Assembly: GCA_017561825.1 (NCBI GenBank)
Contig: JAFZBK010000002.1
Coordinates: forward strand, 1 to 64,000
Source of the DNA: Prevotella sp.
GTDB lineage: Bacteria > Bacteroidota > Bacteroidia > Bacteroidales > Bacteroidaceae
DNA length: 64,000 nucleotides
Direction: 5' to 3'
Below the pieces are notes generated by a model. That model was not told the DNA's origin, did no database searches, and worked only from the letters and a program-made list of their open reading frames with translations. Numbering within the stretch: position 1 is the first letter of the stretch; each line of letters starts with the position of its first letter. A program made the position numbers and the translations under genes. Of the stretch, positions 1-64,000 are shown in pieces.

Positions 1-18
1 AGAGGTGAGAGGTGAGAA
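1..18. repeat. heptamer tandem tract (AGAGGTG units)
   Basis: Two AGAGGTG units and the start of a third lie at the very edge of the window, inside the open 3' end of the GH43 frame. The unit is the same as in the 54207-54395 tracts. The tract may continue beyond the window. Confidence 0.6.
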
Positions 19-1682
19 CCCTCTTCTCCCCTCCTTATGGATGGGCTGGGGGTGGCTCCAGTCGTGGCCTCAATCTGGTATCCCCATGCGGTAGTGCCTG
101 TATTGGCAGCGATGACCGTGAAGGCGGGCACCTTCGTGTCGGTGGGTTCCAAGGTCTGCTCCACCATCACCCCATGATAATAGGTGTTGTTGATCTTGAG
201 CGTGAGATAGGAGGAACCATCATCGATCTTCCATGTGCCAGAAGCCCCACCAGCAATCGTACCATCACCCTTGAACTCAATCTCTATAGGCTCTGCTGCC
301 GCCTTTCTGGTATGATCCAGCTTATAGTCATGGATCAGCAGTTTGTATCTACCTGCTATCCTATCGGTGGCGATCTGTTGCGTAGTGGCTATATCAGCAC
401 TCTTCACCTGTTCGCCTGTATATTCAAACGGAGCCACCACCAGCCAGCCGTTCTTACTTTGGAACACCTGGTGCACACGCACCTGATGTTCCTCGCCACG
501 GTTCTGGAAACGGGTGTGATAGACCAGATAGGTTCGTCCGTCGGGGGCGACAATGATGGAGTTATGACCTTGCGACCGTTCTCCATAGTTGCCCTTGGTC
601 TGATTACCCCATGACGTGTAGGCACCGAAGATGTTCACACCGCGATAGTTGTCGTTCTCCTTAGGACCGAAGTTCAGCAGGTACGAGGCGAAGACGGCAC
701 TGTTGTTACGCGAGTCGATATACGGTCCGTCGGGATTCTCCGAGCGGAACACGCGCATCTGGTAGCCACCGTTGTTATAGTCGTTGGCCACCCCACCGGC
801 AGCCAGTCCGCCGTACGTAACAAACAGGTAGTAATAGCCCCCGATATACTCGATATAGCTGGCCTCGCCCGACACGTAGTAGCCGCCTGCAATCTTCTTA
901 CCGAAGTAAGGATCGATGGTGATGCCGTCGCCCGAGCCTGTCAGCGGATAGCTGACGTTGTAGTCGCGCAGACCCGTATTCTCATCCAGTTCCAGCATCC
1001 ATATACCACCGCTCCAGGAGCCGTACGACATCCACAACCTGCCCTCCTCGTCATAGAACACACAAGGGTCGATGCAGTTCGGATAGCGGTTACCCCACCT
1101 GCTGCCCACAGCATAGCGTTCGGGCAGTGATGCCTGCGTACCAATGACCTGCTCCAAGTCGGAGTCCTTATAGGCATTCCCCGTATGGAATCCGCTCATC
1201 ACCACAGGAGCCTGATACCGATACGGTCCTTCGATATGATCCGCTGTGAGCAGGATGATGCTCGAATACCAGTTGTCGCCGTTGACGCTCAGGTACATGC
1301 ACCATTTGTTCATGACTTTGTTCCATATCACGTCGGGTGCCCACTGGTTACCAGAGACATCATACTTGGCACCACCTTGTGTTCCACCACGTGCCGACCA
1401 CTTGATGGCATCGAAAGAAGAAGATGCTACTGCCGGTTTGGTGAAGGCGATATTAGGATCGGCATTGTTGCTTGTGGCAGTGGCCCACGGAGCCTGGAAC
1501 ATCGTCCAACTCATCAGATCGGTTGATTTTGCCGCAGCACGGTGAGAGCCAAAGATGTAGTACGTCTGGGACACTGGCTCCCACACGATGCTCGGGTCGT
1601 GCACGCTGACACGTTTCAGCGTGTAGGCCATCACACTCATGGGAACCAGTGCAGACAGTAGTATATACAGATACTTCCTCAC
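1..1682 (-). CDS. GH43 endo-arabinanase-like glycosidase (3' end outside window)
   Basis: Secreted family 43 glycoside hydrolase, probably an arabinan endo-1,5-alpha-L-arabinosidase. The GTG start at 1682 opens a signal peptide (MRKYLYILLS..., ending near Ala19). The five-bladed propeller core has the expected acids: base Asp in VHDPSIV (about residue 29), a second Asp in NCIDPCVF, and the acid Glu in SGEASYIEY. A C-terminal beta domain of the GH43_C type follows and ends near WGYQI. It is the last visible gene of the PUL, 34 bp after the surface lipoprotein gene. Oddly, the frame does not stop after the normal end. It continues through a dispersed GC-rich repeat (about 22-55) and a heptamer tract (1-18) to the window edge, so the true C-terminus is not visible. 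The family call is firm; arabinan as substrate is inferred from the family and from the GH51 gene elsewhere. Confidence 0.88.
   Translation of the reverse strand, partial: MRKYLYILLSALVPMSVMAYTLKRVSVHDPSIVWEPVSQTYYIFGSHRAAAKSTDLMSWTMFQAPWATATSNNADPNIAFTKPAVASSSFDAIKWSARGGTQGGAKYDVSGNQWAPDVIWNKVMNKWCMYLSVNGDNWYSSIILLTADHIEGPYRYQAPVVMSGFHTGNAYKDSDLEQVIGTQASLPERYAVGSRWGNRYPNCIDPCVFYDEEGRLWMSYGSWSGGIWMLELDENTGLRDYNVSYPLTGSGDGITIDPYFGKKIAGGYYVSGEASYIEYIGGYYYLFVTYGGLAAGGVANDYNNGGYQMRVFRSENPDGPYIDSRNNSAVFASYLLNFGPKENDNYRGVNIFGAYTSWGNQTKGNYGERSQGHNSIIVAPDGRTYLVYHTRFQNRGEEHQVRVHQVFQSKNGWLVVAPFEYTGEQVKSADIATTQQIATDRIAGRYKLLIHDYKLDHTRKAAAEPIEIEFKGDGTIAGGASGTWKIDDGSSYLTLKINNTYYHGVMVEQTLEPTDTKVPAFTVIAANTGTTAWGYQIEATTGATPSPSIRRGEEGSHLSP
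22..58 (-). repeat. dispersed GC-rich palindromic repeat, copy 1
   Basis: Read on the minus strand this is closely similar to 17747-17786: both carry GCCACCCC, then CCATAAGGAGGGGAGAA. The central part (CTCC-ATAA-GGAG type) can fold into a short hairpin. Here it lies inside the open GH43 frame and is translated as a Pro/Ser/Arg-rich tail (GATPSPSIRRGEEG). Confidence 0.55.
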
Positions 1683-1686
1683 TATT

Positions 1687-1720
1687 AATTGTCAATTATC
1701 AATTATCAATTGTCAATTAT
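1687..1720. repeat. heptamer tandem tract (AATTGTC/AATTATC)
   Basis: Five 7-bp units fill the gap between the stop codon of the surface lipoprotein gene (1717-1719) and the GTG start of the GH43 gene (1682). A 33-nt stretch is identical to the tract at 3637-3669. It leaves little room for a separate promoter, so the two genes are probably one transcript. Confidence 0.8.
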
Positions 1721-3621
1721 TCAAACACCAAATGTCCACCCTCTACCGTGAAGCGGAAGCGGAAGTTATCAGCCTCGATAGGACTGATACCCAGGTAGTC
1801 CTGATAGTAGGTGACACCATCATTACCCACCATGACACACCTCACATCAGCCGATGAGCCGTTGTTGGTTACCGATACGGTAACATAAGCATCATCCATG
1901 GCAGAGAGCCATGTGCCCCAGTCGGCCTGACCGCCACTGGTGGTACAAGTACCGTAGCTGTCGCCCCAACCGTAGTTATCAGCACGCAGCACAGCATATT
2001 CGCTGTTGTCGGCACGAGTGAGCACCACGATGAAGTTGTTCCAGTTGGCCGCGCCATTGGTGAAGTTCTTGAAGCGTGTGGTGTAGGTCTTACCTGCGGG
2101 AACGGTGATATCCTGAGAGTGGGCAGCCCACCAGCCAGTGGTATTGTCCTCCTCACCCAGTACTTCATCAAACTCCATGTGTCCACCTTCAATGGTGAAG
2201 CAGAACTGGAAGTCGTTCGGATCAATGGTATTGATGCCGTTATACTCCTGCGTGTAGGTCACACCGTCGTTACCAATCATCACCGCCTTGACATCCGCAG
2301 TACCGTCACCATTGTTCGTCACATAGGTGGTCACCTTGGCACCATCCATAGCAGAGAGCCATGCTGCCCAGTCGGCCTGACCGCCGCTCGTTGTACAAGC
2401 ATCATAGCCAGCGCCCCAGCCCCAGTTGTCGGCACGAAGCACAGCATACTCACTCATATCTGCCTTACGGAGCACAACCAGGAAGTTATTCCAGTTGGCA
2501 GCACCATTGGTGTAGTTGGTGAAGGTGCTGACGTAGGTCTCGCCCGGAGCCACCTTGAAGTCTTGAGAGAAGGCAGTCCACCATGCGGTAGAGTTGTCGG
2601 TAGCACCCACGCAGGTGTACATCTTATCAACTATCTCGAATGATGCGTAGGCAATCACAGGACTGCAGCTCTCGCCCTTGTAGGTCTTGTTATACACAGC
2701 CACCAAGGTCTTCTTACCCAATGAGTTCATGTCGGGAATGGCCTGGAAGGTAAGATCAGATGCCGGCACTTCCTTGGAGATACCTGTCTCGAACTGCACA
2801 GTAGCAGTGGTGTTGGCAAAGGCAGCAGCCAGTTCCGTACCCTGAAGAATCTTCTTGGGCACACCGTTCAGCGTCATCGACAGCGGCATCTTATCCTCTG
2901 CAGAGGTGAAGCCACCAATCGGTTCGATGGTAGAGCCGAGGAAGCTGACCAATGATCCCTCCACACCTACACGGAAGCAGAGGTCGATATCAGAACCTGT
3001 TGATGGGAACGAGCTGGTCTGCGTATAGGTCTTGGTCAGCGTTCCGTTGGTCATCTCGATATAGAGACCGCCGTTGGCACGATCCACCGTCAGCGTAATC
3101 TTACCGTTCATCTTCTGCACACTGGGATCCACATCGTCACCCTCGGAAGAGTTCTGGAAGTTTCCGCCCACCAGACTTCTGTCGATTTCCGTTCCCGTAG
3201 TATTCCACTCAGAGTTCTTGGTCGGGTCGTTATCGAAACGGATTACACCATACTCAGTGCCCACCTGACCGTTAAACTCGTTGATGGCAATATAGAAGTT
3301 CTTGTAATACTTGTTGTCAGGATTCACCGTGAGGTTAAACTGAGCCTGCCACTTCTGACCAGCAGGCACCACGTAGGTCTTACCTAACGTCCAGAAGCTG
3401 GCGGAGAGATCCTCTTTACCAATATTATATACGTCTTCCTCCAGACCTTCGATTCCTTCCTCGCCACCTTGACCCTTAGCAGCTGCGATAGAGTCAATCT
3501 TCGAGGACATCCAGTCGGGAGCACCTATGCCGTACAGGTCACCCCCCTCACAGCTCGTCAGAGCCATCAGACCGAGGGTAGCCGAACAGAAGACCGTTGT
3601 TATTTTATTGAGATATTTCAT
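1717..3621 (-). CDS. SusE/F-position surface glycan-binding lipoprotein, three repeated beta domains
   Basis: Outer-membrane lipoprotein of 634 residues in the SusE position of the PUL. I use the ATG at 3621, because the longer frame starts on a TTG inside the heptamer tract. The signal peptide ends in LMALTSC (lipid Cys24) followed by EGGD, acidic as often seen in surface-exposed Bacteroidetes lipoproteins. Domain A covers about residues 75-230. An Ig-like linker follows at about 235-330. Domains B (335-485) and C (490-634) are near duplicates, sharing GAANWNNF, SEYAVLRADN, TTSGGQADW and GNDGVTY. Trp-rich repeated beta domains suggest glycan binding. No enzyme motif is visible. It is flanked by heptamer tracts on both sides. 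Confidence 0.8.
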   Translation of the reverse strand: MKYLNKITTVFCSATLGLMALTSCEGGDLYGIGAPDWMSSKIDSIAAAKGQGGEEGIEGLEEDVYNIGKEDLSASFWTLGKTYVVPAGQKWQAQFNLTVNPDNKYYKNFYIAINEFNGQVGTEYGVIRFDNDPTKNSEWNTTGTEIDRSLVGGNFQNSSEGDDVDPSVQKMNGKITLTVDRANGGLYIEMTNGTLTKTYTQTSSFPSTGSDIDLCFRVGVEGSLVSFLGSTIEPIGGFTSAEDKMPLSMTLNGVPKKILQGTELAAAFANTTATVQFETGISKEVPASDLTFQAIPDMNSLGKKTLVAVYNKTYKGESCSPVIAYASFEIVDKMYTCVGATDNSTAWWTAFSQDFKVAPGETYVSTFTNYTNGAANWNNFLVVLRKADMSEYAVLRADNWGWGAGYDACTTSGGQADWAAWLSAMDGAKVTTYVTNNGDGTADVKAVMIGNDGVTYTQEYNGINTIDPNDFQFCFTIEGGHMEFDEVLGEEDNTTGWWAAHSQDITVPAGKTYTTRFKNFTNGAANWNNFIVVLTRADNSEYAVLRADNYGWGDSYGTCTTSGGQADWGTWLSAMDDAYVTVSVTNNGSSADVRCVMVGNDGVTYYQDYLGISPIEADNFRFRFTVEGGHLVFE

Positions 3622-3636
3622 AACTTTTCTAATTTT

Positions 3637-3669
3637 AATTGTCAATTATCAATTATCAATTGTCAATTC
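3637..3669. repeat. heptamer tandem tract (AATTGTC/AATTATC), identical copy
   Basis: Same 33-nt sequence as at 1687-1719. It lies between the SusD stop (3670-3672) and the start of the next gene (ATG 3621). Confidence 0.8.
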
Positions 3670-5457
3670 TTAAAGTCCTACCACAGGATGTACTGTCCAG
3701 CCTTTACCTGAGAAGTAATCCGCATTGCTGGTACTGAAGTTTGCCGAGTTACCAACAAGGTTGGGGTTGTCATTCAGTGTTCCCTGATAGATGGGAAGGA
3801 ACTCATGACCGTTGGTCCAGGAGTCGAAAGAGCTCTTGCTGCAAGAACTGTAGTCAACAGCATCCTTCGGCGTGAAGGTGATCACACCGTCCTCATAGTT
3901 AGCCTTGGTCCAGAAGTTTACAGCGGCATGCTGCTTCATCTGCTCCAGACGACCGCTGTCGTAGAAGAATCCCCAGCGGATCAGGTCGAAGCCACGTCCG
4001 TACTCACAGCCGAACTCCTTCGGACGCTCCACGTTGGCAATCTGCTCGAACAGCTTGTCCTTGGAGTTGAAGTCAGCGAGTTTCAGACTGGCCAAGCCGG
4101 CACGGTTACGCACCTGATTGATCCAGTCGATTGCCTGCTGGGTAGGACCGCTGATCTCGTTCTCGCACTCAGCGGCACGAAGCAGTACATCTGAGTAGCG
4201 CATCATGCGGAGGTTGATACCGCAGTGCAGACCCGTCACCACCTTGTCGTAGATACCTGTGCGCAGGTTCGTGAACTTGGCAATGGGCAGACCGCCGTAG
4301 TTGTTGTTGGTAACGACATAAGCATCACCCGACATGGGCAGTGTGTAGCACACATTACCATACTCGAAGCCATCCCATTCGGGCTCATAGGTACCAATGG
4401 TCCAGTAAAGACGGGGATCAAGACCGCCACTGGTAGTACGCTCAGCCTTAAACAGGTTGTAGAGCCAAGGAGAAGCAGAGAGGTCAGCCCATCCACCACA
4501 GTCGCCAGGACCGAAGTTACTCTCGATGGCATTACCCTGTGTAGCATTAGAGCTGGTATTCACAGGTGTCCACTCGTCGTCAGTACCCTGAGAACCATAG
4601 TCCAGGAACTGCACTTCGAAAAGACTCTCGTCGTTGTTCTCATACTTCGCACCTTCGCGGAAGTTGTCACCGTAGTTATCCATCAGCTTATAAGTGCCAT
4701 AGGTACCGCCGATGATTGCTTTCAACACGGTCAGGGCCTCACTGTACTTATGACGCATCATCAGGGCACGAGCATAGAAGCCTGCTGCTGCACCACTGGT
4801 GGCACGACCCTGTGCCCACTGTCCGCCGATGCTACGTGCTGGCAACAGTGACATGGCTGCCTGGAAATCCGATTCCACCTGATCCCATACCTCATCATAG
4901 GTGTTGTTGGCACCATAGAGACTGTTCAGGTCGGAATAGCTGTTATAGTCGGTAATCACTATCGGGGTCTGGAAATAACCAGCGAGGTTATAGTACGACA
5001 GACCGCGGATAAAGAGCGCCTGTCCTTTGATGCGCTTCATCTGCTCTGTCATCTCAACACCTTCTGCATCTGTGCGTGACAGGATGAAGTTACAAACATT
5101 GATGGTATAGTACCACTCACGCCAAGGCCACATACAGATCTCGTCGGTGGCAGGTACGTTCAGATCATCGAAAGGCAGATACCAAACCTGAGAGGAGTTC
5201 CATACCTCATCACCTCGGGTCAGGTCGATGGTATAGCCCACACGAGCGTATGACCCCTCCATACGGATGTGGTTATAAGCTGCAATGACACATTCCTCCA
5301 GATCTTCAGCCGTATTACCGAAGGTAGCGGTGGTCTGCTGGTTGGGGTTCGTCAGTTCCAGCTTGTCATCGCATGATGTGACGAAGAGGCAGGAGACGAG
5401 AAGTAAAAGGGATGAAAATACTCCTGCTACTACCTTATAATATTTATTAGTCTTCAT
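3670..5457 (-). CDS. SusD/RagB-family nutrient-binding outer-membrane lipoprotein
   Basis: Partner of the SusC-like transporter. It forms the lid that captures oligosaccharide at the cell surface. 595 residues from the ATG at 5457; the longer frame begins in the heptamer tract and is rejected. The signal peptide ends in FVTSC followed by DDKLELTNPNQ, the usual SusD N-terminus. N-terminal TPR-like helices include MTEQMKRIKGQALFIRGLSYYNLAGYF. The C-terminal SusD domain contains LRMMRYSDVLLRAAECENE and the late motif FGCEYGRGFDLIRWG. Length and order are typical. An earlier Cys (LLLLVSC) could also be read as a lipobox, but the second fits the family better. Confidence 0.95.
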   Translation of the reverse strand: MKTNKYYKVVAGVFSSLLLLVSCLFVTSCDDKLELTNPNQQTTATFGNTAEDLEECVIAAYNHIRMEGSYARVGYTIDLTRGDEVWNSSQVWYLPFDDLNVPATDEICMWPWREWYYTINVCNFILSRTDAEGVEMTEQMKRIKGQALFIRGLSYYNLAGYFQTPIVITDYNSYSDLNSLYGANNTYDEVWDQVESDFQAAMSLLPARSIGGQWAQGRATSGAAAGFYARALMMRHKYSEALTVLKAIIGGTYGTYKLMDNYGDNFREGAKYENNDESLFEVQFLDYGSQGTDDEWTPVNTSSNATQGNAIESNFGPGDCGGWADLSASPWLYNLFKAERTTSGGLDPRLYWTIGTYEPEWDGFEYGNVCYTLPMSGDAYVVTNNNYGGLPIAKFTNLRTGIYDKVVTGLHCGINLRMMRYSDVLLRAAECENEISGPTQQAIDWINQVRNRAGLASLKLADFNSKDKLFEQIANVERPKEFGCEYGRGFDLIRWGFFYDSGRLEQMKQHAAVNFWTKANYEDGVITFTPKDAVDYSSCSKSSFDSWTNGHEFLPIYQGTLNDNPNLVGNSANFSTSNADYFSGKGWTVHPVVGL

Positions 5458-5472
5458 AATTCTTTCTATTTT

Positions 5473-5504
5473 ATTATGCATTATGCATTATTAATTATGC
5501 ATTA
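5473..5504. repeat. heptamer tandem tract (ATTATGC)
   Basis: Units ATTATGC, ATTATGC, ATTATTA, ATTATGC and part of a fifth lie between the SusC stop and the SusD start. The SusC stop codon (5502-5504) is formed by the tract itself. Confidence 0.75.
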
Positions 5505-8500
5505 GAATGAGAACAGGATTCCACCCATGAACGTGCGAGCACTCGGGTATGAACAGTAGTTGTAGCCTGGGCTAAACACATTGGCTGCATAGTCCACATT
5601 ATAGCCCTTATAGCCAGTGAATGTGTAGAGGTTCTGTGCAGACACATAGAGACGTACGCCAGAAACAACACCCTTGAACACCTTGTCAGGGATATTGTAG
5701 CCCAACTCGATATTGGCAATCTTCCAGTAAGCTGCGTTCTGGATAAAACGCTCGCTGAACAGATCGTTCCAAGCCAGTGTGGCACTGTTGGCAGCGTAGG
5801 TGCGGGGAACGTCAGAAACATAGGTATCACCGTTCCAGCGGTTAGCATCCAGCATGCCCACTTCCTTATTGCTATAACCATAGCAAGAATTCAGCTGGTA
5901 GGTCATGAAGTCGAATACATGGTAACCTAATGCACCATAGGTAGAAAGACTCATGTCGAAGTTCTTGTACTCCAGATGTGCACTCAGACCGAAGTTCACT
6001 TTCGGCATTCCACTGCCTAAGACAGTCTGGTCGGCATCTGTGATGATACCATCGTTGTCGAGATCCTTATAGAGGCAGTCACCAACATTGGCACCCGACT
6101 GCAATGCTACGGCATTATGGGCATCCAGCTGCTCCTGTGTGCGGGCGATACCTTCATATACCCAGCCGTAGAACTGACCAATCTCCTTACCTACATAGGT
6201 ACGACTGTAAGAGCCTGTTGCGTAGTCATTGCCGAAACCGAGAGAGGTAACCTTGTTCTTCAGGGTGCTCAGGTTGGCGCTGATCTCATGCTTCAGGGCA
6301 TGGTCGTTGTTGCGGTATGTCAGTGAGAACTCCAGACCGCTGTTCTCCATCGATGCGGCATTCATCGTCACAGAGGTGTTGGATACACCTGCGTTGGTAG
6401 GAACGGGAACGCCATAGAGCAGATCGGTTGACTTATTCTTATACCACTCTGCTGTGAACTCGATGCGGTTGTTGAACAAAGCGAGGTCGATACCAGCATT
6501 GATGGTGGTCTTCTTCTCCCATGCCAGACTGGTATTGACGAAGGTAGAAACAGCTGAACCGGTTACGGGGTTGTTACCGAAGCTGTAGGTCATGTTGTTA
6601 CGCATCATCGTAGCCTGATAAGCATAGTCACCGATGTTCTCATTACCGAGCTCACCATAGCTGGCGCGAACCTTGAACATGTTCACGATGTTACGGTCGA
6701 TGGGGAAGAACTTCTCCCTATCGAAACGCCAACCAACAGATACAGAGGGGAAGGTACCCCAGCGGATATCCTTAGACAGGCGTGAGCTACCGTCACGACG
6801 TACAATGGCTGACAGCAGGTACTTTCCGTCATAATCATAGATCAGACGAGCAATGTATGATGTCAGTGCATGCTTATACTCATACGAGCTGGCATCTCTT
6901 GATGCTGCATTCTGAAGCTGCAGGAAGTAAGGCTCAGAGAAGTTCACACCCCAGGCATTCAGCAGGTGGGTGTTCTCTTCCTCGTAGGTCTGACCAACCA
7001 CCAGATTGATGTGGTGCAGATCCAGGGTGCCGTCGTAAGTCAGCGTATTCTCGATCAAAGCATCCGAATAAGTACGCTTGTTCTCTGTCAGCTTCTCATT
7101 ACTCTTGTCAAGATAGACACGGTTGCTCTGGATATAGGCAGGAATCCATGTCTTATCGAAAGCGTGTGTCTTACTGTAAGAAAGGTTCAACTTGTAGTTC
7201 AGCTTATGGTTCTTGCTGCCCAAGCCCAGCATCTTCAGCAGGTCAACATCTGCCGAGCCAGTACCCACCACGCGGTCAACGATGGTGTTACGTGTCAGCA
7301 TGTTGTTGATAAGCAACGGGTTGGAAGCTGAGATATCACCATGAACGGTATCGTAATACACACCATAGCCGAAGGCATCGTAGCCATAACTGCTGGCAGA
7401 ACCCACCTTATCATCGAGCACCCATGTGGAAGCATCGTAAGCCTTGATGGTAGGCTGCATGCGCAGTGTTCCGAAGAGCACGTTTGCCACGTCGCCATAC
7501 ATACCTTGTATATATAGGTTACCATTACCATCGGTGGGCACACCCATACCGTCCTGACTGCTGTGAGAATATACCAGACTGGTGCGGAACTTGATGAACT
7601 TGGTGTCCATCGTGTTGTTCACACGGGCAGTGAAGCGCTCGTAGTTCGGTCCTGCACCCTCTAAGGTACCCTTCTGGTTGAAGTAGTCAAGACCAATATT
7701 ATACGTATTGTTAGCACCGCCACCACTCAGGTTCACATTGTGGTTCTGACGGATACCGGTCTTGAACACCTCGTTGAACCAATCGGTATTCGTGTTGTCC
7801 TGGAACTTATAGCCGTTGGCCGTCTGACTGTAACCGCCGGGCAAAGGAGTACCAGAGTTGGCGCAAGCCTGTCCGAGGTAGTTACTGTACTGATCAGCAT
7901 TCATCACGTCATACACGCCGCCAGGAATCTGGTCAATACCAACGTAACCTTTATAATCCACCTTCAGCGGCTGATCCTTCAAACCATTCTTGGTAGTGAT
8001 GATCACCACACCGTTTGCAGCACGTGAACCGTAGATGGCACCTGCGGCAGCATCCTTCAGTACCTGAATGGTCTCGATGTCATTCGGAGAGAAGTCGCGA
8101 ATGGTTGTACCCATAGGCACACCATCGATAACATAAAGAGGAGCACTGCTTCCGAAGGATCCCACACCACGGATACGTACGGTAGGATCAGCACCTGGCT
8201 CACCGTTTGTCGTGATCTGTACACCAGCCACCTTACCTTCCAGCATCGTGGAGATGTTGGAGTTGGATGTCCGCTTCAGCTCATCAGCATTCACGATAGA
8301 GACAGAACCGGTCAGGTCGGCCTTCTTCTGGGTACCATAACCCACTACCACCACCTGATCCAGCACCAAGGCATCAGACTCAAGTTGAATCTGCCCAAGA
8401 ACCGCACGACCGTTCACGGCAATCTCACGATCCTTGAAGCCTACATAGCTCACCACGAGGGTAGCATTCGCCGGAGCATCTAATTGGAAGTTTCCGTCAA

Positions 8501-8702
8501 GGTCGGTCACGACTCCGTTCTCGGAGCCTTTCAACCTGATAGTAGCACCAATGAGCGGCTCACCTTCTTGGTCAACGACCTGGCCGCTGACCTTGATGGT
8601 CTGTGATTGCGTGACAGATGCCATTACGGGAGTAGGACACATCGTGAGACCTCCCATCACACCCAATGTCAGCATCACAGAGAAAAATACTTGTTTTCTC
8701 AT
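5502..8702 (-). CDS. SusC/RagA-family TonB-linked outer-membrane transporter
   Basis: TonB-dependent porin importing oligosaccharides across the outer membrane with its SusD partner. 1066 residues. Signal peptide to about residue 28 (TPVMA). A carboxypeptidase-regulatory-like domain at about 35-120 includes QEGEPLIGATIRLKG. The plug domain, about 125-245, contains the SusC signature VVVVGYGTQKKADLTGSVS and the stretch RIRGVGSFGSSAPLYVIDGVP. The rest is a large beta-barrel ending in Phe, as outer-membrane barrels do. First gene of the PUL transcript, with a promoter and candidate operator at 8759-8813. It carries no anti-sigma-binding extension, which fits control by the neighbouring AraC-type sensor rather than an ECF sigma factor. 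Confidence 0.96.
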   Translation of the reverse strand: MRKQVFFSVMLTLGVMGGLTMCPTPVMASVTQSQTIKVSGQVVDQEGEPLIGATIRLKGSENGVVTDLDGNFQLDAPANATLVVSYVGFKDREIAVNGRAVLGQIQLESDALVLDQVVVVGYGTQKKADLTGSVSIVNADELKRTSNSNISTMLEGKVAGVQITTNGEPGADPTVRIRGVGSFGSSAPLYVIDGVPMGTTIRDFSPNDIETIQVLKDAAAGAIYGSRAANGVVIITTKNGLKDQPLKVDYKGYVGIDQIPGGVYDVMNADQYSNYLGQACANSGTPLPGGYSQTANGYKFQDNTNTDWFNEVFKTGIRQNHNVNLSGGGANNTYNIGLDYFNQKGTLEGAGPNYERFTARVNNTMDTKFIKFRTSLVYSHSSQDGMGVPTDGNGNLYIQGMYGDVANVLFGTLRMQPTIKAYDASTWVLDDKVGSASSYGYDAFGYGVYYDTVHGDISASNPLLINNMLTRNTIVDRVVGTGSADVDLLKMLGLGSKNHKLNYKLNLSYSKTHAFDKTWIPAYIQSNRVYLDKSNEKLTENKRTYSDALIENTLTYDGTLDLHHINLVVGQTYEEENTHLLNAWGVNFSEPYFLQLQNAASRDASSYEYKHALTSYIARLIYDYDGKYLLSAIVRRDGSSRLSKDIRWGTFPSVSVGWRFDREKFFPIDRNIVNMFKVRASYGELGNENIGDYAYQATMMRNNMTYSFGNNPVTGSAVSTFVNTSLAWEKKTTINAGIDLALFNNRIEFTAEWYKNKSTDLLYGVPVPTNAGVSNTSVTMNAASMENSGLEFSLTYRNNDHALKHEISANLSTLKNKVTSLGFGNDYATGSYSRTYVGKEIGQFYGWVYEGIARTQEQLDAHNAVALQSGANVGDCLYKDLDNDGIITDADQTVLGSGMPKVNFGLSAHLEYKNFDMSLSTYGALGYHVFDFMTYQLNSCYGYSNKEVGMLDANRWNGDTYVSDVPRTYAANSATLAWNDLFSERFIQNAAYWKIANIELGYNIPDKVFKGVVSGVRLYVSAQNLYTFTGYKGYNVDYAANVFSPGYNYCSYPSARTFMGGILFSF

Positions 8703-8758
8703 TGTAAATTGATTAAATTAGACTTTTTAGTTATTAATTAGGTATTGTCAATTTGCCA

Positions 8759-8813
8759 CAAAAGTAGTGGAATTGCCAACACGCAAGGTGGATAAAATGA
8801 TAATAAAGGTGGA
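8759..8813 (-). promoter_or_regulatory. PUL promoter with a direct-repeat operator candidate
   Basis: On the minus strand TACTTTTG (8766-8759) matches the Bacteroidetes -7 element TAnnTTTG, about 57 nt before the SusC ATG. Upstream are two direct repeats AAGGTGGA(T/C)AAAA (read on plus at 8785-8797 and 8806-8818), exactly 21 bp apart, that is two helical turns. The proximal copy overlaps the expected -33 position. This is the arrangement expected for an AraC-type dimer, and the gene just upstream encodes one. Confidence 0.6.
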
Positions 8814-8850
8814 CAAAAGTGTTTTAGTATCAGATTGTGCTCTTTTTGTG

Positions 8851-11850
8851 TTATTTGCTCTCTTTTCCCTTTACAAGATGCTCGTCGCGCATATAGGTAC
8901 TCGGACTGCTCCCGTATTGCCGTGAGAAGCAACGGGTGAAATATTTTGGATCGTTGAATCCCACCGCATAGGCTATCTCGGTGATATTCCTGTCAGCGTA
9001 GTTCTCCATGATCAGTTTCTTGGCGATGCTCAGACGGTAGTTGCGGATAAACTGTCCCGTGCTGACACCTGTCTCGGCATTCAGTCGTTTGGACACCAGA
9101 CTCTTGCTCATACCCAACGCTTCGGCAAAGGCCGTGATATCGAACTCGCTGTTCATGTAGTTCTGCTCCATGATCTCCGTGGCCCGCTCCATGAAGGGCA
9201 CATTCTTCTGGATCACCTCCTGCTTGTCAGCCTCCACGCTACGGTGATAACTCTTCTCCAACCGTTCGTGGTTGTCGAGGATGTTCTGGATGCGCGACTG
9301 CAGGTGTCCTGCATCTTCAGTCTCCTCCAAAGCCTTGCGGATTGGCTTCAAGAGTTTCTCTGCTTCCTGCTTCCGCCAGGCTTCCAAACGTAAGCGATAA
9401 AGCCAGATGACCACACCTATGGCCAACAAAGCCAACAACAAGGTGAACCACCAGCTCTTCCAGAAATAGGGAGCCACCACCACACGGATGGAGATCACAT
9501 GACGCTCATCTTCGTCAGCCTCAGGGGTGTAAGCCACCTCAAAGACATAGCTGCCGGGCTTCAGACTGGTGTAACGCACGGAGTGCTCACCGGGTTTCAA
9601 GGTGTTCCATTCATCCTCGAAGCCCCGCATCCTATAGCTGTAATGTCCTTGCACCTCCCTGCCGTAGGTAAGGGCAGAGAAATCAATGGAGAACGACTTG
9701 TTCGACTCATGCAGATGGATGATGCTGGCCAACGAGATATCCGCATCGATGATCCTGCTGTTGGCAGCAGTGATCACCTGGTTATCCACCATCAGACGGG
9801 TAAAGGTAAGGTGTACAGGACTGTTCTCTTCGATGTTCTCACCTCTGATCTCGGTCAGTCCACCAAGACTACCTAAATAGATCGTGCCATCCGGTCCTTT
9901 GGTGGCAGAGTTCCAATAGAACTGCTGACTCATCAGTCCGTCGTGTTGCCCATAGTTAATAAAGGTACGCGTACGAGGATTATAGACCGACAGTCCGTTA
10001 TCCGTGGTAATCCACAGTCGTCCCTGCATATCTTCCACAATACCTTTCACGGCATTGTTCGCCAAGCCATCATCTGTTGTCAGGTTCTCAAAATGGTCTT
10101 CCCCACTCTTCTTATCCACTACGCGTCGATACAGACCGTAGCCGTTGGATCCTAACCAGAGCGTACCATCCTTGGTTTCACAGAAACAGCTGATCTTATC
10201 AATCACTGGTGATTCGGGGTGGTCGAGCTTATTACTCAGCTTCCTGTATTTGAACGTCCCGTCTTTAGCACGTGGTGAACGGAGGTCGATGATGCAGACA
10301 CCCGTAATACAACCCATCCACAGGAACCCATCCTTATCCACATGCGCTCCCACGCAACCTCTCACGCTACGGTTCTCAGGGAAGGGATCCTCCAACTGAC
10401 CAGTACGGAAATCATAGAAGAAGATACCATCGTTGGAACCTATCCACAAGCCATCGTTATATTTATCGTATGCCAAAGAGCCTATATAGGAAGTGAGTGT
10501 GGTCATGGATGACGGCATGCTGACGGGATGCACCTTGTCGTGCGCTGACAAGGAGATATAGTTCAGTCCTCTGCCCCATGTGCCGATCCATAACCTACCA
10601 TGACCATCAGGCTCCAATACCGAAACGGAGTTATGCGACAGCGGAGAGTTCTGGGTAGTCCAGTGGGTGAAGGAATCACCCATCCCCTTGCGGTTCAGTC
10701 CTCCCTCTACCGTACCTGCCCATAGCGTACCATCTGCTTCCACATACATGGCATTGACAGGATTATGCGAAAGAGAACCAGGACGGCCATCCTCGTGTAG
10801 ATAGTTACGCAGCATCAAAGGACGGGGTGATAACTTGACGATTCCTGCCGTTTCCGTACCTATCCATATCTGACCGTAACGGATCATCAGACAGTGAACG
10901 AAGTCGCTCGGCATGGGGATACCTTCTGTAGCGGTATTCCAATGACTGAAGGTGCCGCTCTGCTCATCCAGAATATTCATTCCCCGCAGCGTGCCCACTA
11001 ACAGACGACCCTCAGGGGTAGTGGCCAGACAAGTGGCGTAGTCATGAGATAAAGAGCGGGCATCGGAAGTCTGGTGATATTCGTTCATGGCACCAGAATA
11101 GGAGTCGTAGGCATACAAGCCCCTGTTGGTGGAGATCCATACGGTACTGCCGCGTTTCAGCAAATTAGTAACGTATGCGCCTTGCAGGCGTTTCATCACA
11201 GGAGCGATTTCCCTGAGCACCAGTTTCCCGTTTTCTTCCATTAAGCGGAACAGTCCGTTTTCGATATTGATCCACACCGTTCCGTTATGATCGATGTCAG
11301 CCAGACTCACCTCGGGGGTGTTTCCGCGGTACCTGCATTTGCTGATATGATCCACGCTACCGTTCTCCTTGAAGGTATAACGGAAGATGCTGTCGCGCGT
11401 GAGGTGCCACAGACTGCCCTTTGTATCGCAGTACACCTTCACGGCAGGTCGTTTCAGCAGGTCGCCGATATTCCCTTTTCCATAAGCAGGTATCGTACTG
11501 CCCATAGTCCGCATATCCACCACGACGGTCTCTTCGTCGAAGGCTACCCACAACCGCTGATAACCATCCTCGGCAAAGCCCTGACAAGCATTACTCGAAC
11601 CGCCCGACTGTCGATCCAACACCGGCATCGTGAACGAATAACCGTCATAGCGCACTGCACCGCCTCCGTAGGTGGACACCCATACGAAGCCCTGACTGTC
11701 AGCAAAGATCTGGTTGACATGATGATGGGGTAAGCCAGCGGAGAGGTCGAGATAGGTCATGTTATACCGCTCGGTAAGCACGTTCTGCGCCACCGAGGTA
11801 CCCGCCAAGAACGCGAGTAAGCAACCTATCAGTCGTAAAAAGCGATTCAA
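8851..11850 (-). CDS. Membrane sensor-regulator: propeller + Y_Y_Y + TM + AraC domain, no kinase
   Basis: Probable PUL regulator resembling a hybrid two-component system but only 999 residues. A signal peptide (residues 1-21) leads to two-component propeller repeats (about 40-690; recurring WIGT / LWAGT / GLWIGSNDG), then a Y_Y_Y domain (about 725-790; GEHSVRYTSLKPGSYVFEV) and one TM helix (about 793-815). A short coiled coil follows, then an AraC HTH at about 890-990 (ITEIAYAVGFNDPKYFTRCF). Histidine-kinase, ATPase and receiver domains are absent. The start is TTG 11850, four bases after the DUF445 stop. It precedes the SusC promoter, so it probably senses the PUL glycan directly across the inner membrane. 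Confidence 0.85.
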   Translation of the reverse strand: MNRFLRLIGCLLAFLAGTSVAQNVLTERYNMTYLDLSAGLPHHHVNQIFADSQGFVWVSTYGGGAVRYDGYSFTMPVLDRQSGGSSNACQGFAEDGYQRLWVAFDEETVVVDMRTMGSTIPAYGKGNIGDLLKRPAVKVYCDTKGSLWHLTRDSIFRYTFKENGSVDHISKCRYRGNTPEVSLADIDHNGTVWINIENGLFRLMEENGKLVLREIAPVMKRLQGAYVTNLLKRGSTVWISTNRGLYAYDSYSGAMNEYHQTSDARSLSHDYATCLATTPEGRLLVGTLRGMNILDEQSGTFSHWNTATEGIPMPSDFVHCLMIRYGQIWIGTETAGIVKLSPRPLMLRNYLHEDGRPGSLSHNPVNAMYVEADGTLWAGTVEGGLNRKGMGDSFTHWTTQNSPLSHNSVSVLEPDGHGRLWIGTWGRGLNYISLSAHDKVHPVSMPSSMTTLTSYIGSLAYDKYNDGLWIGSNDGIFFYDFRTGQLEDPFPENRSVRGCVGAHVDKDGFLWMGCITGVCIIDLRSPRAKDGTFKYRKLSNKLDHPESPVIDKISCFCETKDGTLWLGSNGYGLYRRVVDKKSGEDHFENLTTDDGLANNAVKGIVEDMQGRLWITTDNGLSVYNPRTRTFINYGQHDGLMSQQFYWNSATKGPDGTIYLGSLGGLTEIRGENIEENSPVHLTFTRLMVDNQVITAANSRIIDADISLASIIHLHESNKSFSIDFSALTYGREVQGHYSYRMRGFEDEWNTLKPGEHSVRYTSLKPGSYVFEVAYTPEADEDERHVISIRVVVAPYFWKSWWFTLLLALLAIGVVIWLYRLRLEAWRKQEAEKLLKPIRKALEETEDAGHLQSRIQNILDNHERLEKSYHRSVEADKQEVIQKNVPFMERATEIMEQNYMNSEFDITAFAEALGMSKSLVSKRLNAETGVSTGQFIRNYRLSIAKKLIMENYADRNITEIAYAVGFNDPKYFTRCFSRQYGSSPSTYMRDEHLVKGKESK

Positions 11851-11854
11851 TACC

Positions 11855-12874
11855 TTAATAAATAAACTTCCCTATCACGATATTCAGCGTACCCATGATA
11901 GCACCAAGGAGGGCACCAAGCCAGACGATGGCCTTGAGTTCCTTGTTCATCACCTCCAAGATGAGGTGTTCGGCTTCCGCCATCTCCATCTCGTTGATAC
12001 GTGTCTCGATCATCTTACTGATGTCGATGGCATGGAGGATGCGGGGAAGACGTTCTGTGATGACATGCTGGTAGAGGGATACAAGGGATGACTTCAGTTG
12101 CGCAATCTGCTCCTCCTTTCCTTCCATCAGCTCGGACATAGTGCAATCCAACAAACGGTCGCGTTCCTTCAGGATCATGCTCTCCACAATCTCTGTGGAG
12201 TTGTTGCGTAACATCTCGTTGATGTTCTTCGCCAATGCCTGTTCAACGGGAGAAGCGAGAGAGTTGATAAAGTCAGATGCATGCTTCTTCGACGAATTAC
12301 CGAAGATCCGTCCGAAGCCCCTGCTGATCATATCACCGATGCCCCCACCCTTACCGATACCGTTCTCGCTGAGTGCATCACCGATATTACTTCCAAAGTG
12401 CTGCATCTTCTGCATCACATGGTTCACGGCCATGTGCGCAATCTGGTCACCTACCACCGAGTCGGCCAGTTTAGCGGAAATCAATGTTGTCAGTTCCTCC
12501 CCTATATTGGTAGAGATGGCGTTGATCTCCTCTTCTGTCAGGAACCTGCCTAAGAATGCCCTCAGCGTTTCATCACTGTTTCTTTGCGAATAGAAGAACC
12601 TATCGATGGTGGCTGTCAGCTTCCCGATCATCTCCTCTGAGAGCAGGTTCTTCTCCATCACCTCCTGATTCATCAGGTTCTCGCTGATGGCCCCACCTAC
12701 TGCCCCTGCTATCCTCCCCTTCTCCTTGGGAATGATACCAGGTGTAAAAGGCAATTTCCGGCCAAACAGGTATTTAGCCCGATGTGGCCGGAAAAGCATT
12801 CGTATGGCGATGTCATTGGTGATATAGCCAATGACACCACCGATTATTGGTCCTGCGAGATAAGTAAAAACCAT
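11855..12874 (-). CDS. DUF445 family membrane-associated protein
   Basis: DUF445 protein of 339 residues; function unknown. The ATG at 12874 is preferred to an upstream TTG. The N-terminus (GPIIGGVIGYITNDIAIRMLFRPHRAK, here split: a glycine-rich TM helix then NDIAIRMLFRP) is the conserved DUF445 signature. Next comes FTPGIIPKEKGRIA. The middle is helical and charged. A C-terminal TM helix (VWLGALLGAIMGTLNIVIG) closes the protein, placing both ends at the membrane. The gene sits between the sugar permease and the PUL regulator, with only four bases to the regulator start, so they are probably co-transcribed. I see no functional link to glycan use. Confidence 0.88.
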   Translation of the reverse strand: MVFTYLAGPIIGGVIGYITNDIAIRMLFRPHRAKYLFGRKLPFTPGIIPKEKGRIAGAVGGAISENLMNQEVMEKNLLSEEMIGKLTATIDRFFYSQRNSDETLRAFLGRFLTEEEINAISTNIGEELTTLISAKLADSVVGDQIAHMAVNHVMQKMQHFGSNIGDALSENGIGKGGGIGDMISRGFGRIFGNSSKKHASDFINSLASPVEQALAKNINEMLRNNSTEIVESMILKERDRLLDCTMSELMEGKEEQIAQLKSSLVSLYQHVITERLPRILHAIDISKMIETRINEMEMAEAEHLILEVMNKELKAIVWLGALLGAIMGTLNIVIGKFIY

Positions 12875-12880
12875 AGGCAA

Positions 12881-12914
12881 TTCTCACCTCTTGCTTCTTA
12901 CCTCTTGCTTCTAA
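12881..12914. repeat. heptamer tandem tract (CTCTTGC/TTCTTAC)
   Basis: 7-bp units CTCTTGC, TTCTTAC, CTCTTGC and TTCTAAA occupy the gap between the FucP-like stop (12911-12913) and the DUF445 start (12874). On the transcribed strand it reads purine-rich (AGAAGCA-type), like the 54207 tract. Confidence 0.7.
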
Positions 12915-14221
12915 ACTGGTATATCCTTATTCACGTTCTTGCAGCCATGGAGGGCGTAGTAGAACATGTAGGCCATACCCAGCAGGTAGATGAAGTAGCT
13001 CGGCATGTAGCCAATCTTGTCAGCGAAGAAGTTCTGCACAACAGGCAGCACACCACCGCCAACCACCATCATCATGAAGATACCGCTGGCCTGAGCAGTG
13101 TATTTGCCAAGACCCTCAGTAGCCAGGTTGAAGATAGAAGCCCACATCACTGAGGTACACAGACCGCAGAGCACGAGCAGCAGAGCGCTCAGAGGCACAT
13201 TGGCATATGTCAGCTTGAACTTCAGGATATCAAACAGCGGCATGTTCACCGTTGTAGTCTTGGGGATGATCATAGCAGCAATGATGAGGATCATGCCAAT
13301 GGTCGTTGTAGTGAGCATCAGCTGACGTGATGACACCTTACCAGCGATCACGCTTGAGCAGAGACGACCAATCAGCATCAGCAGCCAGTACATAGCAGCC
13401 ACGGCACCACCGATGGTGGCAGCATTCTCAAGTAATCCGGCACCTTTCTCAGAAGGGTCAGAGAGGAAGAAGTTCAGTCCACCAGGGATACCTACCTCAA
13501 CACCTACATATACGAAGATGGCGATCACGCCTAACAGACAGTGGCGGAAGGCCCACGGAGAGTGCTCGAATACGGTATCTGCCGTTACCTTACCCATTTC
13601 AGGATCCTGAATCGGGATGAACAGCAGGATGATGAAGGCAGCAGCAAAGACGGTCATGGCGATATACATCACCAGGTTCACGTCGGCCATCTTCGTACTG
13701 GCTGTCACGGTACCAATCAGCGCACCTACCAGCATCGGGGTAAGCGTACCGGCCAATGAGTTCAGTGTACCACCAATCATGTTCAGCTGGTTACCACGGT
13801 TACCACCGCCGCCCAAGAGGTTAAGCATCGGGTTCACCACCGTGTTCAGGATACATACAGAGAATCCTGAGATGAAGGCACCCAGCAGATAGATACAGAA
13901 GCCAGGGATACCGCTGGAGTGACCAGACAGGTACTGGATCAGCACACCGAAGAAGCCCACGGCAATACCAATCAGGGCTGTTTTCTTGTAACCTACCTTC
14001 GTCAGCATCTTACCTGCGGGAATACCCATGAACAGGTAAGCAAAGAAGTTCATAAAGTTACCCATGATACCCAGCACGTTGGAGCCGCCGATTTCAGGCT
14101 GACTCTTCCAGATCACACCGATAGGAGCACCCAGGTTCGTGACGAAGGAGATCATGGCATACAAGAAGAACATCGTGATAATCGCGATGATACTTCCATT
14201 CTGTTTGTTAGTTTGACTCAT
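12911..14221 (-). CDS. FucP/GluP-family sugar:proton symporter (MFS)
   Basis: Inner-membrane sugar permease of the FHS (FucP/GluP) family, 436 residues with about 12 TM helices. Recognisable segments are ITMFFLYAMISFVTNLGAP in TM1, NFFAYLFMGIPAGKMLTKVGYKKTAL, the family's VVNPMLNLLGGGGNRGNQLN, and GIFMMMVVGGGVLPVVQ near the end. Its position upstream of the PUL regulator suggests it imports a monosaccharide released by the PUL, such as arabinose, but specificity cannot be read from sequence. It starts at ATG 14221, 47 bp after the zinc-ribbon gene, and no clear promoter is seen between them. Confidence 0.87.
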   Translation of the reverse strand: MSQTNKQNGSIIAIITMFFLYAMISFVTNLGAPIGVIWKSQPEIGGSNVLGIMGNFMNFFAYLFMGIPAGKMLTKVGYKKTALIGIAVGFFGVLIQYLSGHSSGIPGFCIYLLGAFISGFSVCILNTVVNPMLNLLGGGGNRGNQLNMIGGTLNSLAGTLTPMLVGALIGTVTASTKMADVNLVMYIAMTVFAAAFIILLFIPIQDPEMGKVTADTVFEHSPWAFRHCLLGVIAIFVYVGVEVGIPGGLNFFLSDPSEKGAGLLENAATIGGAVAAMYWLLMLIGRLCSSVIAGKVSSRQLMLTTTTIGMILIIAAMIIPKTTTVNMPLFDILKFKLTYANVPLSALLLVLCGLCTSVMWASIFNLATEGLGKYTAQASGIFMMMVVGGGVLPVVQNFFADKIGYMPSYFIYLLGMAYMFYYALHGCKNVNKDIPV

Positions 14222-14268
14222 AGTTGTTTATGTTTTTAGTTAAAAGATTCTTAGTAAGTTTTCATTCA

Positions 14269-15102
14269 TTAATCCTCAACGGGAGCATCCTCATCCTTCT
14301 TACGACGGATGGCGCGCTTGCGCTTGGGCTTCTCGTCAACGGGCTTGTCGAATTTCACGCCAGCCAGTTCAGGATCGATCATGATTCGTCCGCAGTACTC
14401 GCAAACGATGATCTTCTTGTGCATCTTGATGTCGAGCTGACGCTGTGGCGGAATCTTGTTGAAGCAACCACCGCAAGCATCACGCTGCACATACACGATA
14501 CCCAGTCCGTTGCGGGCATTCTTACGGATGCGCTTGTAGCTGGTCAGCAGACGCTCTTCGATCTTCAGTTCCAATTCCTTGGCTCTCTCCTTGAGCTTCT
14601 CCTCCTCAGCACGTGTCTCGCCCATGATCTCATCAAGTTCGCTCTTCTTCTCCTCGAGGGCAATCTGACGGTCCTTGATCAGCTCTTCAGCCTGCTCTAG
14701 GTCCTTACCGCGCTCCTCAACCTTGATGTTTGCCTCGCGGATCTTCTTGTTGCAGAGCTCAATCTCCAGCTCCTGGAACTCGATCTCCTTGCTCAGCGTG
14801 TCGTATTCGCGGTTGTTCTTCACGTCGTTCAGCTGACTCTTGTAGCGTTCCACGCTTGCCTTTGAGTCCTCGATCTCACCCTTCTTCTGGATGACAGCCT
14901 GCTGGAAGTCTGCAATCTCGCTCTTGATCTTCTCCATACGGGTATTCAGACCAGCGATCTCGTCTTCCAGGTCCTGCACCTCAAGGGGCAGTTCACCCCT
15001 CAGTGCCTTCTTCTCGTCAATTGCCGACAAGGTAGTCTGCAACTGGTAAAGCGTCTTCAGTTTCTCTTCTACTGATAAATCTGTTGGATCTTTCTTTGCC
15101 AT
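14269..15102 (-). CDS. Coiled-coil protein with C-terminal C4 zinc ribbon (CT398/DUF164 type)
   Basis: Cytosolic protein of 277 residues. A long antiparallel coiled coil (about 10-200, heptads of E/K/L) is followed by a C4 zinc ribbon: CGGC (RDACGGCFNKIPPQRQ) and CEYC (VCEYCGRIMI). The tail is basic (KPKRKRAIRRKK). This is the CT398-like family, seen in most Bacteroidetes; the role is unclear, with nucleic-acid or secretion-chaperone roles proposed for relatives. The start is ATG 15102 (MAKKDPTDLS). The longer frame runs through a dispersed GC-rich repeat and is rejected. It is probably co-transcribed with the NIF3 gene upstream. Confidence 0.85.
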   Translation of the reverse strand: MAKKDPTDLSVEEKLKTLYQLQTTLSAIDEKKALRGELPLEVQDLEDEIAGLNTRMEKIKSEIADFQQAVIQKKGEIEDSKASVERYKSQLNDVKNNREYDTLSKEIEFQELEIELCNKKIREANIKVEERGKDLEQAEELIKDRQIALEEKKSELDEIMGETRAEEEKLKERAKELELKIEERLLTSYKRIRKNARNGLGIVYVQRDACGGCFNKIPPQRQLDIKMHKKIIVCEYCGRIMIDPELAGVKFDKPVDEKPKRKRAIRRKKDEDAPVED

Positions 15103-15108
15103 AAATGG

Positions 15109-15143
15109 AGCCCCCCTCTTATCCCCCCAATAGGGGGAGGCCG
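15109..15143. repeat. GC-rich palindromic intergenic repeat
   Basis: CCCCCCTCTTATCCCCCC followed by AATAGGGGGAGG can fold into a stem of about 6-7 bp. It lies between the NIF3 stop and the zinc-ribbon start. It resembles, but is not identical to, the copies at 22-58 and 17747-17786. Confidence 0.45.
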
Positions 15144-15177
15144 CAAACAGGGGCATGGGCCGTTGTTATTTATTCTT

Positions 15178-15975
15178 TTACTCGATTACATACACTATCG
15201 GATTCGTATTGATCTGCGTGAGGAAGCATTTCACACCTGGGCACTCCCTTTCGATGATCTCCTTGAAGATCTCGCTGGTGAACTGTTCACTCTGGTAATG
15301 CCCGATCACGGCAATCTGTATCTCCTGCTCATGACCGAAGTACTCATGGTAGTGCATCTCGCCTGTTACGAAGGCATCTGCCCCTTCGGCAATGGCATCG
15401 TTCAGCAGGAACGCACCTGCTCCGCCACAGATAGCCACCTTGCGGATGGGTCGTTGCAGCAACTGGTTGGCCTGGATGCAGTCCACGCCGAAGCGTTGCT
15501 TCACCATGGAAAGGAATTCTTTAGCCGTCATAGGCTCAGACAGTTCTCCAATCACACCACTGGCTCCCTGAATGTCACCTATCTGTTTCTCAGGACCGAA
15601 GAACCTGATGTCCTGCAGTCCCATCTTCCCGGCAATGCGATAGTTCACACCGCCGAGGGCATTGTCCATATTGGTGTGCATCGATACCACGGTGATGTCG
15701 TGCTTGATGGCCTTCACCACTGCCCGCTGCACATCATCCTTGCCCGTAATCTTCTTCAGGGCATGGAACAGCAGGGGGTGATGACTCACAATGAGGTTAC
15801 AGCCTAATGCCACCGCCTCATCCACCACCTGTTCGGTTACGTCGAGACACAACAATGCCCCTGACACTTCCTGCGTCTCTGTCAATCCAACTTGCAGGCC
15901 GGCATTGTCGAATCCTTCCTGCAAGGGCAGAGGCGCGAAACGTTCAAGGGCACATACCACTTCCTTTATGTTCAC
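15178..15975 (-). CDS. NIF3-like dinuclear metal-centre protein
   Basis: NIF3/YbgI family protein of about 265 residues (toroid-forming, dinuclear metal site, annotated in databases as GTP cyclohydrolase I type 2 homologue; true reaction unsettled). Metal ligands are visible in LIVSHHPLLFH and MHTNMDNALGGVNY, and near the end in VIGHYQSEQ. The N-terminus NIKEVVCALERFAPLPLQ with GFDNAGLQVG matches the family, which places the start at GTG 15975. A TTG at 15984 is possible, but it would lie almost on the predicted transcription start. The longer upstream frame has no family similarity. Confidence 0.9.
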   Translation of the reverse strand: MNIKEVVCALERFAPLPLQEGFDNAGLQVGLTETQEVSGALLCLDVTEQVVDEAVALGCNLIVSHHPLLFHALKKITGKDDVQRAVVKAIKHDITVVSMHTNMDNALGGVNYRIAGKMGLQDIRFFGPEKQIGDIQGASGVIGELSEPMTAKEFLSMVKQRFGVDCIQANQLLQRPIRKVAICGGAGAFLLNDAIAEGADAFVTGEMHYHEYFGHEQEIQIAVIGHYQSEQFTSEIFKEIIERECPGVKCFLTQINTNPIVYVIE

Positions 15976-15994
15976 GCTTTTCAATTTTCTTTTG

Positions 15995-16002
15995 CAAAAG
16001 TA
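15995..16002 (-). promoter_or_regulatory. -7 element for the NIF3 / zinc-ribbon transcript
   Basis: TACTTTTG on the minus strand lies about 20 nt before the GTG start of the NIF3 gene. It matches TAnnTTTG, but no good TTG is seen at the -33 distance. Confidence 0.4.
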
Positions 16003-16117
16003 CGAAGAATTCCTGAACTCTCCTTCCTCTGCTCCTGTTTTTTTGAATTTCTTAACGAAAAGAAAAGAAGGATAGGGTGTTCCTCCGCATTGCATCAAAC
16101 AAAAAAACAAAGAATTG

Positions 16118-16149
16118 TTTGCATTTTAGGAATAAAACACTTATCTTTG
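16118..16149 (+). promoter_or_regulatory. Bacteroidetes-type promoter for the 16201 gene
   Basis: TTTG (16118-16121), a 20-nt spacer, then TATCTTTG (16142-16149): a full match to the -33/-7 consensus. The leader to the ATG at 16201 is about 45 nt. Confidence 0.75.
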
Positions 16150-16200
16150 CATAACCTTATAGATCAAACATAACCAAACAATCATTAATATCAAACCAAT

Positions 16201-17544
16201 ATGAAAAGATTTAAGACAATTATGGCTGTGTGCATGATATCTGTTTCTGCCATGGCACAAGGTGTTCTTCAAATTGAGAATGTATCAAACCCCAAAGACG
16301 TTTTTTCCAGTTCTGGCGATCAGGCAGCTGTTCGTATTCGCTGCCACAGGGACATTCCACTCAGTTTTTCATCATCTATGGACAAATCAACAGAACCTTT
16401 TAATACAACCGTTGAAGGGTCTGACTCTGTTTATTACATAGAATTCCCTACAGGAAACCGTTATCGGGGTCGTACGCTTGTCGTCATGGCTCCAGGATAT
16501 TATAATCTCGACGTTCCCTTGGATCTTTCTCCTAAACAGTTGGTGACATTTAGGATATATGATCCCAATAGTATCGTAGATGCTGGTTGCTATCGTTTAC
16601 ACCGCAATAAAGGAATTGAAGAAATAAAGAACATGAATTATCCCGAAGCAAGTAATCAATTCAAACTTGCTTTCGAATGTTCTGATGTGGATTCCGTTGA
16701 AAACCGGGTAAACCTTGCATTAGCAGACTCCTTGCAGCACCTTAGAAATGATGCAGAAAAGGCATATCAATTGCTTGACTATTCCCAAGCAGCCGAGATA
16801 TACAATATCATTATCGGACTAAACTCTTATGACTCTTTTGCCAAAGACAGATATAATGAATGTTACTCGAAATTCTCATCAGAATGTAATATCGCCTTCA
16901 AAAAAGCTGAAGCCTATTTCAATGAAAAGGAATACGAAAAGGCAAAAGAGCTCTATCAGAGGATTATCGACAGAGGGTGTTATCAGTCACCTGTTGCAAC
17001 AGATAGGGTAAACACTATAGACCGTTTCCTGACATCAAAAAGGAGTCATGCCACTGTTTTGAGTTATGAATGGATTAAAGGTGCACCGATAGGTCTTCAA
17101 GTGGGACAATATAACCAACATAAAGCTGGCGGTTTCTTCCATATCAATCTTAACCCGGAAATCTTTAATGCCATTCGAAACGAACATGAAATCGGTGATG
17201 TTGCAGAGGTTCTGATTGGATTTGGTTGGACCATTAAGGTTGTTGACCCTGTTTGGATTCATTTCGGTCCTGGTTTTGGTACGAAACTGTACTATGGAGA
17301 GTACTTGGATAATAAATATCCAGATGAAAACGGAAAGCCAATATCCACAAGTGATCTCAAAGAAAAGGGTGATCAAGACAAGGTGAATACGGCTTTTTCC
17401 CTCAATCCGGAAATAGGCTTTACGGCTAAATATAACTATTTCGCTTTTCGTCTTACCTACCAATATCGTTTTTCCTTTAAGAAAGAACTTGACGATTTCA
17501 TAGGTAAGCATAGGATTATGCTCGGTGTAGGCGTGGCATTCTAG
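16201..17544 (+). CDS. Secreted TPR-containing protein with C-terminal outer-membrane-like domain
   Basis: Exported protein of 447 residues, unknown function. Signal peptide MKRFKTIMAVCMISVSAMAQ. An N-terminal beta domain (about 21-125) is followed by TPR-like helices (about 130-280; NYPEASNQFKLAFEC, YSQAAEIYNIII, EYEKAKELYQRII). The C-terminal part (about 290-447) is beta-rich, alternating and aromatic, ending in GVGVAF, like a small outer-membrane barrel. Base composition is lower in GC than its neighbours and codon use is AT-richer, hinting at a different history. It has its own promoter and stands alone between a divergent gene and a repeat-rich gap. Confidence 0.75.
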   Translation: MKRFKTIMAVCMISVSAMAQGVLQIENVSNPKDVFSSSGDQAAVRIRCHRDIPLSFSSSMDKSTEPFNTTVEGSDSVYYIEFPTGNRYRGRTLVVMAPGYYNLDVPLDLSPKQLVTFRIYDPNSIVDAGCYRLHRNKGIEEIKNMNYPEASNQFKLAFECSDVDSVENRVNLALADSLQHLRNDAEKAYQLLDYSQAAEIYNIIIGLNSYDSFAKDRYNECYSKFSSECNIAFKKAEAYFNEKEYEKAKELYQRIIDRGCYQSPVATDRVNTIDRFLTSKRSHATVLSYEWIKGAPIGLQVGQYNQHKAGGFFHINLNPEIFNAIRNEHEIGDVAEVLIGFGWTIKVVDPVWIHFGPGFGTKLYYGEYLDNKYPDENGKPISTSDLKEKGDQDKVNTAFSLNPEIGFTAKYNYFAFRLTYQYRFSFKKELDDFIGKHRIMLGVGVAF

Positions 17545-17690
17545 GTTTGTTAGTGCTGTTATCAATAGGCATTTTACTATCATATCTGTAAAGTTTTCGC
17601 TCAAGCTGGAAGGCTGATTGGAGGATGTTAGAAGCCTTACAACGGGTCGTTAGAAGGCTTCTAACTGCTTCTCAGAAGGCTGGTTCCTCT
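17545..17690. other. Intergenic stretch with inverted repeat TTAGAAGCC / GGCTTCTAA
   Basis: No credible gene. It contains TTAGAAGCC (about 17629) and GGCTTCTAA (about 17656), able to form a hairpin after the 16201 gene, with further AGAAGGC copies on either side. There is no U-run, so a role as terminator is uncertain. Confidence 0.4.
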
Positions 17691-17691
17691 T

Positions 17692-17731
17692 TATTCCCAA
17701 GTTGGGAATAAAATGTTCCCAACTTGGGAAC
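17692..17731. repeat. Two tandem TTCCCAA-N-TTGGGAA palindromes
   Basis: TATTCCCAAGTTGGGAATA (17692-17710) and GTTCCCAACTTGGGAAC (17715-17731) are both perfect palindromes around one central base. Centres are 22 bp apart, two helical turns. This looks like a paired operator or a structured-RNA element; no adjacent regulator is evident. Confidence 0.6.
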
Positions 17732-17746
17732 AAAGAGTTTAACGGC

Positions 17747-17786
17747 AGGAAAAGCCACCCCAGACCCCTCCATAAGGAGGGGAGAA
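17747..17786 (+). repeat. dispersed GC-rich palindromic repeat, copy 2
   Basis: GCCACCCC, then CCCCTCC-ATAA-GGAGGGG and AGAA. Nearly the same as the minus-strand copy at 22-58. The perfect 7-bp arms can form a hairpin. Confidence 0.6.
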
Positions 17787-17876
17787 ATGAAAGAATTTTG
17801 TGTTTTTGCCCAAGACCTAACTGTTTCACGGAAGAAAGTGCCTGTATATGGGTGTTTCACGCGTTTTTGACACACT

Positions 17877-18110
17877 AAAGACCTACCGTAACACCTAACA
17901 AAGAGGTAACATAAGACCTAACATCACACCTAACATGTCAACTTAGAACAGTCGTAAGACGAAAAACTGACAACCTTGTTCTGGCGAATCTCATTCTTGC
18001 TTCTTGCCTCTTGCTTCTTGCCTCTAAAATGTTAGGTCTTATGTTAGGTGTTACGTTAGGTGTTACGTTAGGTGTTTGTTACCTCTTATGTTAGGTCTTT
18101 TGGCACCCTT
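17877..18110. repeat. Inverted arrays of ACCTAAC / GTTAGGT repeats
   Basis: The left array (17877-17937) has five or so ACCTAAC-like words. The right array (18028-18102) has the reverse words GTTAGGT, including 12-bp direct repeats GTTAGGTGTTAC. Long parts of the two arrays are reverse complements (for example TAAGACCTAACAT), and a heptamer tract lies between them. No coding potential. Same architecture as 58523-58977. Confidence 0.6.
17992..18027. repeat. heptamer tandem tract (TTCTTGC/CTCTTGC)
   Basis: Units ATTCTTGC, TTCTTGC, CTCTTGC, TTCTTGC and CTCTAAA between the two ACCTAAC/GTTAGGT arrays. The unit is nearly the same as at 12881-12914 and 54348-54395. Confidence 0.7.
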
Positions 18111-18221
18111 TTTGCCTCTAAGTTACTCTAAATAAAGCAATTAACTATTTTCAATGGTAGGTCTTGAGGAAACTACAACATGTCTTGCCCTGGAAAAAGT
18201 TGACTCATAGAAGTCAACAAA

Positions 18222-18617
18222 ATGAAGTATTATCGAACAGAAAAGCAAAGACTTTATTACGACAAAATGATATCACTTTATCGTGACAAGCACATGGGAA
18301 GACAGAGAATTGAGAAAATAATTCCTGTTTCAAATCACACTATTTCAGAATGGATTCGTACCTTTGTAGCCGAAAACCCGAGTTACAAGAGTGAGCGTAT
18401 GAAACAGGCTGAAGAAAGAAGGAAGAAGAAGGCGGCGTTGGAATCCGTCGATACTCCTGTCCCCGGTGATGTTGAGTCACTGAAGGCAGAGGTTGCCCGT
18501 CTTCGTAAGGCCCTTAAGGAGGAATCCATGCGTGCAGACCTTTACAATGAGATTATCAACGTTGCAGAGGAGCAGTTCAAGATTCCCATCCGAAAAAAAG
18601 CTGGCACCAGGCAGTAA
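18222..18617 (+). CDS. IS3-family transposase OrfA (HTH protein)
   Basis: 131 residues. N-terminal helix-turn-helix that binds the IS ends (KHMGRQRIEKIIPVSNHTISEWI), then a leucine-zipper-like coiled coil (VESLKAEVARLRKALKEES). Near the end the codons CGA AAA AAA G form an A7 slippery run (18593-18599). A -1 slip there continues in frame into orfB, giving the OrfAB transposase, while normal reading stops at 18617. Confidence 0.9.
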   Translation: MKYYRTEKQRLYYDKMISLYRDKHMGRQRIEKIIPVSNHTISEWIRTFVAENPSYKSERMKQAEERRKKKAALESVDTPVPGDVESLKAEVARLRKALKEESMRADLYNEIINVAEEQFKIPIRKKAGTRQ

Positions 18618-19591
18618 CGAACCTGCATGCACTGGATTCCCTGAGATATCCGATAGAGGGCCAGTGCAGACTGCTTGGTGTATCAAAGCAGGCTTATTTC
18701 CAAAGAGACGAGGATGTCCTGATGCGTAAAGTCGCACAAGAGGAATTCGCCCTGTCCTATGTCCGGGAGATCCGCAGGAAGGATCCAGGCCTTGGCGGTG
18801 AGAAACTCTGGATGATGTACAAGCGCGACTTCACAGGTAACAAGCCCATGGGGCGTGACCGCTTCGGGGCTCTTATGGACAGGTACGGGCTGAAGGTCAG
18901 GAAGCGTGTGCGCAAGCCGCGTACGACAGATTCCACACACGGGCTTCCCGTATATCCGAACCTCATCAGGGATTTTATCCCGACAGCCCCCAACCAGCTG
19001 TGGGTAAGCGATATTACCTATATACCCATATGGCCGGGCGACGGCAGCTATTGCTTCTGCTACCTGTCTATGATGCTGGATGCGTATACGGAGGAGATCG
19101 TCGGCTGGAGCGTAGGTCCGACACTCGATACGGAATACCCGATACGCGCCCTGCAGATGGCTCTGGAGCGCATCAAGGACATCCCCAAGGAGCAGCTGGC
19201 GCTTATACATCACTCAGACCGCGGTGTCCAGTATGCCAGCAAGCGCTATGTGGAGCTGCTGGCGGAACACGGCATCGGCATCAGCATGACAGAGGACGGG
19301 AATCCCAAGGAGAACGCCCAGGCAGAACGGCTCAACAATACGATGAAGAACGAGCTGCTCAAGGACAAGCACTTCACGACACTTGCAGAGGTGATTGCGG
19401 CAATTATCGCGGCCGTCAGCTTCTACAACGAGGAGCGCATGCACATGAGCATCGACATGATGACTCCGAAGGAAGCCGCTGGATGTACGGGAGAGCTGAA
19501 GAAGCACTGGACAAGCTACAGGGAGCAGCACATCAGGGCAAGGCAACAAAACAGGGGTGAGATGAGGACAAATGGCGTTTCTCTTGCATAA
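18599..19591 (+). CDS. IS3-family transposase OrfB (DDE integrase, made by -1 frameshift)
   Basis: Catalytic half of the transposase. In the -1 frame it continues from orfA as SWHQAVTNLHALDSLRYPIE, then LLGVSKQAYFQRDEDVLMRK. The first in-frame ATG is only at 18722, so the frameshift supplies the N-terminal part. The HTH_21 region (GLGGEKLWMMYKRDF) is followed by an rve core with the DDE triad: Asp in WVSDITYIPIW, Asp in LIHHSDRGVQYAS and Glu in GNPKENAQAERLNN. The frame is intact to the stop at 19591, so the element could still be active. Codon use is more GC-rich than in the flanking intergenic DNA. Confidence 0.93.
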   Translation, partial: SWHQAVTNLHALDSLRYPIEGQCRLLGVSKQAYFQRDEDVLMRKVAQEEFALSYVREIRRKDPGLGGEKLWMMYKRDFTGNKPMGRDRFGALMDRYGLKVRKRVRKPRTTDSTHGLPVYPNLIRDFIPTAPNQLWVSDITYIPIWPGDGSYCFCYLSMMLDAYTEEIVGWSVGPTLDTEYPIRALQMALERIKDIPKEQLALIHHSDRGVQYASKRYVELLAEHGIGISMTEDGNPKENAQAERLNNTMKNELLKDKHFTTLAEVIAAIIAAVSFYNEERMHMSIDMMTPKEAAGCTGELKKHWTSYREQHIRARQQNRGEMRTNGVSLA

Positions 19592-19650
19592 TCTCTGGAA
19601 ATTGTTTACTTTTGCACCCAGACAACAGAAATTAGGGTTAGATGTCACCC

Positions 19651-19768
19651 GTCAACCTATTGCAGGGTTAACCAATGACAGTCAACTTGAAAAAGTTTTT
19701 ACGTTTAACCGAGTCAACTAATCCTAGGGTTAAGAAGAATGGTAGTCAACCTAAATCAGGGAACTACA
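19651..19768. repeat. Four GTCAAC repeats at the right end of the IS
   Basis: GTCAAC starts at 19651, 19681, 19713 and 19745, so the spacing is 30-32 bp. Three of the four continue as (C/T)TAnnnC(A/T)AGGG. The left end has one counterpart in inverse orientation (CCCTGG...GTTGAC, 18188-18203). Probably transposase-binding sites. Confidence 0.55.
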
Positions 19769-19810
19769 ACAATTTATTTTCGATAACTTCCAAATATTTA
19801 AGGCAATACG

Positions 19811-20650
19811 TTAGAAATAGCCACGTATTGCCTCTATCCTGTTCTCGATTTCATCACGCAGATTGGGGAAGAAATCAATGCCGGTGAGTTGTTCGATCTC
19901 GTCAACGTTGGTGGCGTTCTTGAACATACTGCGACTGTTATGACTGCTGTTCTCGTAGATGAAGCCAATGGCCTTAGGACCGTCCTGCAAGCAGAGGATG
20001 ACCTTGAAGAAGCGTTCGGGCACCACCACCTTCTGTCGGCCAATGGTACGATGCTGTCCATCACTGAGCAGCGGTCCGCAAACGATATAGATATCCCCGT
20101 ATTTACGAGCCCAACGTCTGCAAGCAACTTCAAGATCGTTCCAGGCACCCTCGTTCAAAGCATGCACCTGTGGACAGACGTTCGTGAAAAGGAACGTCTC
20201 GTTCATGGCCTTGCGGTCCCATTTGTTATCACCCGCAGGGCACATATGGCCGCGGTCGAAGCCTGAATTGAAGTAGTCGGCATCAGTAACACGAGGCGAA
20301 GGTGCATCACTATCCTCATGGAACACCTCGCTATGACGCTCCACCCCACCGCTTGTATGCTCAGCCGTGAGGTGCCATGCCACCCAGTTGGGAATCTTGG
20401 TCTGGGTGTTATAGCTGACGATATAGCCAGTGCGCTTCAGGATAACCTCAGGAACGCCTTTCATCTTCGCTGGCTGTTCCATCGGGTTGTTGTTGGTTGT
20501 TTTCACCTTCTTGGCTTTCGCCTTACCGCCGTCATTTGTGTCGGTTGACTGTGTATAGAACGACTCCGGGAGTCCTTTGGGATTCTCGTTTCCCTTGCAT
20601 GCCATGAGCAATATACCCACACATGCGATGATCCAATAGCATTTCTTCAT
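19811..20650 (-). CDS. DNA/RNA non-specific endonuclease, lipoprotein
   Basis: Exported nuclease of the NUC1/Endonuclease G type, 279 residues from ATG 20650. Lipoprotein signal MKKCYWIIACVGILLMAC (lipid Cys18) followed by KGNENPKG. After a charged linker, the ENDO_NUC core carries the active-site motif GFDRGHMCPAGD (His is the general base), with the metal Asn in FTNVCPQ. It probably degrades nucleic acids at the outer membrane for nutrient scavenging. The longer frame starts in a terminator hairpin and is rejected. A TATATTCG sequence about 12 nt before the ATG, with TTTG 19 nt further up, is a possible promoter. Confidence 0.92.
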   Translation of the reverse strand: MKKCYWIIACVGILLMACKGNENPKGLPESFYTQSTDTNDGGKAKAKKVKTTNNNPMEQPAKMKGVPEVILKRTGYIVSYNTQTKIPNWVAWHLTAEHTSGGVERHSEVFHEDSDAPSPRVTDADYFNSGFDRGHMCPAGDNKWDRKAMNETFLFTNVCPQVHALNEGAWNDLEVACRRWARKYGDIYIVCGPLLSDGQHRTIGRQKVVVPERFFKVILCLQDGPKAIGFIYENSSHNSRSMFKNATNVDEIEQLTGIDFFPNLRDEIENRIEAIRGYF

Positions 20651-20685
20651 ATCGAGTGCGAATATACAACTTTCGGATGAAAACA

Positions 20686-20718
20686 CAAAAAAATCGGATG
20701 GAAAAATTTCCATCCGAT
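20686..20718 (-). terminator. Rho-independent terminator of the small-protein unit
   Basis: On the minus strand ATCGGATGGAAA, a two-base loop, TTTCCATCCGAT and then seven T. The perfect 12-bp stem and U-run lie about 50 nt after the stop of the 32-residue gene. It also separates that unit from the nuclease gene. Confidence 0.85.
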
Positions 20719-20766
20719 CTTGATAGTATCTTTAGAATAATCTAACTGTTCAAATGAAACGAAGCC

Positions 20767-20865
20767 TTATGGCAAGATGTACTCGTTTGACTTCGACACC
20801 AGCACGTTGGCCTCTTTCCAGCTATTCTTGATAGCGTTCACAATTTTCTGCATTGTCTTTTTCAT
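20767..20865 (-). CDS. 32-residue small protein, unknown
   Basis: Short gene of 33 codons, starting MKKTMQKIVNA and ending SKSNEYILP. The first 20 residues can form a basic amphipathic helix with one Trp. The tail is polar. AAAGGAAAAG lies just before the ATG. A full promoter (21083-21113) and a strong terminator (20686-20718) bracket it, so it is a free-standing transcription unit rather than chance. No signal peptide, no Cys. I do not recognise the family; a small regulatory, membrane-active or leader-type peptide are all possible. A 17-codon micro-ORF precedes it on the same transcript. Confidence 0.6.
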   Translation of the reverse strand: MKKTMQKIVNAIKNSWKEANVLVSKSNEYILP

Positions 20866-20884
20866 TTTTCTTTTCCTTTGAATT

Positions 20885-20938
20885 TTATTCGACCTTTTCT
20901 CGCCATGGCAAAGCAGAAACAAGTTTCGCTTTGCTCAT
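20885..20938 (-). CDS. 17-residue upstream micro-ORF
   Basis: ATG at 20938 reads MSKAKLVSAL then PWREKVE and stops 19 nt before the next ATG. The DNA also forms a hairpin: GCAAAGC-AGAAAC / GTTTC-GCTTTGC (about 20909-20934), so the coding signal may be a by-product of RNA structure. It is in the leader of the 32-residue gene and could act in attenuation. Confidence 0.3.
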   Translation of the reverse strand: MSKAKLVSALPWREKVE

Positions 20939-21082
20939 CTGGCTTATCGAAAACGTTCTTTATAACATCAATCAATTAAACATCAAATACATCAACAATC
21001 TTTTTACCTAACTAACTACCTATTCTATTAGCAGTTACTATTTGTTATCCTGTATCGCAAAGGATCTCTCCGTTTGCGAGTG

Positions 21083-21113
21083 CAAAGGTACGACAATCCC
21101 CTGAGCCCCACAA
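21083..21113 (-). promoter_or_regulatory. Promoter of the small-protein unit
   Basis: On the minus strand TTG (21113-21111), 20 nt, then TACCTTTG (21090-21083): a full consensus match. It predicts a leader of about 210 nt before the 32-residue gene. Confidence 0.75.
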
Positions 21114-21120
21114 CAAATAG

Positions 21121-21152
21121 CGGCATTTCTCGTTGGAAATGCCGTTTTTTTT
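21121..21152 (+). terminator. Terminator-like hairpin
   Basis: CGGCATTTC, six-base loop, GAAATGCCG, then eight T on the plus strand. No plus-strand gene precedes it. On the minus strand it lies 28 bp after the stop of the MG2-like gene and could end that transcript, but the U-run is on the other side. Confidence 0.55.
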
Positions 21153-21179
21153 GACCTTCATCAATGCGCTTGACGCAAA

Positions 21180-23960
21180 TCAATCATGGGGGAAGACACC
21201 TGCTGTGCTGACGCGGATTCGGGTGTTGTGACCGTTGTTGTAGAAGGTGGCTTTGTAGTGTCCGTCAGCATCGAGATTCGCATTGGGATTCCAATAGAGC
21301 GTACGACGATGATCTGCCTGCGGCAAACGGGCATTACTATAGTCGGGATGATAGAATTCATCAGGGAAATACATGCCATGAAGGATGATACGACGGTCGC
21401 GATAGGTATAGCGTTTGGCATCATCAGGCACCAAGACGAAGTCGAGCGTGACATCAGCCACGGAAGTCGACACTTCCTGCGGCTTGTCCTCATTGCGCAG
21501 CTCGAAGTCGGTAAACAACCGGATATTCTTCTGACGGTTCAGATGGATATTCCTATAGACGGAAGTACCTGTACGGAAAGCTGTTGTCTCGATGGTGGCA
21601 TCAGGTACGAAGGTACGGTAGAATGTATAGGGTGCCTGCAGATTGTCGCTCATGCGTGCCTCAACATTGAAGGTGCGGGAACTGTTGCAGTTTCCCAAGA
21701 GGAGCATGCTGACCTGCACGGGGAAACGACGGAAGTTCAGCTTACCGAACGATAAGCCGTAGTCGGTGGCGAGGTTATACAGCTCGTAGGTATCATAGAC
21801 ATAGGCCGGCTTGGAGTAGTCGATGGAATGACGACCATGGCGGCGGTGTGCCTTCACCTCCACTTCCTGCAGCTGCGCATCGAACTTGGAGATTCGCGTA
21901 GTATCAACCAGCAGACCCGCATCGCCGCCAAAGGCGTTCTTCTCATCTGGAAGATGACACTGGTAGTAGTCGTATTTGCGGGCAAAGATAGGATAGAACA
22001 GGTCGCGCTTGACATAGAAATCAGGCCACTCATCCTCGTTGATCATTCCCTCTAACTCCCATTTCTGGTGTCTTTTCTCATTGATATCCTTCTTATGGGC
22101 CGAGAGGAACAGGATTCCATCGCCATAGAACGGCGGTACATTGAATGAAAAACGACCGCCGTTGGTGGTTTCCATGTTGATACTGGCGATATCCTGACCC
22201 AGCACCAACTCACCATTCAACACCACCTCATAGCGCAAGGCACCGTTGTCATCACCGAAGTAAGGATCGAAAGCACTCTGGGGGTTGGATGACTGCTCGG
22301 GGGCACTAACCTCCTCAACCTGAGAATTTCCTTCGATGCTTGCTGCTTCTTTCAGTTCCTCCTCTTCAATCAGACTGCGCAGTCCCATCGAATCAGCAGT
22401 CTCCTCATCCTGGTCGCAATAGCCGAAGATACCTGTCAGCCAATAGTCCACCTCGCACTCACGGATATCATCAAACGGGATGGTCTTATAGACAGCACCC
22501 TCCACGGTCATGGTCTGCTCAGGCTGGTAACGTGGCGGAACGGGAGCAGTCATGTCATGATAGTCGTAACGCCGCCATCCTTGCACCATCATCAGCAGAT
22601 CGAGTGCCTGACGGTGCTCCTCATCATCTTTCTCAAAGTAATAGTTGGGATAGGCGATGAAGCCCTGAAGGTCGCTGCTGAGAAGGAGATCAGTCATGAT
22701 ATTCCCAGTATCATAGGTGGGATCATCCGTTGAGCCATCACGCACACTGATGGAGATATGCTTTGCTTCTGCAGGAGCCTGGAAATCCAATGTGATGGGG
22801 GCAAACGACTGGTACTCATCTTCTATCCCGCTAACCGTGATGGGCTGCATGTTGTAGTCGTGGTGGTTGACAAAGAACAGGCGGTCAGCCAAGGGTTGTC
22901 CGTACTCATCAATGACCAGCAAATCGCAAACGCCAGTGGGAATGTTTGACGTGTCTATCCTTACTACCCCGCTGCCGTTCAGTTTCTGGAAATGCTTCAG
23001 GATGCCACGACAGAGCACTGCCAATCCGTATTCATGACCATCATCCATTCCTTTGAGCGTGACATGTGCAGTGATGGCGTTGTCTTGCACTTCCACATGA
23101 AGGGCACAGCCATCCTGTAATATTTTCCCCAGACCGAAAGAATAATCCTTGTCGTGATAGTTAAAGCGCGCCTTCATCCCATCATCCTCAGGCACATCCA
23201 CGGTAAACACACCGCGGCCCTGATGCGAGGTGCTGATGGGTATCCTCCTTTTTCCTACATCGACCGTTCCTTGAATATCCACCCACTCCCCTTCTTCGGT
23301 CAATGCTTCGAAGGCTACGTTACAACGGGTACCGGCAATCAGATTACCGCCCTCGGGGTAGAAGTTCACCTTGAGCTGTTCCTTCAACTCCTTTTCGTTG
23401 CGGGTTTTCGGACGACTAACAATGTATTTCTGCAGGTAGTCGCCAGTTGAATCAGGACGCTCATATACAGGAACCACACGACTGTATATCGTACCGTACT
23501 GACGGAAGAAATCATGGGCCATCCTGCGACTGTAGAACTGCTCACGATCCTTACGGTTATAAGGGTGCTCAGTAACACAGAAGTTCAGCATCCACTTGGT
23601 GTAGGCACGCAGCTCGTAATAGCCGGAATAGAGCGAATCCCTCAAGGCGAAATTACCGTCACCATGACCATCCGCCGAAACAATCAGACGCTGGCGCTCC
23701 ACAACCAGTCCGTCGGGCGAAACCAGTTCGACATAGACTATACGACTCATGTCGGTATAACTCAGATCATCAGCCCGCACCACATAACTCTTGTACCAGA
23801 TGGTATCCCCTTTATAATAGCAGGTGTTGTCGAGATGAAGATACACTTTCTCCTGCACGGGCGCATCTTTCAGCACACTTGCAATACTGTCGAGCTTGCT
23901 CTGCGACATAGCAGTCAACCCCACAAGAATCATCAGGAAGGTGAAAACAACTCTCTTCAT
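21180..23960 (-). CDS. Large exported MG2/alpha-2-macroglobulin-like protein
   Basis: Periplasmic or outer-membrane protein of 926 residues from ATG 23960 (MKRVVFTFLMILVGLTAMSQ signal peptide). The N-terminal MG2-like region contains VQEKVYLHLDNTCYYKGDTIWYKSY (here quoted in part: YLHLDN, YKGDTIWYK), typical of Bacteroidetes proteins sometimes annotated as TonB-dependent receptor plug domain proteins. Further Ig-like beta domains follow, and a late plug-like part with FDAQLQEVEVKAHRR. The C-terminal motif LYWNPNANLDADGHYKATFYN is common in the family. Exact role unknown; it is probably an envelope scaffold. The longer frame through the promoter region is rejected. Confidence 0.75.
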   Translation of the reverse strand: MKRVVFTFLMILVGLTAMSQSKLDSIASVLKDAPVQEKVYLHLDNTCYYKGDTIWYKSYVVRADDLSYTDMSRIVYVELVSPDGLVVERQRLIVSADGHGDGNFALRDSLYSGYYELRAYTKWMLNFCVTEHPYNRKDREQFYSRRMAHDFFRQYGTIYSRVVPVYERPDSTGDYLQKYIVSRPKTRNEKELKEQLKVNFYPEGGNLIAGTRCNVAFEALTEEGEWVDIQGTVDVGKRRIPISTSHQGRGVFTVDVPEDDGMKARFNYHDKDYSFGLGKILQDGCALHVEVQDNAITAHVTLKGMDDGHEYGLAVLCRGILKHFQKLNGSGVVRIDTSNIPTGVCDLLVIDEYGQPLADRLFFVNHHDYNMQPITVSGIEDEYQSFAPITLDFQAPAEAKHISISVRDGSTDDPTYDTGNIMTDLLLSSDLQGFIAYPNYYFEKDDEEHRQALDLLMMVQGWRRYDYHDMTAPVPPRYQPEQTMTVEGAVYKTIPFDDIRECEVDYWLTGIFGYCDQDEETADSMGLRSLIEEEELKEAASIEGNSQVEEVSAPEQSSNPQSAFDPYFGDDNGALRYEVVLNGELVLGQDIASINMETTNGGRFSFNVPPFYGDGILFLSAHKKDINEKRHQKWELEGMINEDEWPDFYVKRDLFYPIFARKYDYYQCHLPDEKNAFGGDAGLLVDTTRISKFDAQLQEVEVKAHRRHGRHSIDYSKPAYVYDTYELYNLATDYGLSFGKLNFRRFPVQVSMLLLGNCNSSRTFNVEARMSDNLQAPYTFYRTFVPDATIETTAFRTGTSVYRNIHLNRQKNIRLFTDFELRNEDKPQEVSTSVADVTLDFVLVPDDAKRYTYRDRRIILHGMYFPDEFYHPDYSNARLPQADHRRTLYWNPNANLDADGHYKATFYNNGHNTRIRVSTAGVFPHD

Positions 23961-23966
23961 CTTTTG

Positions 23967-23974
23967 CAAAGGTA
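23967..23974 (-). promoter_or_regulatory. -7 element directly before the MG2-like gene
   Basis: TACCTTTG on the minus strand ends six bases before the ATG at 23960. This would give a transcript with almost no leader. No clear -33 TTG. Confidence 0.4.
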
Positions 23975-24047
23975 CATCTTTTTTACATTCTTCCTGCTGC
24001 TTTACACAAAAAAACACAAAACAATCTGCGTTTTCCCATTTTTTTTG

Positions 24048-24055
24048 TACATTTG
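24048..24055 (+). promoter_or_regulatory. -7 element directly before aguA
   Basis: TACATTTG ends eight bases before the ATG at 24064, again implying a very short or absent leader. No clear -33 TTG. Confidence 0.4.
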
Positions 24056-24063
24056 TCATCGAA

Positions 24064-25158
24064 ATGAAGACATTACTTCCTGCGGAATGGGAACCGCAAT
24101 GGGGCGTTCAGCTGACGTGGCCACATGAGGGAACAGACTGGAAGCCGTATCTGAAGGAGATTACGGATACCTATCTGGAGATGGCTCGTGCCATTACGCA
24201 ATACGAGATGCTGCTGGTGGTGGCACCCGATATCTCATTGGTACGCCAACAACTCATTGATGGGAATGTTGACATCAGTCGTGTGGTGTTCCACCAGTGC
24301 CCTACTAATGATACGTGGGCAAGGGATCATGGGTTCATTACGTTGAAGATGAGAGATGAAAGAGGAGAGATGAGAGATGAAAAAGGAGAGATGAGAGATG
24401 AAAGAGGAGAGATGAGAGATGAAAGAGAAGAGATGGTGATGCTGGATTTCTGTTTCAACGGCTGGGGCAAGAAGTTCAAGGCTGAGAAAGACAATGCCAT
24501 CAACAAAAGCTTGTTTCCTTCTCTCATCTCTCATCTCTCATCTCTCATCTACGAAAGTTGTCTCGACTTCGTCCTCGAGGGTGGAAGCATTGAGAGTGAC
24601 GGGAAAGGTACAATCTTCACCACCTCATCCTGTCTGCTGGCTCCAAACCGTAACCAGCCGCTTACTCGTGAGCAAATAGAAGAGGAACTGAAAAGACGAC
24701 TCCATGCGGAGCGAATCGTATGGATAGATCACGGTCATCTGACCGGTGATGACACTGACGGACATATCGACACATTAGCGCGCATTGCCCCTAACGACAC
24801 CTTAATATATATAGGTTGTGACGATGAGGGGGATGAGCAATTTGTTGAGCTGAAGGCAATGGAGGATCAACTCGCAACCTTCCGTACCCGCCAAGGGAAG
24901 CCCTACCGTCTGCTCAGACTGCCCCTACCCGACCCGATTTACGATGATGGGGAGCGGTTACCGGCTACGTATGCGAACTACCTCATCATCAACGGGGCTG
25001 TACTGGTTCCCACTTACGGTCAGGCCGACAAGGATGCGGAGGCCATCCGCATCATCCAACAGGCTTTTCCCGACAGAAAGATGATTCCCATCGACAGCAG
25101 AACGATCATCCGGCAACATGGTTCCATCCACTGCTGTACAATGCAGTTTCCACTCTAA
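24064..25158 (+). CDS. aguA: Agmatine deiminase with two heptamer-repeat insertions
   Basis: Converts agmatine to N-carbamoylputrescine and ammonia in putrescine synthesis. 364 residues from ATG 24064 (MKTLLPAEWEPQWG, the family N-terminus). Guanidino-modifying fold residues are TWARDHGF (about 85-92), LEGGSIESDGKGT, the catalytic His in DTDGHIDT, and the catalytic Cys in GSIHCCTMQ near the C-terminus. Two loops are enlarged by simple repeats: residues about 96-123 are four copies of MRDERGE-like heptapeptides, and about 152-163 read LISHLSSLIY. Both are translated from heptamer tracts that are reverse complements of each other. Active-site motifs are intact, so the enzyme is probably functional. 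aguB follows after 30 bp. Confidence 0.95.
   Translation: MKTLLPAEWEPQWGVQLTWPHEGTDWKPYLKEITDTYLEMARAITQYEMLLVVAPDISLVRQQLIDGNVDISRVVFHQCPTNDTWARDHGFITLKMRDERGEMRDEKGEMRDERGEMRDEREEMVMLDFCFNGWGKKFKAEKDNAINKSLFPSLISHLSSLIYESCLDFVLEGGSIESDGKGTIFTTSSCLLAPNRNQPLTREQIEEELKRRLHAERIVWIDHGHLTGDDTDGHIDTLARIAPNDTLIYIGCDDEGDEQFVELKAMEDQLATFRTRQGKPYRLLRLPLPDPIYDDGERLPATYANYLIINGAVLVPTYGQADKDAEAIRIIQQAFPDRKMIPIDSRTIIRQHGSIHCCTMQFPL
24349..24432. repeat. Heptamer tract inside aguA: four 21-bp units
   Basis: Each 21-bp unit (ATGAGAGATGAAAGAGGAGAG type) is three 7-mers and so seven codons, which keeps the frame open. Copies differ at single bases only. Confidence 0.9.
24519..24550. repeat. Second heptamer tract inside aguA, inverted relative to the first
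   Basis: Four CTCTCAT units plus a partial one, reverse complement of the GAGATGA units at 24349-24432. The two could pair into a stem of more than 25 bp in the mRNA with a loop of about 90 nt. Confidence 0.9.
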
Positions 25159-25188
25159 AAAGAATTGATATAATTAATAACATAGGAT

Positions 25189-26076
25189 ATGCGTGAACTG
25201 ATAATAGGATTCCTGCAACAACATAACGTTGCGGACAAAAAGGACAACATGAAGCGGTTGGCTGAGGGGATTACCGACCTCGCCAAACGGGGTGCCGAAC
25301 TGATCGTGTTGCAGGAGCTGCATAACGGACTGTACTTCTGTCAGACTGAAGAGGTAGGGAACTTCGATCAGGCGGAAACGATTCCTGGTCCTTCAACAGC
25401 GTTCTATGGGGAACTCGCCAAGCAGTTGGGCGTGGTGATTGTTACCTCCTTGTTCGAGAAACGGGCCTCAGGACTCTATCATAATACGGCCGTGGTACTG
25501 GAGAAAGACGGCTCGATAGCGGGGACTTACCGAAAGATGCATATTCCTGACGACCCTGCCTATTATGAGAAGTTCTATTTCACGCCTGGTGACTTAGGCT
25601 TCCATCCCATCCAGACATCCGTAGGAAAACTCGGCGTGCTGGTATGCTGGGACCAGTGGTTCCCTGAGGCCGCACGACTCATGGCGCTGCAAGGAGCGGA
25701 GATCCTGATATACCCCACTGCCATTGGCTATGCAGCCAACGATGATGAGGCGGAACAGCAACGTCAGCGGGAGGCGTGGACAACCGTGATGCGTGGGCAT
25801 GCAGTGGCTAACGGACTGCCAGTGATTGCCGTTAACCGCGTGGGCTTTGAGGAGGATCCCTCACAGCAGACGGATGGCATCCAGTTCTGGGGCAGCAGCT
25901 TCGTAGCGGGTCCGCAAGGTGAGATCATCTATCGCGCTTCTGACAACGAGGAAGAGAGCATCATCGTGGAAATCGATATGGAACATAATGAACTGGTACG
26001 TCGCTGGTGGCCCTTCTTGCGCGACCGCCGTGTGGATGCTTACGAAGATATCCTGAAACGGTTTGTGGATGAATAA
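25189..26076 (+). CDS. aguB: N-carbamoylputrescine amidase
   Basis: Nitrilase-superfamily enzyme of 295 residues that hydrolyses N-carbamoylputrescine to putrescine, CO2 and ammonia, completing the pathway begun by aguA. The Glu-Lys-Cys triad is visible: Glu in LIVLQELHNG (about 43), Lys in TYRKMHIPDD, and Cys in GVLVCWDQWFPEAAR. IPTAIGYA-like segments (ILIYPTAIGYAAND) and the AVNRVGFEED strand are typical of this subfamily. It lies 30 bp after aguA on the same strand. The stop is only three bases from the convergent permease stop. Confidence 0.96.
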   Translation: MRELIIGFLQQHNVADKKDNMKRLAEGITDLAKRGAELIVLQELHNGLYFCQTEEVGNFDQAETIPGPSTAFYGELAKQLGVVIVTSLFEKRASGLYHNTAVVLEKDGSIAGTYRKMHIPDDPAYYEKFYFTPGDLGFHPIQTSVGKLGVLVCWDQWFPEAARLMALQGAEILIYPTAIGYAANDDEAEQQRQREAWTTVMRGHAVANGLPVIAVNRVGFEEDPSQQTDGIQFWGSSFVAGPQGEIIYRASDNEEESIIVEIDMEHNELVRRWWPFLRDRRVDAYEDILKRFVDE

Positions 26077-26079
26077 ACA

Positions 26080-27351
26080 TTACTTTCTGTTACCTTGATC
26101 CAAACGAACCAATGAGGTGACCCAGAAGGTAATGGCACTTAACACGACAACAACGATAAAGAACGTACGGTAGCCCCATGACAGCTGGAGGGTTCCCGCA
26201 ATCATGGTGGGCAGCATCATCGACAAAGCCATGAAGGATTTGGCAATGGTGCGGTGGATAATCCTTGTGGAACGCCTGCTGAACACGTTAAGACAATACA
26301 GGTAGAACACGATGCCGAAGCCGTAGCCGAACTGCTCGATGAACACACAAAGACTGATCAACGAAAGACTCTCGGGCAGCACATAACTTAAGAAGACATA
26401 CAACAGATCAGGAACCGTCATCGCACATGCCATCCACCATTTCCAATGATTGGCGCCATCACGATGGATGGCCTTGCTGCCTAATACGCCTCCTAACGAC
26501 AAGCCGATGATGCCAACGGTACCCATCACCAAACCGTATTCCTGTGGAGCTAAGCCCAATCCGCCATTCTGCATGGGGTCGAGCAGGAACAACAACGACA
26601 TCTTTCCCATCAGCGCCTCTGGTAAACGATAGAGCAAGAGGAAGAGAAGGATAACGGTAATAGAGGGCTTTTGCATAAACGACTTCCACCCGCTCTTCAC
26701 CTCGTCCCAAATATCTTGGAAATGCACCTGCTGACGGGGTGTCGGACCCTCGTCTGACTGCAAATAAAGATGGTAGAAGAACAGTAACAGGAAGAGTCCG
26801 GCCACAATGTAGAACACCAGACTCCAGGAATAGCGGATATTGTTCCTGTAGAACACCTGCATGTTTCCTGCCAGCATCACCAACACACCTTGTCCTAATG
26901 CCATCGCCACCTTCTGTGACAACTGACGGATCAGCTCTGCCCGATGAACGGTCTTGCTAACCTTCTGTCTATAGAGATTATCCGCCGCCTCGTTATGAGT
27001 GGCACTGGCAAAAGCAATGAGCCAGAACAGGAACAAGGTGCCCTGAAGCCAGAACTGCGCATGGATGGTGAAGGCCACACCGCCGAAGCCGGCACCTAAC
27101 AGCAACTGCGACAAGAGAATCCACCAACGACGGGAATGGGTCTTGAGAACATATGATTTCCACAGGGGCTTGATGACCCACGGCAGATAGAACCATGCCA
27201 CATAGAACGTGATAGCCGCATTGCTCAATCCCAACTGCTTGTAGAGGATGACAGCAAGCGCCATCAACGCCACCTGTGACAACCCCTTTGCGAAATACAA
27301 AGAAGGCAGCCAGCGCGGCACACTTCGTTCTATGGTCGTCTCATTCCTCAA
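26080..27351 (-). CDS. AmpG-like MFS permease, second copy
   Basis: Inner-membrane MFS protein of 423 residues with about 12 TM helices, paralogous to the next gene. Shared landmarks are RWLPSLYFAKGLSQVALM at the N-terminus, FYLPWVIKPLWKSYV, FASATHNEAADN, VILLFLLLYRLPEA, and FIEQFGYGFG. Related families import anhydromuropeptides (AmpG) or acetyl-CoA. The start is TTG 27351, the first start after an in-frame stop and the only one that keeps the conserved N-terminus. It lies after a heptamer tract and behind the other permease and the GT2-DUF4922-SpoIID gene, probably in one operon. It lacks the Asp pattern ATHDIAADG of its sister (HNEAADN instead), so specificity may differ. Confidence 0.85.
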   Translation of the reverse strand: MRNETTIERSVPRWLPSLYFAKGLSQVALMALAVILYKQLGLSNAAITFYVAWFYLPWVIKPLWKSYVLKTHSRRWWILLSQLLLGAGFGGVAFTIHAQFWLQGTLFLFWLIAFASATHNEAADNLYRQKVSKTVHRAELIRQLSQKVAMALGQGVLVMLAGNMQVFYRNNIRYSWSLVFYIVAGLFLLLFFYHLYLQSDEGPTPRQQVHFQDIWDEVKSGWKSFMQKPSITVILLFLLLYRLPEALMGKMSLLFLLDPMQNGGLGLAPQEYGLVMGTVGIIGLSLGGVLGSKAIHRDGANHWKWWMACAMTVPDLLYVFLSYVLPESLSLISLCVFIEQFGYGFGIVFYLYCLNVFSRRSTRIIHRTIAKSFMALSMMLPTMIAGTLQLSWGYRTFFIVVVVLSAITFWVTSLVRLDQGNRK

Positions 27352-27370
27352 TCTTTAATCTAAATTTTAA

Positions 27371-27398
27371 ATGGTCAATGGTCAATGGTCAATGGTCA
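27371..27398. repeat. heptamer tandem tract (ATGGTCA x4)
   Basis: Four perfect ATGGTCA units between the two AmpG-like genes. The tract includes the stop codon of the upstream permease (27396-27398). Confidence 0.85.
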
Positions 27399-28682
27399 AT
27401 CTTTCTTCTTCCCAAACTCCGGATCTATCTTGATGAACATACACACGATGAACGTGGCCAGACAGCAGATGATGGTCCAGACAAAGAAATGACGGTAGCC
27501 TAACTGTTCCTGCAGCCAACCTGCAGCCATGCCCGGCAACATCATACCCAAGGCCATGAAGCCCGTACAGATAGCGTAATGGGAAGTCTTGTGCTCGCCT
27601 TCCGAGAAATAAATCAGGTAGAGCATGTAGGCCGTGAAGCCGAAGCCGTAGCCGAACTGCTCAATGAACACACAGATGTTCACCGCCAACAGACTCGCTG
27701 GTTGTACATAGCTCAGATAGACATATACCAGGTCGGGCAAGGTAATGGCACACACCATGGGCCACAACCATTTCTTCAGTCCACCACGGGAGGCAGCAAT
27801 ACCACCAAGGATACCACCGATGGTCAATCCGATGATGCCCACCGTACCGTAAGCCCATCCCACCTGCTCTGTAGTCAAAGCCAGTCCACCTTTCTCTGTA
27901 GGATCAAGCATGAACGGACTGATCAGTTTCACCAACTGCGCCTCAGGCAAGCGATAAAGCAGCATGAAGAGGATAGCTGTCAATGCATGTTCTTTCTGGA
28001 AGAACGACTTGAACGTCATAAAGAACTCCCTGACGATATTCTTGGCCGTCACGTTCTCCACAGGATGGTCACTCACGGGTTTCGGAAGTATCCAGGCATG
28101 ATAGATGCCCACCAATAGGAAAAAGATGGAGAGCACAGCGAATACCACTACCCATGAGAACGGCACTTTCCCCGTGGAAGTCTCGATATGACCGGCCAGG
28201 ATGACCAACAATCCCTGTCCTGCCACCGTAGCAATACGGTAGAAGGTGCTGCGGATGCCAACAAACAACGACTGCTCATGATCACTCAGGCCATGCATAT
28301 AGAAGCCGTCAGCAGCAATATCATGGGTAGCCGAAGTGAAGGCCACCAGCCAGAAGGCTGCCAGGGTGAGCTGGAAGAATGATGAGGTGGGTGTGGCAAA
28401 GGCGATGCAGGCAAAGCCGATGGCAATGATCAGCTGCATCGTAACGGTCCACCAACGCTTCGTCTTGACCAAATCAACAAACGGACTCCAGAAGGGTTTG
28501 ATTACCCAAGGCAGATAAAGCCATCCTGTATAGAGGGCGATATCCGTATTGGAGATACCCATCTTCTTGTACATGATCACCGCAATGGTCATCACCGCCA
28601 CATAAGGCAGTCCCTCCGCAAAATACAGCGTAGGAATCCAAGCCCAAGGACTTCTTTTTTGTATTTGTTCTTCTTTATTCAT
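27396..28682 (-). CDS. AmpG-like MFS permease, first copy
   Basis: 428 residues from ATG 28682, about 12 TM helices. AmpG-type signatures are WIPTLYFAEGLPYVAVM, YLPWVIKPFWSPFVD, FTSATHDIAADGFYM, LYRLPEAQLVK and FIEQFGYGFGFTAYM. The family imports GlcNAc-anhydroMurNAc peptides released during wall turnover. It follows the GT2-DUF4922-SpoIID stop by two bases, so translation is probably coupled. That partner carries a peptidoglycan-cleaving domain and no signal peptide, which suggests import and cytosolic processing of wall fragments. Confidence 0.88.
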   Translation of the reverse strand: MNKEEQIQKRSPWAWIPTLYFAEGLPYVAVMTIAVIMYKKMGISNTDIALYTGWLYLPWVIKPFWSPFVDLVKTKRWWTVTMQLIIAIGFACIAFATPTSSFFQLTLAAFWLVAFTSATHDIAADGFYMHGLSDHEQSLFVGIRSTFYRIATVAGQGLLVILAGHIETSTGKVPFSWVVVFAVLSIFFLLVGIYHAWILPKPVSDHPVENVTAKNIVREFFMTFKSFFQKEHALTAILFMLLYRLPEAQLVKLISPFMLDPTEKGGLALTTEQVGWAYGTVGIIGLTIGGILGGIAASRGGLKKWLWPMVCAITLPDLVYVYLSYVQPASLLAVNICVFIEQFGYGFGFTAYMLYLIYFSEGEHKTSHYAICTGFMALGMMLPGMAAGWLQEQLGYRHFFVWTIICCLATFIVCMFIKIDPEFGKKKD

Positions 28683-28684
28683 AA

Positions 28685-31600
28685 TCAATAGATTCTCTTT
28701 ACTTCCGCTCCCTGATAGTAGTGCAGCAGGATCTCGTCATAACGATACCCTTTCTCACCCATCACAGCAGCACCAATCTGGCACAGACCAACACCATGGC
28801 CCCATCCAGCACCTTTCAGTACGAACTTCTGCGGGACACCTTGTAAGATATCTTTCGGTTCCACTTCGAAGGCACTGCTATAGAGATGTGTCTCACTCAA
28901 AGCACGACGGATCTCCAACTCCTTACCAATGGTGAACTGACGTTCTGTTCCCACGATCTTGAGCTTCCAGATCCTACCGCTCTTTCCTCGCTCTAATGGT
29001 TCCAAGGCGACAATCTTACCGAATGTCATCTTCAGCTTCCGCTCAATGAGCTCACTTAACTGCTCCTGCGAGTATTCCACTTGCCAACGATAGAAATCGG
29101 AAGTCTCCTGATCATAGTCGTTCAGCACCTGACTCAAGATATGCTTATCCTGTGTATGACAGAACGGATCACCATCAGGTGAGGCCGCATCTCTTACAGA
29201 TACAAGGTATGGCTTCGGCGTATCCTCCCAACAGTATTGGAACTCCTCAGTTACACCACCGCAGCATTTGCTGAAACGAGCGTCGCAGATCTCGTCGCCA
29301 TACATCAGGATCTGTCCGCGAGTGGCCTTGACAGCCTCCACTACATGGATATTATCTGCTTTGGTGATTCCCTGATAGCGCTGACAATGATCATCGGCAC
29401 ACACATCAAAGATGGTATGGTCGTCACGGTCGTACCAGCGTATCAGTTCATCATCCTTCTTCACGAACGAGAAGAAGCCGTTGCCGCCCGACGACTGACT
29501 CTGTCGTTTCTCCATCTGTGCCAACAACCAGCTGCGGGAGATGACCGCATGGGCCTTGAGAAACTCCAATGACGAGGTGGATTTCATCTCGCTGGAGATC
29601 ACACTGGTAAGATAACTCTCTACCGGTAACTCATTGATGGCGCAGATCTTCCCCTCCTCAACCACCAGTCGTAAGGTGCCTATGAAGGTCTGCGTCTCCT
29701 TGCGCTCCCAATGGAAGTTCACGCCAATGGTCACATCCTTCATCGAGAATGAGGCATCTTTCGTCTGCGGGATGAACTTCAGTTCACGGTACTGGTTACC
29801 GTTCCACAGGATTCCTCCCTCAGAGAACTCCACCACCTGTTCGCCCATGATCTGTTCTCCTTTGGCAGTATAGGCCTTGTTCAGGGAGAAGAGGATGCGC
29901 TCGGCACTGACAATGCCTACCTGCACCGTGGGCTCCACCTTCCATGATGTCTTGGATATTGTAGGGGGCTCACTGCATTGGATGCGACTGATTACCTGCT
30001 GCACCTCATCATCAGACATACTTACTTCTTGTAATATCGATACAGCCTTCTCAGGCGTCAGCTTGTCATAATCCTCTTCTCGCGGCGTGATGATCAGTCC
30101 TGACATATCCAAGGCACCTGGACTCACCAGTAGCTGGGCGTCACCTTCGGCTGAATAACATGCAGGACGATGTTTCTTCCTGAGGAAGACCACCGACAAA
30201 TAGTCATCACCCAATCGCCACGACACGATGTTCATCATGGGTTCTTCCTTACTAGAGGAGAGGGCATCATAGATCTTGCGGAACAACTGCTCATCGCCCT
30301 TGGTTGATCTGCTCTTGATGACCAAAGCAGGTGCGGGATAGTCGTTGATATAGGCTATCTGCTCATCATCGTTGAGTGAATAGATGGTGGTCAAGTTGCG
30401 GGCAAGCCGTTGCCAACTGTTCTGTAGTGGCAGCTGACCGCTTGTTCCTGCTTGGAAATGCATGTGATCCGGGGCACTGGCGCCACATTGAGGACCATTA
30501 TAAAACACCATCAGTTCAGGGTATTGATCCAGCAGACGGTGAATCTCACCGTAGTTCTCCTTGATGCGCTGTGGCTGGTGTTTCTTCAGAGGAATGGTGA
30601 AATGAACGTGAAGGATCGGGAACGGGTTAAGTAACAAATGGAAGCGTCCGTCAATGTCTCTTGACATCTGCTCCTGCGGTCGGTTCTGGTCACAGAGGAA
30701 GCAGGGTCGCTCCGATAATGTTTTCTTATCGATCTTTGCTCCAGTAGAGACAATCCTTGCGGGGTTGAACTGCACCTGCAAGGTCTGGTCACCTATAGCC
30801 AAATCCCTTATCTTCACGTTACGCAGGAGATCATAGTTCTGGCGTGCCAGTTCCCATGTTTCTATCTGACGGTTATAGAAACGTGTCAGTGCACTTCCCT
30901 CAGCAGTCAGACTCTTACCCGAGGCCATCTGCTGACGGGCCATGATCTCCATGGTGCGCAAGCGGTCCTTGTATAGGTTGTTGGCATTGACCTTCTCTAC
31001 ACTCAGGGCAGCATCACTGTTTCCACCCCATCTACGACAGAGGTACAGTTCTTTGAAAATCCTTCCGATACGGTAACGTCTGCTAAAGGCCAGTCCTGCG
31101 GCATAATCCTCTCCATAACTGGTGTTAGGGAACTGTATATGGCGCAGCAAGGGTGTAAAGAATGCACGGGGCGCTCCCAACCCGTTGATGCGCAAGGCAT
31201 TGTTCATACCGTTCTCGTCGGTCCACTCCGCATGACTGATCAGTCCTGGCGGCAAGGTGTTCAAGTCGAAGTCGCACATCCTGTAACTGCCCACAATCAT
31301 CGCCGCCTTCTGCTTATAGAACGCCTGCACAATCTGTTGCAGTGTATCGGGAGAAGAATACAGGTCATCACTATCCAGTTGTACGGCAAAGCGTCCACAG
31401 TGCTCATCGTTGATAGCCAGATTCCAGCAACCACCAATGCCTAAGTCGTGTCGTGCTGGGGTCAGCACGACAAGTTGACTATTCTGACAGTTATGAAGGA
31501 TCTCTCCCGTTTTGTCGGTCGAGTGGTTATTCACCACGATGACATTAAAGGGGAAAGTGGTCTTCTGCTCCAAAGCACTATTCACAGCATCAGCAATGGT

Positions 31601-32344
31601 CTTCTCACGGTTAAAGACGGGGATGATCACCGAAGCCTCCACCTCGAACTGCTGTTCGTTGAAGTCGGGCACGATATAGTCTGCAGGATCCACCAAAGCA
31701 CCAATCTCCTTGAGATGTGCTGTAACAGCTTTTTCCATCTCAACCTGCACCTCACGGTTGGCCGGATTCACATAGTCGAACTGCTTTTCGCCACTTGTAC
31801 GGAGGTCACTTTCCTCCTCGGTATATAAATATTCATTCAGATGGAAGAGCGTTCCCTTCCTACTGAGGAACAGACGGAGGTCGTATAGAGCCGCATACTG
31901 ATAGTTGACTGGTCGTGAAGACAACTGCGCCACATAGTCGTGCAGTCCATTAGCACGGATAAGCAATAGACTACCGAAATCAAAATCATCCCTCACACTA
32001 CCCGACTGATAGTCAATGACAGGATGTTTCACCGTATTTCCGTTCTCCACGGAATAGCGGTCGGCATACACCCACATAGCCTCAGTCTCCAAAGCCACCC
32101 TCAGTAAACGCCGCAAAGCCCCATAACCAATGGTTAGGGGCGTTGCTTTCAGATACAGTAGAACATATTCGGCTGTAGTCTTCTCTTCTATCTCAGCCAG
32201 CGTCTCTGATGACATCAGTCGCTCTGTCACCTCTCCGCTCAGCAGATGCACTCTACGGATGAAACGGCTTTCCTTGAGTTGCTGCAGCGTAGAGGCCATT
32301 TGCGTCTCATTGCCGAACAGGAAAGCATCTATCTTTTCTCTCAT
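28685..32344 (-). CDS. Three-domain fusion: GT2 glycosyltransferase - DUF4922 (GalT/Ap4A-phosphorylase-like) - SpoIID
   Basis: 1219 residues with no signal peptide. A variable N-terminal region (1-230) precedes a GT-A glycosyltransferase 2 domain (about 236-440; [17 protein letters not shown], nucleotide/metal motif LDSDDLY at 322-328). DUF4922 (about 520-780) has CFLC at 548 and HMHFQ at 627-631, the HxHxQ active site shared with GalT and Ap4A phosphorylase, so a nucleotidyl- or phosphoryl-transfer reaction is likely. The SpoIID/LytB domain (about 805-1219) has [13 protein letters not shown], whose Glu919 aligns with the catalytic Glu of SpoIID lytic transglycosylase, and ends [20 protein letters not shown]. 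SpoIID normally acts outside the cell; here it appears cytosolic. The gene is coupled to two AmpG-like permeases. Domain calls are firm; the pathway is inference. Confidence 0.87.
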
Positions 32345-32510
32345 GATGATTACCTATTTCACTTTCTCCCCGCAAATGTAGCGAAAATCTGCTGAACAGC
32401 CAAATAATTCGAGAGTTTTTTACTCAGACTTACCAGTCATCGTCATCATTGCCTATGATGCCGTTCATTAAGAATTTGCGGAAAAAATTATCTCCTTCGG
32501 AATATTTTTC

Positions 32511-32540
32511 GTACCTTTGCGAAAAATTTCGCGAAGGTAC
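32511..32540 (+). promoter_or_regulatory. carB promoter -7 element within a 30-bp inverted repeat
   Basis: TACCTTTG (32512-32519) is a TAnnTTTG element. It forms the left arm of GTACCTTTGCGAA - aaat - TTCGCGAAGGTAC, arms matching at 12 of 13. The leader to the carB ATG is about 60 nt. The inverted repeat could be an operator or a 5' hairpin. No good -33 TTG at the usual distance. Confidence 0.55.
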
Positions 32541-32586
32541 TCCGTTAAGGTAGAAAAATATCCATAAAACAACCATAAACAATAAA

Positions 32587-35500
32587 ATGAAGAAGAAACT
32601 GAATAAAGTGCTGGTACTCGGCTCTGGCGCTTTGAAAATCGGACAGGCAGGCGAGTTCGACTACTCAGGCTCGCAAGCACTCAAGGCATTACGTGAAGAA
32701 GGAATCCGTTCGGTATTGGTAAACCCGAACATCGCTACCATCCAGACATCGGAAGGTATTGCCGACAAGGTGTATTTCCAACCCGTGAACACGCATTTCG
32801 TGACGGAGATCATCAAGAAGGAACGCCCCGACGGCATCCTGTTGGCATTTGGTGGACAGACAGCCTTGAACTGTGGTACAGAACTTTATCAGAAAGGTAT
32901 TCTCAAGGAATATGGCGTGGAGGTGCTGGGAACCTCTGTGGAGGCCATCATGAACACTGAGGACCGCGACCTCTTCGTAAAAAAACTTGGTGAGGTTGAT
33001 TTGAAGGTGCCAGTGAGTCATGCTGTGGAGAACATGGAAGATGCCCTGAAGGCTGCCCGTGAGATTGGCTTCCCCATCATGATCCGTTCGGCTTACGCTC
33101 TTGGAGGACTGGGCTCAGGTATCTGTCCTGACGAGGCTACCTTCATTGAACTGGCTGAGAGCGCCTTTACCTTCGCTCCGCAAATCCTCGTGGAAGAGAG
33201 TCTGAAGGGATGGAAGGAGATTGAGTTCGAGTGCATCCGCGATGCAAACGACCGCTGTTTCACTGTTGCCTCTATGGAAAACTTCGACCCGCTGGGCATC
33301 CATACAGGAGAATCCATTGTGGTAGCACCCACCTGTTCGCTCACAGAAGAGCAGGTGAAGATGCTGCAGGAACTCACCATCAAGTGCGTGAAGCACCTTG
33401 GCATCGTAGGTGAGTGTAACATCCAGTTCGCTTTCAATGCCCAGACCAACGACTACCGTATCATCGAGATCAACGCCCGACTGAGTCGTTCATCAGCCCT
33501 GGCATCAAAGGCTACGGGTTATCCTCTGGCATTTGTTGCTGCGAAGATCGCTCTCGGCTATACACTCGACCAGATTGGTGAGATGGGTACCACCTCATCG
33601 GCTTACGTAGCTCCGAGTCTTGACTATATGATCTGTAAGATTCCGCGCTGGGACCTCACGAAATTTGCTGGTGTTTCTCGTCTGATTGGTTCGTCTATGA
33701 AATCCGTGGGCGAGATCATGTCTATCGGTCGTACCTTTGAGGAGATGATTCAGAAAGGACTGCGTATGATTGGTCAGGGCATGCACGGATTCGTGGGTAA
33801 TGACCATATTCATTTCGACAACCTTGACGATGCCTTGCAGAATCCTACCGACCTGCGTATCTTTGCTATCGCACAGGCATTGGAAGAGGGATACAGCGTG
33901 GAGCGCATCGAGGAGCTGACCAAGATTGATGTGTGGTTCCTGAAACGACTGAAGCATATCGTTGACCTGAAGCATGAACTGCAGAAATACAATAAGCTGG
34001 AGGAGATGCCCGACGAGCTGCTGCTGGAAGTGAAGCGTGCAGGCTTCTCTGACTTCCAGATTGCCCGCTTTGTACTGAAGACCAAGCAGAGCAACATGGA
34101 GAAGGAGAATCTGGAGGTGCGCCGCTACCGTAAGCAGAAAGGTATCGTGCCCAGTGTGAAGCGCATTCCCACTGTTGCCAGTGAGAACCCGGAGCTGACT
34201 AACTATCTGTATTTCACCTATACGCATATCCCTGCTTTCCAGGATGAGTTTACTTGTGCCAATCAAGCAAAAGAGAAATATGTGGCCAAGCACGATATCG
34301 ATTACTACAAGAACGAGAAATCGGTGGTGGTGCTGGGATCAGGTGCTTACCGTATCGGCTCTTCTGTGGAGTTCGACTGGTGTTCAGTGAATGCCATCAA
34401 TACCGCTCGCAAGTTAGGTTATAAGTCGATCATGATCAACTACAACCCCGAGACGGTATCCACCGACTACGACATGTGCGACCGTCTGTACTTCGATGAG
34501 TTGTCATTGGAGCGTGTGCTCGATGTGATTGACCTCGAAGAGCCCCGCGGCGTGATCGTCAGCGTGGGTGGACAGATTCCGAATAACCTCGCTATGAAAC
34601 TGTACCGTCAGGGTGTTCCCGTATTAGGTACCTCACCGGTGAATATCGACCGTGCAGAGAACCGCGATAAGTTCTCGGCCATGCTCGATAAGTTAGGCAT
34701 CGACCAGCCCGCATGGCGTGCACTGACTTCCTTCGAGGATGTGAAGGAGTTCGTGGATGAGGTGGGCTATCCCGTATTGGTACGCCCGTCATACGTGCTC
34801 TCTGGTGCTGCCATGAACGTGTGCTATGACGATGAGGAACTGCATCGCTTCCTGAATATGGCTACCGAGGTATCGAAGGAGTTCCCCGTGGTGGTATCAC
34901 AGTTCATGCAGGACACCAAGGAGATTGAGTTCGACGCAGTTGCTGACAAGGGTGAAGTGGTAGAATATGCTATCTCTGAACATGTGGAATATGCCGGTGT
35001 GCACTCAGGTGATGCTACCATGGTGTTCCCCGCTCAGCATATCTACTTCTCTACCATCCGACAGATTAAGAAGATTGCCCGCAAGATTGCGAAGGAGTTG
35101 AACATCAGCGGTCCGTTCAACATCCAGTTCTTGGCCAAGAACCGTCAGGTACGCGTCATCGAGTGTAACCTCCGCGCCAGTCGTTCATTCCCCTTCGTAT
35201 CCAAGATCCTGAAGCGCAACTTCATCGAGACGGCTACGAAGATCATGCTCGATGCGCCCTACTCTAAGCCTGACAGAAGCGAGTTTGATATCGACCGCAT
35301 AGGTGTAAAAGCCAGTCAGTTCTCATTCGCCCGTCTGCAGAACGCTGACCCTGTACTGGGTGTGGATATGTCATCAACCGGTGAGGTTGGCTGTCTGGGT
35401 GACGACCTGCATGAGGCATTGCTCAACGCCCTCATCGCTACAGGTTACAGGATTCCCAAGAAGAGCGTACTGATCTCTTCAGGTGGCGTAAAAGGAAAGG

Positions 35501-35865
35501 TTGACCTCTTGGAACCGGTACGCGAGCTGGCCAAGAACGGCTACGATATCTATGCCACTGGCGGCACAGCCAAGTTCTTTAACGAAAACAACGTGAAGGC
35601 TACGGCTGTATCATGGCCCGACGAGGACGGTGAGAACAATGTGATGGACATGATTGCCGACCACAAGTTCGAACTGATCATCAACGTGCCGAAGAACCAC
35701 ACGAAGCGTGAGCTTACTAATGGCTACCGCATCCGTCGTGGTGCCATCGACCATAATATTCCGCTGCTGACAAATACGCGTCTGGCTAAGGCGTTCATCC
35801 AGGCATTCTGCGACCTGAGTCTGGAGGATATCAAGGTGAAGAGCTGGCAGGAGTATAATAATTGA
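32587..35865 (+). CDS. carB: Carbamoyl-phosphate synthase large subunit
   Basis: Makes carbamoyl phosphate from ammonia (supplied by CarA), bicarbonate and two ATP, for arginine and pyrimidines. 1092 residues, near the usual 1070-1080. The two homologous halves are both present: first half VLGSGALKIGQAGEFDYSG and ATP-grasp motifs to NPTDLRIFA; second half VVLGSGAYRIGSSVEFDW with IRASRSFPFVSK-type motif (ECNLRASRSFPF). The C-terminal MGS-like allosteric domain begins near LISSGGVKGKVDLLEP and has YATGGTAKFF. carA is not adjacent, unlike in many bacteria. rlmN follows after 16 bp. Confidence 0.97.
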   Translation: MKKKLNKVLVLGSGALKIGQAGEFDYSGSQALKALREEGIRSVLVNPNIATIQTSEGIADKVYFQPVNTHFVTEIIKKERPDGILLAFGGQTALNCGTELYQKGILKEYGVEVLGTSVEAIMNTEDRDLFVKKLGEVDLKVPVSHAVENMEDALKAAREIGFPIMIRSAYALGGLGSGICPDEATFIELAESAFTFAPQILVEESLKGWKEIEFECIRDANDRCFTVASMENFDPLGIHTGESIVVAPTCSLTEEQVKMLQELTIKCVKHLGIVGECNIQFAFNAQTNDYRIIEINARLSRSSALASKATGYPLAFVAAKIALGYTLDQIGEMGTTSSAYVAPSLDYMICKIPRWDLTKFAGVSRLIGSSMKSVGEIMSIGRTFEEMIQKGLRMIGQGMHGFVGNDHIHFDNLDDALQNPTDLRIFAIAQALEEGYSVERIEELTKIDVWFLKRLKHIVDLKHELQKYNKLEEMPDELLLEVKRAGFSDFQIARFVLKTKQSNMEKENLEVRRYRKQKGIVPSVKRIPTVASENPELTNYLYFTYTHIPAFQDEFTCANQAKEKYVAKHDIDYYKNEKSVVVLGSGAYRIGSSVEFDWCSVNAINTARKLGYKSIMINYNPETVSTDYDMCDRLYFDELSLERVLDVIDLEEPRGVIVSVGGQIPNNLAMKLYRQGVPVLGTSPVNIDRAENRDKFSAMLDKLGIDQPAWRALTSFEDVKEFVDEVGYPVLVRPSYVLSGAAMNVCYDDEELHRFLNMATEVSKEFPVVVSQFMQDTKEIEFDAVADKGEVVEYAISEHVEYAGVHSGDATMVFPAQHIYFSTIRQIKKIARKIAKELNISGPFNIQFLAKNRQVRVIECNLRASRSFPFVSKILKRNFIETATKIMLDAPYSKPDRSEFDIDRIGVKASQFSFARLQNADPVLGVDMSSTGEVGCLGDDLHEALLNALIATGYRIPKKSVLISSGGVKGKVDLLEPVRELAKNGYDIYATGGTAKFFNENNVKATAVSWPDEDGENNVMDMIADHKFELIINVPKNHTKRELTNGYRIRRGAIDHNIPLLTNTRLAKAFIQAFCDLSLEDIKVKSWQEYNN

Positions 35866-35881
35866 TATCAAGGAAGGAGGA

Positions 35882-36925
35882 ATGGAGAAGGTACTGCTAG
35901 GACTGTCGCTCCATGAGTTGAAAGAGGTGGCGACGATGTTGGGGATGCCTGCCTTTACGGGTGGACAGATTGCGAAGTGGCTCTATGCACAGCATGTGAC
36001 CAGCATTGACGAGATGACGAACATCTCGAAGGCGAACCGCGAAAAGCTGAAGGAGCAGTACACTATTGGCTGCATGCCTCCCACCGACTGTCAGGAGTCG
36101 AAAGACGGAACAAAGAAATATCTCTTCCCCGTAGGCGACACCAATGAACCCAAATACGTGGAGACGGTCTATATACCCGACGGTGACAGGGCTACACTCT
36201 GCGTGAGCTGTCAGATTGGTTGTAAGATGAACTGTCTGTTTTGTCAGACCGGCAAGCAGGGGTTCGAAGGAAACCTCTCAGCTGCCGACATCCTCAACCA
36301 GATCTACTCCCTACCGGAACGTGACACACTCACCAACATCGTGTTCATGGGACAGGGGGAGCCGATGGATAATCTGGAGAATGTGCTACGGGCTACGGAA
36401 ATCTTAACAGCTGACTACGGTTATGCATGGAGTCCGAAACGCATCACGGTGAGCAGCGTCGGTATCAAAAACAAACTGAAACGGTTCCTCGATGAGAGCG
36501 ACTGTCATGTGGCCATCAGTCTCCACTCTCCCCTGCCCGAGCAACGGGCGCAACTGATGCCTGCCGAAAGGGGCATGGGTATTCAAGAGGTGATAGAGTT
36601 GCTGCGCAACTACGACTTCAGTCATCAACGCCGCCTATCGTTCGAATATATCGTGTTTGGCGGGGTGAACGACTCAGAGAAACATGCGCGGGCTATCATC
36701 CAACTGCTCAAAGGACTGGAGTGTCGCGTAAACCTCATCCGTTTCCACCAGATTCCTGGCGTAGAGCTGAAAGGAGCCAGCGAGCAAAAGATGGAGGTGC
36801 TGCGCGACTACCTCACACAGCACGGGGTGTTCACCACCATCCGTGCCAGCAGAGGACAAGATATCTTTGCAGCCTGCGGGTTGCTGACCACAGCGAAGAA
36901 GTCATCTAACAAGCAGCGGTCATGA
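35882..36925 (+). CDS. rlmN: 23S rRNA (adenine-C2)-methyltransferase RlmN
   Basis: Radical-SAM enzyme that methylates A2503 of 23S rRNA and A37 of some tRNAs. 347 residues. The 4Fe-4S motif CxxxCxxC is seen in CQIGCKMNCLFCQTG. Also present are the family MGQGEPMDN, the conserved VSSVGI, and the reactive-Cys region close to the C-terminus (FAACGLL), where the second Cys of the methylation mechanism lies. It overlaps the next gene by 4 bp (ATGA). Confidence 0.97.
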   Translation: MEKVLLGLSLHELKEVATMLGMPAFTGGQIAKWLYAQHVTSIDEMTNISKANREKLKEQYTIGCMPPTDCQESKDGTKKYLFPVGDTNEPKYVETVYIPDGDRATLCVSCQIGCKMNCLFCQTGKQGFEGNLSAADILNQIYSLPERDTLTNIVFMGQGEPMDNLENVLRATEILTADYGYAWSPKRITVSSVGIKNKLKRFLDESDCHVAISLHSPLPEQRAQLMPAERGMGIQEVIELLRNYDFSHQRRLSFEYIVFGGVNDSEKHARAIIQLLKGLECRVNLIRFHQIPGVELKGASEQKMEVLRDYLTQHGVFTTIRASRGQDIFAACGLLTTAKKSSNKQRS

Positions 36926-37869
36926 AGAACTTATGGCTTCTTTTCGCACTTATGCTTGTTGCCTGCGACAGCAGGAACCCGCTTATCCCTAAGAGTGGCG
37001 GACGACCGTATGAGGTAGTGGTGGAAGACGACTGTGACAGCATGATTTTCCACGCCCTCGACATGGATGTGGAAGGATTGCCGCAAAGGGAGCCGTCGTT
37101 TGATGTCACCATGATGACAAACAACCGCACTGAGGATATTACCCGTCTGGCGCGTAACATCGTGCGGGTGGATATCAACCCCAAGTACGGGAAGGCGGAA
37201 ATCAGATACGCCCAAAACGTGGACGCAAAGCCGCAGATGCGGATCCATATCGTGGCACCAACGACAGAAGCACTGCAAAAGGCCATGCCGGTGATCGCAC
37301 CACAACTGCGCAACTTGCTTAACCGCGCAGAGTTGAATACGGCTATCAGTAACCTGAAGGCGCATCATCAGGACAAGGCGCAAGCAAGCATCCGCGAGAT
37401 GTTCCACACGGAGATGCTCATCCCCGAGGAGCTGACCGCCAGCAAGAAAGGTAAGCAGTTTGTATGGTACTCCAACCAGCAGGCGCAGGGCATGATGAAT
37501 ATCTGTCTTTATACCTATCCCGCCAAGGATCTCAACACGGAAGAGTGGATCATGAAGCGCGACAGTATCATGCAGGTGAACATCCCTGGAGAAGAAGAGG
37601 GGATGTATATGACTACCGTCAGAAACGGTATATCGCAGGAGCGAATAAAATTAAAGGACCAGGAACGACTTATCGTCCGCGGTCTATGGGAAATGAAGAA
37701 CGATATGATGGGCGGACCATTGGTGGCACATGCCATCTATGATAGCGCCCGTGCAACGGTGATGGTGGCAGAAGGATTCGTCTATGCCCCGGAATCGAAG
37801 AAGAGAAACAAAATCAGGCAGTTGGAAACTGCACTCTATACATTAAATACGCAGAACAATGGAAAATAG
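36922..37869 (+). CDS. DUF4837 family lipoprotein
   Basis: Exported lipoprotein of 315 residues, signal peptide MKNLWLLFALMLVAC, then DSRNPLIPKSGGRPYEVVVE, the DUF4837 start. The family is confined to Bacteroidetes and has no known function. Internal mixed alpha/beta sequence, no catalytic motif visible. Overlaps rlmN by 4 bp and pdxA by 11 bp, so the three are translated together. Confidence 0.85.
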   Translation: MKNLWLLFALMLVACDSRNPLIPKSGGRPYEVVVEDDCDSMIFHALDMDVEGLPQREPSFDVTMMTNNRTEDITRLARNIVRVDINPKYGKAEIRYAQNVDAKPQMRIHIVAPTTEALQKAMPVIAPQLRNLLNRAELNTAISNLKAHHQDKAQASIREMFHTEMLIPEELTASKKGKQFVWYSNQQAQGMMNICLYTYPAKDLNTEEWIMKRDSIMQVNIPGEEEGMYMTTVRNGISQERIKLKDQERLIVRGLWEMKNDMMGGPLVAHAIYDSARATVMVAEGFVYAPESKKRNKIRQLETALYTLNTQNNGK

Positions 37870-38965
37870 GAAAATTCGCGTGGCCATCACGCACGGTGAT
37901 ACCAACGGCATCGGCTATGAACTGATATTCAAGACGTTCGCCGATCCTACCATTCTTGAATTGTGTACCCCAATCATCTACGGTTCGCCTAAGGTAGCCG
38001 CTTACCACCGTAATGTCCTCGGCATCCAGGCTAACTTCACCATCATCAGTAAGGCGGAAGACGCACACGACGGGAAAGTGAATCTGCTCACCACCTTTGA
38101 TAATGAGATCAAGGTGGATATGGGAGAACAGTCGGATGAGGCCGGCACAGCAGCACTGAAAGCCTTGAAACGGGCTGTTGACGACCATGCCAAAGGATTG
38201 TTCGACGTACTCGTCACCGCACCGGTGAACCCCGCGAACATCAAGAACGACGCATTCCCGTTTACCAGTCAGACCGACTATTTAGAGCGCACAGCAGGTA
38301 ACGGACAGAAGGCGCTCACCATCTTGGTGAACGAACACCTCCGCGTTGGCATGGCCACCCGTCCTCTGCCCATCAAGGACATCGCCGGTTCCATCACCAA
38401 GGAAACGGTAGTAGAGAAAGCCCGCGTGCTCTTCAATACCCTGAAGCGTGATTTCATCATCACCAACCCGCGCATTGCCATCCTCGCATTGAATCCCTGT
38501 AACACCAAGGATGCTCCTGTAGGAAAGGAGGAGCAGGAGATCATTATCCCCGCCATTACGGAATTGGAGGCGAAAGGTATTCAGGCCTTCGGGCCCTACC
38601 CTGCCGATACCTTCTTCGGTAACGGAATGTACGAGGCATTTGATGGCGTGCTGGCCATGTACCATGATCAAGGACTGGCTCCGTTTAGAACCATCGATAT
38701 GGGCGAAGGAGTATGCTACACCGCTGGTCTGCCCATTATCCGGACAAGTCCTGCTGTTAATTACGACATGAGTCTGGCTGGAAAAGGACTGACGGATGAG
38801 ACATCCTTCCGTCATGCCATCTATCTGGCCATCGATGTTGCCCGTCATCGTCATGTTTCCGATACTTCCAGTGCCAACCCGCTACCCAAGCTCTATCACG
38901 AGAAACGCGATGACAGCGAGAAGGTACGTTTCGCCATTCCCAAGGCCAAGACAGAGAAGAATTAA
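37859..38965 (+). CDS. pdxA: 4-hydroxythreonine-4-phosphate dehydrogenase
   Basis: Oxidises 4-phosphohydroxy-L-threonine in the DXP-dependent pyridoxal phosphate pathway. 368 residues. Landmarks are AITHGDTNGIGYELI at the N-terminus, VTAPVNPANI, metal-binding His/His/Asp region with GMATRPLPI, LALNPCNTKDAPVGKEE, FFGNGMYEAFDGVLAMYHDQG (metal His), and the terminal RTSPAVNYDMSLAGKG. Slightly longer than the E. coli enzyme (329), mainly by inserts. No other pdx gene is nearby. Confidence 0.96.
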   Translation: MENRKIRVAITHGDTNGIGYELIFKTFADPTILELCTPIIYGSPKVAAYHRNVLGIQANFTIISKAEDAHDGKVNLLTTFDNEIKVDMGEQSDEAGTAALKALKRAVDDHAKGLFDVLVTAPVNPANIKNDAFPFTSQTDYLERTAGNGQKALTILVNEHLRVGMATRPLPIKDIAGSITKETVVEKARVLFNTLKRDFIITNPRIAILALNPCNTKDAPVGKEEQEIIIPAITELEAKGIQAFGPYPADTFFGNGMYEAFDGVLAMYHDQGLAPFRTIDMGEGVCYTAGLPIIRTSPAVNYDMSLAGKGLTDETSFRHAIYLAIDVARHRHVSDTSSANPLPKLYHEKRDDSEKVRFAIPKAKTEKN

Positions 38966-38981
38966 TACACCTACCTGACCT

Positions 38982-40013
38982 GTGGCTCTCTCAAAGAACA
39001 AGTACCAGAATATCTTCTTCATCTTCGGCCTCGTCGTACTCACCATCATGGTGACGCAGCTCGACTTCGCCGAAGTATGGAAAGGTTTGCGCCATGCCGG
39101 CTACTGGTTTTTCGCCGTGGTGGCCCTCTGGGCTGTGCTCTATATTTTCAACACTGCTGCCTGGTACATCATCATCAAGAGTCAGGAAGACAATCTGCAC
39201 ACGGTCAAGCAGTCATCACCCGTCAGCTTCTGGTGGCTGTACAAGATCACCATCTCGGGCTTTGCGCTGAACTATGCCACACCCGGTGGACTGATGGGTG
39301 GAGAGCCTTACCGTATCATGGAACTGTCACCCAAAATCGGTACGGAACGAGCCTCCTCATCCGTCATCCTCTACGTGATGACCCATATCTTCAGTCATCT
39401 ATGGTTCTGGCTGCTCGCCACCTTATTATATATAATAACACAGCCCATGAACGTTTTCATGGGGATGGTGCTGGGTTTGGTGACATTGTTCTGCCTCCTT
39501 GGTATCTGGTTCTTCCTCAAGGGGTATAAGAAAGGGCTGGCCTTACGACTGATGAACATCTTGCGTCATATCCCCGGTGCGAAGAAATGGGCACGGGGTT
39601 TCATCGAGACCCACAAGGAGCAGCTCGACAACGTGGACCGTCAGATTGCAGCCCTGCACAACCAGAACCCGCGCACCTTCATGGGTGCTGTCATCCTGGA
39701 GATTGCCTGCAGAGTGGTGTCTGCCCTCGAGATCCTGTTCATCCTTATGGTACTCATGCCCAGCGTGAACTTCATCCAGTGCGTTCTCATCCTCGCCTTT
39801 ACCAGTCTTTTTGCCAACATGCTCTTCTTCATGCCCCTGCAGTTAGGCGGCAGGGAAGGCGGTTTTCTGATGTCGGTTAACGGACTGGGAATGACGGCCA
39901 GTGCAGGAATCTTCGTGGCACTGATTGTCAGGGTGCGCGAACTGATATGGACAGCTATCGGTTTGCTATTGATCAAACTTGGCAAGGCAAACAGTCCTAA
40001 AAACAAAAATTAA
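38982..40013 (+). CDS. Flippase-like integral membrane protein (LPG-synthase TM domain / YbhN family)
   Basis: 343 residues, about eight TM helices, start GTG 38982. Family PF03706-like landmarks are YATPGGLMGGEPYRIMEL and a late LGGREGGF. Relatives are the TM part of lysyl-phosphatidylglycerol synthase and putative lipid or glycan flippases. No catalytic aminoacyl-transfer domain is present. It lies between pdxA and the sigma-54 regulator. A short inverted repeat AACTGC-catttt-GCAGTT follows the stop and may be a weak terminator. Confidence 0.82.
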   Translation: MALSKNKYQNIFFIFGLVVLTIMVTQLDFAEVWKGLRHAGYWFFAVVALWAVLYIFNTAAWYIIIKSQEDNLHTVKQSSPVSFWWLYKITISGFALNYATPGGLMGGEPYRIMELSPKIGTERASSSVILYVMTHIFSHLWFWLLATLLYIITQPMNVFMGMVLGLVTLFCLLGIWFFLKGYKKGLALRLMNILRHIPGAKKWARGFIETHKEQLDNVDRQIAALHNQNPRTFMGAVILEIACRVVSALEILFILMVLMPSVNFIQCVLILAFTSLFANMLFFMPLQLGGREGGFLMSVNGLGMTASAGIFVALIVRVRELIWTAIGLLLIKLGKANSPKNKN

Positions 40014-40047
40014 CTGCCATTTTTGCAGTTTTATGAAATAATATGCG

Positions 40048-40055
40048 TAATTTTG
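40048..40055 (+). promoter_or_regulatory. -7 element of the sigma54-regulator/LptE gene
   Basis: TAATTTTG lies 9 bases before the ATG at 40065, with TTG 22 nt upstream, slightly longer than the usual spacer. Confidence 0.45.
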
Positions 40056-40064
40056 TCAGCGATT

Positions 40065-41798
40065 ATGAATACGTCTGAACTACAGAGAATCAAACAGCGG
40101 TACAATATCGTGGGAAACAGTCCTGCGTTGAACCGCGCACTCGATGTCGCCCTTCAGGTGGCACCGACTGATCTCAGCGTACTCATCGTCGGAGAGAGCG
40201 GTGTGGGTAAGGAGATCCTACCCCGCGTCATTCATGACAACTCACCGCGCCGTCGCGAGAAGTATTTCGCCATCAACTGTGGCTCCATCCCTGAAGGAAC
40301 GATCGACAGTGAACTGTTCGGTCATGAGAAAGGCTCCTTCACCGGTGCCATCGGCGAGAGCGAAGGTTATTTCGGCGTGGCCAACAAAGGTACTATCTTC
40401 CTCGACGAAGTTGGAGAAATGCCAATGGCCACCCAAGCCCGTCTGCTCCGTGTGTTGGAGAACGGCGAGTATATCCGTGTGGGCGGCACGCAGATACGCA
40501 AGACCGATGTCAGAGTGGTGGCAGCCACGAACGTGAATATCCAGAAGGCCATCAGCGAAGGACGGTTCCGCGAGGACCTCTACTACCGTCTGAACCAGGT
40601 ACCTATCCAGATGCCGCCACTGCGTGAGAGAGGCGAAGACATCATCCTGTTGTTCCGTCTCTTTGCCCTGCAGATGGCCGAGAAATACCGTCTGCCCAAG
40701 ATCACGCTCAACGAGGAGGCTCGTCAGATGATGCTGCACTACAAATGGCCGGGGAATGTCAGACAACTGAAGAACATCACCGAGCAGATGTCGGTACTGA
40801 GTCAGGAACGCGAGATCACCGCCGAAGCACTTAACCAGTTCATTCCCCACGATACCGAGAGCACCATGCTGGCCACCATCCCCTCAAACAGCGGACGGCA
40901 CAGCTATGAGAACGAACGCGAAGCACTCTATCAGGTGCTCCAGAAACTGGGAAGTGAGCTGTCTGACCTGCGTCATGACATGAATAACCTCCGTAAGCAG
41001 CTTGATGATGCACGCAACGCCAGTTTCATCCCCTCGCCTACTGCGGTACAGAAGATTCCAACGATCATCGGGTCACAGTCGCATATCGACTCCTACAACG
41101 AGTCTCCGAAAACTGAAGATGCAGTAGCTGAGGAGATCAAGGCAGAACCTGAGACGCTCAACTTGGAGAATATCGGACGACAGATGGTAGAGAAAGCCCT
41201 GGAACGTAACAAGGGCAACAGGAAGAAGGCCGCAGCAGAACTGGGCATCTCCGACCGCACCCTCTACCGTCGCATCAAGCAGTATGGTCTGGAGTGCATC
41301 ATGCTCATCCTGTGTATGAGTTCGCTGATGTTCACTTCGTGCGCCTTCAAGGGCTACTCCTTCACGGGCGCTAGTATCAACTACAACGAGACCAAGACCA
41401 TCACGATAGCCGACTTCCCCATCCGCTCCAACTATGTGTGGGGACCTATGGCCAGCATCTTCAACAACCGACTCAAGGATGAGTTCGCCAGTCACACCAA
41501 ACTACAACAGGTAAAGAAGAACGGCGACCTCGTCATCGAAGGAGAGATCTCCAAATATGAACAGCGGAATAAGTCGGTCACCGCTGAAGGACACTCTGCC
41601 ATGACGGAACTTACCATGACCGTCACCGTGAGGTTCACCAACAATAAGAACCACACGAAGGATTTTGAACAGCAGTTCAGTTCCAGCAAATCGTACGAGA
41701 CCACCCAGAGCCTCAACAGCGTACAGGAGGAACTCGTGACTCAACTCTCGAAAGATATCGTAGATCAAATATTCAACGCTACTGTAGCAGACTGGTAA
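40065..41798 (+). CDS. Sigma-54-type AAA+ regulator fused in frame to LptE
   Basis: One open frame of 577 residues combining two proteins usually encoded separately. Residues 1-410 are an NtrC-like activator without a receiver domain: Walker A GESGVGKE (43-50), the sigma-54 loop GSFTGA (90-95), Walker B GTIFLDEVGEM and a Fis-type HTH ending KKAAAELGISDRTLYRRIKQ. Residues 411-577 match LptE, the outer-membrane lipoprotein plugging LptD in LPS export: a hydrophobic stretch MLILCMSSLMFTSC (lipid Cys426), then KGYSFTGASINYN. There is no stop between. LptE could start at the internal ATG 41301, but that signal peptide would be short and lack positive charge. Context (TPR gene, secG) is the conserved lptE neighbourhood. 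Confidence 0.85.
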   Translation: MNTSELQRIKQRYNIVGNSPALNRALDVALQVAPTDLSVLIVGESGVGKEILPRVIHDNSPRRREKYFAINCGSIPEGTIDSELFGHEKGSFTGAIGESEGYFGVANKGTIFLDEVGEMPMATQARLLRVLENGEYIRVGGTQIRKTDVRVVAATNVNIQKAISEGRFREDLYYRLNQVPIQMPPLRERGEDIILLFRLFALQMAEKYRLPKITLNEEARQMMLHYKWPGNVRQLKNITEQMSVLSQEREITAEALNQFIPHDTESTMLATIPSNSGRHSYENEREALYQVLQKLGSELSDLRHDMNNLRKQLDDARNASFIPSPTAVQKIPTIIGSQSHIDSYNESPKTEDAVAEEIKAEPETLNLENIGRQMVEKALERNKGNRKKAAAELGISDRTLYRRIKQYGLECIMLILCMSSLMFTSCAFKGYSFTGASINYNETKTITIADFPIRSNYVWGPMASIFNNRLKDEFASHTKLQQVKKNGDLVIEGEISKYEQRNKSVTAEGHSAMTELTMTVTVRFTNNKNHTKDFEQQFSSSKSYETTQSLNSVQEELVTQLSKDIVDQIFNATVADW

Positions 41799-42565
41799 TG
41801 GATTTAGAACACCTCATCAAACACCCCGAGTTGCTCGACAAGGAAACGCTGTACGATCTGCGTTCCCTACTGGCCATGTATCCGTACTACCAGACGGCTC
41901 GACTGCTCATGCTCCAGAACCTGTACCTGTTGCATGATCCCACCTTCGATGAGGAACTCAGAAGGGCTGCGATCTATATCACCGACCGCAAGACCATCTT
42001 CAACCTCGTGGAGGCTGGGCACTACAAGATCCACTCGCGGAACAATGCCCATGCAAGCAGTGCTGACAGTCAGGCACCTGCCGAAGAGCATGAGAACCGT
42101 ACGATATCCCTCATCGACCGCTTCCTCGATACCCTGCCTGTGGTTGACGAAAAAGCATCAGGCAAGAGCAAGCGCAAGCCAACCCCTGCTGATGCTGCCG
42201 TTGACTATGTGGCCTATCTCCTCGAAACGGAAGAAGAGAACCAAAATCAGGCTGAGCAACCCAGTATGCGAGGACAGGATTTGATCGATAATTTCATCAA
42301 TAACGAAGGTGGAAATTTTGAGCTGAAGGAAAAACTGGAATTCTCGCCGCAACTCGAAGAAGAAGAAATAATTGAAGAAAATTCCACCGATGAAGGCTAT
42401 TTTACCGAGACTTTAGCCCGAATTTATATAAAACAAGGCAGATATTCAAAGGCTTTGGAAATTATTAAGCGTTTAAATTTGATTTATCCAAAAAAAAATG
42501 CTTACTTTGCAGACCAAATTCGTTTCTTAGAGAAATTGATTATAAACAATAACAAAAATATGTAA
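41798..42565 (+). CDS. Conserved protein with C-terminal TPR, lptE-secG neighbourhood
   Basis: 255 residues, cytosolic. N-terminal helical domain (MDLEHLIKHPELLDKETLYDL; PYYQTARLLMLQNL), a low-complexity acidic middle, then a TPR near the C-terminus (TETLARIYIKQGRYSKALEIIKRL). The start codon overlaps the previous stop (TAATG). This protein commonly sits between lptE and secG in Bacteroidales; function unknown. The 3' third is noticeably AT-richer than the 5' part. Confidence 0.8.
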   Translation: MDLEHLIKHPELLDKETLYDLRSLLAMYPYYQTARLLMLQNLYLLHDPTFDEELRRAAIYITDRKTIFNLVEAGHYKIHSRNNAHASSADSQAPAEEHENRTISLIDRFLDTLPVVDEKASGKSKRKPTPADAAVDYVAYLLETEEENQNQAEQPSMRGQDLIDNFINNEGGNFELKEKLEFSPQLEEEEIIEENSTDEGYFTETLARIYIKQGRYSKALEIIKRLNLIYPKKNAYFADQIRFLEKLIINNNKNM

Positions 42566-42571
42566 AAGAAA

Positions 42572-42979
42572 ATGACAAGCATTTACACTTTATTCGTCGT
42601 ATTGATTGTCCTGGCTGCACTGCTGATGATCGGCATTGTGCTCATCCAGGAATCGAAGGGTGGTGGCTTAGCCTCAAACTTCGCATCTTCCAATGCCATC
42701 ATGGGTGTCCGCAAGACTACCGATGTCATTGAGAAGGCCACATGGACACTGGCAGCTGCCATGGTTGTACTCAGCGTCCTCTGTGCCTATGTTGCTCCTA
42801 CAGCCTCTTCTTCTCAGAGCGTGCTCGAGAATGTTGCTACTGAGCAGCAGCAGACCAATCCGAACAACCTTCCGGGCTTCGGTGCCAGTCAGACAAAACA
42901 AGATGCACCTGCCACACAGGAGGCTGCACCTGCTAAGGAAGCTGCTCCCGCAGCACCTGCCGCACCTGCAAAGAAATAA
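42572..42979 (+). CDS. secG: Protein-export membrane protein SecG
   Basis: Small subunit of the SecYEG translocon, 135 residues. Two TM helices with the family motif VLIQESKGGGLASNF between them. The C-terminal extension is rich in Ala, Pro and Lys (PAKEAAPAAPAAPAKK), as is usual in Bacteroidetes SecG. Starts 6 bp after the TPR gene. Confidence 0.95.
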   Translation: MTSIYTLFVVLIVLAALLMIGIVLIQESKGGGLASNFASSNAIMGVRKTTDVIEKATWTLAAAMVVLSVLCAYVAPTASSSQSVLENVATEQQQTNPNNLPGFGASQTKQDAPATQEAAPAKEAAPAAPAAPAKK

Positions 42980-42992
42980 ATAGAAAAAATAG

Positions 42993-43033
42993 CGGGATTT
43001 ATTTGGCCATCTCAAATAAATCCCGTATCTTTG
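42993..43033 (+). promoter_or_regulatory. secG terminator hairpin overlapping the tRNA-His promoter
   Basis: CGGGATTTATTT (42993-43004) and AAATAAATCCCG (43014-43025) form a perfect 12-bp stem. The same DNA holds the -33 TTTG (43002-43005), a 20-nt spacer and the -7 TATCTTTG (43026-43033) for the tRNA. So one element may end the secG transcript and start the tRNA transcript. Confidence 0.65.
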
Positions 43034-43084
43034 CACCCGCTAAACGCCAAAAGGCTCTTCGTTCATCGAAGCATAGCGGTACAT

Positions 43085-43159
43085 GGTGCCCGTAGTTCAG
43101 TTGGTTAGAGCGTCAGATTGTGGTTCTGAATGTCGTGGGTTCGAGTCCCACCGGGCACC
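43085..43159 (+). tRNA. tRNA-His (GTG anticodon)
   Basis: Cloverleaf with the extra 5' G (G-1) typical of tRNA-His opposite C73. Acceptor GTGCCCG pairs with CGGGCAC. D-arm is AGTTCAGTTGGTTAGAGC. Anticodon loop is ATTGTGGT with GTG. T-arm is GTGGGTTCGAGTCCCAC. CCA is not encoded. Confidence 0.97.
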
Positions 43160-43163
43160 CTCT

Positions 43164-43192
43164 AAAAGACATCGCATTGCGATGTCTTTTTT
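43164..43192 (+). terminator. Bidirectional terminator after tRNA-His
   Basis: AAAGACATCGC-att-GCGATGTCTTT followed by more T. The A-run on the other side lets it also serve the convergent RAYT-like gene ending at 43198. Confidence 0.9.
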
Positions 43193-43197
43193 ATTTG

Positions 43198-44316
43198 TCA
43201 GATAACAACTGTTGCGATCTGCTCTGCTAATCTGTTGAGTTGTAAGCACTGTTCACGGGAAATCGTGCGACGATTCATATGATACTCCCAAGGACTGATC
43301 TGCAGCAAGTCTCCTCTGGCGCATGCAGCAAAAGACTCTCCTGCAGGCTTATATAATGGTGGGAAACCATTCTCACGAAGAACAATGAGCCGATAACCAC
43401 GGTTCAGGGCTTCACGCATCACTTCCTTCTCACGAGGCGCGATGGCAGTCCCTACCAGAACACCACCATTCTCCGCCAGTGCAAGCCATTTCTGCTTCAA
43501 TACTGCATATTCCTTATCACTACAGGCACGATGCACAATGACCGCAGCTTTTTCGGGATACGAAAGAAGATAGCGGTTGCCAACCATCTGGCATGACCAC
43601 TCTACGATCCTGATCTGATGAACCACCGTGAAATACCTAGGGCATTGGCGCTTCACTGCCAACCTGCGAGGATTATCATCAAGGTATCGTTTCCAATTAT
43701 CCAGCTGCCCATCCCTTAATAGGATCTTATCGCAATAGCCTTTTTCATAAAGCACTGGGCGGTGGGGGGCAGGGATACCTGACGGAGATATGCCAGGGAC
43801 GGGAGCAACACCTGACGGAGATGCGCCAGGAACGGGTGCTCTGCCTGTCACCGTCCCCTGCGATTCTCCGCAGGGTCTTTGCGCTTCTCCGCAGGGAGTT
43901 AACCTCCACCAAGCCCTGGTGCACCCCGTTTTAAATCCCCTCACCGCCTGCCCCAAATGCTTGCCGGCAGGCATATCCTCTTTCACCCTTACAATGAGGT
44001 GGATATGATCAGGCATGATACAAAGTTTCCATACTTCTACCATGGGATAAAAGGCAGAAACCTTCTTAATCTCCACATCACGGATAGCCACGCCCAACGG
44101 TGAGAGTTCTATTCTTGGGGCTTCCGTCGTTCCGTCAGGCGCAAAACCATCCCCTTTCAGCGTTCCAAGCAGAGGCTTTCGTCCTTCCACCACCAATGTC
44201 AACATGTATGTTCCTTTTGTATGATAGTTATGAAAAGGCATGCGCCGTTTCATGGAGTGTTTGGTTTCACAAACATCGATGCCCGCTCGAATGGCCTCTA
44301 TACGACTCCTACTCAT
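43198..44316 (-). CDS. RAYT-like HUH (Y1 transposase) protein with extra C-terminal domain
   Basis: 372 residues from ATG 44316 (MSRSRIEAI; a later Met, MKRRMPFHNYH, is also possible). The N-terminal half is a REP-associated tyrosine transposase-like domain: PFHNYHTKGTYMLTL, the HUH motif in MPDHIHLIVRV, and a candidate tyrosine helix WKRYLDDNPRRL. Between them is a low-complexity insert with repeats (GRAPVPGASPSG / APVPGISPSG). The C-terminal half (about 230-345; VIVHRACSDKEY, GGVLVGTAIAPREKEVM, RLIVLRENGFPPLYKPAG) resembles a DprA/SMF-type Rossmann fold, though this is a weaker call. RAYT proteins are host-domesticated single-strand nucleases acting on REP hairpins; REP-like palindromes lie about 0.5 kb upstream. 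No IS ends seen. Confidence 0.75.
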   Translation of the reverse strand: MSRSRIEAIRAGIDVCETKHSMKRRMPFHNYHTKGTYMLTLVVEGRKPLLGTLKGDGFAPDGTTEAPRIELSPLGVAIRDVEIKKVSAFYPMVEVWKLCIMPDHIHLIVRVKEDMPAGKHLGQAVRGFKTGCTRAWWRLTPCGEAQRPCGESQGTVTGRAPVPGASPSGVAPVPGISPSGIPAPHRPVLYEKGYCDKILLRDGQLDNWKRYLDDNPRRLAVKRQCPRYFTVVHQIRIVEWSCQMVGNRYLLSYPEKAAVIVHRACSDKEYAVLKQKWLALAENGGVLVGTAIAPREKEVMREALNRGYRLIVLRENGFPPLYKPAGESFAACARGDLLQISPWEYHMNRRTISREQCLQLNRLAEQIATVVI

Positions 44317-44330
44317 AGCGAAGACATCCG

Positions 44331-44771
44331 TTACCAAGCATAATCCTCTACATACTCATCGAACACGACTTCCCCATTCCAGCCAGCTTCACGGAACAGA
44401 CAGCGCACCTCTTCTTGAAGAGCGGGAGGAATAAGACGGGAACCATTGCGGTACTCGAAGTAGTAGGTGCGACAGTGATTGTCGATAAGCTGTTGGCGAA
44501 CAAATGGTTCCACACGACTTGGCATATCATTGTTAAAGATACGTGTCATACCCTTCGCCATCTTCACCTTCTCTGCGTTACGGAAATGAGGACAATCTTC
44601 CGTGGCCACACCCTTATAGCGTGGGTTAACACATTCATAAAAACGCTTGGTGTCGGGCATCTGCTGTCCAACCTTCCAGCGCAGACAATGTTCCTTTTGA
44701 GAACATTGCTCCGCAAAACACACCGTATAGCCGTTCTCGGCTTTCTTGGCAAATAATTCTTTATCTTCCAT
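44331..44771 (-). CDS. DUF6078-like cysteine-rich protein
   Basis: 146 residues from ATG 44771 (MEDKELFAKKAENGY); the earlier start would add a spurious hydrophobic stretch. Conserved Cys pattern: CFAEQCSQKEHCLRW, YECVNP, EDCPHF. These could bind zinc or a cluster. The C-terminal part is helical and acidic. Found in Prevotella and relatives; function unknown. It has a long structured leader (44772-45010) with its own promoter. Confidence 0.7.
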   Translation of the reverse strand: MEDKELFAKKAENGYTVCFAEQCSQKEHCLRWKVGQQMPDTKRFYECVNPRYKGVATEDCPHFRNAEKVKMAKGMTRIFNNDMPSRVEPFVRQQLIDNHCRTYYFEYRNGSRLIPPALQEEVRCLFREAGWNGEVVFDEYVEDYAW

Positions 44772-44830
44772 AGTAATATGAATAATGAAATAAATAAGTA
44801 ATAAACTCAACGAAAAACAGGATGAAACTC

Positions 44831-44896
44831 CAGTCCGAACCGTTACGGACTCACAGTCCGTGACGTGCGGACTCTCAGTCCGAAGCTTGCGGACTG
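44831..44896. repeat. Three tandem REP-like palindromes
   Basis: Three units of CAGTCCG-N7/8-CGGACT at 44831, 44854 and 44876, spaced 23 and 22 bp. Each can fold into a 6-7 bp stem. Loops differ, stems are identical. They fall in the leader of the DUF6078 gene, upstream of the RAYT-like gene. The rest of 44772-45062 has an 8-bp inverted repeat CTTATGCG / CGCATAAG (about 44968-44999) and no gene. Confidence 0.75.
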
Positions 44897-45010
44897 ACTC
44901 TAATCTGGCGGTATCTCTTTGCAGAATGCTCCCATAACATTAGAATTAAAAGTTCCAACATCTCACTTATGCGCTATCCCTTCAGGAAACGCATAAGATT
45001 ATATCATCTG

Positions 45011-45042
45011 CAAAGGTAGTGATTTTTCCTGAATAACACAAA
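45011..45042 (-). promoter_or_regulatory. Promoter of the DUF6078 gene
   Basis: On the minus strand TTTG (45042-45039), a 20-nt spacer, TACCTTTG (45018-45011). The -33 lies in the loop of an inverted repeat TTCCTGAATA / TATTCAGGAA (about 45025-45053) that may end the VanW-like transcript. Confidence 0.7.
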
Positions 45043-45062
45043 CTATTCAGGAAGTTTTCACA

Positions 45063-45935
45063 TCAACCTGAGCATTCCGCTTCATCCTTTGCAGGATAAG
45101 GATGCTGATCGTCATAAATAACCACTGACGGCGGACATTCGTACATCACCTTGGCATGATTGGTACGGATGAGTTGGCGGTCAATGCACTTGCCTGTGTT
45201 ACGGTCGATGGTGTCGCGGAATACCTGACCGTTACGATAGACATCCTCGCCTTCGCGAGAGAAATACTCGTTCTCGGCATGAATATGGAAGGTATTTGTC
45301 AGAGGTTCTTCTGCCCGCAGTTCCCCGCACAAGTATTCATCATCCACCCAAAGTTTGAGCTGATAGGTGTTGGCGGTGTTGTTCTTTACCCGGTAATCGA
45401 TGTAGTTGTATGAGATACTGGTGCCTGTGCCGAACGGGATTTGTCGACCGAAATCAGGAAAGAGGTCTAACCCATCGTGATGATGATGCTCGGTGATGGT
45501 CAGCTCGCTATGCAGTACCATCCAATGAATCAGGTTTGAAAGCTGACACAGACCACCGCCAATACCCTGTGATGGCTGTCCTTTCGCAATGGTTAGTCCT
45601 TCCTTGTACCCCTTGCGTTTGGTAGTCCGCCCTATCTGCTTCCATACTGAGAAGGTCTCGCCAGGACGAATGAGCAATCCATCGATATGGGAAACAGCCA
45701 GTGCCAGATTCGTGGCCTTGTTCTCCTGCAGTTGCATGTTGACATTGCCCAGACGGCGACGAATAAGAGAGTTATGCCTATAGACAAGAACGGGCAAAGC
45801 GGTATTTGTGCGTTCCTTGGCGAAGAGCGTCTTCCTACACATATCTTTTATATGCCGCTTCAGGATCTCCTTCTCCATCGACAAGCGATAGGTAAAGGGG
45901 GATATCTCGCAAAACATTTTACGTTTCTTTGTCAT
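45063..45935 (-). CDS. VanW-like protein
   Basis: 290 residues. VanW family core: RPGETFSVWKQIGRTTKRKGY, the signature GQPSQGIGGGLCQLSNLIHW, then LDLFPDFGRQIPFGTGTSISYNYIDYRVKN. VanW accompanies vancomycin resistance in some Gram-positives, but the domain is widespread with no known activity and resistance should not be inferred here. No signal peptide: the N-terminus is basic and helical (MTKKRKMFCEISPFTYRLS). Third gene of a likely pepD-DUF418-vanW operon (19 bp gap). Confidence 0.88.
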   Translation of the reverse strand: MTKKRKMFCEISPFTYRLSMEKEILKRHIKDMCRKTLFAKERTNTALPVLVYRHNSLIRRRLGNVNMQLQENKATNLALAVSHIDGLLIRPGETFSVWKQIGRTTKRKGYKEGLTIAKGQPSQGIGGGLCQLSNLIHWMVLHSELTITEHHHHDGLDLFPDFGRQIPFGTGTSISYNYIDYRVKNNTANTYQLKLWVDDEYLCGELRAEEPLTNTFHIHAENEYFSREGEDVYRNGQVFRDTIDRNTGKCIDRQLIRTNHAKVMYECPPSVVIYDDQHPYPAKDEAECSG

Positions 45936-45954
45936 TTCTCTATTGTAAATTTCT

Positions 45955-47139
45955 TTATATCCACGTCAGTTTCCTCCACAAACCTTCTAACGGACCGCGT
46001 TGATGGTTCCTGAACCAATAGCGGCAGAAGAGGTATTGACAAATAACCATGCCTAAACCGATCAGGACGGCATAGGTAATGCCGACAAGACGATAGCAGG
46101 CCAGGCCATAACCACTGAAGATGAAACTGCCGATAATCGACTGGAGCAGATAGTTCGTCAAACTCATCCGACCGAAGATACACAGATGATGCAGCACCCT
46201 GCGTACGCCCTTGAAAGCGTACCATGCAGAGACAACACCCGAAACAATCATCAGTAGGATAAAGAGGCTATATATCGGTTTGAGCCACATCTCAAGTGCG
46301 CCAAAGTCAACAAAACTCAAGGCAATAACAAGCGTTGCTGATACGCAGAGGATGACATGCCATATCTGCAGGTTCCTTCCTTCATGATAGAACAGTCTTT
46401 GGCGCCCTAACTGCATACCTATGATAAAGAGACAGAGCAATTGCGTCAGTCGTCCACTAAAGACATTGAACCGCAGATTCAACTCAAATCCACATTGCAG
46501 GTTGTTGATGGCGTTCTCCATGAACGAACCCGTCTCGTGCAATGTTATCGTTTTATTATAGATCTCAAAGAGTGTGGAATGGTCGATGCTAGTACCCGTC
46601 ATCAGACAGAACAGTTCCACGGGTTGGATGGCCAACAGTCCGATGATACACCACACAACCTTCGACGACAGATAACTGATGGGGATGAGTAATAAGCCAT
46701 ACACCGCATAGAGCATCAGGATATCACCATCGTAGAAGGCCACGTTGATAAGACCGAACACGAACAACAGGCACATGCGCCAGGCGAAACGCCCAGAGAA
46801 GCATTTGCCCTTCTGCTGCTGGTTGTCATTGGCTTCGCCTTCGAACGTCACGACTCGGCCATCAGAACAAGTTCTATGGCTCTTACTGTTCCGTTCTTTC
46901 ATAATGAAGAAACTCAATCCGAAGAGCATGGCAAAGATGCCATACATCTTACCCGAAAACAGCCATGCCATCACATCGCCCACTGTTTGGTCGCATGCCA
47001 GCGTATGCACAATCGGCTCCTTCGTAAAGATATCGAAGTGCTCAACAGAGTGATATAGTATAATACCTGCTACGGCGATACCTCGCAAGGCATCGGCCAC
47101 ATCTATTCGGGTGTTGGGTAAACGACGCGTGTGATACAT
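45955..47139 (-). CDS. DUF418 family membrane protein
   Basis: 394 residues with about 10 TM helices. The N-terminus RIDVADALRGIAVAGIILYHS with SGKMYGIFAMLFGLSFFIM is the DUF418 / acyltransferase-like signature. The C-terminal DUF418 domain is seen in GRMSLTNYLLQSIIGSFIF and FRNHQRGPLEGLWRKLTW. Relatives may move acyl groups across the membrane onto glycans; the substrate is unknown. It starts 4 bp after the pepD stop. Confidence 0.87.
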   Translation of the reverse strand: MYHTRRLPNTRIDVADALRGIAVAGIILYHSVEHFDIFTKEPIVHTLACDQTVGDVMAWLFSGKMYGIFAMLFGLSFFIMKERNSKSHRTCSDGRVVTFEGEANDNQQQKGKCFSGRFAWRMCLLFVFGLINVAFYDGDILMLYAVYGLLLIPISYLSSKVVWCIIGLLAIQPVELFCLMTGTSIDHSTLFEIYNKTITLHETGSFMENAINNLQCGFELNLRFNVFSGRLTQLLCLFIIGMQLGRQRLFYHEGRNLQIWHVILCVSATLVIALSFVDFGALEMWLKPIYSLFILLMIVSGVVSAWYAFKGVRRVLHHLCIFGRMSLTNYLLQSIIGSFIFSGYGLACYRLVGITYAVLIGLGMVICQYLFCRYWFRNHQRGPLEGLWRKLTWI

Positions 47140-47143
47140 CTGA

Positions 47144-48580
47144 TTATGACAAGCGTTTTAACAGTTCAAGGAGCACCTGCCAGATGTCGTTGATGGTTGA
47201 CAACTCAACGCGTTCGCTGGTGGAATGAGGCTCCACGATACGAGGACCGATACTGGCTATCTGAATGCCTGGATAATGCTGCACGAAGAAACCTGCCTCC
47301 AGCACAAAGTGCATGGCCACCATGCGGGGACGCCAGCCCAACACATCCTGGAAAGTGTTGCTGACCAGTTGCAGGAAGGGCGACTGCTGGTCTTCCTGCC
47401 AGGCAGGGGCCGACATGACAACTTCCGAACCGGCACCAGCGGCAACAAAGGTATTGGCAATTTCCTTACTGAGCGCCTCCATATCGTTATCAATGAAACT
47501 GCGTGTATGGGTGGATACGAAGATATGATTATCCGCTGTCGAGATTCGTCCTACATTATTTGATGTCTCCACCGTGCCGGGCATCACCTCACTCATCTTC
47601 ACCACACCCTGCGGAATCTGTTCCAGACAATCAATCAATGTCTTGATGGTTTTCTTGGGGATGACCGTTTCCTGCTTATCACACTTCTCAATGCGGCAGG
47701 TGATGTTAGGATCGCTCTTTCCATATTCCTCGCGCAGCCACTGATTGATGCTATCCACCTGCTTCTTCACGAACTCGGAAGTCTTGAGAGAAGTGCCTAT
47801 GATCATCTCACCCTTCGAGGCGATCGATGCGTTGGCCTCACCGATATCGATAAGACTCACATCAATATCGTTCGTTTGACTGAAAGCTTTCAGCATAGTC
47901 CTTGCAGGAATCATCGCACTGCAACGTCCCTTGTTGATATCCACGCCAGAGTGACCACCCAGTCCGCCCTCAATACAGATGCGGTACCAGCACTCATCAC
48001 CTCTCACCTCTCCTCTTATTACAGGGATGCGGTGGAACTGCAGACAGGCACCTGCTGCACCAGTGGTGATCGTGTCGTAGTCCTCTGAGTCGAGGTTGAT
48101 GACCTTCCGTCCTTTCAGGAAATCCTTACCCAACTGCGAGGCACCCGACATTCCGTCCTCTTCGTTAGTGGTGGTGATAACTTCAAGGGCGGGATGCACG
48201 ATACTGTCGTCTTCGAGCACGGCCAGAGCCATCGAAAGTCCCATACCGTTATCAGCTCCCAACGATGTGCCGCGAGCCTTCATCCATCCGTTCTCCTCGT
48301 AAGCTTCAATGGGATCGTTCAACGGATCATTCATTCCTACGCACACCATATCCATGTGGTTCAGCAGGACGATGGGCTCGGCCCCCTCATGTCCAGGACT
48401 GGCTGGCTTGCGTATCACCACACAGTTCTCTTTGTCGCGCTCGTACTCCAAATGGAGTCGCTCTGCAAACTGGCAAAGATAGTTAGCCACCCGCTCCTCG
48501 TGATGCGAAGGACGAGGAATCTGGTTCAGTTCTCGGAAGATGCTGAACACTCGTTCTGAAGAAATGATCTGGTCTGTCAT
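47144..48580 (-). CDS. pepD: Xaa-His dipeptidase (aminoacyl-histidine dipeptidase), M20 family
   Basis: Cytosolic zinc dipeptidase of 478 residues. Metal site motifs: His in IVLLNHMDMVC, bridging Asp in LGADNGMG, catalytic Glu pair in TTNEEDGMSGA, Asp in INLDSEDYD, and the lid-domain GGHSGVDI. The N-terminus FRELNQIPRPSHHEERVANYL is typical. One oddity is residues about 188-196, where RGEVRGDE is translated from GAGGTGAGAGGTGA, a short stretch of the same heptamers seen in intergenic tracts. First gene of an operon with DUF418 and the VanW-like gene. TATTTTTG (48621-48614, minus) is a possible -7 element. Confidence 0.95.
   Translation of the reverse strand: MTDQIISSERVFSIFRELNQIPRPSHHEERVANYLCQFAERLHLEYERDKENCVVIRKPASPGHEGAEPIVLLNHMDMVCVGMNDPLNDPIEAYEENGWMKARGTSLGADNGMGLSMALAVLEDDSIVHPALEVITTTNEEDGMSGASQLGKDFLKGRKVINLDSEDYDTITTGAAGACLQFHRIPVIRGEVRGDECWYRICIEGGLGGHSGVDINKGRCSAMIPARTMLKAFSQTNDIDVSLIDIGEANASIASKGEMIIGTSLKTSEFVKKQVDSINQWLREEYGKSDPNITCRIEKCDKQETVIPKKTIKTLIDCLEQIPQGVVKMSEVMPGTVETSNNVGRISTADNHIFVSTHTRSFIDNDMEALSKEIANTFVAAGAGSEVVMSAPAWQEDQQSPFLQLVSNTFQDVLGWRPRMVAMHFVLEAGFFVQHYPGIQIASIGPRIVEPHSTSERVELSTINDIWQVLLELLKRLS
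47995..48018. repeat. Short heptamer tract inside pepD
   Basis: About three 7-bp units TCACCTC TCACCTC TCCTCTT on the plus strand (GAGGTGA type on the coding strand), same unit as 1-18 and 54207-54240. Short enough that chance cannot be excluded. Confidence 0.45.
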
Positions 48581-48651
48581 ATGCGTAATTACCTAAATTC
48601 AATTTACCAACGACAAAAATACACATTATATATCAATAATCTGCCATTTGG

Positions 48652-48683
48652 TTGTTATTATTAAGTTTATTTTTGTATCTTCG
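48652..48683 (+). promoter_or_regulatory. Promoter of the DUF4252-ECF operon
   Basis: TTG (48652-48654), a 21-nt spacer, then TATCTTCG (48676-48683). The leader is about 110 nt to the ATG at 48799. Confidence 0.6.
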
Positions 48684-48798
48684 CATCATAAAACATCCTT
48701 CGCGTTGTAACAAACAGAAAAGAAACCTCGTTTGTACAGATAGAAGGGTTATCGATGACACTCTAACACTACAATGTAAAACTTTAAAACGAACAAAG

Positions 48799-49347
48799 AT
48801 GAAGAGAATGGAAATGATCAGTCCTTTGAGGACCATGAAGAAGGTGGTTTTGTGTGCCATGTTGATGATGGTGTGTGCCAATGCTTCGGCACAAAACAAG
48901 GAATTTGAGAAGCTGGCCAAGATCGATGGCGTGGAGTATGAACATCTCAACAAAGAGATGATCCGTGAAGCTGTTCAGAAGAAGACGGAACAACTTGATC
49001 AAGTAGGTGGAATAACCTTCGACAAGGTAGAGATAAGAAATAATATTGCGAGCATACTCGATATGGATGACCTGATGGTCTTTTCCTGCAAAGAGGAGAA
49101 AGCTGTTGAGGAGTTGAAGAAGTCGGTTCAGGGAATAGTGAAAGGTGACGGATGGGAATCAATCCTTGACATCAATGCCGAGGATGGTCAGATGGTGAAG
49201 ATCTATCAGAACACGAACGACGGCAAGAAGACCAGTGTGATCTTCGGATCCAGTAAAGATGATACGCAGCTGATGGTGATTGAAGGATCGCTCGGCATCT
49301 TACAAATGATGCAGCAGCTTCAGGGAATCATAGAAGGCATGAAATAG
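48799..49347 (+). CDS. DUF4252 exported protein, copy 1
   Basis: 182 residues from ATG 48799; a start at 48835 (MKKVVLCAML) has a GAGGA five bases upstream and gives a cleaner signal peptide ending ANASAQ, so it may be the true one. DUF4252 body: EYEHLNKEMIREAV, FSCKEEKAVEELKKSVQGIVKGDGWESIL, IYQNTNDGKKTSVIFG. Function unknown. Two DUF4252 genes flank an ECF sigma factor and its membrane partner here; the proteins may be regulators or targets of that sigma factor. Confidence 0.82.
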   Translation: MKRMEMISPLRTMKKVVLCAMLMMVCANASAQNKEFEKLAKIDGVEYEHLNKEMIREAVQKKTEQLDQVGGITFDKVEIRNNIASILDMDDLMVFSCKEEKAVEELKKSVQGIVKGDGWESILDINAEDGQMVKIYQNTNDGKKTSVIFGSSKDDTQLMVIEGSLGILQMMQQLQGIIEGMK

Positions 49348-49367
49348 ACCGATAAGGAGTAATCCTC

Positions 49368-49880
49368 ATGGATGCACGGGAGTTCAAGCAACGGTTCATG
49401 CCTTACCACAGACTGCTCTATCGGGTGGCCTACCGTATGACAGAGAACGCGCAGGATGCCGAAGACCTTCTTCAGGATACCTACTTGAAGCTGTGGCAGA
49501 AGCGCGATGATCTGAAAGAGGAGGCAATGAATGAGGCTTATCTCGTGACCATGATGCGAAACCTGTTCCGCGACCAGCGACGACTGAAGCATATCGATAC
49601 CTCCATGGAACTGGAGAAGGTGACAGAACCGCCGGATGAACGGAGTCTCGACCGTCAGATCGATTCCCACGACGAGGCATCAAAGATGGAAGGACTCATC
49701 CAGCAACTTCCAGAAAGAGACGGGAAGATCATCCGGATGCACCTGATGGAAGAACGCTCGTATGAAGAGATAGAACAAGATACAGGTCTCTCACAGGGAA
49801 ATATCCGCATCATCGTGATGCGAACGAAAAAGAAACTCAAAGAACAATTTATACATCTCACGAAGACATGGACGAACTGA
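49368..49880 (+). CDS. ECF-type RNA polymerase sigma factor
   Basis: 170 residues. Region 2: FMPYHRLLYRVAYRMTENAQDAEDLLQDTYLKLWQ, the -10 recognition part (here in pieces: AYRMTENAQDAEDLLQD). Region 4: LPERDGKIIRMHLMEERSYEEI then TGLSQGNIRIIVMRTKKKLKE. Starts 20 bp after the first DUF4252 gene and overlaps the next gene by 13 bp, the usual link between sigma and anti-sigma. Unlike PUL-type ECF factors it has no SusC/D partner nearby. Confidence 0.93.
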   Translation: MDAREFKQRFMPYHRLLYRVAYRMTENAQDAEDLLQDTYLKLWQKRDDLKEEAMNEAYLVTMMRNLFRDQRRLKHIDTSMELEKVTEPPDERSLDRQIDSHDEASKMEGLIQQLPERDGKIIRMHLMEERSYEEIEQDTGLSQGNIRIIVMRTKKKLKEQFIHLTKTWTN

Positions 49881-50260
49881 ATATGAAAGAATTAGAGCGA
49901 ATACCTATTCCAGAAGGACTGGAGGAACGACTCTCAAAGAAGATCGATGAATGGGAAAGGGAGGAGAAGCAAACCGCCCGTCATATACGATTGCCGAGAG
50001 TACTACGCTATACGGCCATCGCTGCCACCTTTGCCCTGATTGCGGGTGTGGGATTCCACTGGTATAATCATGATCAATACGTGAACCGTGCAGAACAGGA
50101 TACCTATCAGGATCCCGTATTGGCACAGCAGGAGGCTGAACGGGCACTCAATCTGTTGGCTCTCAACCTGAACAAGGGAATGCAACAGCTGGAGAAGGCC
50201 AAGGCCCTGAGTGACAAGACGGAACATACATTAAACGCACAATTAAAAGCATTGAAATAA
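49868..50260 (+). CDS. Small single-pass membrane protein, probable anti-sigma factor
   Basis: 130 residues. A cytosolic acidic N-terminus (MDELNMKELERIPIPEGLEE, then RLSKKIDEWEREEKQ), one TM helix (about 46-64; YTAIAATFALIAGVGFHWY) and a periplasmic helical tail. It overlaps the sigma gene and has the single-TM topology of anti-sigma factors, but no classical zinc motif. The assignment rests on position and topology. Confidence 0.7.
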   Translation: MDELNMKELERIPIPEGLEERLSKKIDEWEREEKQTARHIRLPRVLRYTAIAATFALIAGVGFHWYNHDQYVNRAEQDTYQDPVLAQQEAERALNLLALNLNKGMQQLEKAKALSDKTEHTLNAQLKALK

Positions 50261-50261
50261 C

Positions 50262-50753
50262 ATGAAAAAGATAATGATTAAAACCATCCTCTGTGCAGTG
50301 ATGGCACTCACTACGCTCAATGCCCATGCACAGGTAAAGGCATTCGAGAAATACTCTGACATGAACGGCATCACCTATGTGTACATCTCCAAAGCCATGC
50401 TTTCGGCGATATCCGGTCGTCTGAATAAAATGCCTTCCATGCCCAATGTGGACGCACAAGTACTGGTCAATAAGCTGTCAGCCATTCAACTCATCCATGC
50501 AGAGAAGAAACTGCTGACAAAGAACGACATGTGTGCGAAACTGAGAAGTGATGTGCAGGGCATTGTGAAAAAAGACAAGTATGAGTTGCTGATGCAGGTC
50601 AAAGAAGACGGCAACAAGGCTGATATCTACCAGAACATCGGTCCGCAGCAATCAGCCGTTGTCATGCTGGTCGAAGAGAAAGACGGGGTGACAGCTGTTG
50701 TATTCTCCGGTAAGTTCACCACAGAGGATGTGATGAAGATGGTTAAGAAATAA
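50262..50753 (+). CDS. DUF4252 exported protein, copy 2
   Basis: 163 residues, signal peptide MKKIMIKTILCAVMALTTLNAHAQ. Same fold as the 48799 gene: ITYVYISKAMLSAI, CAKLRSDVQGIVKKDKYELLMQV and ADIYQNIG match the first copy's segments. Starts directly after the anti-sigma candidate. Confidence 0.85.
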   Translation: MKKIMIKTILCAVMALTTLNAHAQVKAFEKYSDMNGITYVYISKAMLSAISGRLNKMPSMPNVDAQVLVNKLSAIQLIHAEKKLLTKNDMCAKLRSDVQGIVKKDKYELLMQVKEDGNKADIYQNIGPQQSAVVMLVEEKDGVTAVVFSGKFTTEDVMKMVKK

Positions 50754-50764
50754 ATATGCACACC

Positions 50765-51520
50765 ATGAATAAAATCGTATTGATAACAGGAGCCACAAGT
50801 GGCATCGGTCTGGCCTGTGCCAGGAAGTTCGCAGAGAACGGTGACAAACTGATTCTCACAGGTAGAAACGAGCAGTTCCTGACGGATCTCCGTCAGGAGC
50901 TAACTGCAAAAGGAACGGAGGTGCAGATACTGGTGTTTGATGTGCGCGACCGTGAGAAGGCCAAGCAGTGCCTGGATGAATTACCAGCAGAATGGCAGGA
51001 TATTGATGTGCTGGTGAACAATGCAGGACTTGCCCTGGGCTTGGAGCCCGAGTATGAGGGCAGCTTCGACGATTGGGACACGATGATCGACACGAACATC
51101 AAAGGACTGCTCACCATCACCCGGCTTATCGTGCCGAAGATGGTGGAACGCAACAGCGGTCATATCATCAATATCGGTTCCGTTGCCGGCGATGCCGCCT
51201 ATGCAGGAGGGAACGTGTATTGTGCCACCAAGGCTGCCGTGAAGGCACTGAGCGACGGTCTTCGCATCGATGTGGCTCCCACAGCTGTACGAGTAACGAA
51301 CCTAAAGCCTGGTCTGGTAGAGACGAACTTCAGCAACACCCGCTTCCATGGTGACAACGATCGTGCCGCCACGGTATATAAAGGTATCAAGCCACTGACA
51401 GGTGATGACATTGCCGATGTGGCTGTCTATGCTGCCAATGCCCCTGCCCACGTACAGATTGCCGAGGTGCTCATCCTGGCCACCCACCAAGCCAGCGGCA
51501 GCGTGATCGTCAGAAAATAA
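50765..51520 (+). CDS. Short-chain dehydrogenase/reductase (YdfG-like)
   Basis: NADP-type SDR of 251 residues. Nucleotide motif TGATSGIGLACAR, NNAG in VLVNNAGLALG, catalytic Ser in INIGSVAG and YxxxK in YCATKAAVK. The C-terminal sequence RVTNLKPGLVETNFSNTRFHGD is close to YdfG / 3-hydroxy acid dehydrogenases that act on L-allo-threonine or serine. The ATG at 50756 is an alternative start. It lies 3-12 bp after DUF4252 copy 2 and could be on the same transcript. Confidence 0.92.
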   Translation: MNKIVLITGATSGIGLACARKFAENGDKLILTGRNEQFLTDLRQELTAKGTEVQILVFDVRDREKAKQCLDELPAEWQDIDVLVNNAGLALGLEPEYEGSFDDWDTMIDTNIKGLLTITRLIVPKMVERNSGHIINIGSVAGDAAYAGGNVYCATKAAVKALSDGLRIDVAPTAVRVTNLKPGLVETNFSNTRFHGDNDRAATVYKGIKPLTGDDIADVAVYAANAPAHVQIAEVLILATHQASGSVIVRK

Positions 51521-51607
51521 TTAGCGGTATTCGTGCAATTTTTCATGACAAATGACCGATAATTGAGGAATTATTGTTAATTTTGCGCAAACTAATTTAT
51601 TAGAGAC

Positions 51608-53794
51608 ATGAAAAAGAGCATTTGGGTAACCGCAGCGTTACTGACCACTGTGCTGATGCAAGGCTGGGCACAGACAGCACATCGTCAACTGAGTATCAAC
51701 ACGAAGGACTTGGGCATCGAGATCAGTCCTACCCTCAGCGGTATCTTCTTTGAAGACATCAACCAGTCGTTAGACGGTGGTATCTGTGCACAGATGATCC
51801 AGAACAACTCATTCCAGGCATACAACGTACCTGACGGTCCTGCCAACGAGTTCTCACAGAGCGACACCATCTTCTTCGGATGGACGGTAGTGAGCAAGGA
51901 CGGTGCTGTTGGTCAGGCTCATGCCGTGAGCGATCATCCGCTGGTGAAGTCGTTGCCGCGCAGATACAACTACGACCCGAATGATAAATACGATGATGAG
52001 CAGCGTTATGTGCAGTATTGCGTGCGCTTTGATATCCAGCAGGCAGGTGGTGGCTATGGTATCGCTGCCAACGGCTACGGCATCGTTCCCACTTCTCGCG
52101 ACCGCAATGCCATCTATTCCAACAACACCCAGCGTCCCTCGTTGGCTGTGGAGGCAGGCGTGAAATACGACCTCGGTCTTTACCTCCAAGGACAGCAATA
52201 TAAAGGTAAGATACGCATCTGGCTTGAGGATCTCAACGGGAATATCAACTCCAACATCATCAAGATTTCCAAATTGAAGAATGACTGGAAGAAATATCGC
52301 GGTAGTCTGAAGGCCCTGCGCACAATAGACAGTCGTTTGGTGATCACAGGTGACAAGGAAGGAACGTTCTTCCTCGATTTCGTTACCTTATTGCCCGAAG
52401 CATCCCATCTGTGGAAAGGCGGCAAATACGGTCCGTTCAGAAAGGATTTGATGGAGGCACTCGCCAATCTGCATCCCAAATTCATGCGTTTCCCTGGTGG
52501 CTGCGCCTCAGAGGGTCCTAACTACTTCGGACAAGTATTCTGGAAGAACTCCATTGGTAATCCTGAGGAGCGCCTCGGCTTCCGTAACCATTGGGGCTAC
52601 TGGACCTCCCAGTATGTAGGTTTCTATGAGTACTTCCTTATGGCAGAGTCATTAGGAGCCAGTCCGCTACCGGTGCTTAACAACGGTGTCACCTGTCAGT
52701 TCGTTGGTCATTCGTATATCGCCCCGCTGGAAACAGAGACTGACCGTCAGCGCTTCCACGACATCTTCGTGAATGATGCCCTCGACCTCATCGAGTTCTG
52801 CAACGGTCCTGTTACCTCCACATGGGGAAAGCTGCGTGCCCAGATGGGACATCCCGCCCCGTTCAACCTGAAATACCTCGGTATTGGTAACGAGAACCAG
52901 GGCAAGGAATTCTGGGAGCGATTCGATATCATCTACAAGGCCGTCAAGGAGAAGTATCCCAACATCATCATCGTCTCTACAGCCGGAGCCCGCGATGCTG
53001 GTCGTGAGTTCGACAACAACTATGCCGAGATTGATGCCAAATACCCTGACACCTACGTGGATGAGCATTATTATAAAGGTGATGATTGGTTCTTCAGTCA
53101 GGGTAACCGCTATGCACCAGGAGCCAAGCGCGGCAAGGAAGGAAACACCTACGACCGTAGTAAGCCTACCCGTGTATTCGTAGGCGAGTTCGCCAACAAC
53201 AATACCAACAACGCCTATCAGAGCACCCTTGCTGAGGCAGCCTACTGGCTGAGTTTGGAACGCAACTCCGACATGGTGGTGATGGCCGCCTATGCCCCGC
53301 TGTTCTGCAAGAAAGGCTACAACAAATGGAACTCCAACCTCATCTGGTTCGATAACCGCGGTTTATGGCGTACCACCAACTACTACTACCAGAAGCTCTT
53401 CTCGTTAGGCGGTAACCGCGCACTGAAGTATGAGGATGTGAAGCAAGGCAACGAGGTAGATGGAAAGGTCTATACCTCCCCCACCATCGATACGCAATCG
53501 GGAACCATCTTCCTGAAGTTTGTCAATGCGGAGGCAATGGACAAGAAGATCAGTGTTAGTCTTGATAATGCTGATGTCTATGCGGCATATATGTATTACA
53601 TCACCTCGCACGACACCAAGGTAAAAAACCAGGGTGACCAGAATTATTACTCCAGTCACCCTGATGTTGATAATACATTTAACTATAACGAGGCCATCAC
53701 TCCCCAGAAACAATCCCTCGGCACCGTTAAAGGCTCCTTTGAGTTCGTGATGCCCGAGAATGCGGTGGGTGTGTTACGACTGCAGAAGAAATAA
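51608..53794 (+). CDS. GH51 alpha-L-arabinofuranosidase, exported
   Basis: Releases terminal arabinofuranose from arabinan or arabinoxylan. 728 residues, signal peptide [22 protein letters not shown]. An N-terminal beta/CBM4-like part is followed by a TIM barrel with the acid/base Glu in [14 protein letters not shown] and the nucleophile Glu in [15 protein letters not shown], and a C-terminal beta sandwich. The periplasmic enzyme complements the GH43 arabinanase at the left edge, though it is 43 kb away. TAATTTTG about 20 nt before the ATG is a likely -7 element. Single-gene unit. Confidence 0.95.
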
Positions 53795-53886
53795 GTTTGG
53801 TATGGTTGTTTAGTCATCATGCAACTTTTTGTGATTCTTTTTCGTCTATATGGGAAAAGACAATTATTCACTATAAACGAGAGATT

Positions 53887-54204
53887 ATGATACTATCAAC
53901 AACCCCACAGATTGAAGGTCGCCCAATCCGCGAGTACAAGGGCGTAGTTACAGGTGAAACCATTATTGGTGCAAACGTTATCAAGGACTTCTTCGCAGGC
54001 ATCCGCGATTTCGTTGGTGGCCGTTCAGGCAGTTACGAACAAGTGTTGCGCGAAGCCAAGGAAACCTCGATGAGGGAGATGATGCAACGTGCTCAGGCTA
54101 TGGGTGCCAATGCCGTGGTAGGCATAGACATTGACTACGAGACCATTGGTTCCAACGGTTCCATGTTGATGGTTGCCACCAGCGGAACAGCAGTAGTGAT
54201 ATAA
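53887..54204 (+). CDS. YbjQ/UPF0145 family protein
   Basis: 105 residues from ATG 53887. Conserved pattern: [59 protein letters not shown]. The family was called putative heavy-metal-binding; it forms pentamers and its role is unclear. The longer frame starting at 53797 lacks family similarity. Confidence 0.93.
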
Positions 54205-54206
54205 TT

Positions 54207-54395
54207 AAGAGGTGAGAAGTGAGAGGTGAGAGGTGAGAAATTAGAAGTTAGAAGTTAGAAGTTAGAAGCAAGAAACAAGAAGCAAGAAGCAAGAGATATG
54301 TAACATGATATAAGTGACTTTATCCAATACCTATATTATAGAACTATTCTCTCACCTCTTGCTTCTTGCTTCTAACTTCTAATTTCTCACCTCTA
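54207..54395. repeat. Long heptamer tracts as an inverted pair between convergent genes
   Basis: 54207-54297: GAGGTGA-type units, then AGAAGTT x3 and AGAAGCA/AGAAACA units, about 13 heptamers. 54348-54395: the reverse complement series (TCACCTC, TTGCTTC, TTCTAAC, TTCTCAC). They can form a stem of up to about 45 bp with a 50-nt loop. The pair lies between the ends of the YbjQ and CotH genes, where it could act as a bidirectional transcript end. The CotH stop (54393-54395) lies at its edge. Confidence 0.85.
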
Positions 54396-56108
54396 AAAGG
54401 GGAACCCAGGGAACGACATTTTCCGTTCCACCAGTTCCTGTATTCGAGGTTGCCAGTCACGGTCAAACCGCTCAATATTCTTATCCAGGAAGGCAAGTCG
54501 GTCGGATAGCCACTGCTTCAAGATCTTGATCTCCTCATCATAGCTGCTTACCCTATAGGCGGCAAACATACCAATGGCATCAAACTGGAAGCCGCCATTC
54601 CCCTGCTGGAATCCACCCATAGGAAAACCGCCCATGGGGAAGCCACCTTGTGGGAACTCTCCACCTTGCGGAAATCCGCCCTGTGGGAAGCCAAAACCTC
54701 CTTGCGGGAATCCTCCTTGTGGGAATCCTCCACCAGGGAATCCACCCTGTGGGAAACCAAATCCTCCTTGCGGGAAACCACCTCGTGGCTGTTGATGGCG
54801 CATCTGCTCAAACTGCTTCTGCATCTGCTCCATCTGTTCCTGTTGTGCTTTCAGTTGTTGTTTCCGTTCCTCGCTTACCAGCAGTTCAGGGAAGGTCTGG
54901 AAATGATGATCAACAGCCTTAGCCAGAAGATGTGCCTGGTTGTCGATGTATTGGAAGAGTCGTTTGTTGCTCAGCACATCCTTCCTCAGTTGGAAGTACC
55001 TTTGTTTCACGGCCTTCCTGAAATTCGGATCCTGCAGGAGTCGTTGCCAGAAGGCAGGTGTAGGATTGGTGTTTCCACCCTCGAAGCACCATGCTTCGAT
55101 GTTATTCGCATTACAGAAGTTACAGTTGCCGTAAGCCAGGTTATAGTCCCATACAGGACCTGCACACAACTTCCCTCCTGTGCCGTCTTCATGCTGTTTC
55201 TCCTTGTAGAAGTAAGCACTGCGCTTATAGCCGTCAGCATTCAGACTCAGTTCCGTATGGATGAAATAATCCACGAACGAGGGCACATCGATATAGCGGG
55301 CATATCCTTTCTTGGGATCAGCGAAGTAGTCAGACTGTATCACTTGCTCCACTGTATCCACATAACTCTTGATATACGCCAGCTGTTCAGGTTGCAGTTT
55401 ATCCTTCTTCGGATAGATGCACGACCAAGTAATCTGACTGTTCATGATGCCGTCGCCAATGCCTGGAACCTTCGACACGAAGGTCACATCATCCTCATCA
55501 TAAGCATCGATGCGGAGCAGATAACCACCCGTCACCTCTCGCCCACTCACATCCGTCTTCTTCATCTTACTGAGCGGAACACGTTCCTCACCACGTTTAA
55601 TCGCCTCTGCAAGGATATAGATGCCACGGTATTCGCCATCCATCATCAGTTCGCACATCACGGTTCGAGGTCCCCAATGTCCCATATCACGCCACAGCTG
55701 GAACGCCAGCGGGTCGCGCATCATCGAAATATCATTATAGGGAGCCAGTAATACCCATTTGCTATGAGCGGGCAGTCCTAACAGACTCACCACGCTGTCC
55801 TTACCGTTTTCATTTCGGGTCTCGAATGTATATTTCTTCTGATTGAAACTCAGCGAACTATTGCCACGCAGCTTGATGCCAATAGCACCTTCAAAACCAG
55901 CGGTCTTCATCATCGCCCCCACCTTCTCCCTGGCATTCAGCGTTGTCTGTGTAGTAATGCTGATAAGCGGCAGCGATTCATCAGATGGAGCACTCATCTC
56001 TGGAATCGTTGCTGTATGCGCAGTAAGCTCGTCGGTCATGTCGGGAGTAAGTTCGTTATCAGACGACAAAAGGAGCGACAATATAGCAATAATAAGTACA
56101 GTTTTCAT
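54393..56108 (-). CDS. CotH-kinase family exported protein with Gly-Phe-Pro-Gln repeats
   Basis: 571 residues. A weak signal peptide (MKTVLIIAILSLLLSSDNEL) leads to a CotH domain (about 60-380) with IGIKLRGNSSLSFNQKKYTF, DISMMRDPLAFQLWRD, GEYRGIYILAEAIKRG, and the late GPVWDYNLAYGN. CotH of Bacillus phosphorylates spore coat proteins; the Asp in VWDYN and the RGNSS motif are the expected active-site elements. Residues about 430-450 are a Gln/Met coiled coil, and about 455-520 are some dozen GGFPQ / GGFPM repeats, unusual for the family. A folded helical tail closes the protein. It is divergent from the VTC gene, forming a CotH-VTC-DUF4956-DUF2490 module. Confidence 0.87.
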   Translation of the reverse strand: MKTVLIIAILSLLLSSDNELTPDMTDELTAHTATIPEMSAPSDESLPLISITTQTTLNAREKVGAMMKTAGFEGAIGIKLRGNSSLSFNQKKYTFETRNENGKDSVVSLLGLPAHSKWVLLAPYNDISMMRDPLAFQLWRDMGHWGPRTVMCELMMDGEYRGIYILAEAIKRGEERVPLSKMKKTDVSGREVTGGYLLRIDAYDEDDVTFVSKVPGIGDGIMNSQITWSCIYPKKDKLQPEQLAYIKSYVDTVEQVIQSDYFADPKKGYARYIDVPSFVDYFIHTELSLNADGYKRSAYFYKEKQHEDGTGGKLCAGPVWDYNLAYGNCNFCNANNIEAWCFEGGNTNPTPAFWQRLLQDPNFRKAVKQRYFQLRKDVLSNKRLFQYIDNQAHLLAKAVDHHFQTFPELLVSEERKQQLKAQQEQMEQMQKQFEQMRHQQPRGGFPQGGFGFPQGGFPGGGFPQGGFPQGGFGFPQGGFPQGGEFPQGGFPMGGFPMGGFQQGNGGFQFDAIGMFAAYRVSSYDEEIKILKQWLSDRLAFLDKNIERFDRDWQPRIQELVERKMSFPGFPF

Positions 56109-56140
56109 GAAAGAATATACATTCTTTGATTATCCGGATG

Positions 56141-56170
56141 CAAAAGTACAAACAATTTGCCGATTTGCAA
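56141..56170 (-). promoter_or_regulatory. Promoter of the CotH gene
   Basis: Minus strand TTG (56170-56168), 19 nt, TACTTTTG (56148-56141); leader about 25-30 nt. Confidence 0.7.
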
Positions 56171-56220
56171 CTATTTTTGCAGAAAAAATAGCATAAATTG
56201 TAAAAAAACACTTGTTTGAG

Positions 56221-56251
56221 TTGCGTTTCTCGAATAAATGTACTAACTTCG
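56221..56251 (+). promoter_or_regulatory. Promoter of the VTC operon
   Basis: TTG (56221-56223), 20 nt, TAACTTCG (56244-56251), leader about 20 nt. It is back to back with the CotH promoter, 50 bp apart. Confidence 0.65.
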
Positions 56252-56278
56252 CACCGTTTTACTAACAACCCAAATCGA

Positions 56279-57037
56279 ATGAGTGTTTTTTCTAACGATT
56301 TACTAACCCCCTTTGCCCCTATCACCCTAGAACAGATGAGCGGAGTGAAGCTGATGAATCGGACAGACACGAAGTTTGTCACCAATACCGAAAAGTTGTG
56401 TCAACTGCTGCAGTTGGCAGAGAACGACTATTACGTGCAGGAGATCAAAGGTGAACGCAATATGGAGTACGACACCACGTATTTCGACACCACGGCGTTC
56501 GATATGTTCTACCAGCACCAATGGGGACACACCAACCGTCAGAAGATCCGTTTCCGCACCTATGTCAGCTCACACCTGCAGTTCATGGAGGTGAAGACCA
56601 AGGATAACCATGGTCAGACCAAGAAGAAGCGTATCAAGGTGTCCGACATGGATGTGCTCGATGAAGAGAAGCGTACCTTCCTTGCCAAGCACCTACGCTA
56701 CAATGCTGAGACGCTGATACCCGCCATCAACAACAATTTCCACCGCATCACCTTGGTGAATAAGGGTAAAACCGAACGACTTACCATCGATAGCTCGTTG
56801 TGTTTCAACAACCTGGTAAGCGGTGTGAAGCGCGACATGGGTGATCTGGTGATCATTGAGCTCAAGCGCGACGGTCTCGTCTTCTCGCCTGTTCTCGACA
56901 TGCTGCGCCAGCTGCGCATCCATCCCCATGGGTTCTCCAAGTATGGTATGGGGTCGGCACTTACAAACCCCGAGCTGCAAGTAAACCGTTTCAAATGCAA
57001 GCTCATCGAAGTGAATAAACTTGTCAACATTGAATAG
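56279..57037 (+). CDS. VTC-domain protein (polyphosphate polymerase-like)
   Basis: 252 residues from ATG 56279. The VTC tunnel domain of yeast makes polyphosphate from ATP. Basic and acidic tunnel residues typical of the CYTH/TTM fold are present: MNRTDTKFV, YDTTYFDT, RQKIRFRTYV, FMEVKTKDNHGQTKKKRI, LTIDSSL and VIIELKRDG. No signal peptide. The membrane partner DUF4956 follows after 24 bp. Polyphosphate or another polymer as product is a family-based inference. Confidence 0.88.
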   Translation: MSVFSNDLLTPFAPITLEQMSGVKLMNRTDTKFVTNTEKLCQLLQLAENDYYVQEIKGERNMEYDTTYFDTTAFDMFYQHQWGHTNRQKIRFRTYVSSHLQFMEVKTKDNHGQTKKKRIKVSDMDVLDEEKRTFLAKHLRYNAETLIPAINNNFHRITLVNKGKTERLTIDSSLCFNNLVSGVKRDMGDLVIIELKRDGLVFSPVLDMLRQLRIHPHGFSKYGMGSALTNPELQVNRFKCKLIEVNKLVNIE

Positions 57038-57060
57038 AATAATAATTAAAAACCTATAGT

Positions 57061-57741
57061 ATGTTTAATCAATTGTTTTCTGCAGGATTCGGCGATACCC
57101 TCATACGGTTCGCCATCTGTTTTATCGCTAACTGGGTGATTGTCAACTTTCTGTATTACAAGAAGAGTCACCGCCGCGATTTCTTCTTCACGTTTATCAT
57201 CATCTCTGTAGCCATCTACTTCCTTGTCTATCTCATGATGGGCATGGATCGCGGTAAGGCTACAATGGGTGTGGGCTTAGGACTCTTCGGCATCTTCAGC
57301 ATCATGCGTTACCGTACCGACTCGATGCCAGTACGTGAGATGACCTACCTCTTCGTGGTGATCTGTCTCTCTGTGGTACATGCCATGGCCTCCTCCCTTG
57401 GTGTAGATGCGAATGGTGTGTTGATTGGTACGCCACTGATGGAACTTATCGTCATTGACATCATCACCATCCTCGCCATCATCATCTTCGAGAAGAAGTA
57501 CACCGTCAAGGCCACCAAACTGATCCAGTACGACCGCATCGAACTGGTGAAGCCCGAGAAGCGTGCTGAGTTAGTGGCTGACATCGAGAACCGCTTAGGA
57601 ATCAAGGTGCTCGACGTACAGGTGGGTGCTATCGATTTCCTCCGCGACATGGCTATGCTGAAAATTGTCTATGACAGTGATGACAGCAATGATGTGGATA
57701 ATCAGCTGAAGATTAAAAAGTCCGACCATGAAGACATTTAG
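57061..57741 (+). CDS. DUF4956 integral membrane protein
   Basis: 226 residues. Four TM helices in the first 130 residues, with the family's GLGLFGIFSIMRYRTDSMPVREMTYLF (seen in part: FSIMRYRTD, REMTYLF). A cytosolic C-terminal alpha/beta domain follows (IENRLGIKVLDVQVGAIDF). Widely found beside VTC and CotH genes in many phyla; no known function. Overlaps the next gene by 14 bp. Confidence 0.9.
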   Translation: MFNQLFSAGFGDTLIRFAICFIANWVIVNFLYYKKSHRRDFFFTFIIISVAIYFLVYLMMGMDRGKATMGVGLGLFGIFSIMRYRTDSMPVREMTYLFVVICLSVVHAMASSLGVDANGVLIGTPLMELIVIDIITILAIIIFEKKYTVKATKLIQYDRIELVKPEKRAELVADIENRLGIKVLDVQVGAIDFLRDMAMLKIVYDSDDSNDVDNQLKIKKSDHEDI

Positions 57742-58453
57742 GACATTCCTGGCAGTGCTCATGACCGTAGTGAACTTGCCGCTTTTCGCCCAAGGTGACG
57801 ACTTCGGACTCTGGGGCGAACTGAACATCGAAAAGAAGATCAACAAGCGTTGGACTGCCGAGCTGGGGGCTGAATACCGCAGTCGCAATGATATGAAGAC
57901 CGATGACCGCTACAGTGCCGGTATCGATGTGAGCTACAAAGTGAACGATTGGTTGAAGGCTTCCGCAGGCTACTGGCTCTTGGATGACCATCGTTACAAG
58001 GTGAATGACAGCGGTAAGAAATACGCCGACTATTGGGGACTGCGCCATCGTTTCAATGTATCGCTCACTGCGTCACAGTCGTTTGGTAAGTTCACCGTTT
58101 CTCTCCGCGAACGCTGGCAATACACCTACCGTCCTGAAAAGACCGTTCAGCGCTACAAGACCAAAAACGATGAAGAGGTCGATGAGCACACCTACAGCGG
58201 TAAAGGAAAGAACGTATGGCGTAACCGTATGCAAGTGAAATACAAGCTCACCAACACGTTCCGCCCATACGTCAGAGCGGAGTCGTATGTGGGTAAAGGA
58301 CTCGAAAAGATGCGCTATGCAGCAGGTACCGAGATTCGTATCAACAAACAGCACTCATTCGATGTGAAGTACCTCTATCAGCATCTATACGATGAAGAAG
58401 ATAATGAAGGTGACCGCCATATCATCGGACTGGGATACACCTTTAAGTTTTGA
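57728..58453 (+). CDS. DUF2490 outer-membrane beta-barrel protein
   Basis: 241 residues, signal peptide MKTFRTFLAVLMTVVNLPLFAQ, then WGELNIEKKINKRWTAELGAE and alternating beta strands, closing with GLGYTFKF (terminal Phe). The DUF2490 family resembles small porins. It is the last gene of the VTC operon, followed by a strong terminator. Confidence 0.87.
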   Translation: MKTFRTFLAVLMTVVNLPLFAQGDDFGLWGELNIEKKINKRWTAELGAEYRSRNDMKTDDRYSAGIDVSYKVNDWLKASAGYWLLDDHRYKVNDSGKKYADYWGLRHRFNVSLTASQSFGKFTVSLRERWQYTYRPEKTVQRYKTKNDEEVDEHTYSGKGKNVWRNRMQVKYKLTNTFRPYVRAESYVGKGLEKMRYAAGTEIRINKQHSFDVKYLYQHLYDEEDNEGDRHIIGLGYTFKF

Positions 58454-58474
58454 AAGAAATAGAATTGCCAATTG

Positions 58475-58506
58475 ACATCCCCAGTTATTCGCTGGGGATG
58501 TTTTTT
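58475..58506 (+). terminator. Rho-independent terminator of the VTC operon
   Basis: ACATCCCCAG, seven-base loop, CTGGGGATGT and a T-run. Perfect 10-bp stem, 22 bp after the DUF2490 stop. Confidence 0.93.
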
Positions 58507-58522
58507 ACAAAAAAGTAGATTT

Positions 58523-58977
58523 TACCTACATAACTACATGGTTTCATTATAACCAACTATAACACAACGGATTACAAACCTTCTACCTACATGCAAACTA
58601 CATGGAAACTACATATAACTACATGCAAACTACATGGTTTGATGGGTATAAACGACCTAAATCATGGTGTTCTCGATAAGTATCTTAGTCGTTTGCTATG
58701 AAATTCTCTAGAGAATTTACGAGTTAGAATACATCTTTCTACCAGTAAGTAGCCTGCTTGTGCACAAATTCTCTAGAGAATTTATGTAAGAGTGACGTTG
58801 TGACTGTCAGAAAGTGACGTACTTTCTACCTCTTAGTGCCACAGTTTCTATGGTTTTATACGGCAATTTGTGGCAAAACATGTAGGTAGCATGTAGTTAT
58901 ATGTAGTTTCCATGTAGTTTCAAATTCTCGTAACATATTGAGGAATAGTAAAATAATGTAAAACATGTAGGTAAATT
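58523..58977. repeat. Non-coding inverted array of CTACATG repeats enclosing two 18-bp palindromes
   Basis: Left array (58523-58640) of ACCTACAT / AACTACATG words; right array (58878-58977) of the reverse words. A 32-bp stretch is perfectly repeated in inverse (58595-58626 and 58889-58920). Between them, AAATTCTCTAGAGAATTT, a perfect 18-bp palindrome, occurs twice (58701-58718 and 58766-58783). No ORF of note. It resembles 17877-18110 in plan but not in sequence. Possibly an iteron-like or mobile-element remnant; unknown. Confidence 0.75.
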
Positions 58978-59000
58978 CAAAAAAAGACAATTATTTTTCT

Positions 59001-59023
59001 TAATGTAAAACCCTCACGAGGGT
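59001..59023 (-). terminator. Terminator of ssrA
   Basis: On the minus strand ACCCTC-gt-GAGGGT followed by TTTACATTA, 26 bp after the tmRNA 3' end. Confidence 0.7.
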
Positions 59024-59048
59024 GAGACCTCATGAGGGCGTAACGAAG

Positions 59049-59445
59049 TGGAGCTGGAGGGAGTCGAACCCTCGTCCGAACAAGGAAACCATACGCTTTC
59101 TACACGCTTATCTTAGACTTTGGTTTTCGTGCTGCAGCAAGACCTAAGCCACCAACTACAGCCTTAGCTCCTAAATTTCACCCCTGCATCGGAGCCTACA
59201 GAGGCTATTTCCGATTTAACCTGCGCCGCTTGATCTTTGGATTCGGAACAACATCCTCGGAGCGACGTCTCGTTTCTCCGCCTAGCAGAGAAATTAAGCT
59301 AGCAATCTACTGTACTTCGATTAAGCAGCGAGAGCATACTCATTGTTGCCAATTAATTTTTTGAGAACTCAGATTTAGGAGGGAACCCTCGAGCCTCCGC
59401 GTGCTTACGTACCATCTCATCTCGCCGTCAAATCCAGTCAACCCC
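59049..59445 (-). ncRNA. ssrA: tmRNA (SsrA)
   Basis: Ribosome-rescue RNA of about 397 nt. The 5' end GGGGTTGACTGGATTTGACG pairs with the 3' end CAGCTCC-A, and a T-arm GGGTTCGACTCCC is present; CCA is not encoded. The tag reading frame GGC AAC AAT GAG TAT GCT CTC GCT GCT TAA (quoted as codons) gives GNNEYALAA and then a stop, the Bacteroidales-type degradation tag. Pseudoknot-like inverted repeats fill the rest. Confidence 0.97.
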
Positions 59446-59468
59446 AAGATGATTTACGTTTGAGCGTG

Positions 59469-59476
59469 CAAATATA
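59469..59476 (-). promoter_or_regulatory. -7 element of ssrA
   Basis: TATATTTG on the minus strand, 24 nt before the mature 5' end. The -33 TTG is not at the ideal distance. Confidence 0.5.
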
Positions 59477-59519
59477 CATACTTTTTCCAATACAATCACC
59501 ATTATTCTCAAAAAAAAAG

Positions 59520-59559
59520 TAATTTTGCCATCAAGATGGCGAACTTTTTCGTAATTTTG
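59520..59559 (+). promoter_or_regulatory. Exopolysaccharide operon promoter with internal palindrome
   Basis: Two TAATTTTG elements (59520-59527 and 59552-59559) 32 bp apart. The second is the likely -7; TTTG of the first is 24 nt upstream, a little long for a -33. Between them lies the palindrome GCCATC-aa-GATGGC (59527-59540), a candidate operator. Confidence 0.45.
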
Positions 59560-59606
59560 CACCCGATTTCTATAATAACAAGGTGAAATTTACGTTTAAT
59601 TTAGTA

Positions 59607-60425
59607 ATGAAGACCATGATGAAACTAAGAATAAACCATCTGATGGCGCCTGTGTGTGCCATCATTCTGTTCACGGCTTGTTCTACACCCAAGAACGTAG
59701 CCCTTTTCCCCGAAGTAAGTAACGGTACGACTATTGCCATGGCCGCCAGCAAAGGCATCGTATTGAAAGCCAACGACAAGCTGTCAATTGTGGTGAATAC
59801 CAAGTCGGCTGAGTTGAACAACGCCCTGAACATGCCCGTAACCAACCAGATTATCGGCTACAACGAGGTGCAGTCAACCAATCAGAGTCGTGCCACATCG
59901 GGATACACCATCAATCCCGACGGTAACATTGACTTCCCCCTTATCGGTGCAGTCAAGGCCGCAGGCTTCACACGCTCAGAGTTAGCCAGTCATCTGAAGA
60001 ACGTGCTGGAAGAGAAGAGCGTAGCCAAGGATGCTGTGGTCACCGTGGAGTTCCTGAACGTGGGATTCTCCGTGTTAGGTGAAGTGGAAGAGCCTGGGTT
60101 CTATCCCTTTGAGAACGACAAGACCACCCTGCTTCAAGCACTCGGCAAAGCAGGTGATATGACCATCTACGGTAACAGAAATAACGTGAAGGTGGTAAGG
60201 ATGAACGAGGGTCAGCAGGAGTTATATGTGATTGACATGCTCGACACCCAGAAGCTTATGCAGTCGCCTGCCTACATCCTCCAGCAGAACGACGTGGTAT
60301 ATGTGGAGCCGAACAACTACCGCAAGCGTCAGAGCACTGCCAATGCCAATGAGGTAACCACCGCATCGTTCTGGCTGTCAGCCTTGTCGGTACTGGCCAC
60401 CATCTCAGTGCTCATCTTCAAATAA
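59607..60425 (+). CDS. Wza-like polysaccharide export lipoprotein
   Basis: Outer-membrane export channel component, 272 residues from ATG 59607 (a GTG at 59583 is possible). Lipoprotein signal ending FTAC, then STPKNVALFPE. A poly-export domain (about 55-140; KANDKLSIVV, GYTINPDGNIDFPLIGAVKAAG) and SLBB-type domain (VGFSVLGEVEEPGFYPFENDKTTLLQAL) follow. A C-terminal hydrophobic helix (SFWLSALSVLATISVLIF) is typical of Bacteroidetes versions. First gene of the cluster. Confidence 0.93.
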   Translation: MKTMMKLRINHLMAPVCAIILFTACSTPKNVALFPEVSNGTTIAMAASKGIVLKANDKLSIVVNTKSAELNNALNMPVTNQIIGYNEVQSTNQSRATSGYTINPDGNIDFPLIGAVKAAGFTRSELASHLKNVLEEKSVAKDAVVTVEFLNVGFSVLGEVEEPGFYPFENDKTTLLQALGKAGDMTIYGNRNNVKVVRMNEGQQELYVIDMLDTQKLMQSPAYILQQNDVVYVEPNNYRKRQSTANANEVTTASFWLSALSVLATISVLIFK

Positions 60426-60461
60426 CAACGTTTTATAAGACAGAATAGAAAAGACAACAAT

Positions 60462-62006
60462 ATGACGGTTAGCAATTTCATCAAAACCTGTTTTTCCAAA
60501 TGGAAATGGTTCGCCCTCTCATTGGCTGCAACCATGCTGTTGGGCATTGCGTATCTTGTAGTCACCCCTCCCAAATATACCAAGAAAGCACAAGTACTCG
60601 TCAAGGAAGAAAGTGGAATGGGTGCCCTGATGGGGCAGATTGGAGGATTGGCTGAACTGGGCGGAATCATGGGCTTAGGAGGATCATCGAATGTGTATAA
60701 CGAGATGTATGCGATGCAGTCGCCCTGGCTGCTGCTGACAGTAGTGGACCAGCTGGATCTGGATATGAGCTACACCATCAAGGGTATCCGCAACAAGGAG
60801 CTCTATGGCGAGGATCTTCCCATCAATGTCTCCATCGATAACCTGACTAATGAGGATGATGTCAGCATGAAGATCAACCTGAAGAAGAACGGTGACCTGA
60901 AGGTGTATAAGCTGAGGAAGAACAAGGATAAGTTCAAAGGCGACATTCCAGGACGTGTGAACCAGACGCTGAAGACCGCCATTGGCAACATCGAGATCAC
61001 CTCTACGGAGGCCCTCGGCAAGATGAAGAAAGACGAGGTGACCATCGAGGTTTGTCGTACGGAACCCATGGCCATCGTGGAAGCACTCCGGAAAAAGATG
61101 CTAAGCATTGCCGTGAGCAACCGCGAGGCTTCTATTATCGACATCAACTGCAAGGATGTCTCCAAGGAACGTGCCGTGGATATCATCAATGCCGTGATTG
61201 CCGAATACCGCAAGGAGAGTATAGAGGACAAGGATGCACAGATTGCTGTATCTGAGAATTATGTCATGGATCGGTTGGCATCGTTGGAGAACGAGTTGAG
61301 AACACTCGACCAGCGCGTGGCCGACTATAAGAGCAAGACCATGATGCCCGACCTCGAGGTGATGGCCAAGGTATATGCCGAGAGCGCCAAGGATATCTCG
61401 GAAGCGCATCTGGAGTTAAGTAACCAGCTCTATGTAGCACAAGCCATCAGAGACTACCTGCGCGACGAGTCGAAGAAGGATGAGTTACTGCCGGTGCTCC
61501 TTGTGGCTGACAACCAAGGACTGGCTGATCAGGTGAGCGAATACAACGCCTTGCAGCTGCAGCGCAACAAGATCATTGCCAGCTCCAGCAAGGAGAGTCC
61601 GCTGGTGAAGGATATCGACAAACAGCTGTCAGCCATGCATGATGCCGTGCTGACCTCTGCTAACAATGCCATCAAGCAACTGCAGCTCCAACTGAAGAGC
61701 GTGAAGGCGAAGGAGAACGAGGGTAAGCAGTTGATTGCCTCCGCTCCGAAGAAAGCCATTGGCGGTTTGACCGATGAGCGCGACTGGAAGGTGCTGAACG
61801 AGGTGTATGTGTTCCTGCTGCAGAAGCGCGAGGAAGCACAGATGTCAAAGGCACTGAAGACTGATATCCGTCTGCTCACTCCTCCCCTTGGCGTGAAGAA
61901 GCAGAGTTCGCCCAACAAGATCAGCGTGCTGTTCTGTTCCTTCATCCTGGGTCTGTTCATCCCAGCCTTCCTCATCATCTTTCGTGCATCCCTCAAGAAG
62001 AGATAA
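60462..62006 (+). CDS. Wzz-like chain-length determinant protein
   Basis: Inner-membrane co-polymerase of 514 residues. N-terminal TM (KWFALSLAATMLLGIAYLV), a periplasmic coiled coil with LASLENELRTLDQRVADYKS, and a C-terminal TM (SVLFCSFILGLFIPAFLIIF) preceded by the Pro-rich LLTPPLGVKKQSSPNK. No tyrosine-kinase domain is attached. The stop is directly followed by the next start. Confidence 0.93.
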   Translation: MTVSNFIKTCFSKWKWFALSLAATMLLGIAYLVVTPPKYTKKAQVLVKEESGMGALMGQIGGLAELGGIMGLGGSSNVYNEMYAMQSPWLLLTVVDQLDLDMSYTIKGIRNKELYGEDLPINVSIDNLTNEDDVSMKINLKKNGDLKVYKLRKNKDKFKGDIPGRVNQTLKTAIGNIEITSTEALGKMKKDEVTIEVCRTEPMAIVEALRKKMLSIAVSNREASIIDINCKDVSKERAVDIINAVIAEYRKESIEDKDAQIAVSENYVMDRLASLENELRTLDQRVADYKSKTMMPDLEVMAKVYAESAKDISEAHLELSNQLYVAQAIRDYLRDESKKDELLPVLLVADNQGLADQVSEYNALQLQRNKIIASSSKESPLVKDIDKQLSAMHDAVLTSANNAIKQLQLQLKSVKAKENEGKQLIASAPKKAIGGLTDERDWKVLNEVYVFLLQKREEAQMSKALKTDIRLLTPPLGVKKQSSPNKISVLFCSFILGLFIPAFLIIFRASLKKR

Positions 62007-63269
62007 GTGGATATTATCAGTCAGCTGTCCATTTTGCTGATACTTCTCCTGGAAGTAACAGCATTGACGTATATAGAGTATAAGTCATGGCATACTATAT
62101 ATACTCCTCTCTGTGCGCTGATGATTCCGTATGTGATCGTACTGCTGATCACGATTGCCATTGCAGGGAATTTCGGGTTTACCACCTTCAACTACAACAG
62201 TATCTGGATATGGATCATAGGCTTGCCGTTGTTTGCCCTGCCCAGCTATGCCTTCGCGGCAGTCATGCGACACTACGGACTGCCGACCAAGGTACCATAC
62301 AAGGAAGACAGTAAGCCTTTGCCAACCGTACTGATTGTCATTGCCGTGTCTGTATCCCTGTTGCTGCTCTACCGACTGTACAGTACATTGTCGGTGAAGA
62401 CGCTCCTCTTTGGTACAGATGACTTTGCCGACCAGTTCAGCGGTCATGGCTTCTGGGCGCACCTGAGGACGCTGCTCATTCCCATCTTGATCATAGCGAT
62501 GTTTCAGGTCAAGAAGAAACAGTACTGGCTGTGGTTACTCATTGTGCTCATGTTGGTCATCCAGTTTGTCAACATGGTCAAGGGCACCATTATCATTCCC
62601 ATCATGGCAGCCATCCTCTTCCGACTCTATGCCGGAAGGATGCATCTGAACCTCACGCTGATCTTCTCGGTATTGGTGGGCGGATTGGTGGTGTTCTTCC
62701 TGATCTACATGGTGATCCCCATCATGGGTAATGGTGGCGGGGTGGATATGGACTTGGTGGAGTTTGTGACCAAGCACTTCGTACATTATTTCACCAGCGG
62801 TACGTTTGGTTGGAGCTTTGACTTGGATCAGGGAATACCCGACAAGAACGGATTCTCGTATATCATAGCCCCGTTTGTGAATATCTACAGTACCTTGGCT
62901 GGTCAGGAGGTGATCCTGCCCGTCAACCACTTCTACTGGAACGTGGGCGATACGGTAACCACCTTCACCAATGTGCGCACCTTCTTTGGTACGCTTTATA
63001 TCTACAGTGATTACCTGCAGTTCATCACCTATACCCTGATCCTGAGCACCTTCATCTACACATGGAAGGTACTGGCGATGCTGAAACAGAACATCTACCT
63101 CTACGTCATCCTGTTCTACTACTGCGGTCTGCTGGCCATGGGGTGGTTCGAGTTCTATTTCTTCCACCTGGATACCATCGAGATCCCGCTGATTACCTTA
63201 TTCTATATGTGGGCTTCGAAATGGTCATTGTTCCCTGAGGTAAAAGGAAAGGAGGTGACGATTGGCTAA
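62007..63269 (+). CDS. Wzy-like oligosaccharide repeat-unit polymerase
   Basis: 420 residues with about 10-12 TM helices and a large periplasmic loop (about 240-320; LDQGIPDKNGFSYIIAPFVNIY), as expected for a repeat-unit polymerase (EpsG/Wzy class). The start GTG 62007 immediately follows the wzz-like stop. Low sequence conservation is normal for this family, so the call rests on topology and place. Confidence 0.8.
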   Translation: MDIISQLSILLILLLEVTALTYIEYKSWHTIYTPLCALMIPYVIVLLITIAIAGNFGFTTFNYNSIWIWIIGLPLFALPSYAFAAVMRHYGLPTKVPYKEDSKPLPTVLIVIAVSVSLLLLYRLYSTLSVKTLLFGTDDFADQFSGHGFWAHLRTLLIPILIIAMFQVKKKQYWLWLLIVLMLVIQFVNMVKGTIIIPIMAAILFRLYAGRMHLNLTLIFSVLVGGLVVFFLIYMVIPIMGNGGGVDMDLVEFVTKHFVHYFTSGTFGWSFDLDQGIPDKNGFSYIIAPFVNIYSTLAGQEVILPVNHFYWNVGDTVTTFTNVRTFFGTLYIYSDYLQFITYTLILSTFIYTWKVLAMLKQNIYLYVILFYYCGLLAMGWFEFYFFHLDTIEIPLITLFYMWASKWSLFPEVKGKEVTIG

Positions 63270-64000
63270 TATCAAGCGGAACCTTGCCTATAGTGCCATC
63301 CTCACCCTCAGCACCTATCTTGTTCCACTCATCGTATTCCCTTATATCAGTAGGGTTTTAGGGGTGGAAGGAATCGGTCAGATTGATACTGTTGACAACA
63401 TCATCGACTACTGTATCCTGTTCTCCATGATGGGATTGACCACCGTGGGCATCCGAGAGATTGCCAAGAACAAGGACAATCCGCAGGCGTTAGGACAGAC
63501 GTTCACGGATCTCTTCGTGCTCAACCTCTACTCCACCCTCTTCATTGCCATCATCTTCGGCATTGTGGTATGGACATCTCCCAAACTGAGCAACTATGGG
63601 GTGCTGATTCCCATTGGTGCCGCCAAGCTCATTGCGAACCTTTTCTGGATAGAGTGGCTCTATACGGGCTTGGAAGAGTTCAAGTATATCACGCTTCGCT
63701 CTGTGATACTCCGTACGGCCTTTATCATTGCGGTGTTCATCTTTGTCAACGACCAGCATGACACGACCGTGTATTACCTGCTGTTTGCGGGTATTACGAT
63801 TGGCAATGCCATCTGTAACTGGACCTACAAACGCACGTTCTTGCACTGGGATATCCGCAAGGCGAACATCAGGCATTATATCACCCCGTTCTTTATCTTA
63901 GGGTTGTTTGCCATGCTGTCGGCCGTTTATACCAAACTGTCACTGCCTGTACTGAGTTTCCTGACCGATGATCAGGAGGCGGGTAACTACGCAACAGCCA
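63262..64000 (+). CDS. Wzx-like polysaccharide flippase (5' part; continues past window)
   Basis: Membrane transporter of the MATE/PST family that flips lipid-linked repeat units. The frame starts at TTG 63262; the codon triplet two before is a stop, and GGAGG lies six bases upstream, a strong Shine-Dalgarno site that is rare in this window and supports this start. N-terminus NIKRNLAYSAILTLSTYLVP, then FPYISRVLGVEGIGQIDTVD, TVGIREIAKNKDNPQALGQ and FYLNWLYTG-like (FWIEWLYTGLEEFKYIT) are typical. It overlaps the polymerase gene by 8 bp. Confidence 0.9.
   Translation, partial: MANIKRNLAYSAILTLSTYLVPLIVFPYISRVLGVEGIGQIDTVDNIIDYCILFSMMGLTTVGIREIAKNKDNPQALGQTFTDLFVLNLYSTLFIAIIFGIVVWTSPKLSNYGVLIPIGAAKLIANLFWIEWLYTGLEEFKYITLRSVILRTAFIIAVFIFVNDQHDTTVYYLLFAGITIGNAICNWTYKRTFLHWDIRKANIRHYITPFFILGLFAMLSAVYTKLSLPVLSFLTDDQEAGNYATA

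What the first reader, a model, noticed from the sequence alone, without database searches (positions are those of the whole stretch)
1687..27398. Heptanucleotide tandem tracts fill stop-to-start gaps in operons
Five intergenic gaps inside operons (1687-1720, 3637-3669, 5473-5504, 12881-12914, 27371-27398) are almost wholly made of 7-bp tandem units. The unit differs (AATTGTC, ATTATGC, CTCTTGC, ATGGTCA), but the period does not, and in four of the five (all but 3637-3669) the tract includes or forms the upstream stop codon. Two of them share an identical 33-nt sequence although the flanking genes are unrelated. A fixed 7-bp period with free sequence suggests one copying mechanism or selection on length rather than on sequence. 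Heptanucleotide STRR repeats are known in cyanobacteria; I know of no described counterpart with this placement in Bacteroidales.
Basis: partly seen in the sequence, partly recalled or inferred. Interest (0 to 1): 0.82.

Follow-up and report, generated by a model that had tools for sequence, protein, structure and literature searches.

The report
Seven-base repeats left by mobile elements
Short seven-base repeats that fill gaps between genes in this bacterium look like leftover arms of a hairpin-shaped, probably mobile element that encodes a small helix-bundle protein; the same kind of protein gene sits between such arms in bacteria of many phyla, which offers one origin for a repeat class noticed for decades.

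Summary
Observation confirmed. All five tracts exist; period 7 dominates the window and a 464-kb sample of its genome; tracts cluster at stop codons. Place is kept while the unit is free: related species carry different units in the same gap.

Following the repeats led to a protein. ORFs of the 23S_rRNA_IVP family (PF05635; fold like Avd of diversity-generating retroelements) are flanked by inverted, mutually complementary arrays of mostly 7- or 8-bp units: 53 of 59 loci of this genus, 68 of 78 loci from many phyla, 16 of 16 plasmid loci (cross-locus background 8, 5 and 17%). Two control genes: 1 of 30 each. The elements lie mostly in sense between co-directional genes, left arm at the upstream stop, right arm near the next start. 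All six IVP ORFs of this genome above the family cut-off have heptamer arms, of six families; 28 of 53 solo tracts share a 12-mer with them. Upstream of recA elements are present, reduced or absent among species, and their tree conflicts with the species' relationship.

Best reading: the window tracts are ORF-less relics of such elements. Mobility and RNA processing are inferred.

The parts
1687..1720 (-). solo array, unit TTGAYAA in sense (AATTRTC on +), contains the TAA stop of gene 1717-3621
   Evidence: same unit family as the arms of the IVP element at G000:C13 (L226)
3637..3669 (-). solo array, same unit family, 34 nt identical to the first; 1 nt after the stop of gene 3670-5481 (SusD-like)
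5473..5504 (-). solo array, unit TGCATAA in sense (ATTATGC on +), forms the TAA stop of the SusC-like gene
   Evidence: ATTATGC arms flank an IVP ORF in another species (L221)
12881..12914 (-). array of alternating heptamers (AGAAGCA/AGAGGTR in sense), contains the TAG stop of an MFS gene; ends in GAGAAT like the inner boundary of palindromic elements
   Evidence: tract identical in relative G110
17994..18025 (.). heptamer array (GCAAGAR) between inverted 12-bp arrays; empty counterpart of a site that carries core1 in L087
24347..24435 (+). in-frame array (AGATGAR/AGAGGAG) inside the agmatine-deiminase-family ORF 24064-25158
   Evidence: relative G110 has unit GGAGTGA at this place; GAGATGA arms flank the IVP at G000:C49 (L375)
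24520..24550 (+). in-frame array (TCTCTCA), inverted with respect to 24347
   Evidence: relative G110 has CTCCCTC here
27370..27400 (-). solo array, unit TTGACCA in sense (AATGGTC on +), contains the TGA stop of gene 27396-28682
   Evidence: not matched to an IVP arm of this genome
54208..54294 (+). left arm of an ORF-less palindromic element between convergent genes (AGAGGTG, AGAAGTT, AGAAGCA units)
54295..54351 (.). short core of that palindrome, related to cores in L009 and in G110/G195
   Evidence: 71% over 131 columns with the L009 copy
54352..54396 (-). right, inverted arm of the same palindrome, reaching the stop of gene 54393-56108

Best explanation
The tracts are solo arms, or arms of ORF-less palindromes, of a family of small elements built as: tandem array of 7- or 8-bp units, often an inner GAGAATA, an ORF for a ~120-aa four-helix-bundle IVP protein (PF05635) or a short core, TATTCTC, and the array again, inverted. 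They sit mostly in sense between co-directional genes, the left arm starting at the stop codon of the upstream gene (often supplying stops), the right arm ending near the next start. In RNA the two arrays pair into one long stem around the ORF. Since every unit pairs with every other, arms can gain, lose or exchange units and still pair, so sequence is free while period and complementarity stay. Shown: the association of IVP ORFs with inverted arrays, their complementarity, sense orientation, stop/start placement, presence/absence and non-vertical turnover at one site. Inferred: that the element moves; that RNase III cuts the stem, as in 23S rRNA intervening sequences; that the window tracts derive from such elements by loss of the ORF and of one arm. 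Not explained: why 7 or 8; a unit length not divisible by three spreads a stop triplet over all three frames, which would let an arm end any reading frame it meets.
For: IVP flanks are mutually complementary in 53/59 genus, 68/78 phyla and 16/16 plasmid loci at score >=18 (cross-locus pairs 8.1, 5.0, 16.9%), 44/59 and 60/78 without ORF overlap (4.7, 4.6%); controls aguA 1/30, recA 1/30. Arms are arrays: best lag 7 in 50/68, 8 in 14/68. Co-directional with both neighbours 32/35 and 32/37. Stem around the ORF, z -8.0. Six of six above-cut-off IVPs of this genome have heptamer arms of six families; 28/53 solo tracts share a 12-mer with them. recA site: full, ORF-less, short-array and empty states among 30 loci; G110 v G195 dS 0.16 at recA and at the upstream gene but near saturation for the IVP, which is nearest to that of the more distant G006. 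IVP counts correlate with AATTNTC counts over 299 genomes, rho 0.39.
Against: 25 of 53 solo tracts share no 10-mer with own IVP arms, and among 200 draws six random IVP loci of other species of the genus reached 28 too (mean 8.2). 6 of 40 genomes without an IVP hit have five or more AATTNTC matches, e.g. G018 and G101 (G101 is 68% complete). Period 8 is commoner than 7 in the genus arms (28 v 17 of 53). Gap 3621/3670 has no array but the same length in G110, so the tract there is not a simple net insertion. Three of 14 annotated plasmid IVPs lie antisense to both neighbours. Recombination between species at a site would mimic mobility. No movement, cleavage or expression was observed; the correlations have no phylogenetic control.
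Confidence: 0.6

Rival explanations
1. Replication slippage with a preferred step of 7 (idea of Mrazek 2007, as cited in PMC4679880 and PMC4692102) grows arrays anywhere; purifying selection leaves those at gene ends, in gaps and in frame in loops. IVP elements merely tolerate arrays.
For: Placement fits a filter: near stops the stop-rich strand is in sense (24 v 4, 13 equal) and 24 of 32 arrays inside ORFs have no stop in sense. Units within arrays differ by point changes.
Against: Does not predict inverted complementary arrays on both sides of one protein family in distant phyla, joint change of both arms, or a vocabulary shared among loci.
Confidence: 0.2
2. The palindromic arrays are host terminators, insulators or RNA-stability stems; IVP genes are cargo that needs them.
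For: Arms start at stops and form strong stems; some ORF-less palindromes lie between convergent genes.
Against: Elements lie inside operons, presence varies among species at one site, and solo arrays without a partner arm are common.
Confidence: 0.12
3. A RAYT-like Y1 transposase or the interspersed hairpin core1 makes or spreads the arrays.
For: A RAYT-like protein is found in 165 of 299 genomes and more often where AATTNTC matches are many (>=10: 83/165 v 26/134). All 12 core1 copies of this genome with <=3 mismatches lie in heptamer runs by reading, 10 of 12 by the tract caller.
Against: No core1 in the 17 RAYT loci examined; core1 in 21 of 299 genomes; a filled/empty pair shows the array without core1. 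No phylogenetic control.
Confidence: 0.04

Closest known systems
23S rRNA intervening sequences (IVS) with S23/IVP ORF, as in Coxiella (PMC4990558, abstract and introduction read)
   Same: Same protein family (PF05635), short element, complementary ends that form a stem, described there as parasitic and cut by RNase III
   Different: Here between protein genes, not in rRNA; stems are tandem 7/8-bp arrays with free sequence; many ORF-less copies; cleavage not tested
Heptanucleotide repeats of bacteria: TAACTGA (PMC4679880, abstract and sections 3 and 10 read) and GGGAATC (PMC4692102, abstract, introduction, discussion read); cyanobacterial STRRs (listing and mentions only)
   Same: Same period, intergenic placement near gene ends, unit-number variation, mixed heptamers
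   Different: Those papers discuss slippage, regulation or quadruplexes in the sections read; none links the arrays to IVP ORFs or to inverted arms
Avd protein of diversity-generating retroelements (4dwl, 8ube; passages of PMC10053308)
   Same: Same four-helix fold, TM 0.78-0.84
   Different: About 10% identity, Foldseek E about 0.01; no reverse transcriptase or template repeat was looked for or seen beside these IVP ORFs
MITE, REP/BIME and IS200/IS605-type elements (recalled)
   Same: Short palindromic dispersed copies, few coding ones
   Different: Arms keep period and complementarity, not sequence; the encoded protein is no known transposase

Membership tests
23S_rRNA_IVP / S23 protein family (PF05635), for the ORF | Profile match over the curated cut-off | tested here: met
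   Six ORFs of this genome over the cut-off; 2rld and 2gsc by profile and fold. No such ORF lies in the window among the listed hits.
23S rRNA intervening sequence (IVS) | Location inside a 23S or 16S rRNA gene | tested here: not met
   Elements lie between protein genes
23S rRNA intervening sequence (IVS) | Complementary ends that form a terminal stem | tested here: met
23S rRNA intervening sequence (IVS) | RNase III excision | not testable with these tools
   Needs RNA end mapping
Diversity-generating retroelement | Reverse transcriptase plus template/variable repeats next to Avd | not tested
   Only the fold was compared
Transposable element / MITE | Dispersed copies and empty sites | tested here: met
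   Dispersed palindromes in G000, G110, G195; presence/absence upstream of recA
Transposable element / MITE | Target-site duplication or observed movement | tested here: inconclusive
   No duplication seen by reading, but variable arrays reach the junctions; movement cannot be watched here
Bacterial heptanucleotide SSR / STRR | Tandem 7-mers in excess of other periods, mostly intergenic | tested here: met

The most novel reading that the evidence does not exclude
IVP proteins drive a widespread class of RNA-level mobile elements that home, in sense, to stop/start junctions of operons in bacteria and some archaea. An Avd-like protein binds the paired tandem arms and recruits a reverse transcriptase in trans; the 7/8-bp arrays are made and exchanged in that copying step. 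Most heptanucleotide repeats of bacteria, the cyanobacterial ones included, are footprints of these elements.
Probability: 0.25. Interest if true: 0.95.

Novelty: new variant of a known kind. Interest (0 to 1): 0.85.

Why it matters
Two old orphans, the excess of heptanucleotide repeats in bacteria and the S23/IVP protein family of unknown function, sit together in one architecture in distant phyla. That gives the repeats a testable origin and the protein a genomic context: an element with a paired-array stem between operon genes, on some cyanobacterial plasmids between CRISPR-associated genes. It predicts mRNA ends at these stems. Nine searches of the held library listed no paper that links the two, judged from titles and starts of abstracts of the listed rows; subscription journals and preprints are largely outside it.

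Tried and rejected
Local seeding of each array from the gene end: the vocabulary is shared across loci, so this alone fails. Core1 as maker of arrays: the array exists without it. RAYT as mobiliser of core1: no core1 in 17 RAYT loci; the co-occurrence is uncorrected and stays a lead. Rfam: with a lax E-value only sub-gathering hits, 11 of 13 to microRNA models and 2 to a plastid 3'UTR model, on the palindromes of L009, taken as chance. Strict period 7: rejected. Stops in all frames as the full reason for the period: only a moderate left/right bias (2.23 v 1.43 and 2.29 v 1.62 frames; shuffled left arms 1.85 and 2.10). The first arm test cut arms that overlap the ORF end in Nostoc plasmids (9 of 16); repeated with overlap for the three sets, which also raised the background; both are given. 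RAYT flanks gave complementary flanks in 7 of 32 loci, which include repeat fetches of the same genes.

Dropped: 1 of 60 and 2 of 80 loci for short flanks; arms over 130 nt (2 of 44, 4 of 60); two tracts that are themselves IVP arms (55 to 53). Genes were called by a coding-score script or as longest ORFs.
Full report
1. Observation. The five tracts are real. In the window exact runs of 12 or more lag matches occur at periods 7 (8), 14 (2), 21 (5) and 12 (1) and at no other period from 4 to 30. In 464 kb of the same genome (window plus 20 stretches fixed in advance) runs of 11 or more number 38 at period 7 against 0.3 expected, 25 at 14, 29 at 21, then 8 at 22 and 6 at 9. With mismatches allowed there are 55 period-7 tracts, none in one shuffled set. 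The genome (G000, 2.98 Mb, 69 contigs) is unnamed; a record titled Prevotella sp. (L295) matches 100% the IVP protein of a same-genus genome (L244 from G060), so the genus is most likely Prevotella in the GTDB sense.

2. Placement. In stretches from seven genomes of the genus, 41 of 67 tracts in co-directional gaps start within 10 nt of the upstream stop, 24 of them overlapping it. In gaps of 150 bp or more 8 of 20 are stop-anchored (1.5 expected) and 1 start-anchored (1.5 expected). Near stops the sense strand has stops in more frames than the antisense in 24 tracts, in fewer in 4, equal in 13; far from stops there is no such bias (5 v 9, 12 equal). Of 32 tracts inside called ORFs 24 have no stop in sense. 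Hosts of in-frame arrays include LpxB, CobB-like, IspD, DegT-type aminotransferase, Dus and saccharopine dehydrogenase families and the agmatine-deiminase-family ORF of the window.

3. Same place, other unit. Behind that aguA-like gene 23 species with the same downstream gene were compared; in seven an array straddles or abuts the gene end, each with another unit, an eighth has one in mid-gap, fifteen have none. In relative G110 the gap 1640/1717 keeps TTTGAATAAT but has TGCATAA units for TTGAYAA; 3621/3670 has no array but the same length; 12874/12911 is identical. In three-species synteny gap 15937/15988 of L009 holds ATTATGC, AACTGTC or AACTATG, and one place inside lpxB holds AGAGATG, CGCACCCC (period 8) or GGAGGAA. 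In one inverted pair both arms differ together: AAGCAAG with CTTGCTT in two species, GTGAGAA with TTCTCAC in the third.

4. Elements. Inverted pairs enclose short cores and recur across G000, G110 and G195. One pair upstream of recA encloses an ORF of family 23S_rRNA_IVP. Starting from IVP ORFs gave the main result. Sets: 60 loci of the genus, 80 from a scan of named genomes, 16 plasmid loci. Complementarity of 5' and 3' flanks at score 18 or more: 44 of 59 and 60 of 78 (cross-locus pairs 4.7 and 4.6%); with overlap of the ORF end allowed 53 of 59, 68 of 78, 16 of 16 (8.1, 5.0, 16.9%). Controls: aguA 1 of 30, recA 1 of 30, RAYT 7 of 32. Over the 60 phyla loci the lag-7 match is 0.41 and lag-14 0.39 against 0.28 shuffled. 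Best lag per locus: 7 in 50 of 68, 13 of 16 and 17 of 53; 8 in 14, 2 and 28. Examples: GACTCGG in Geobacter, GTAGGCA in Pirellulales, GGGACTW in Planctomycetales, TTAGGAT in Clostridia; AGTAGGG, GGGAACA, GGTGACA and AAAGCTA in Nostoc, Anabaena and Pseudanabaena plasmids, two of them between cas6 and cas4.

5. Context. Where both neighbours were called the ORF is co-directional with both in 32 of 35 (genus) and 32 of 37 (phyla) armed loci; the left arm begins about at the upstream stop and the right arm ends near the next start. Of 14 annotated plasmid loci 11 are co-directional with both neighbours and 3 antisense to both. Left arms have stops in more frames than right arms. The recA-upstream element folds with its arms as one long stem around the ORF, z -8.0.

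6. Link to the window. The six IVP ORFs of this genome above the cut-off have inverted heptamer arms of families GGAGAGT, GGAGTAA, AATTRTC, CATTGAA/CTTTGAA, GAGATGA and ATTAAGA/ATGAAGA; two weaker matches in longer ORFs have none. 28 of 53 solo tracts share a 12-mer with these arms; six random phyla loci give mean 0.4 (max 5), six random other genus loci 8.2 (max 28), unit-permuted own arms 6.6 (max 20). Not matched are chiefly AGAAGCA/AGAGGTG, ATTATGC and AATTYTC families and the AATGGTC tract of the window; AAGCAAG, GGTGAGA and ATTATGC arrays do flank IVP ORFs in other species (L232, L267, L288, L221).

7. Turnover. Upstream of recA, 30 loci of the genus were read; 25 have the same upstream dehydrogenase. 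Seven carry an IVP ORF there (six by tblastn, L280 by profile), one an ORF-less palindrome (L293), three short arrays of 8- or 9-bp units by eye (L282, L284, L286), others plain gaps from 29 bp up, three longer gaps were not resolved. G110 and G195 differ at recA and at the dehydrogenase by dS 0.16 but their IVP ORFs there by near-saturated synonymous change (pS 0.74, pN 0.24), so the protein is constrained but the copies are not vertical orthologues. G110's copy is nearest to that of G006, not G195; six of seven recA-site IVPs form one clade (support 0.92), and the three pepD-site IVPs another. G110 has no IVP before pepD, but its upstream gene differs there, so that is no clean empty site. 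This looks like site-faithful exchange; recombination between species would look the same.

8. Protein. The AlphaFold model of L295's IVP (22 sequences) has mean pLDDT 96; best PDB matches are 2gsc and 2rld, next Avd (8ube, 4dwl; E about 0.01, TM 0.78-0.84). That PF05635 resembles Avd is in print (PMC10053308, passages).

9. Genus-wide counts. AATTNTC triplets occur in 188 of 299 genomes, up to 234 matches; IVP hits in 259, over the cut-off in 236. Spearman 0.39; five or more AATTNTC matches in 49% of genomes with and 15% without an IVP hit. RAYT-like proteins correlate too. No phylogenetic correction was made.

10. Known and new. Heptanucleotide excess, IVS with S23 ORF in 23S rRNA, and the Avd likeness are known. 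Not met in the nine searches: IVP ORFs between protein genes with inverted heptamer arrays, and heptamer tracts as their remains. It works like a sense, stem-bounded intervening sequence; it is not an rRNA IVS, since that location was tested and not met.

Noticed in passing
L079-L090 (12 places in G000), L091-L120 in relatives: A ~70-bp imperfect hairpin (core1, AACTTTTGGAGCAGCGAG...AAGTCAACGWAGTTAA) sits at a unit boundary inside heptamer runs with the same unit family on both sides and different families at different loci; in three species (L105-L107) it follows the stop of the same gene without heptamers.
   Followed up: partly
window 17877-17936 and 18029-18099; L087: Inverted 12-bp arrays (AAGACCTAACAT) enclose a heptamer array; L087 is the same arrangement with core1 inserted without target duplication.
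   Followed up: partly
L146 958-1992 and other RAYT loci L149-L180: RAYT-like Y1 protein in 165 of 299 genus genomes; in G121, G314 and G050 it is flanked by short repeats (TTCGTTCAGTTCTCGGCAC...).
   Followed up: partly
L135-L137 (G185): Octamer arrays (AATTGTCN, AGGAGTAA) are as common as heptamers (11 v 7 tracts in 60 kb).
   Followed up: partly
L388, L389, L395: IVP ORFs with heptamer or octamer arms lie between cas6 and cas4 on two cyanobacterial plasmids and between cas10 and cmr3 on a third.
   Followed up: partly
L009 8257-8358 and 15050-15147: Two further dispersed ~100-bp sequences with many copies in G110 and G195.
   Followed up: no
L217, L225, L207 (G110): IVP ORFs with long arms of mixed palindromic units around GTTCAA instead of plain heptamers.
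   Followed up: no
window 18222-19591: IS3-family transposase ORFs next to the nested arrays.
   Followed up: no
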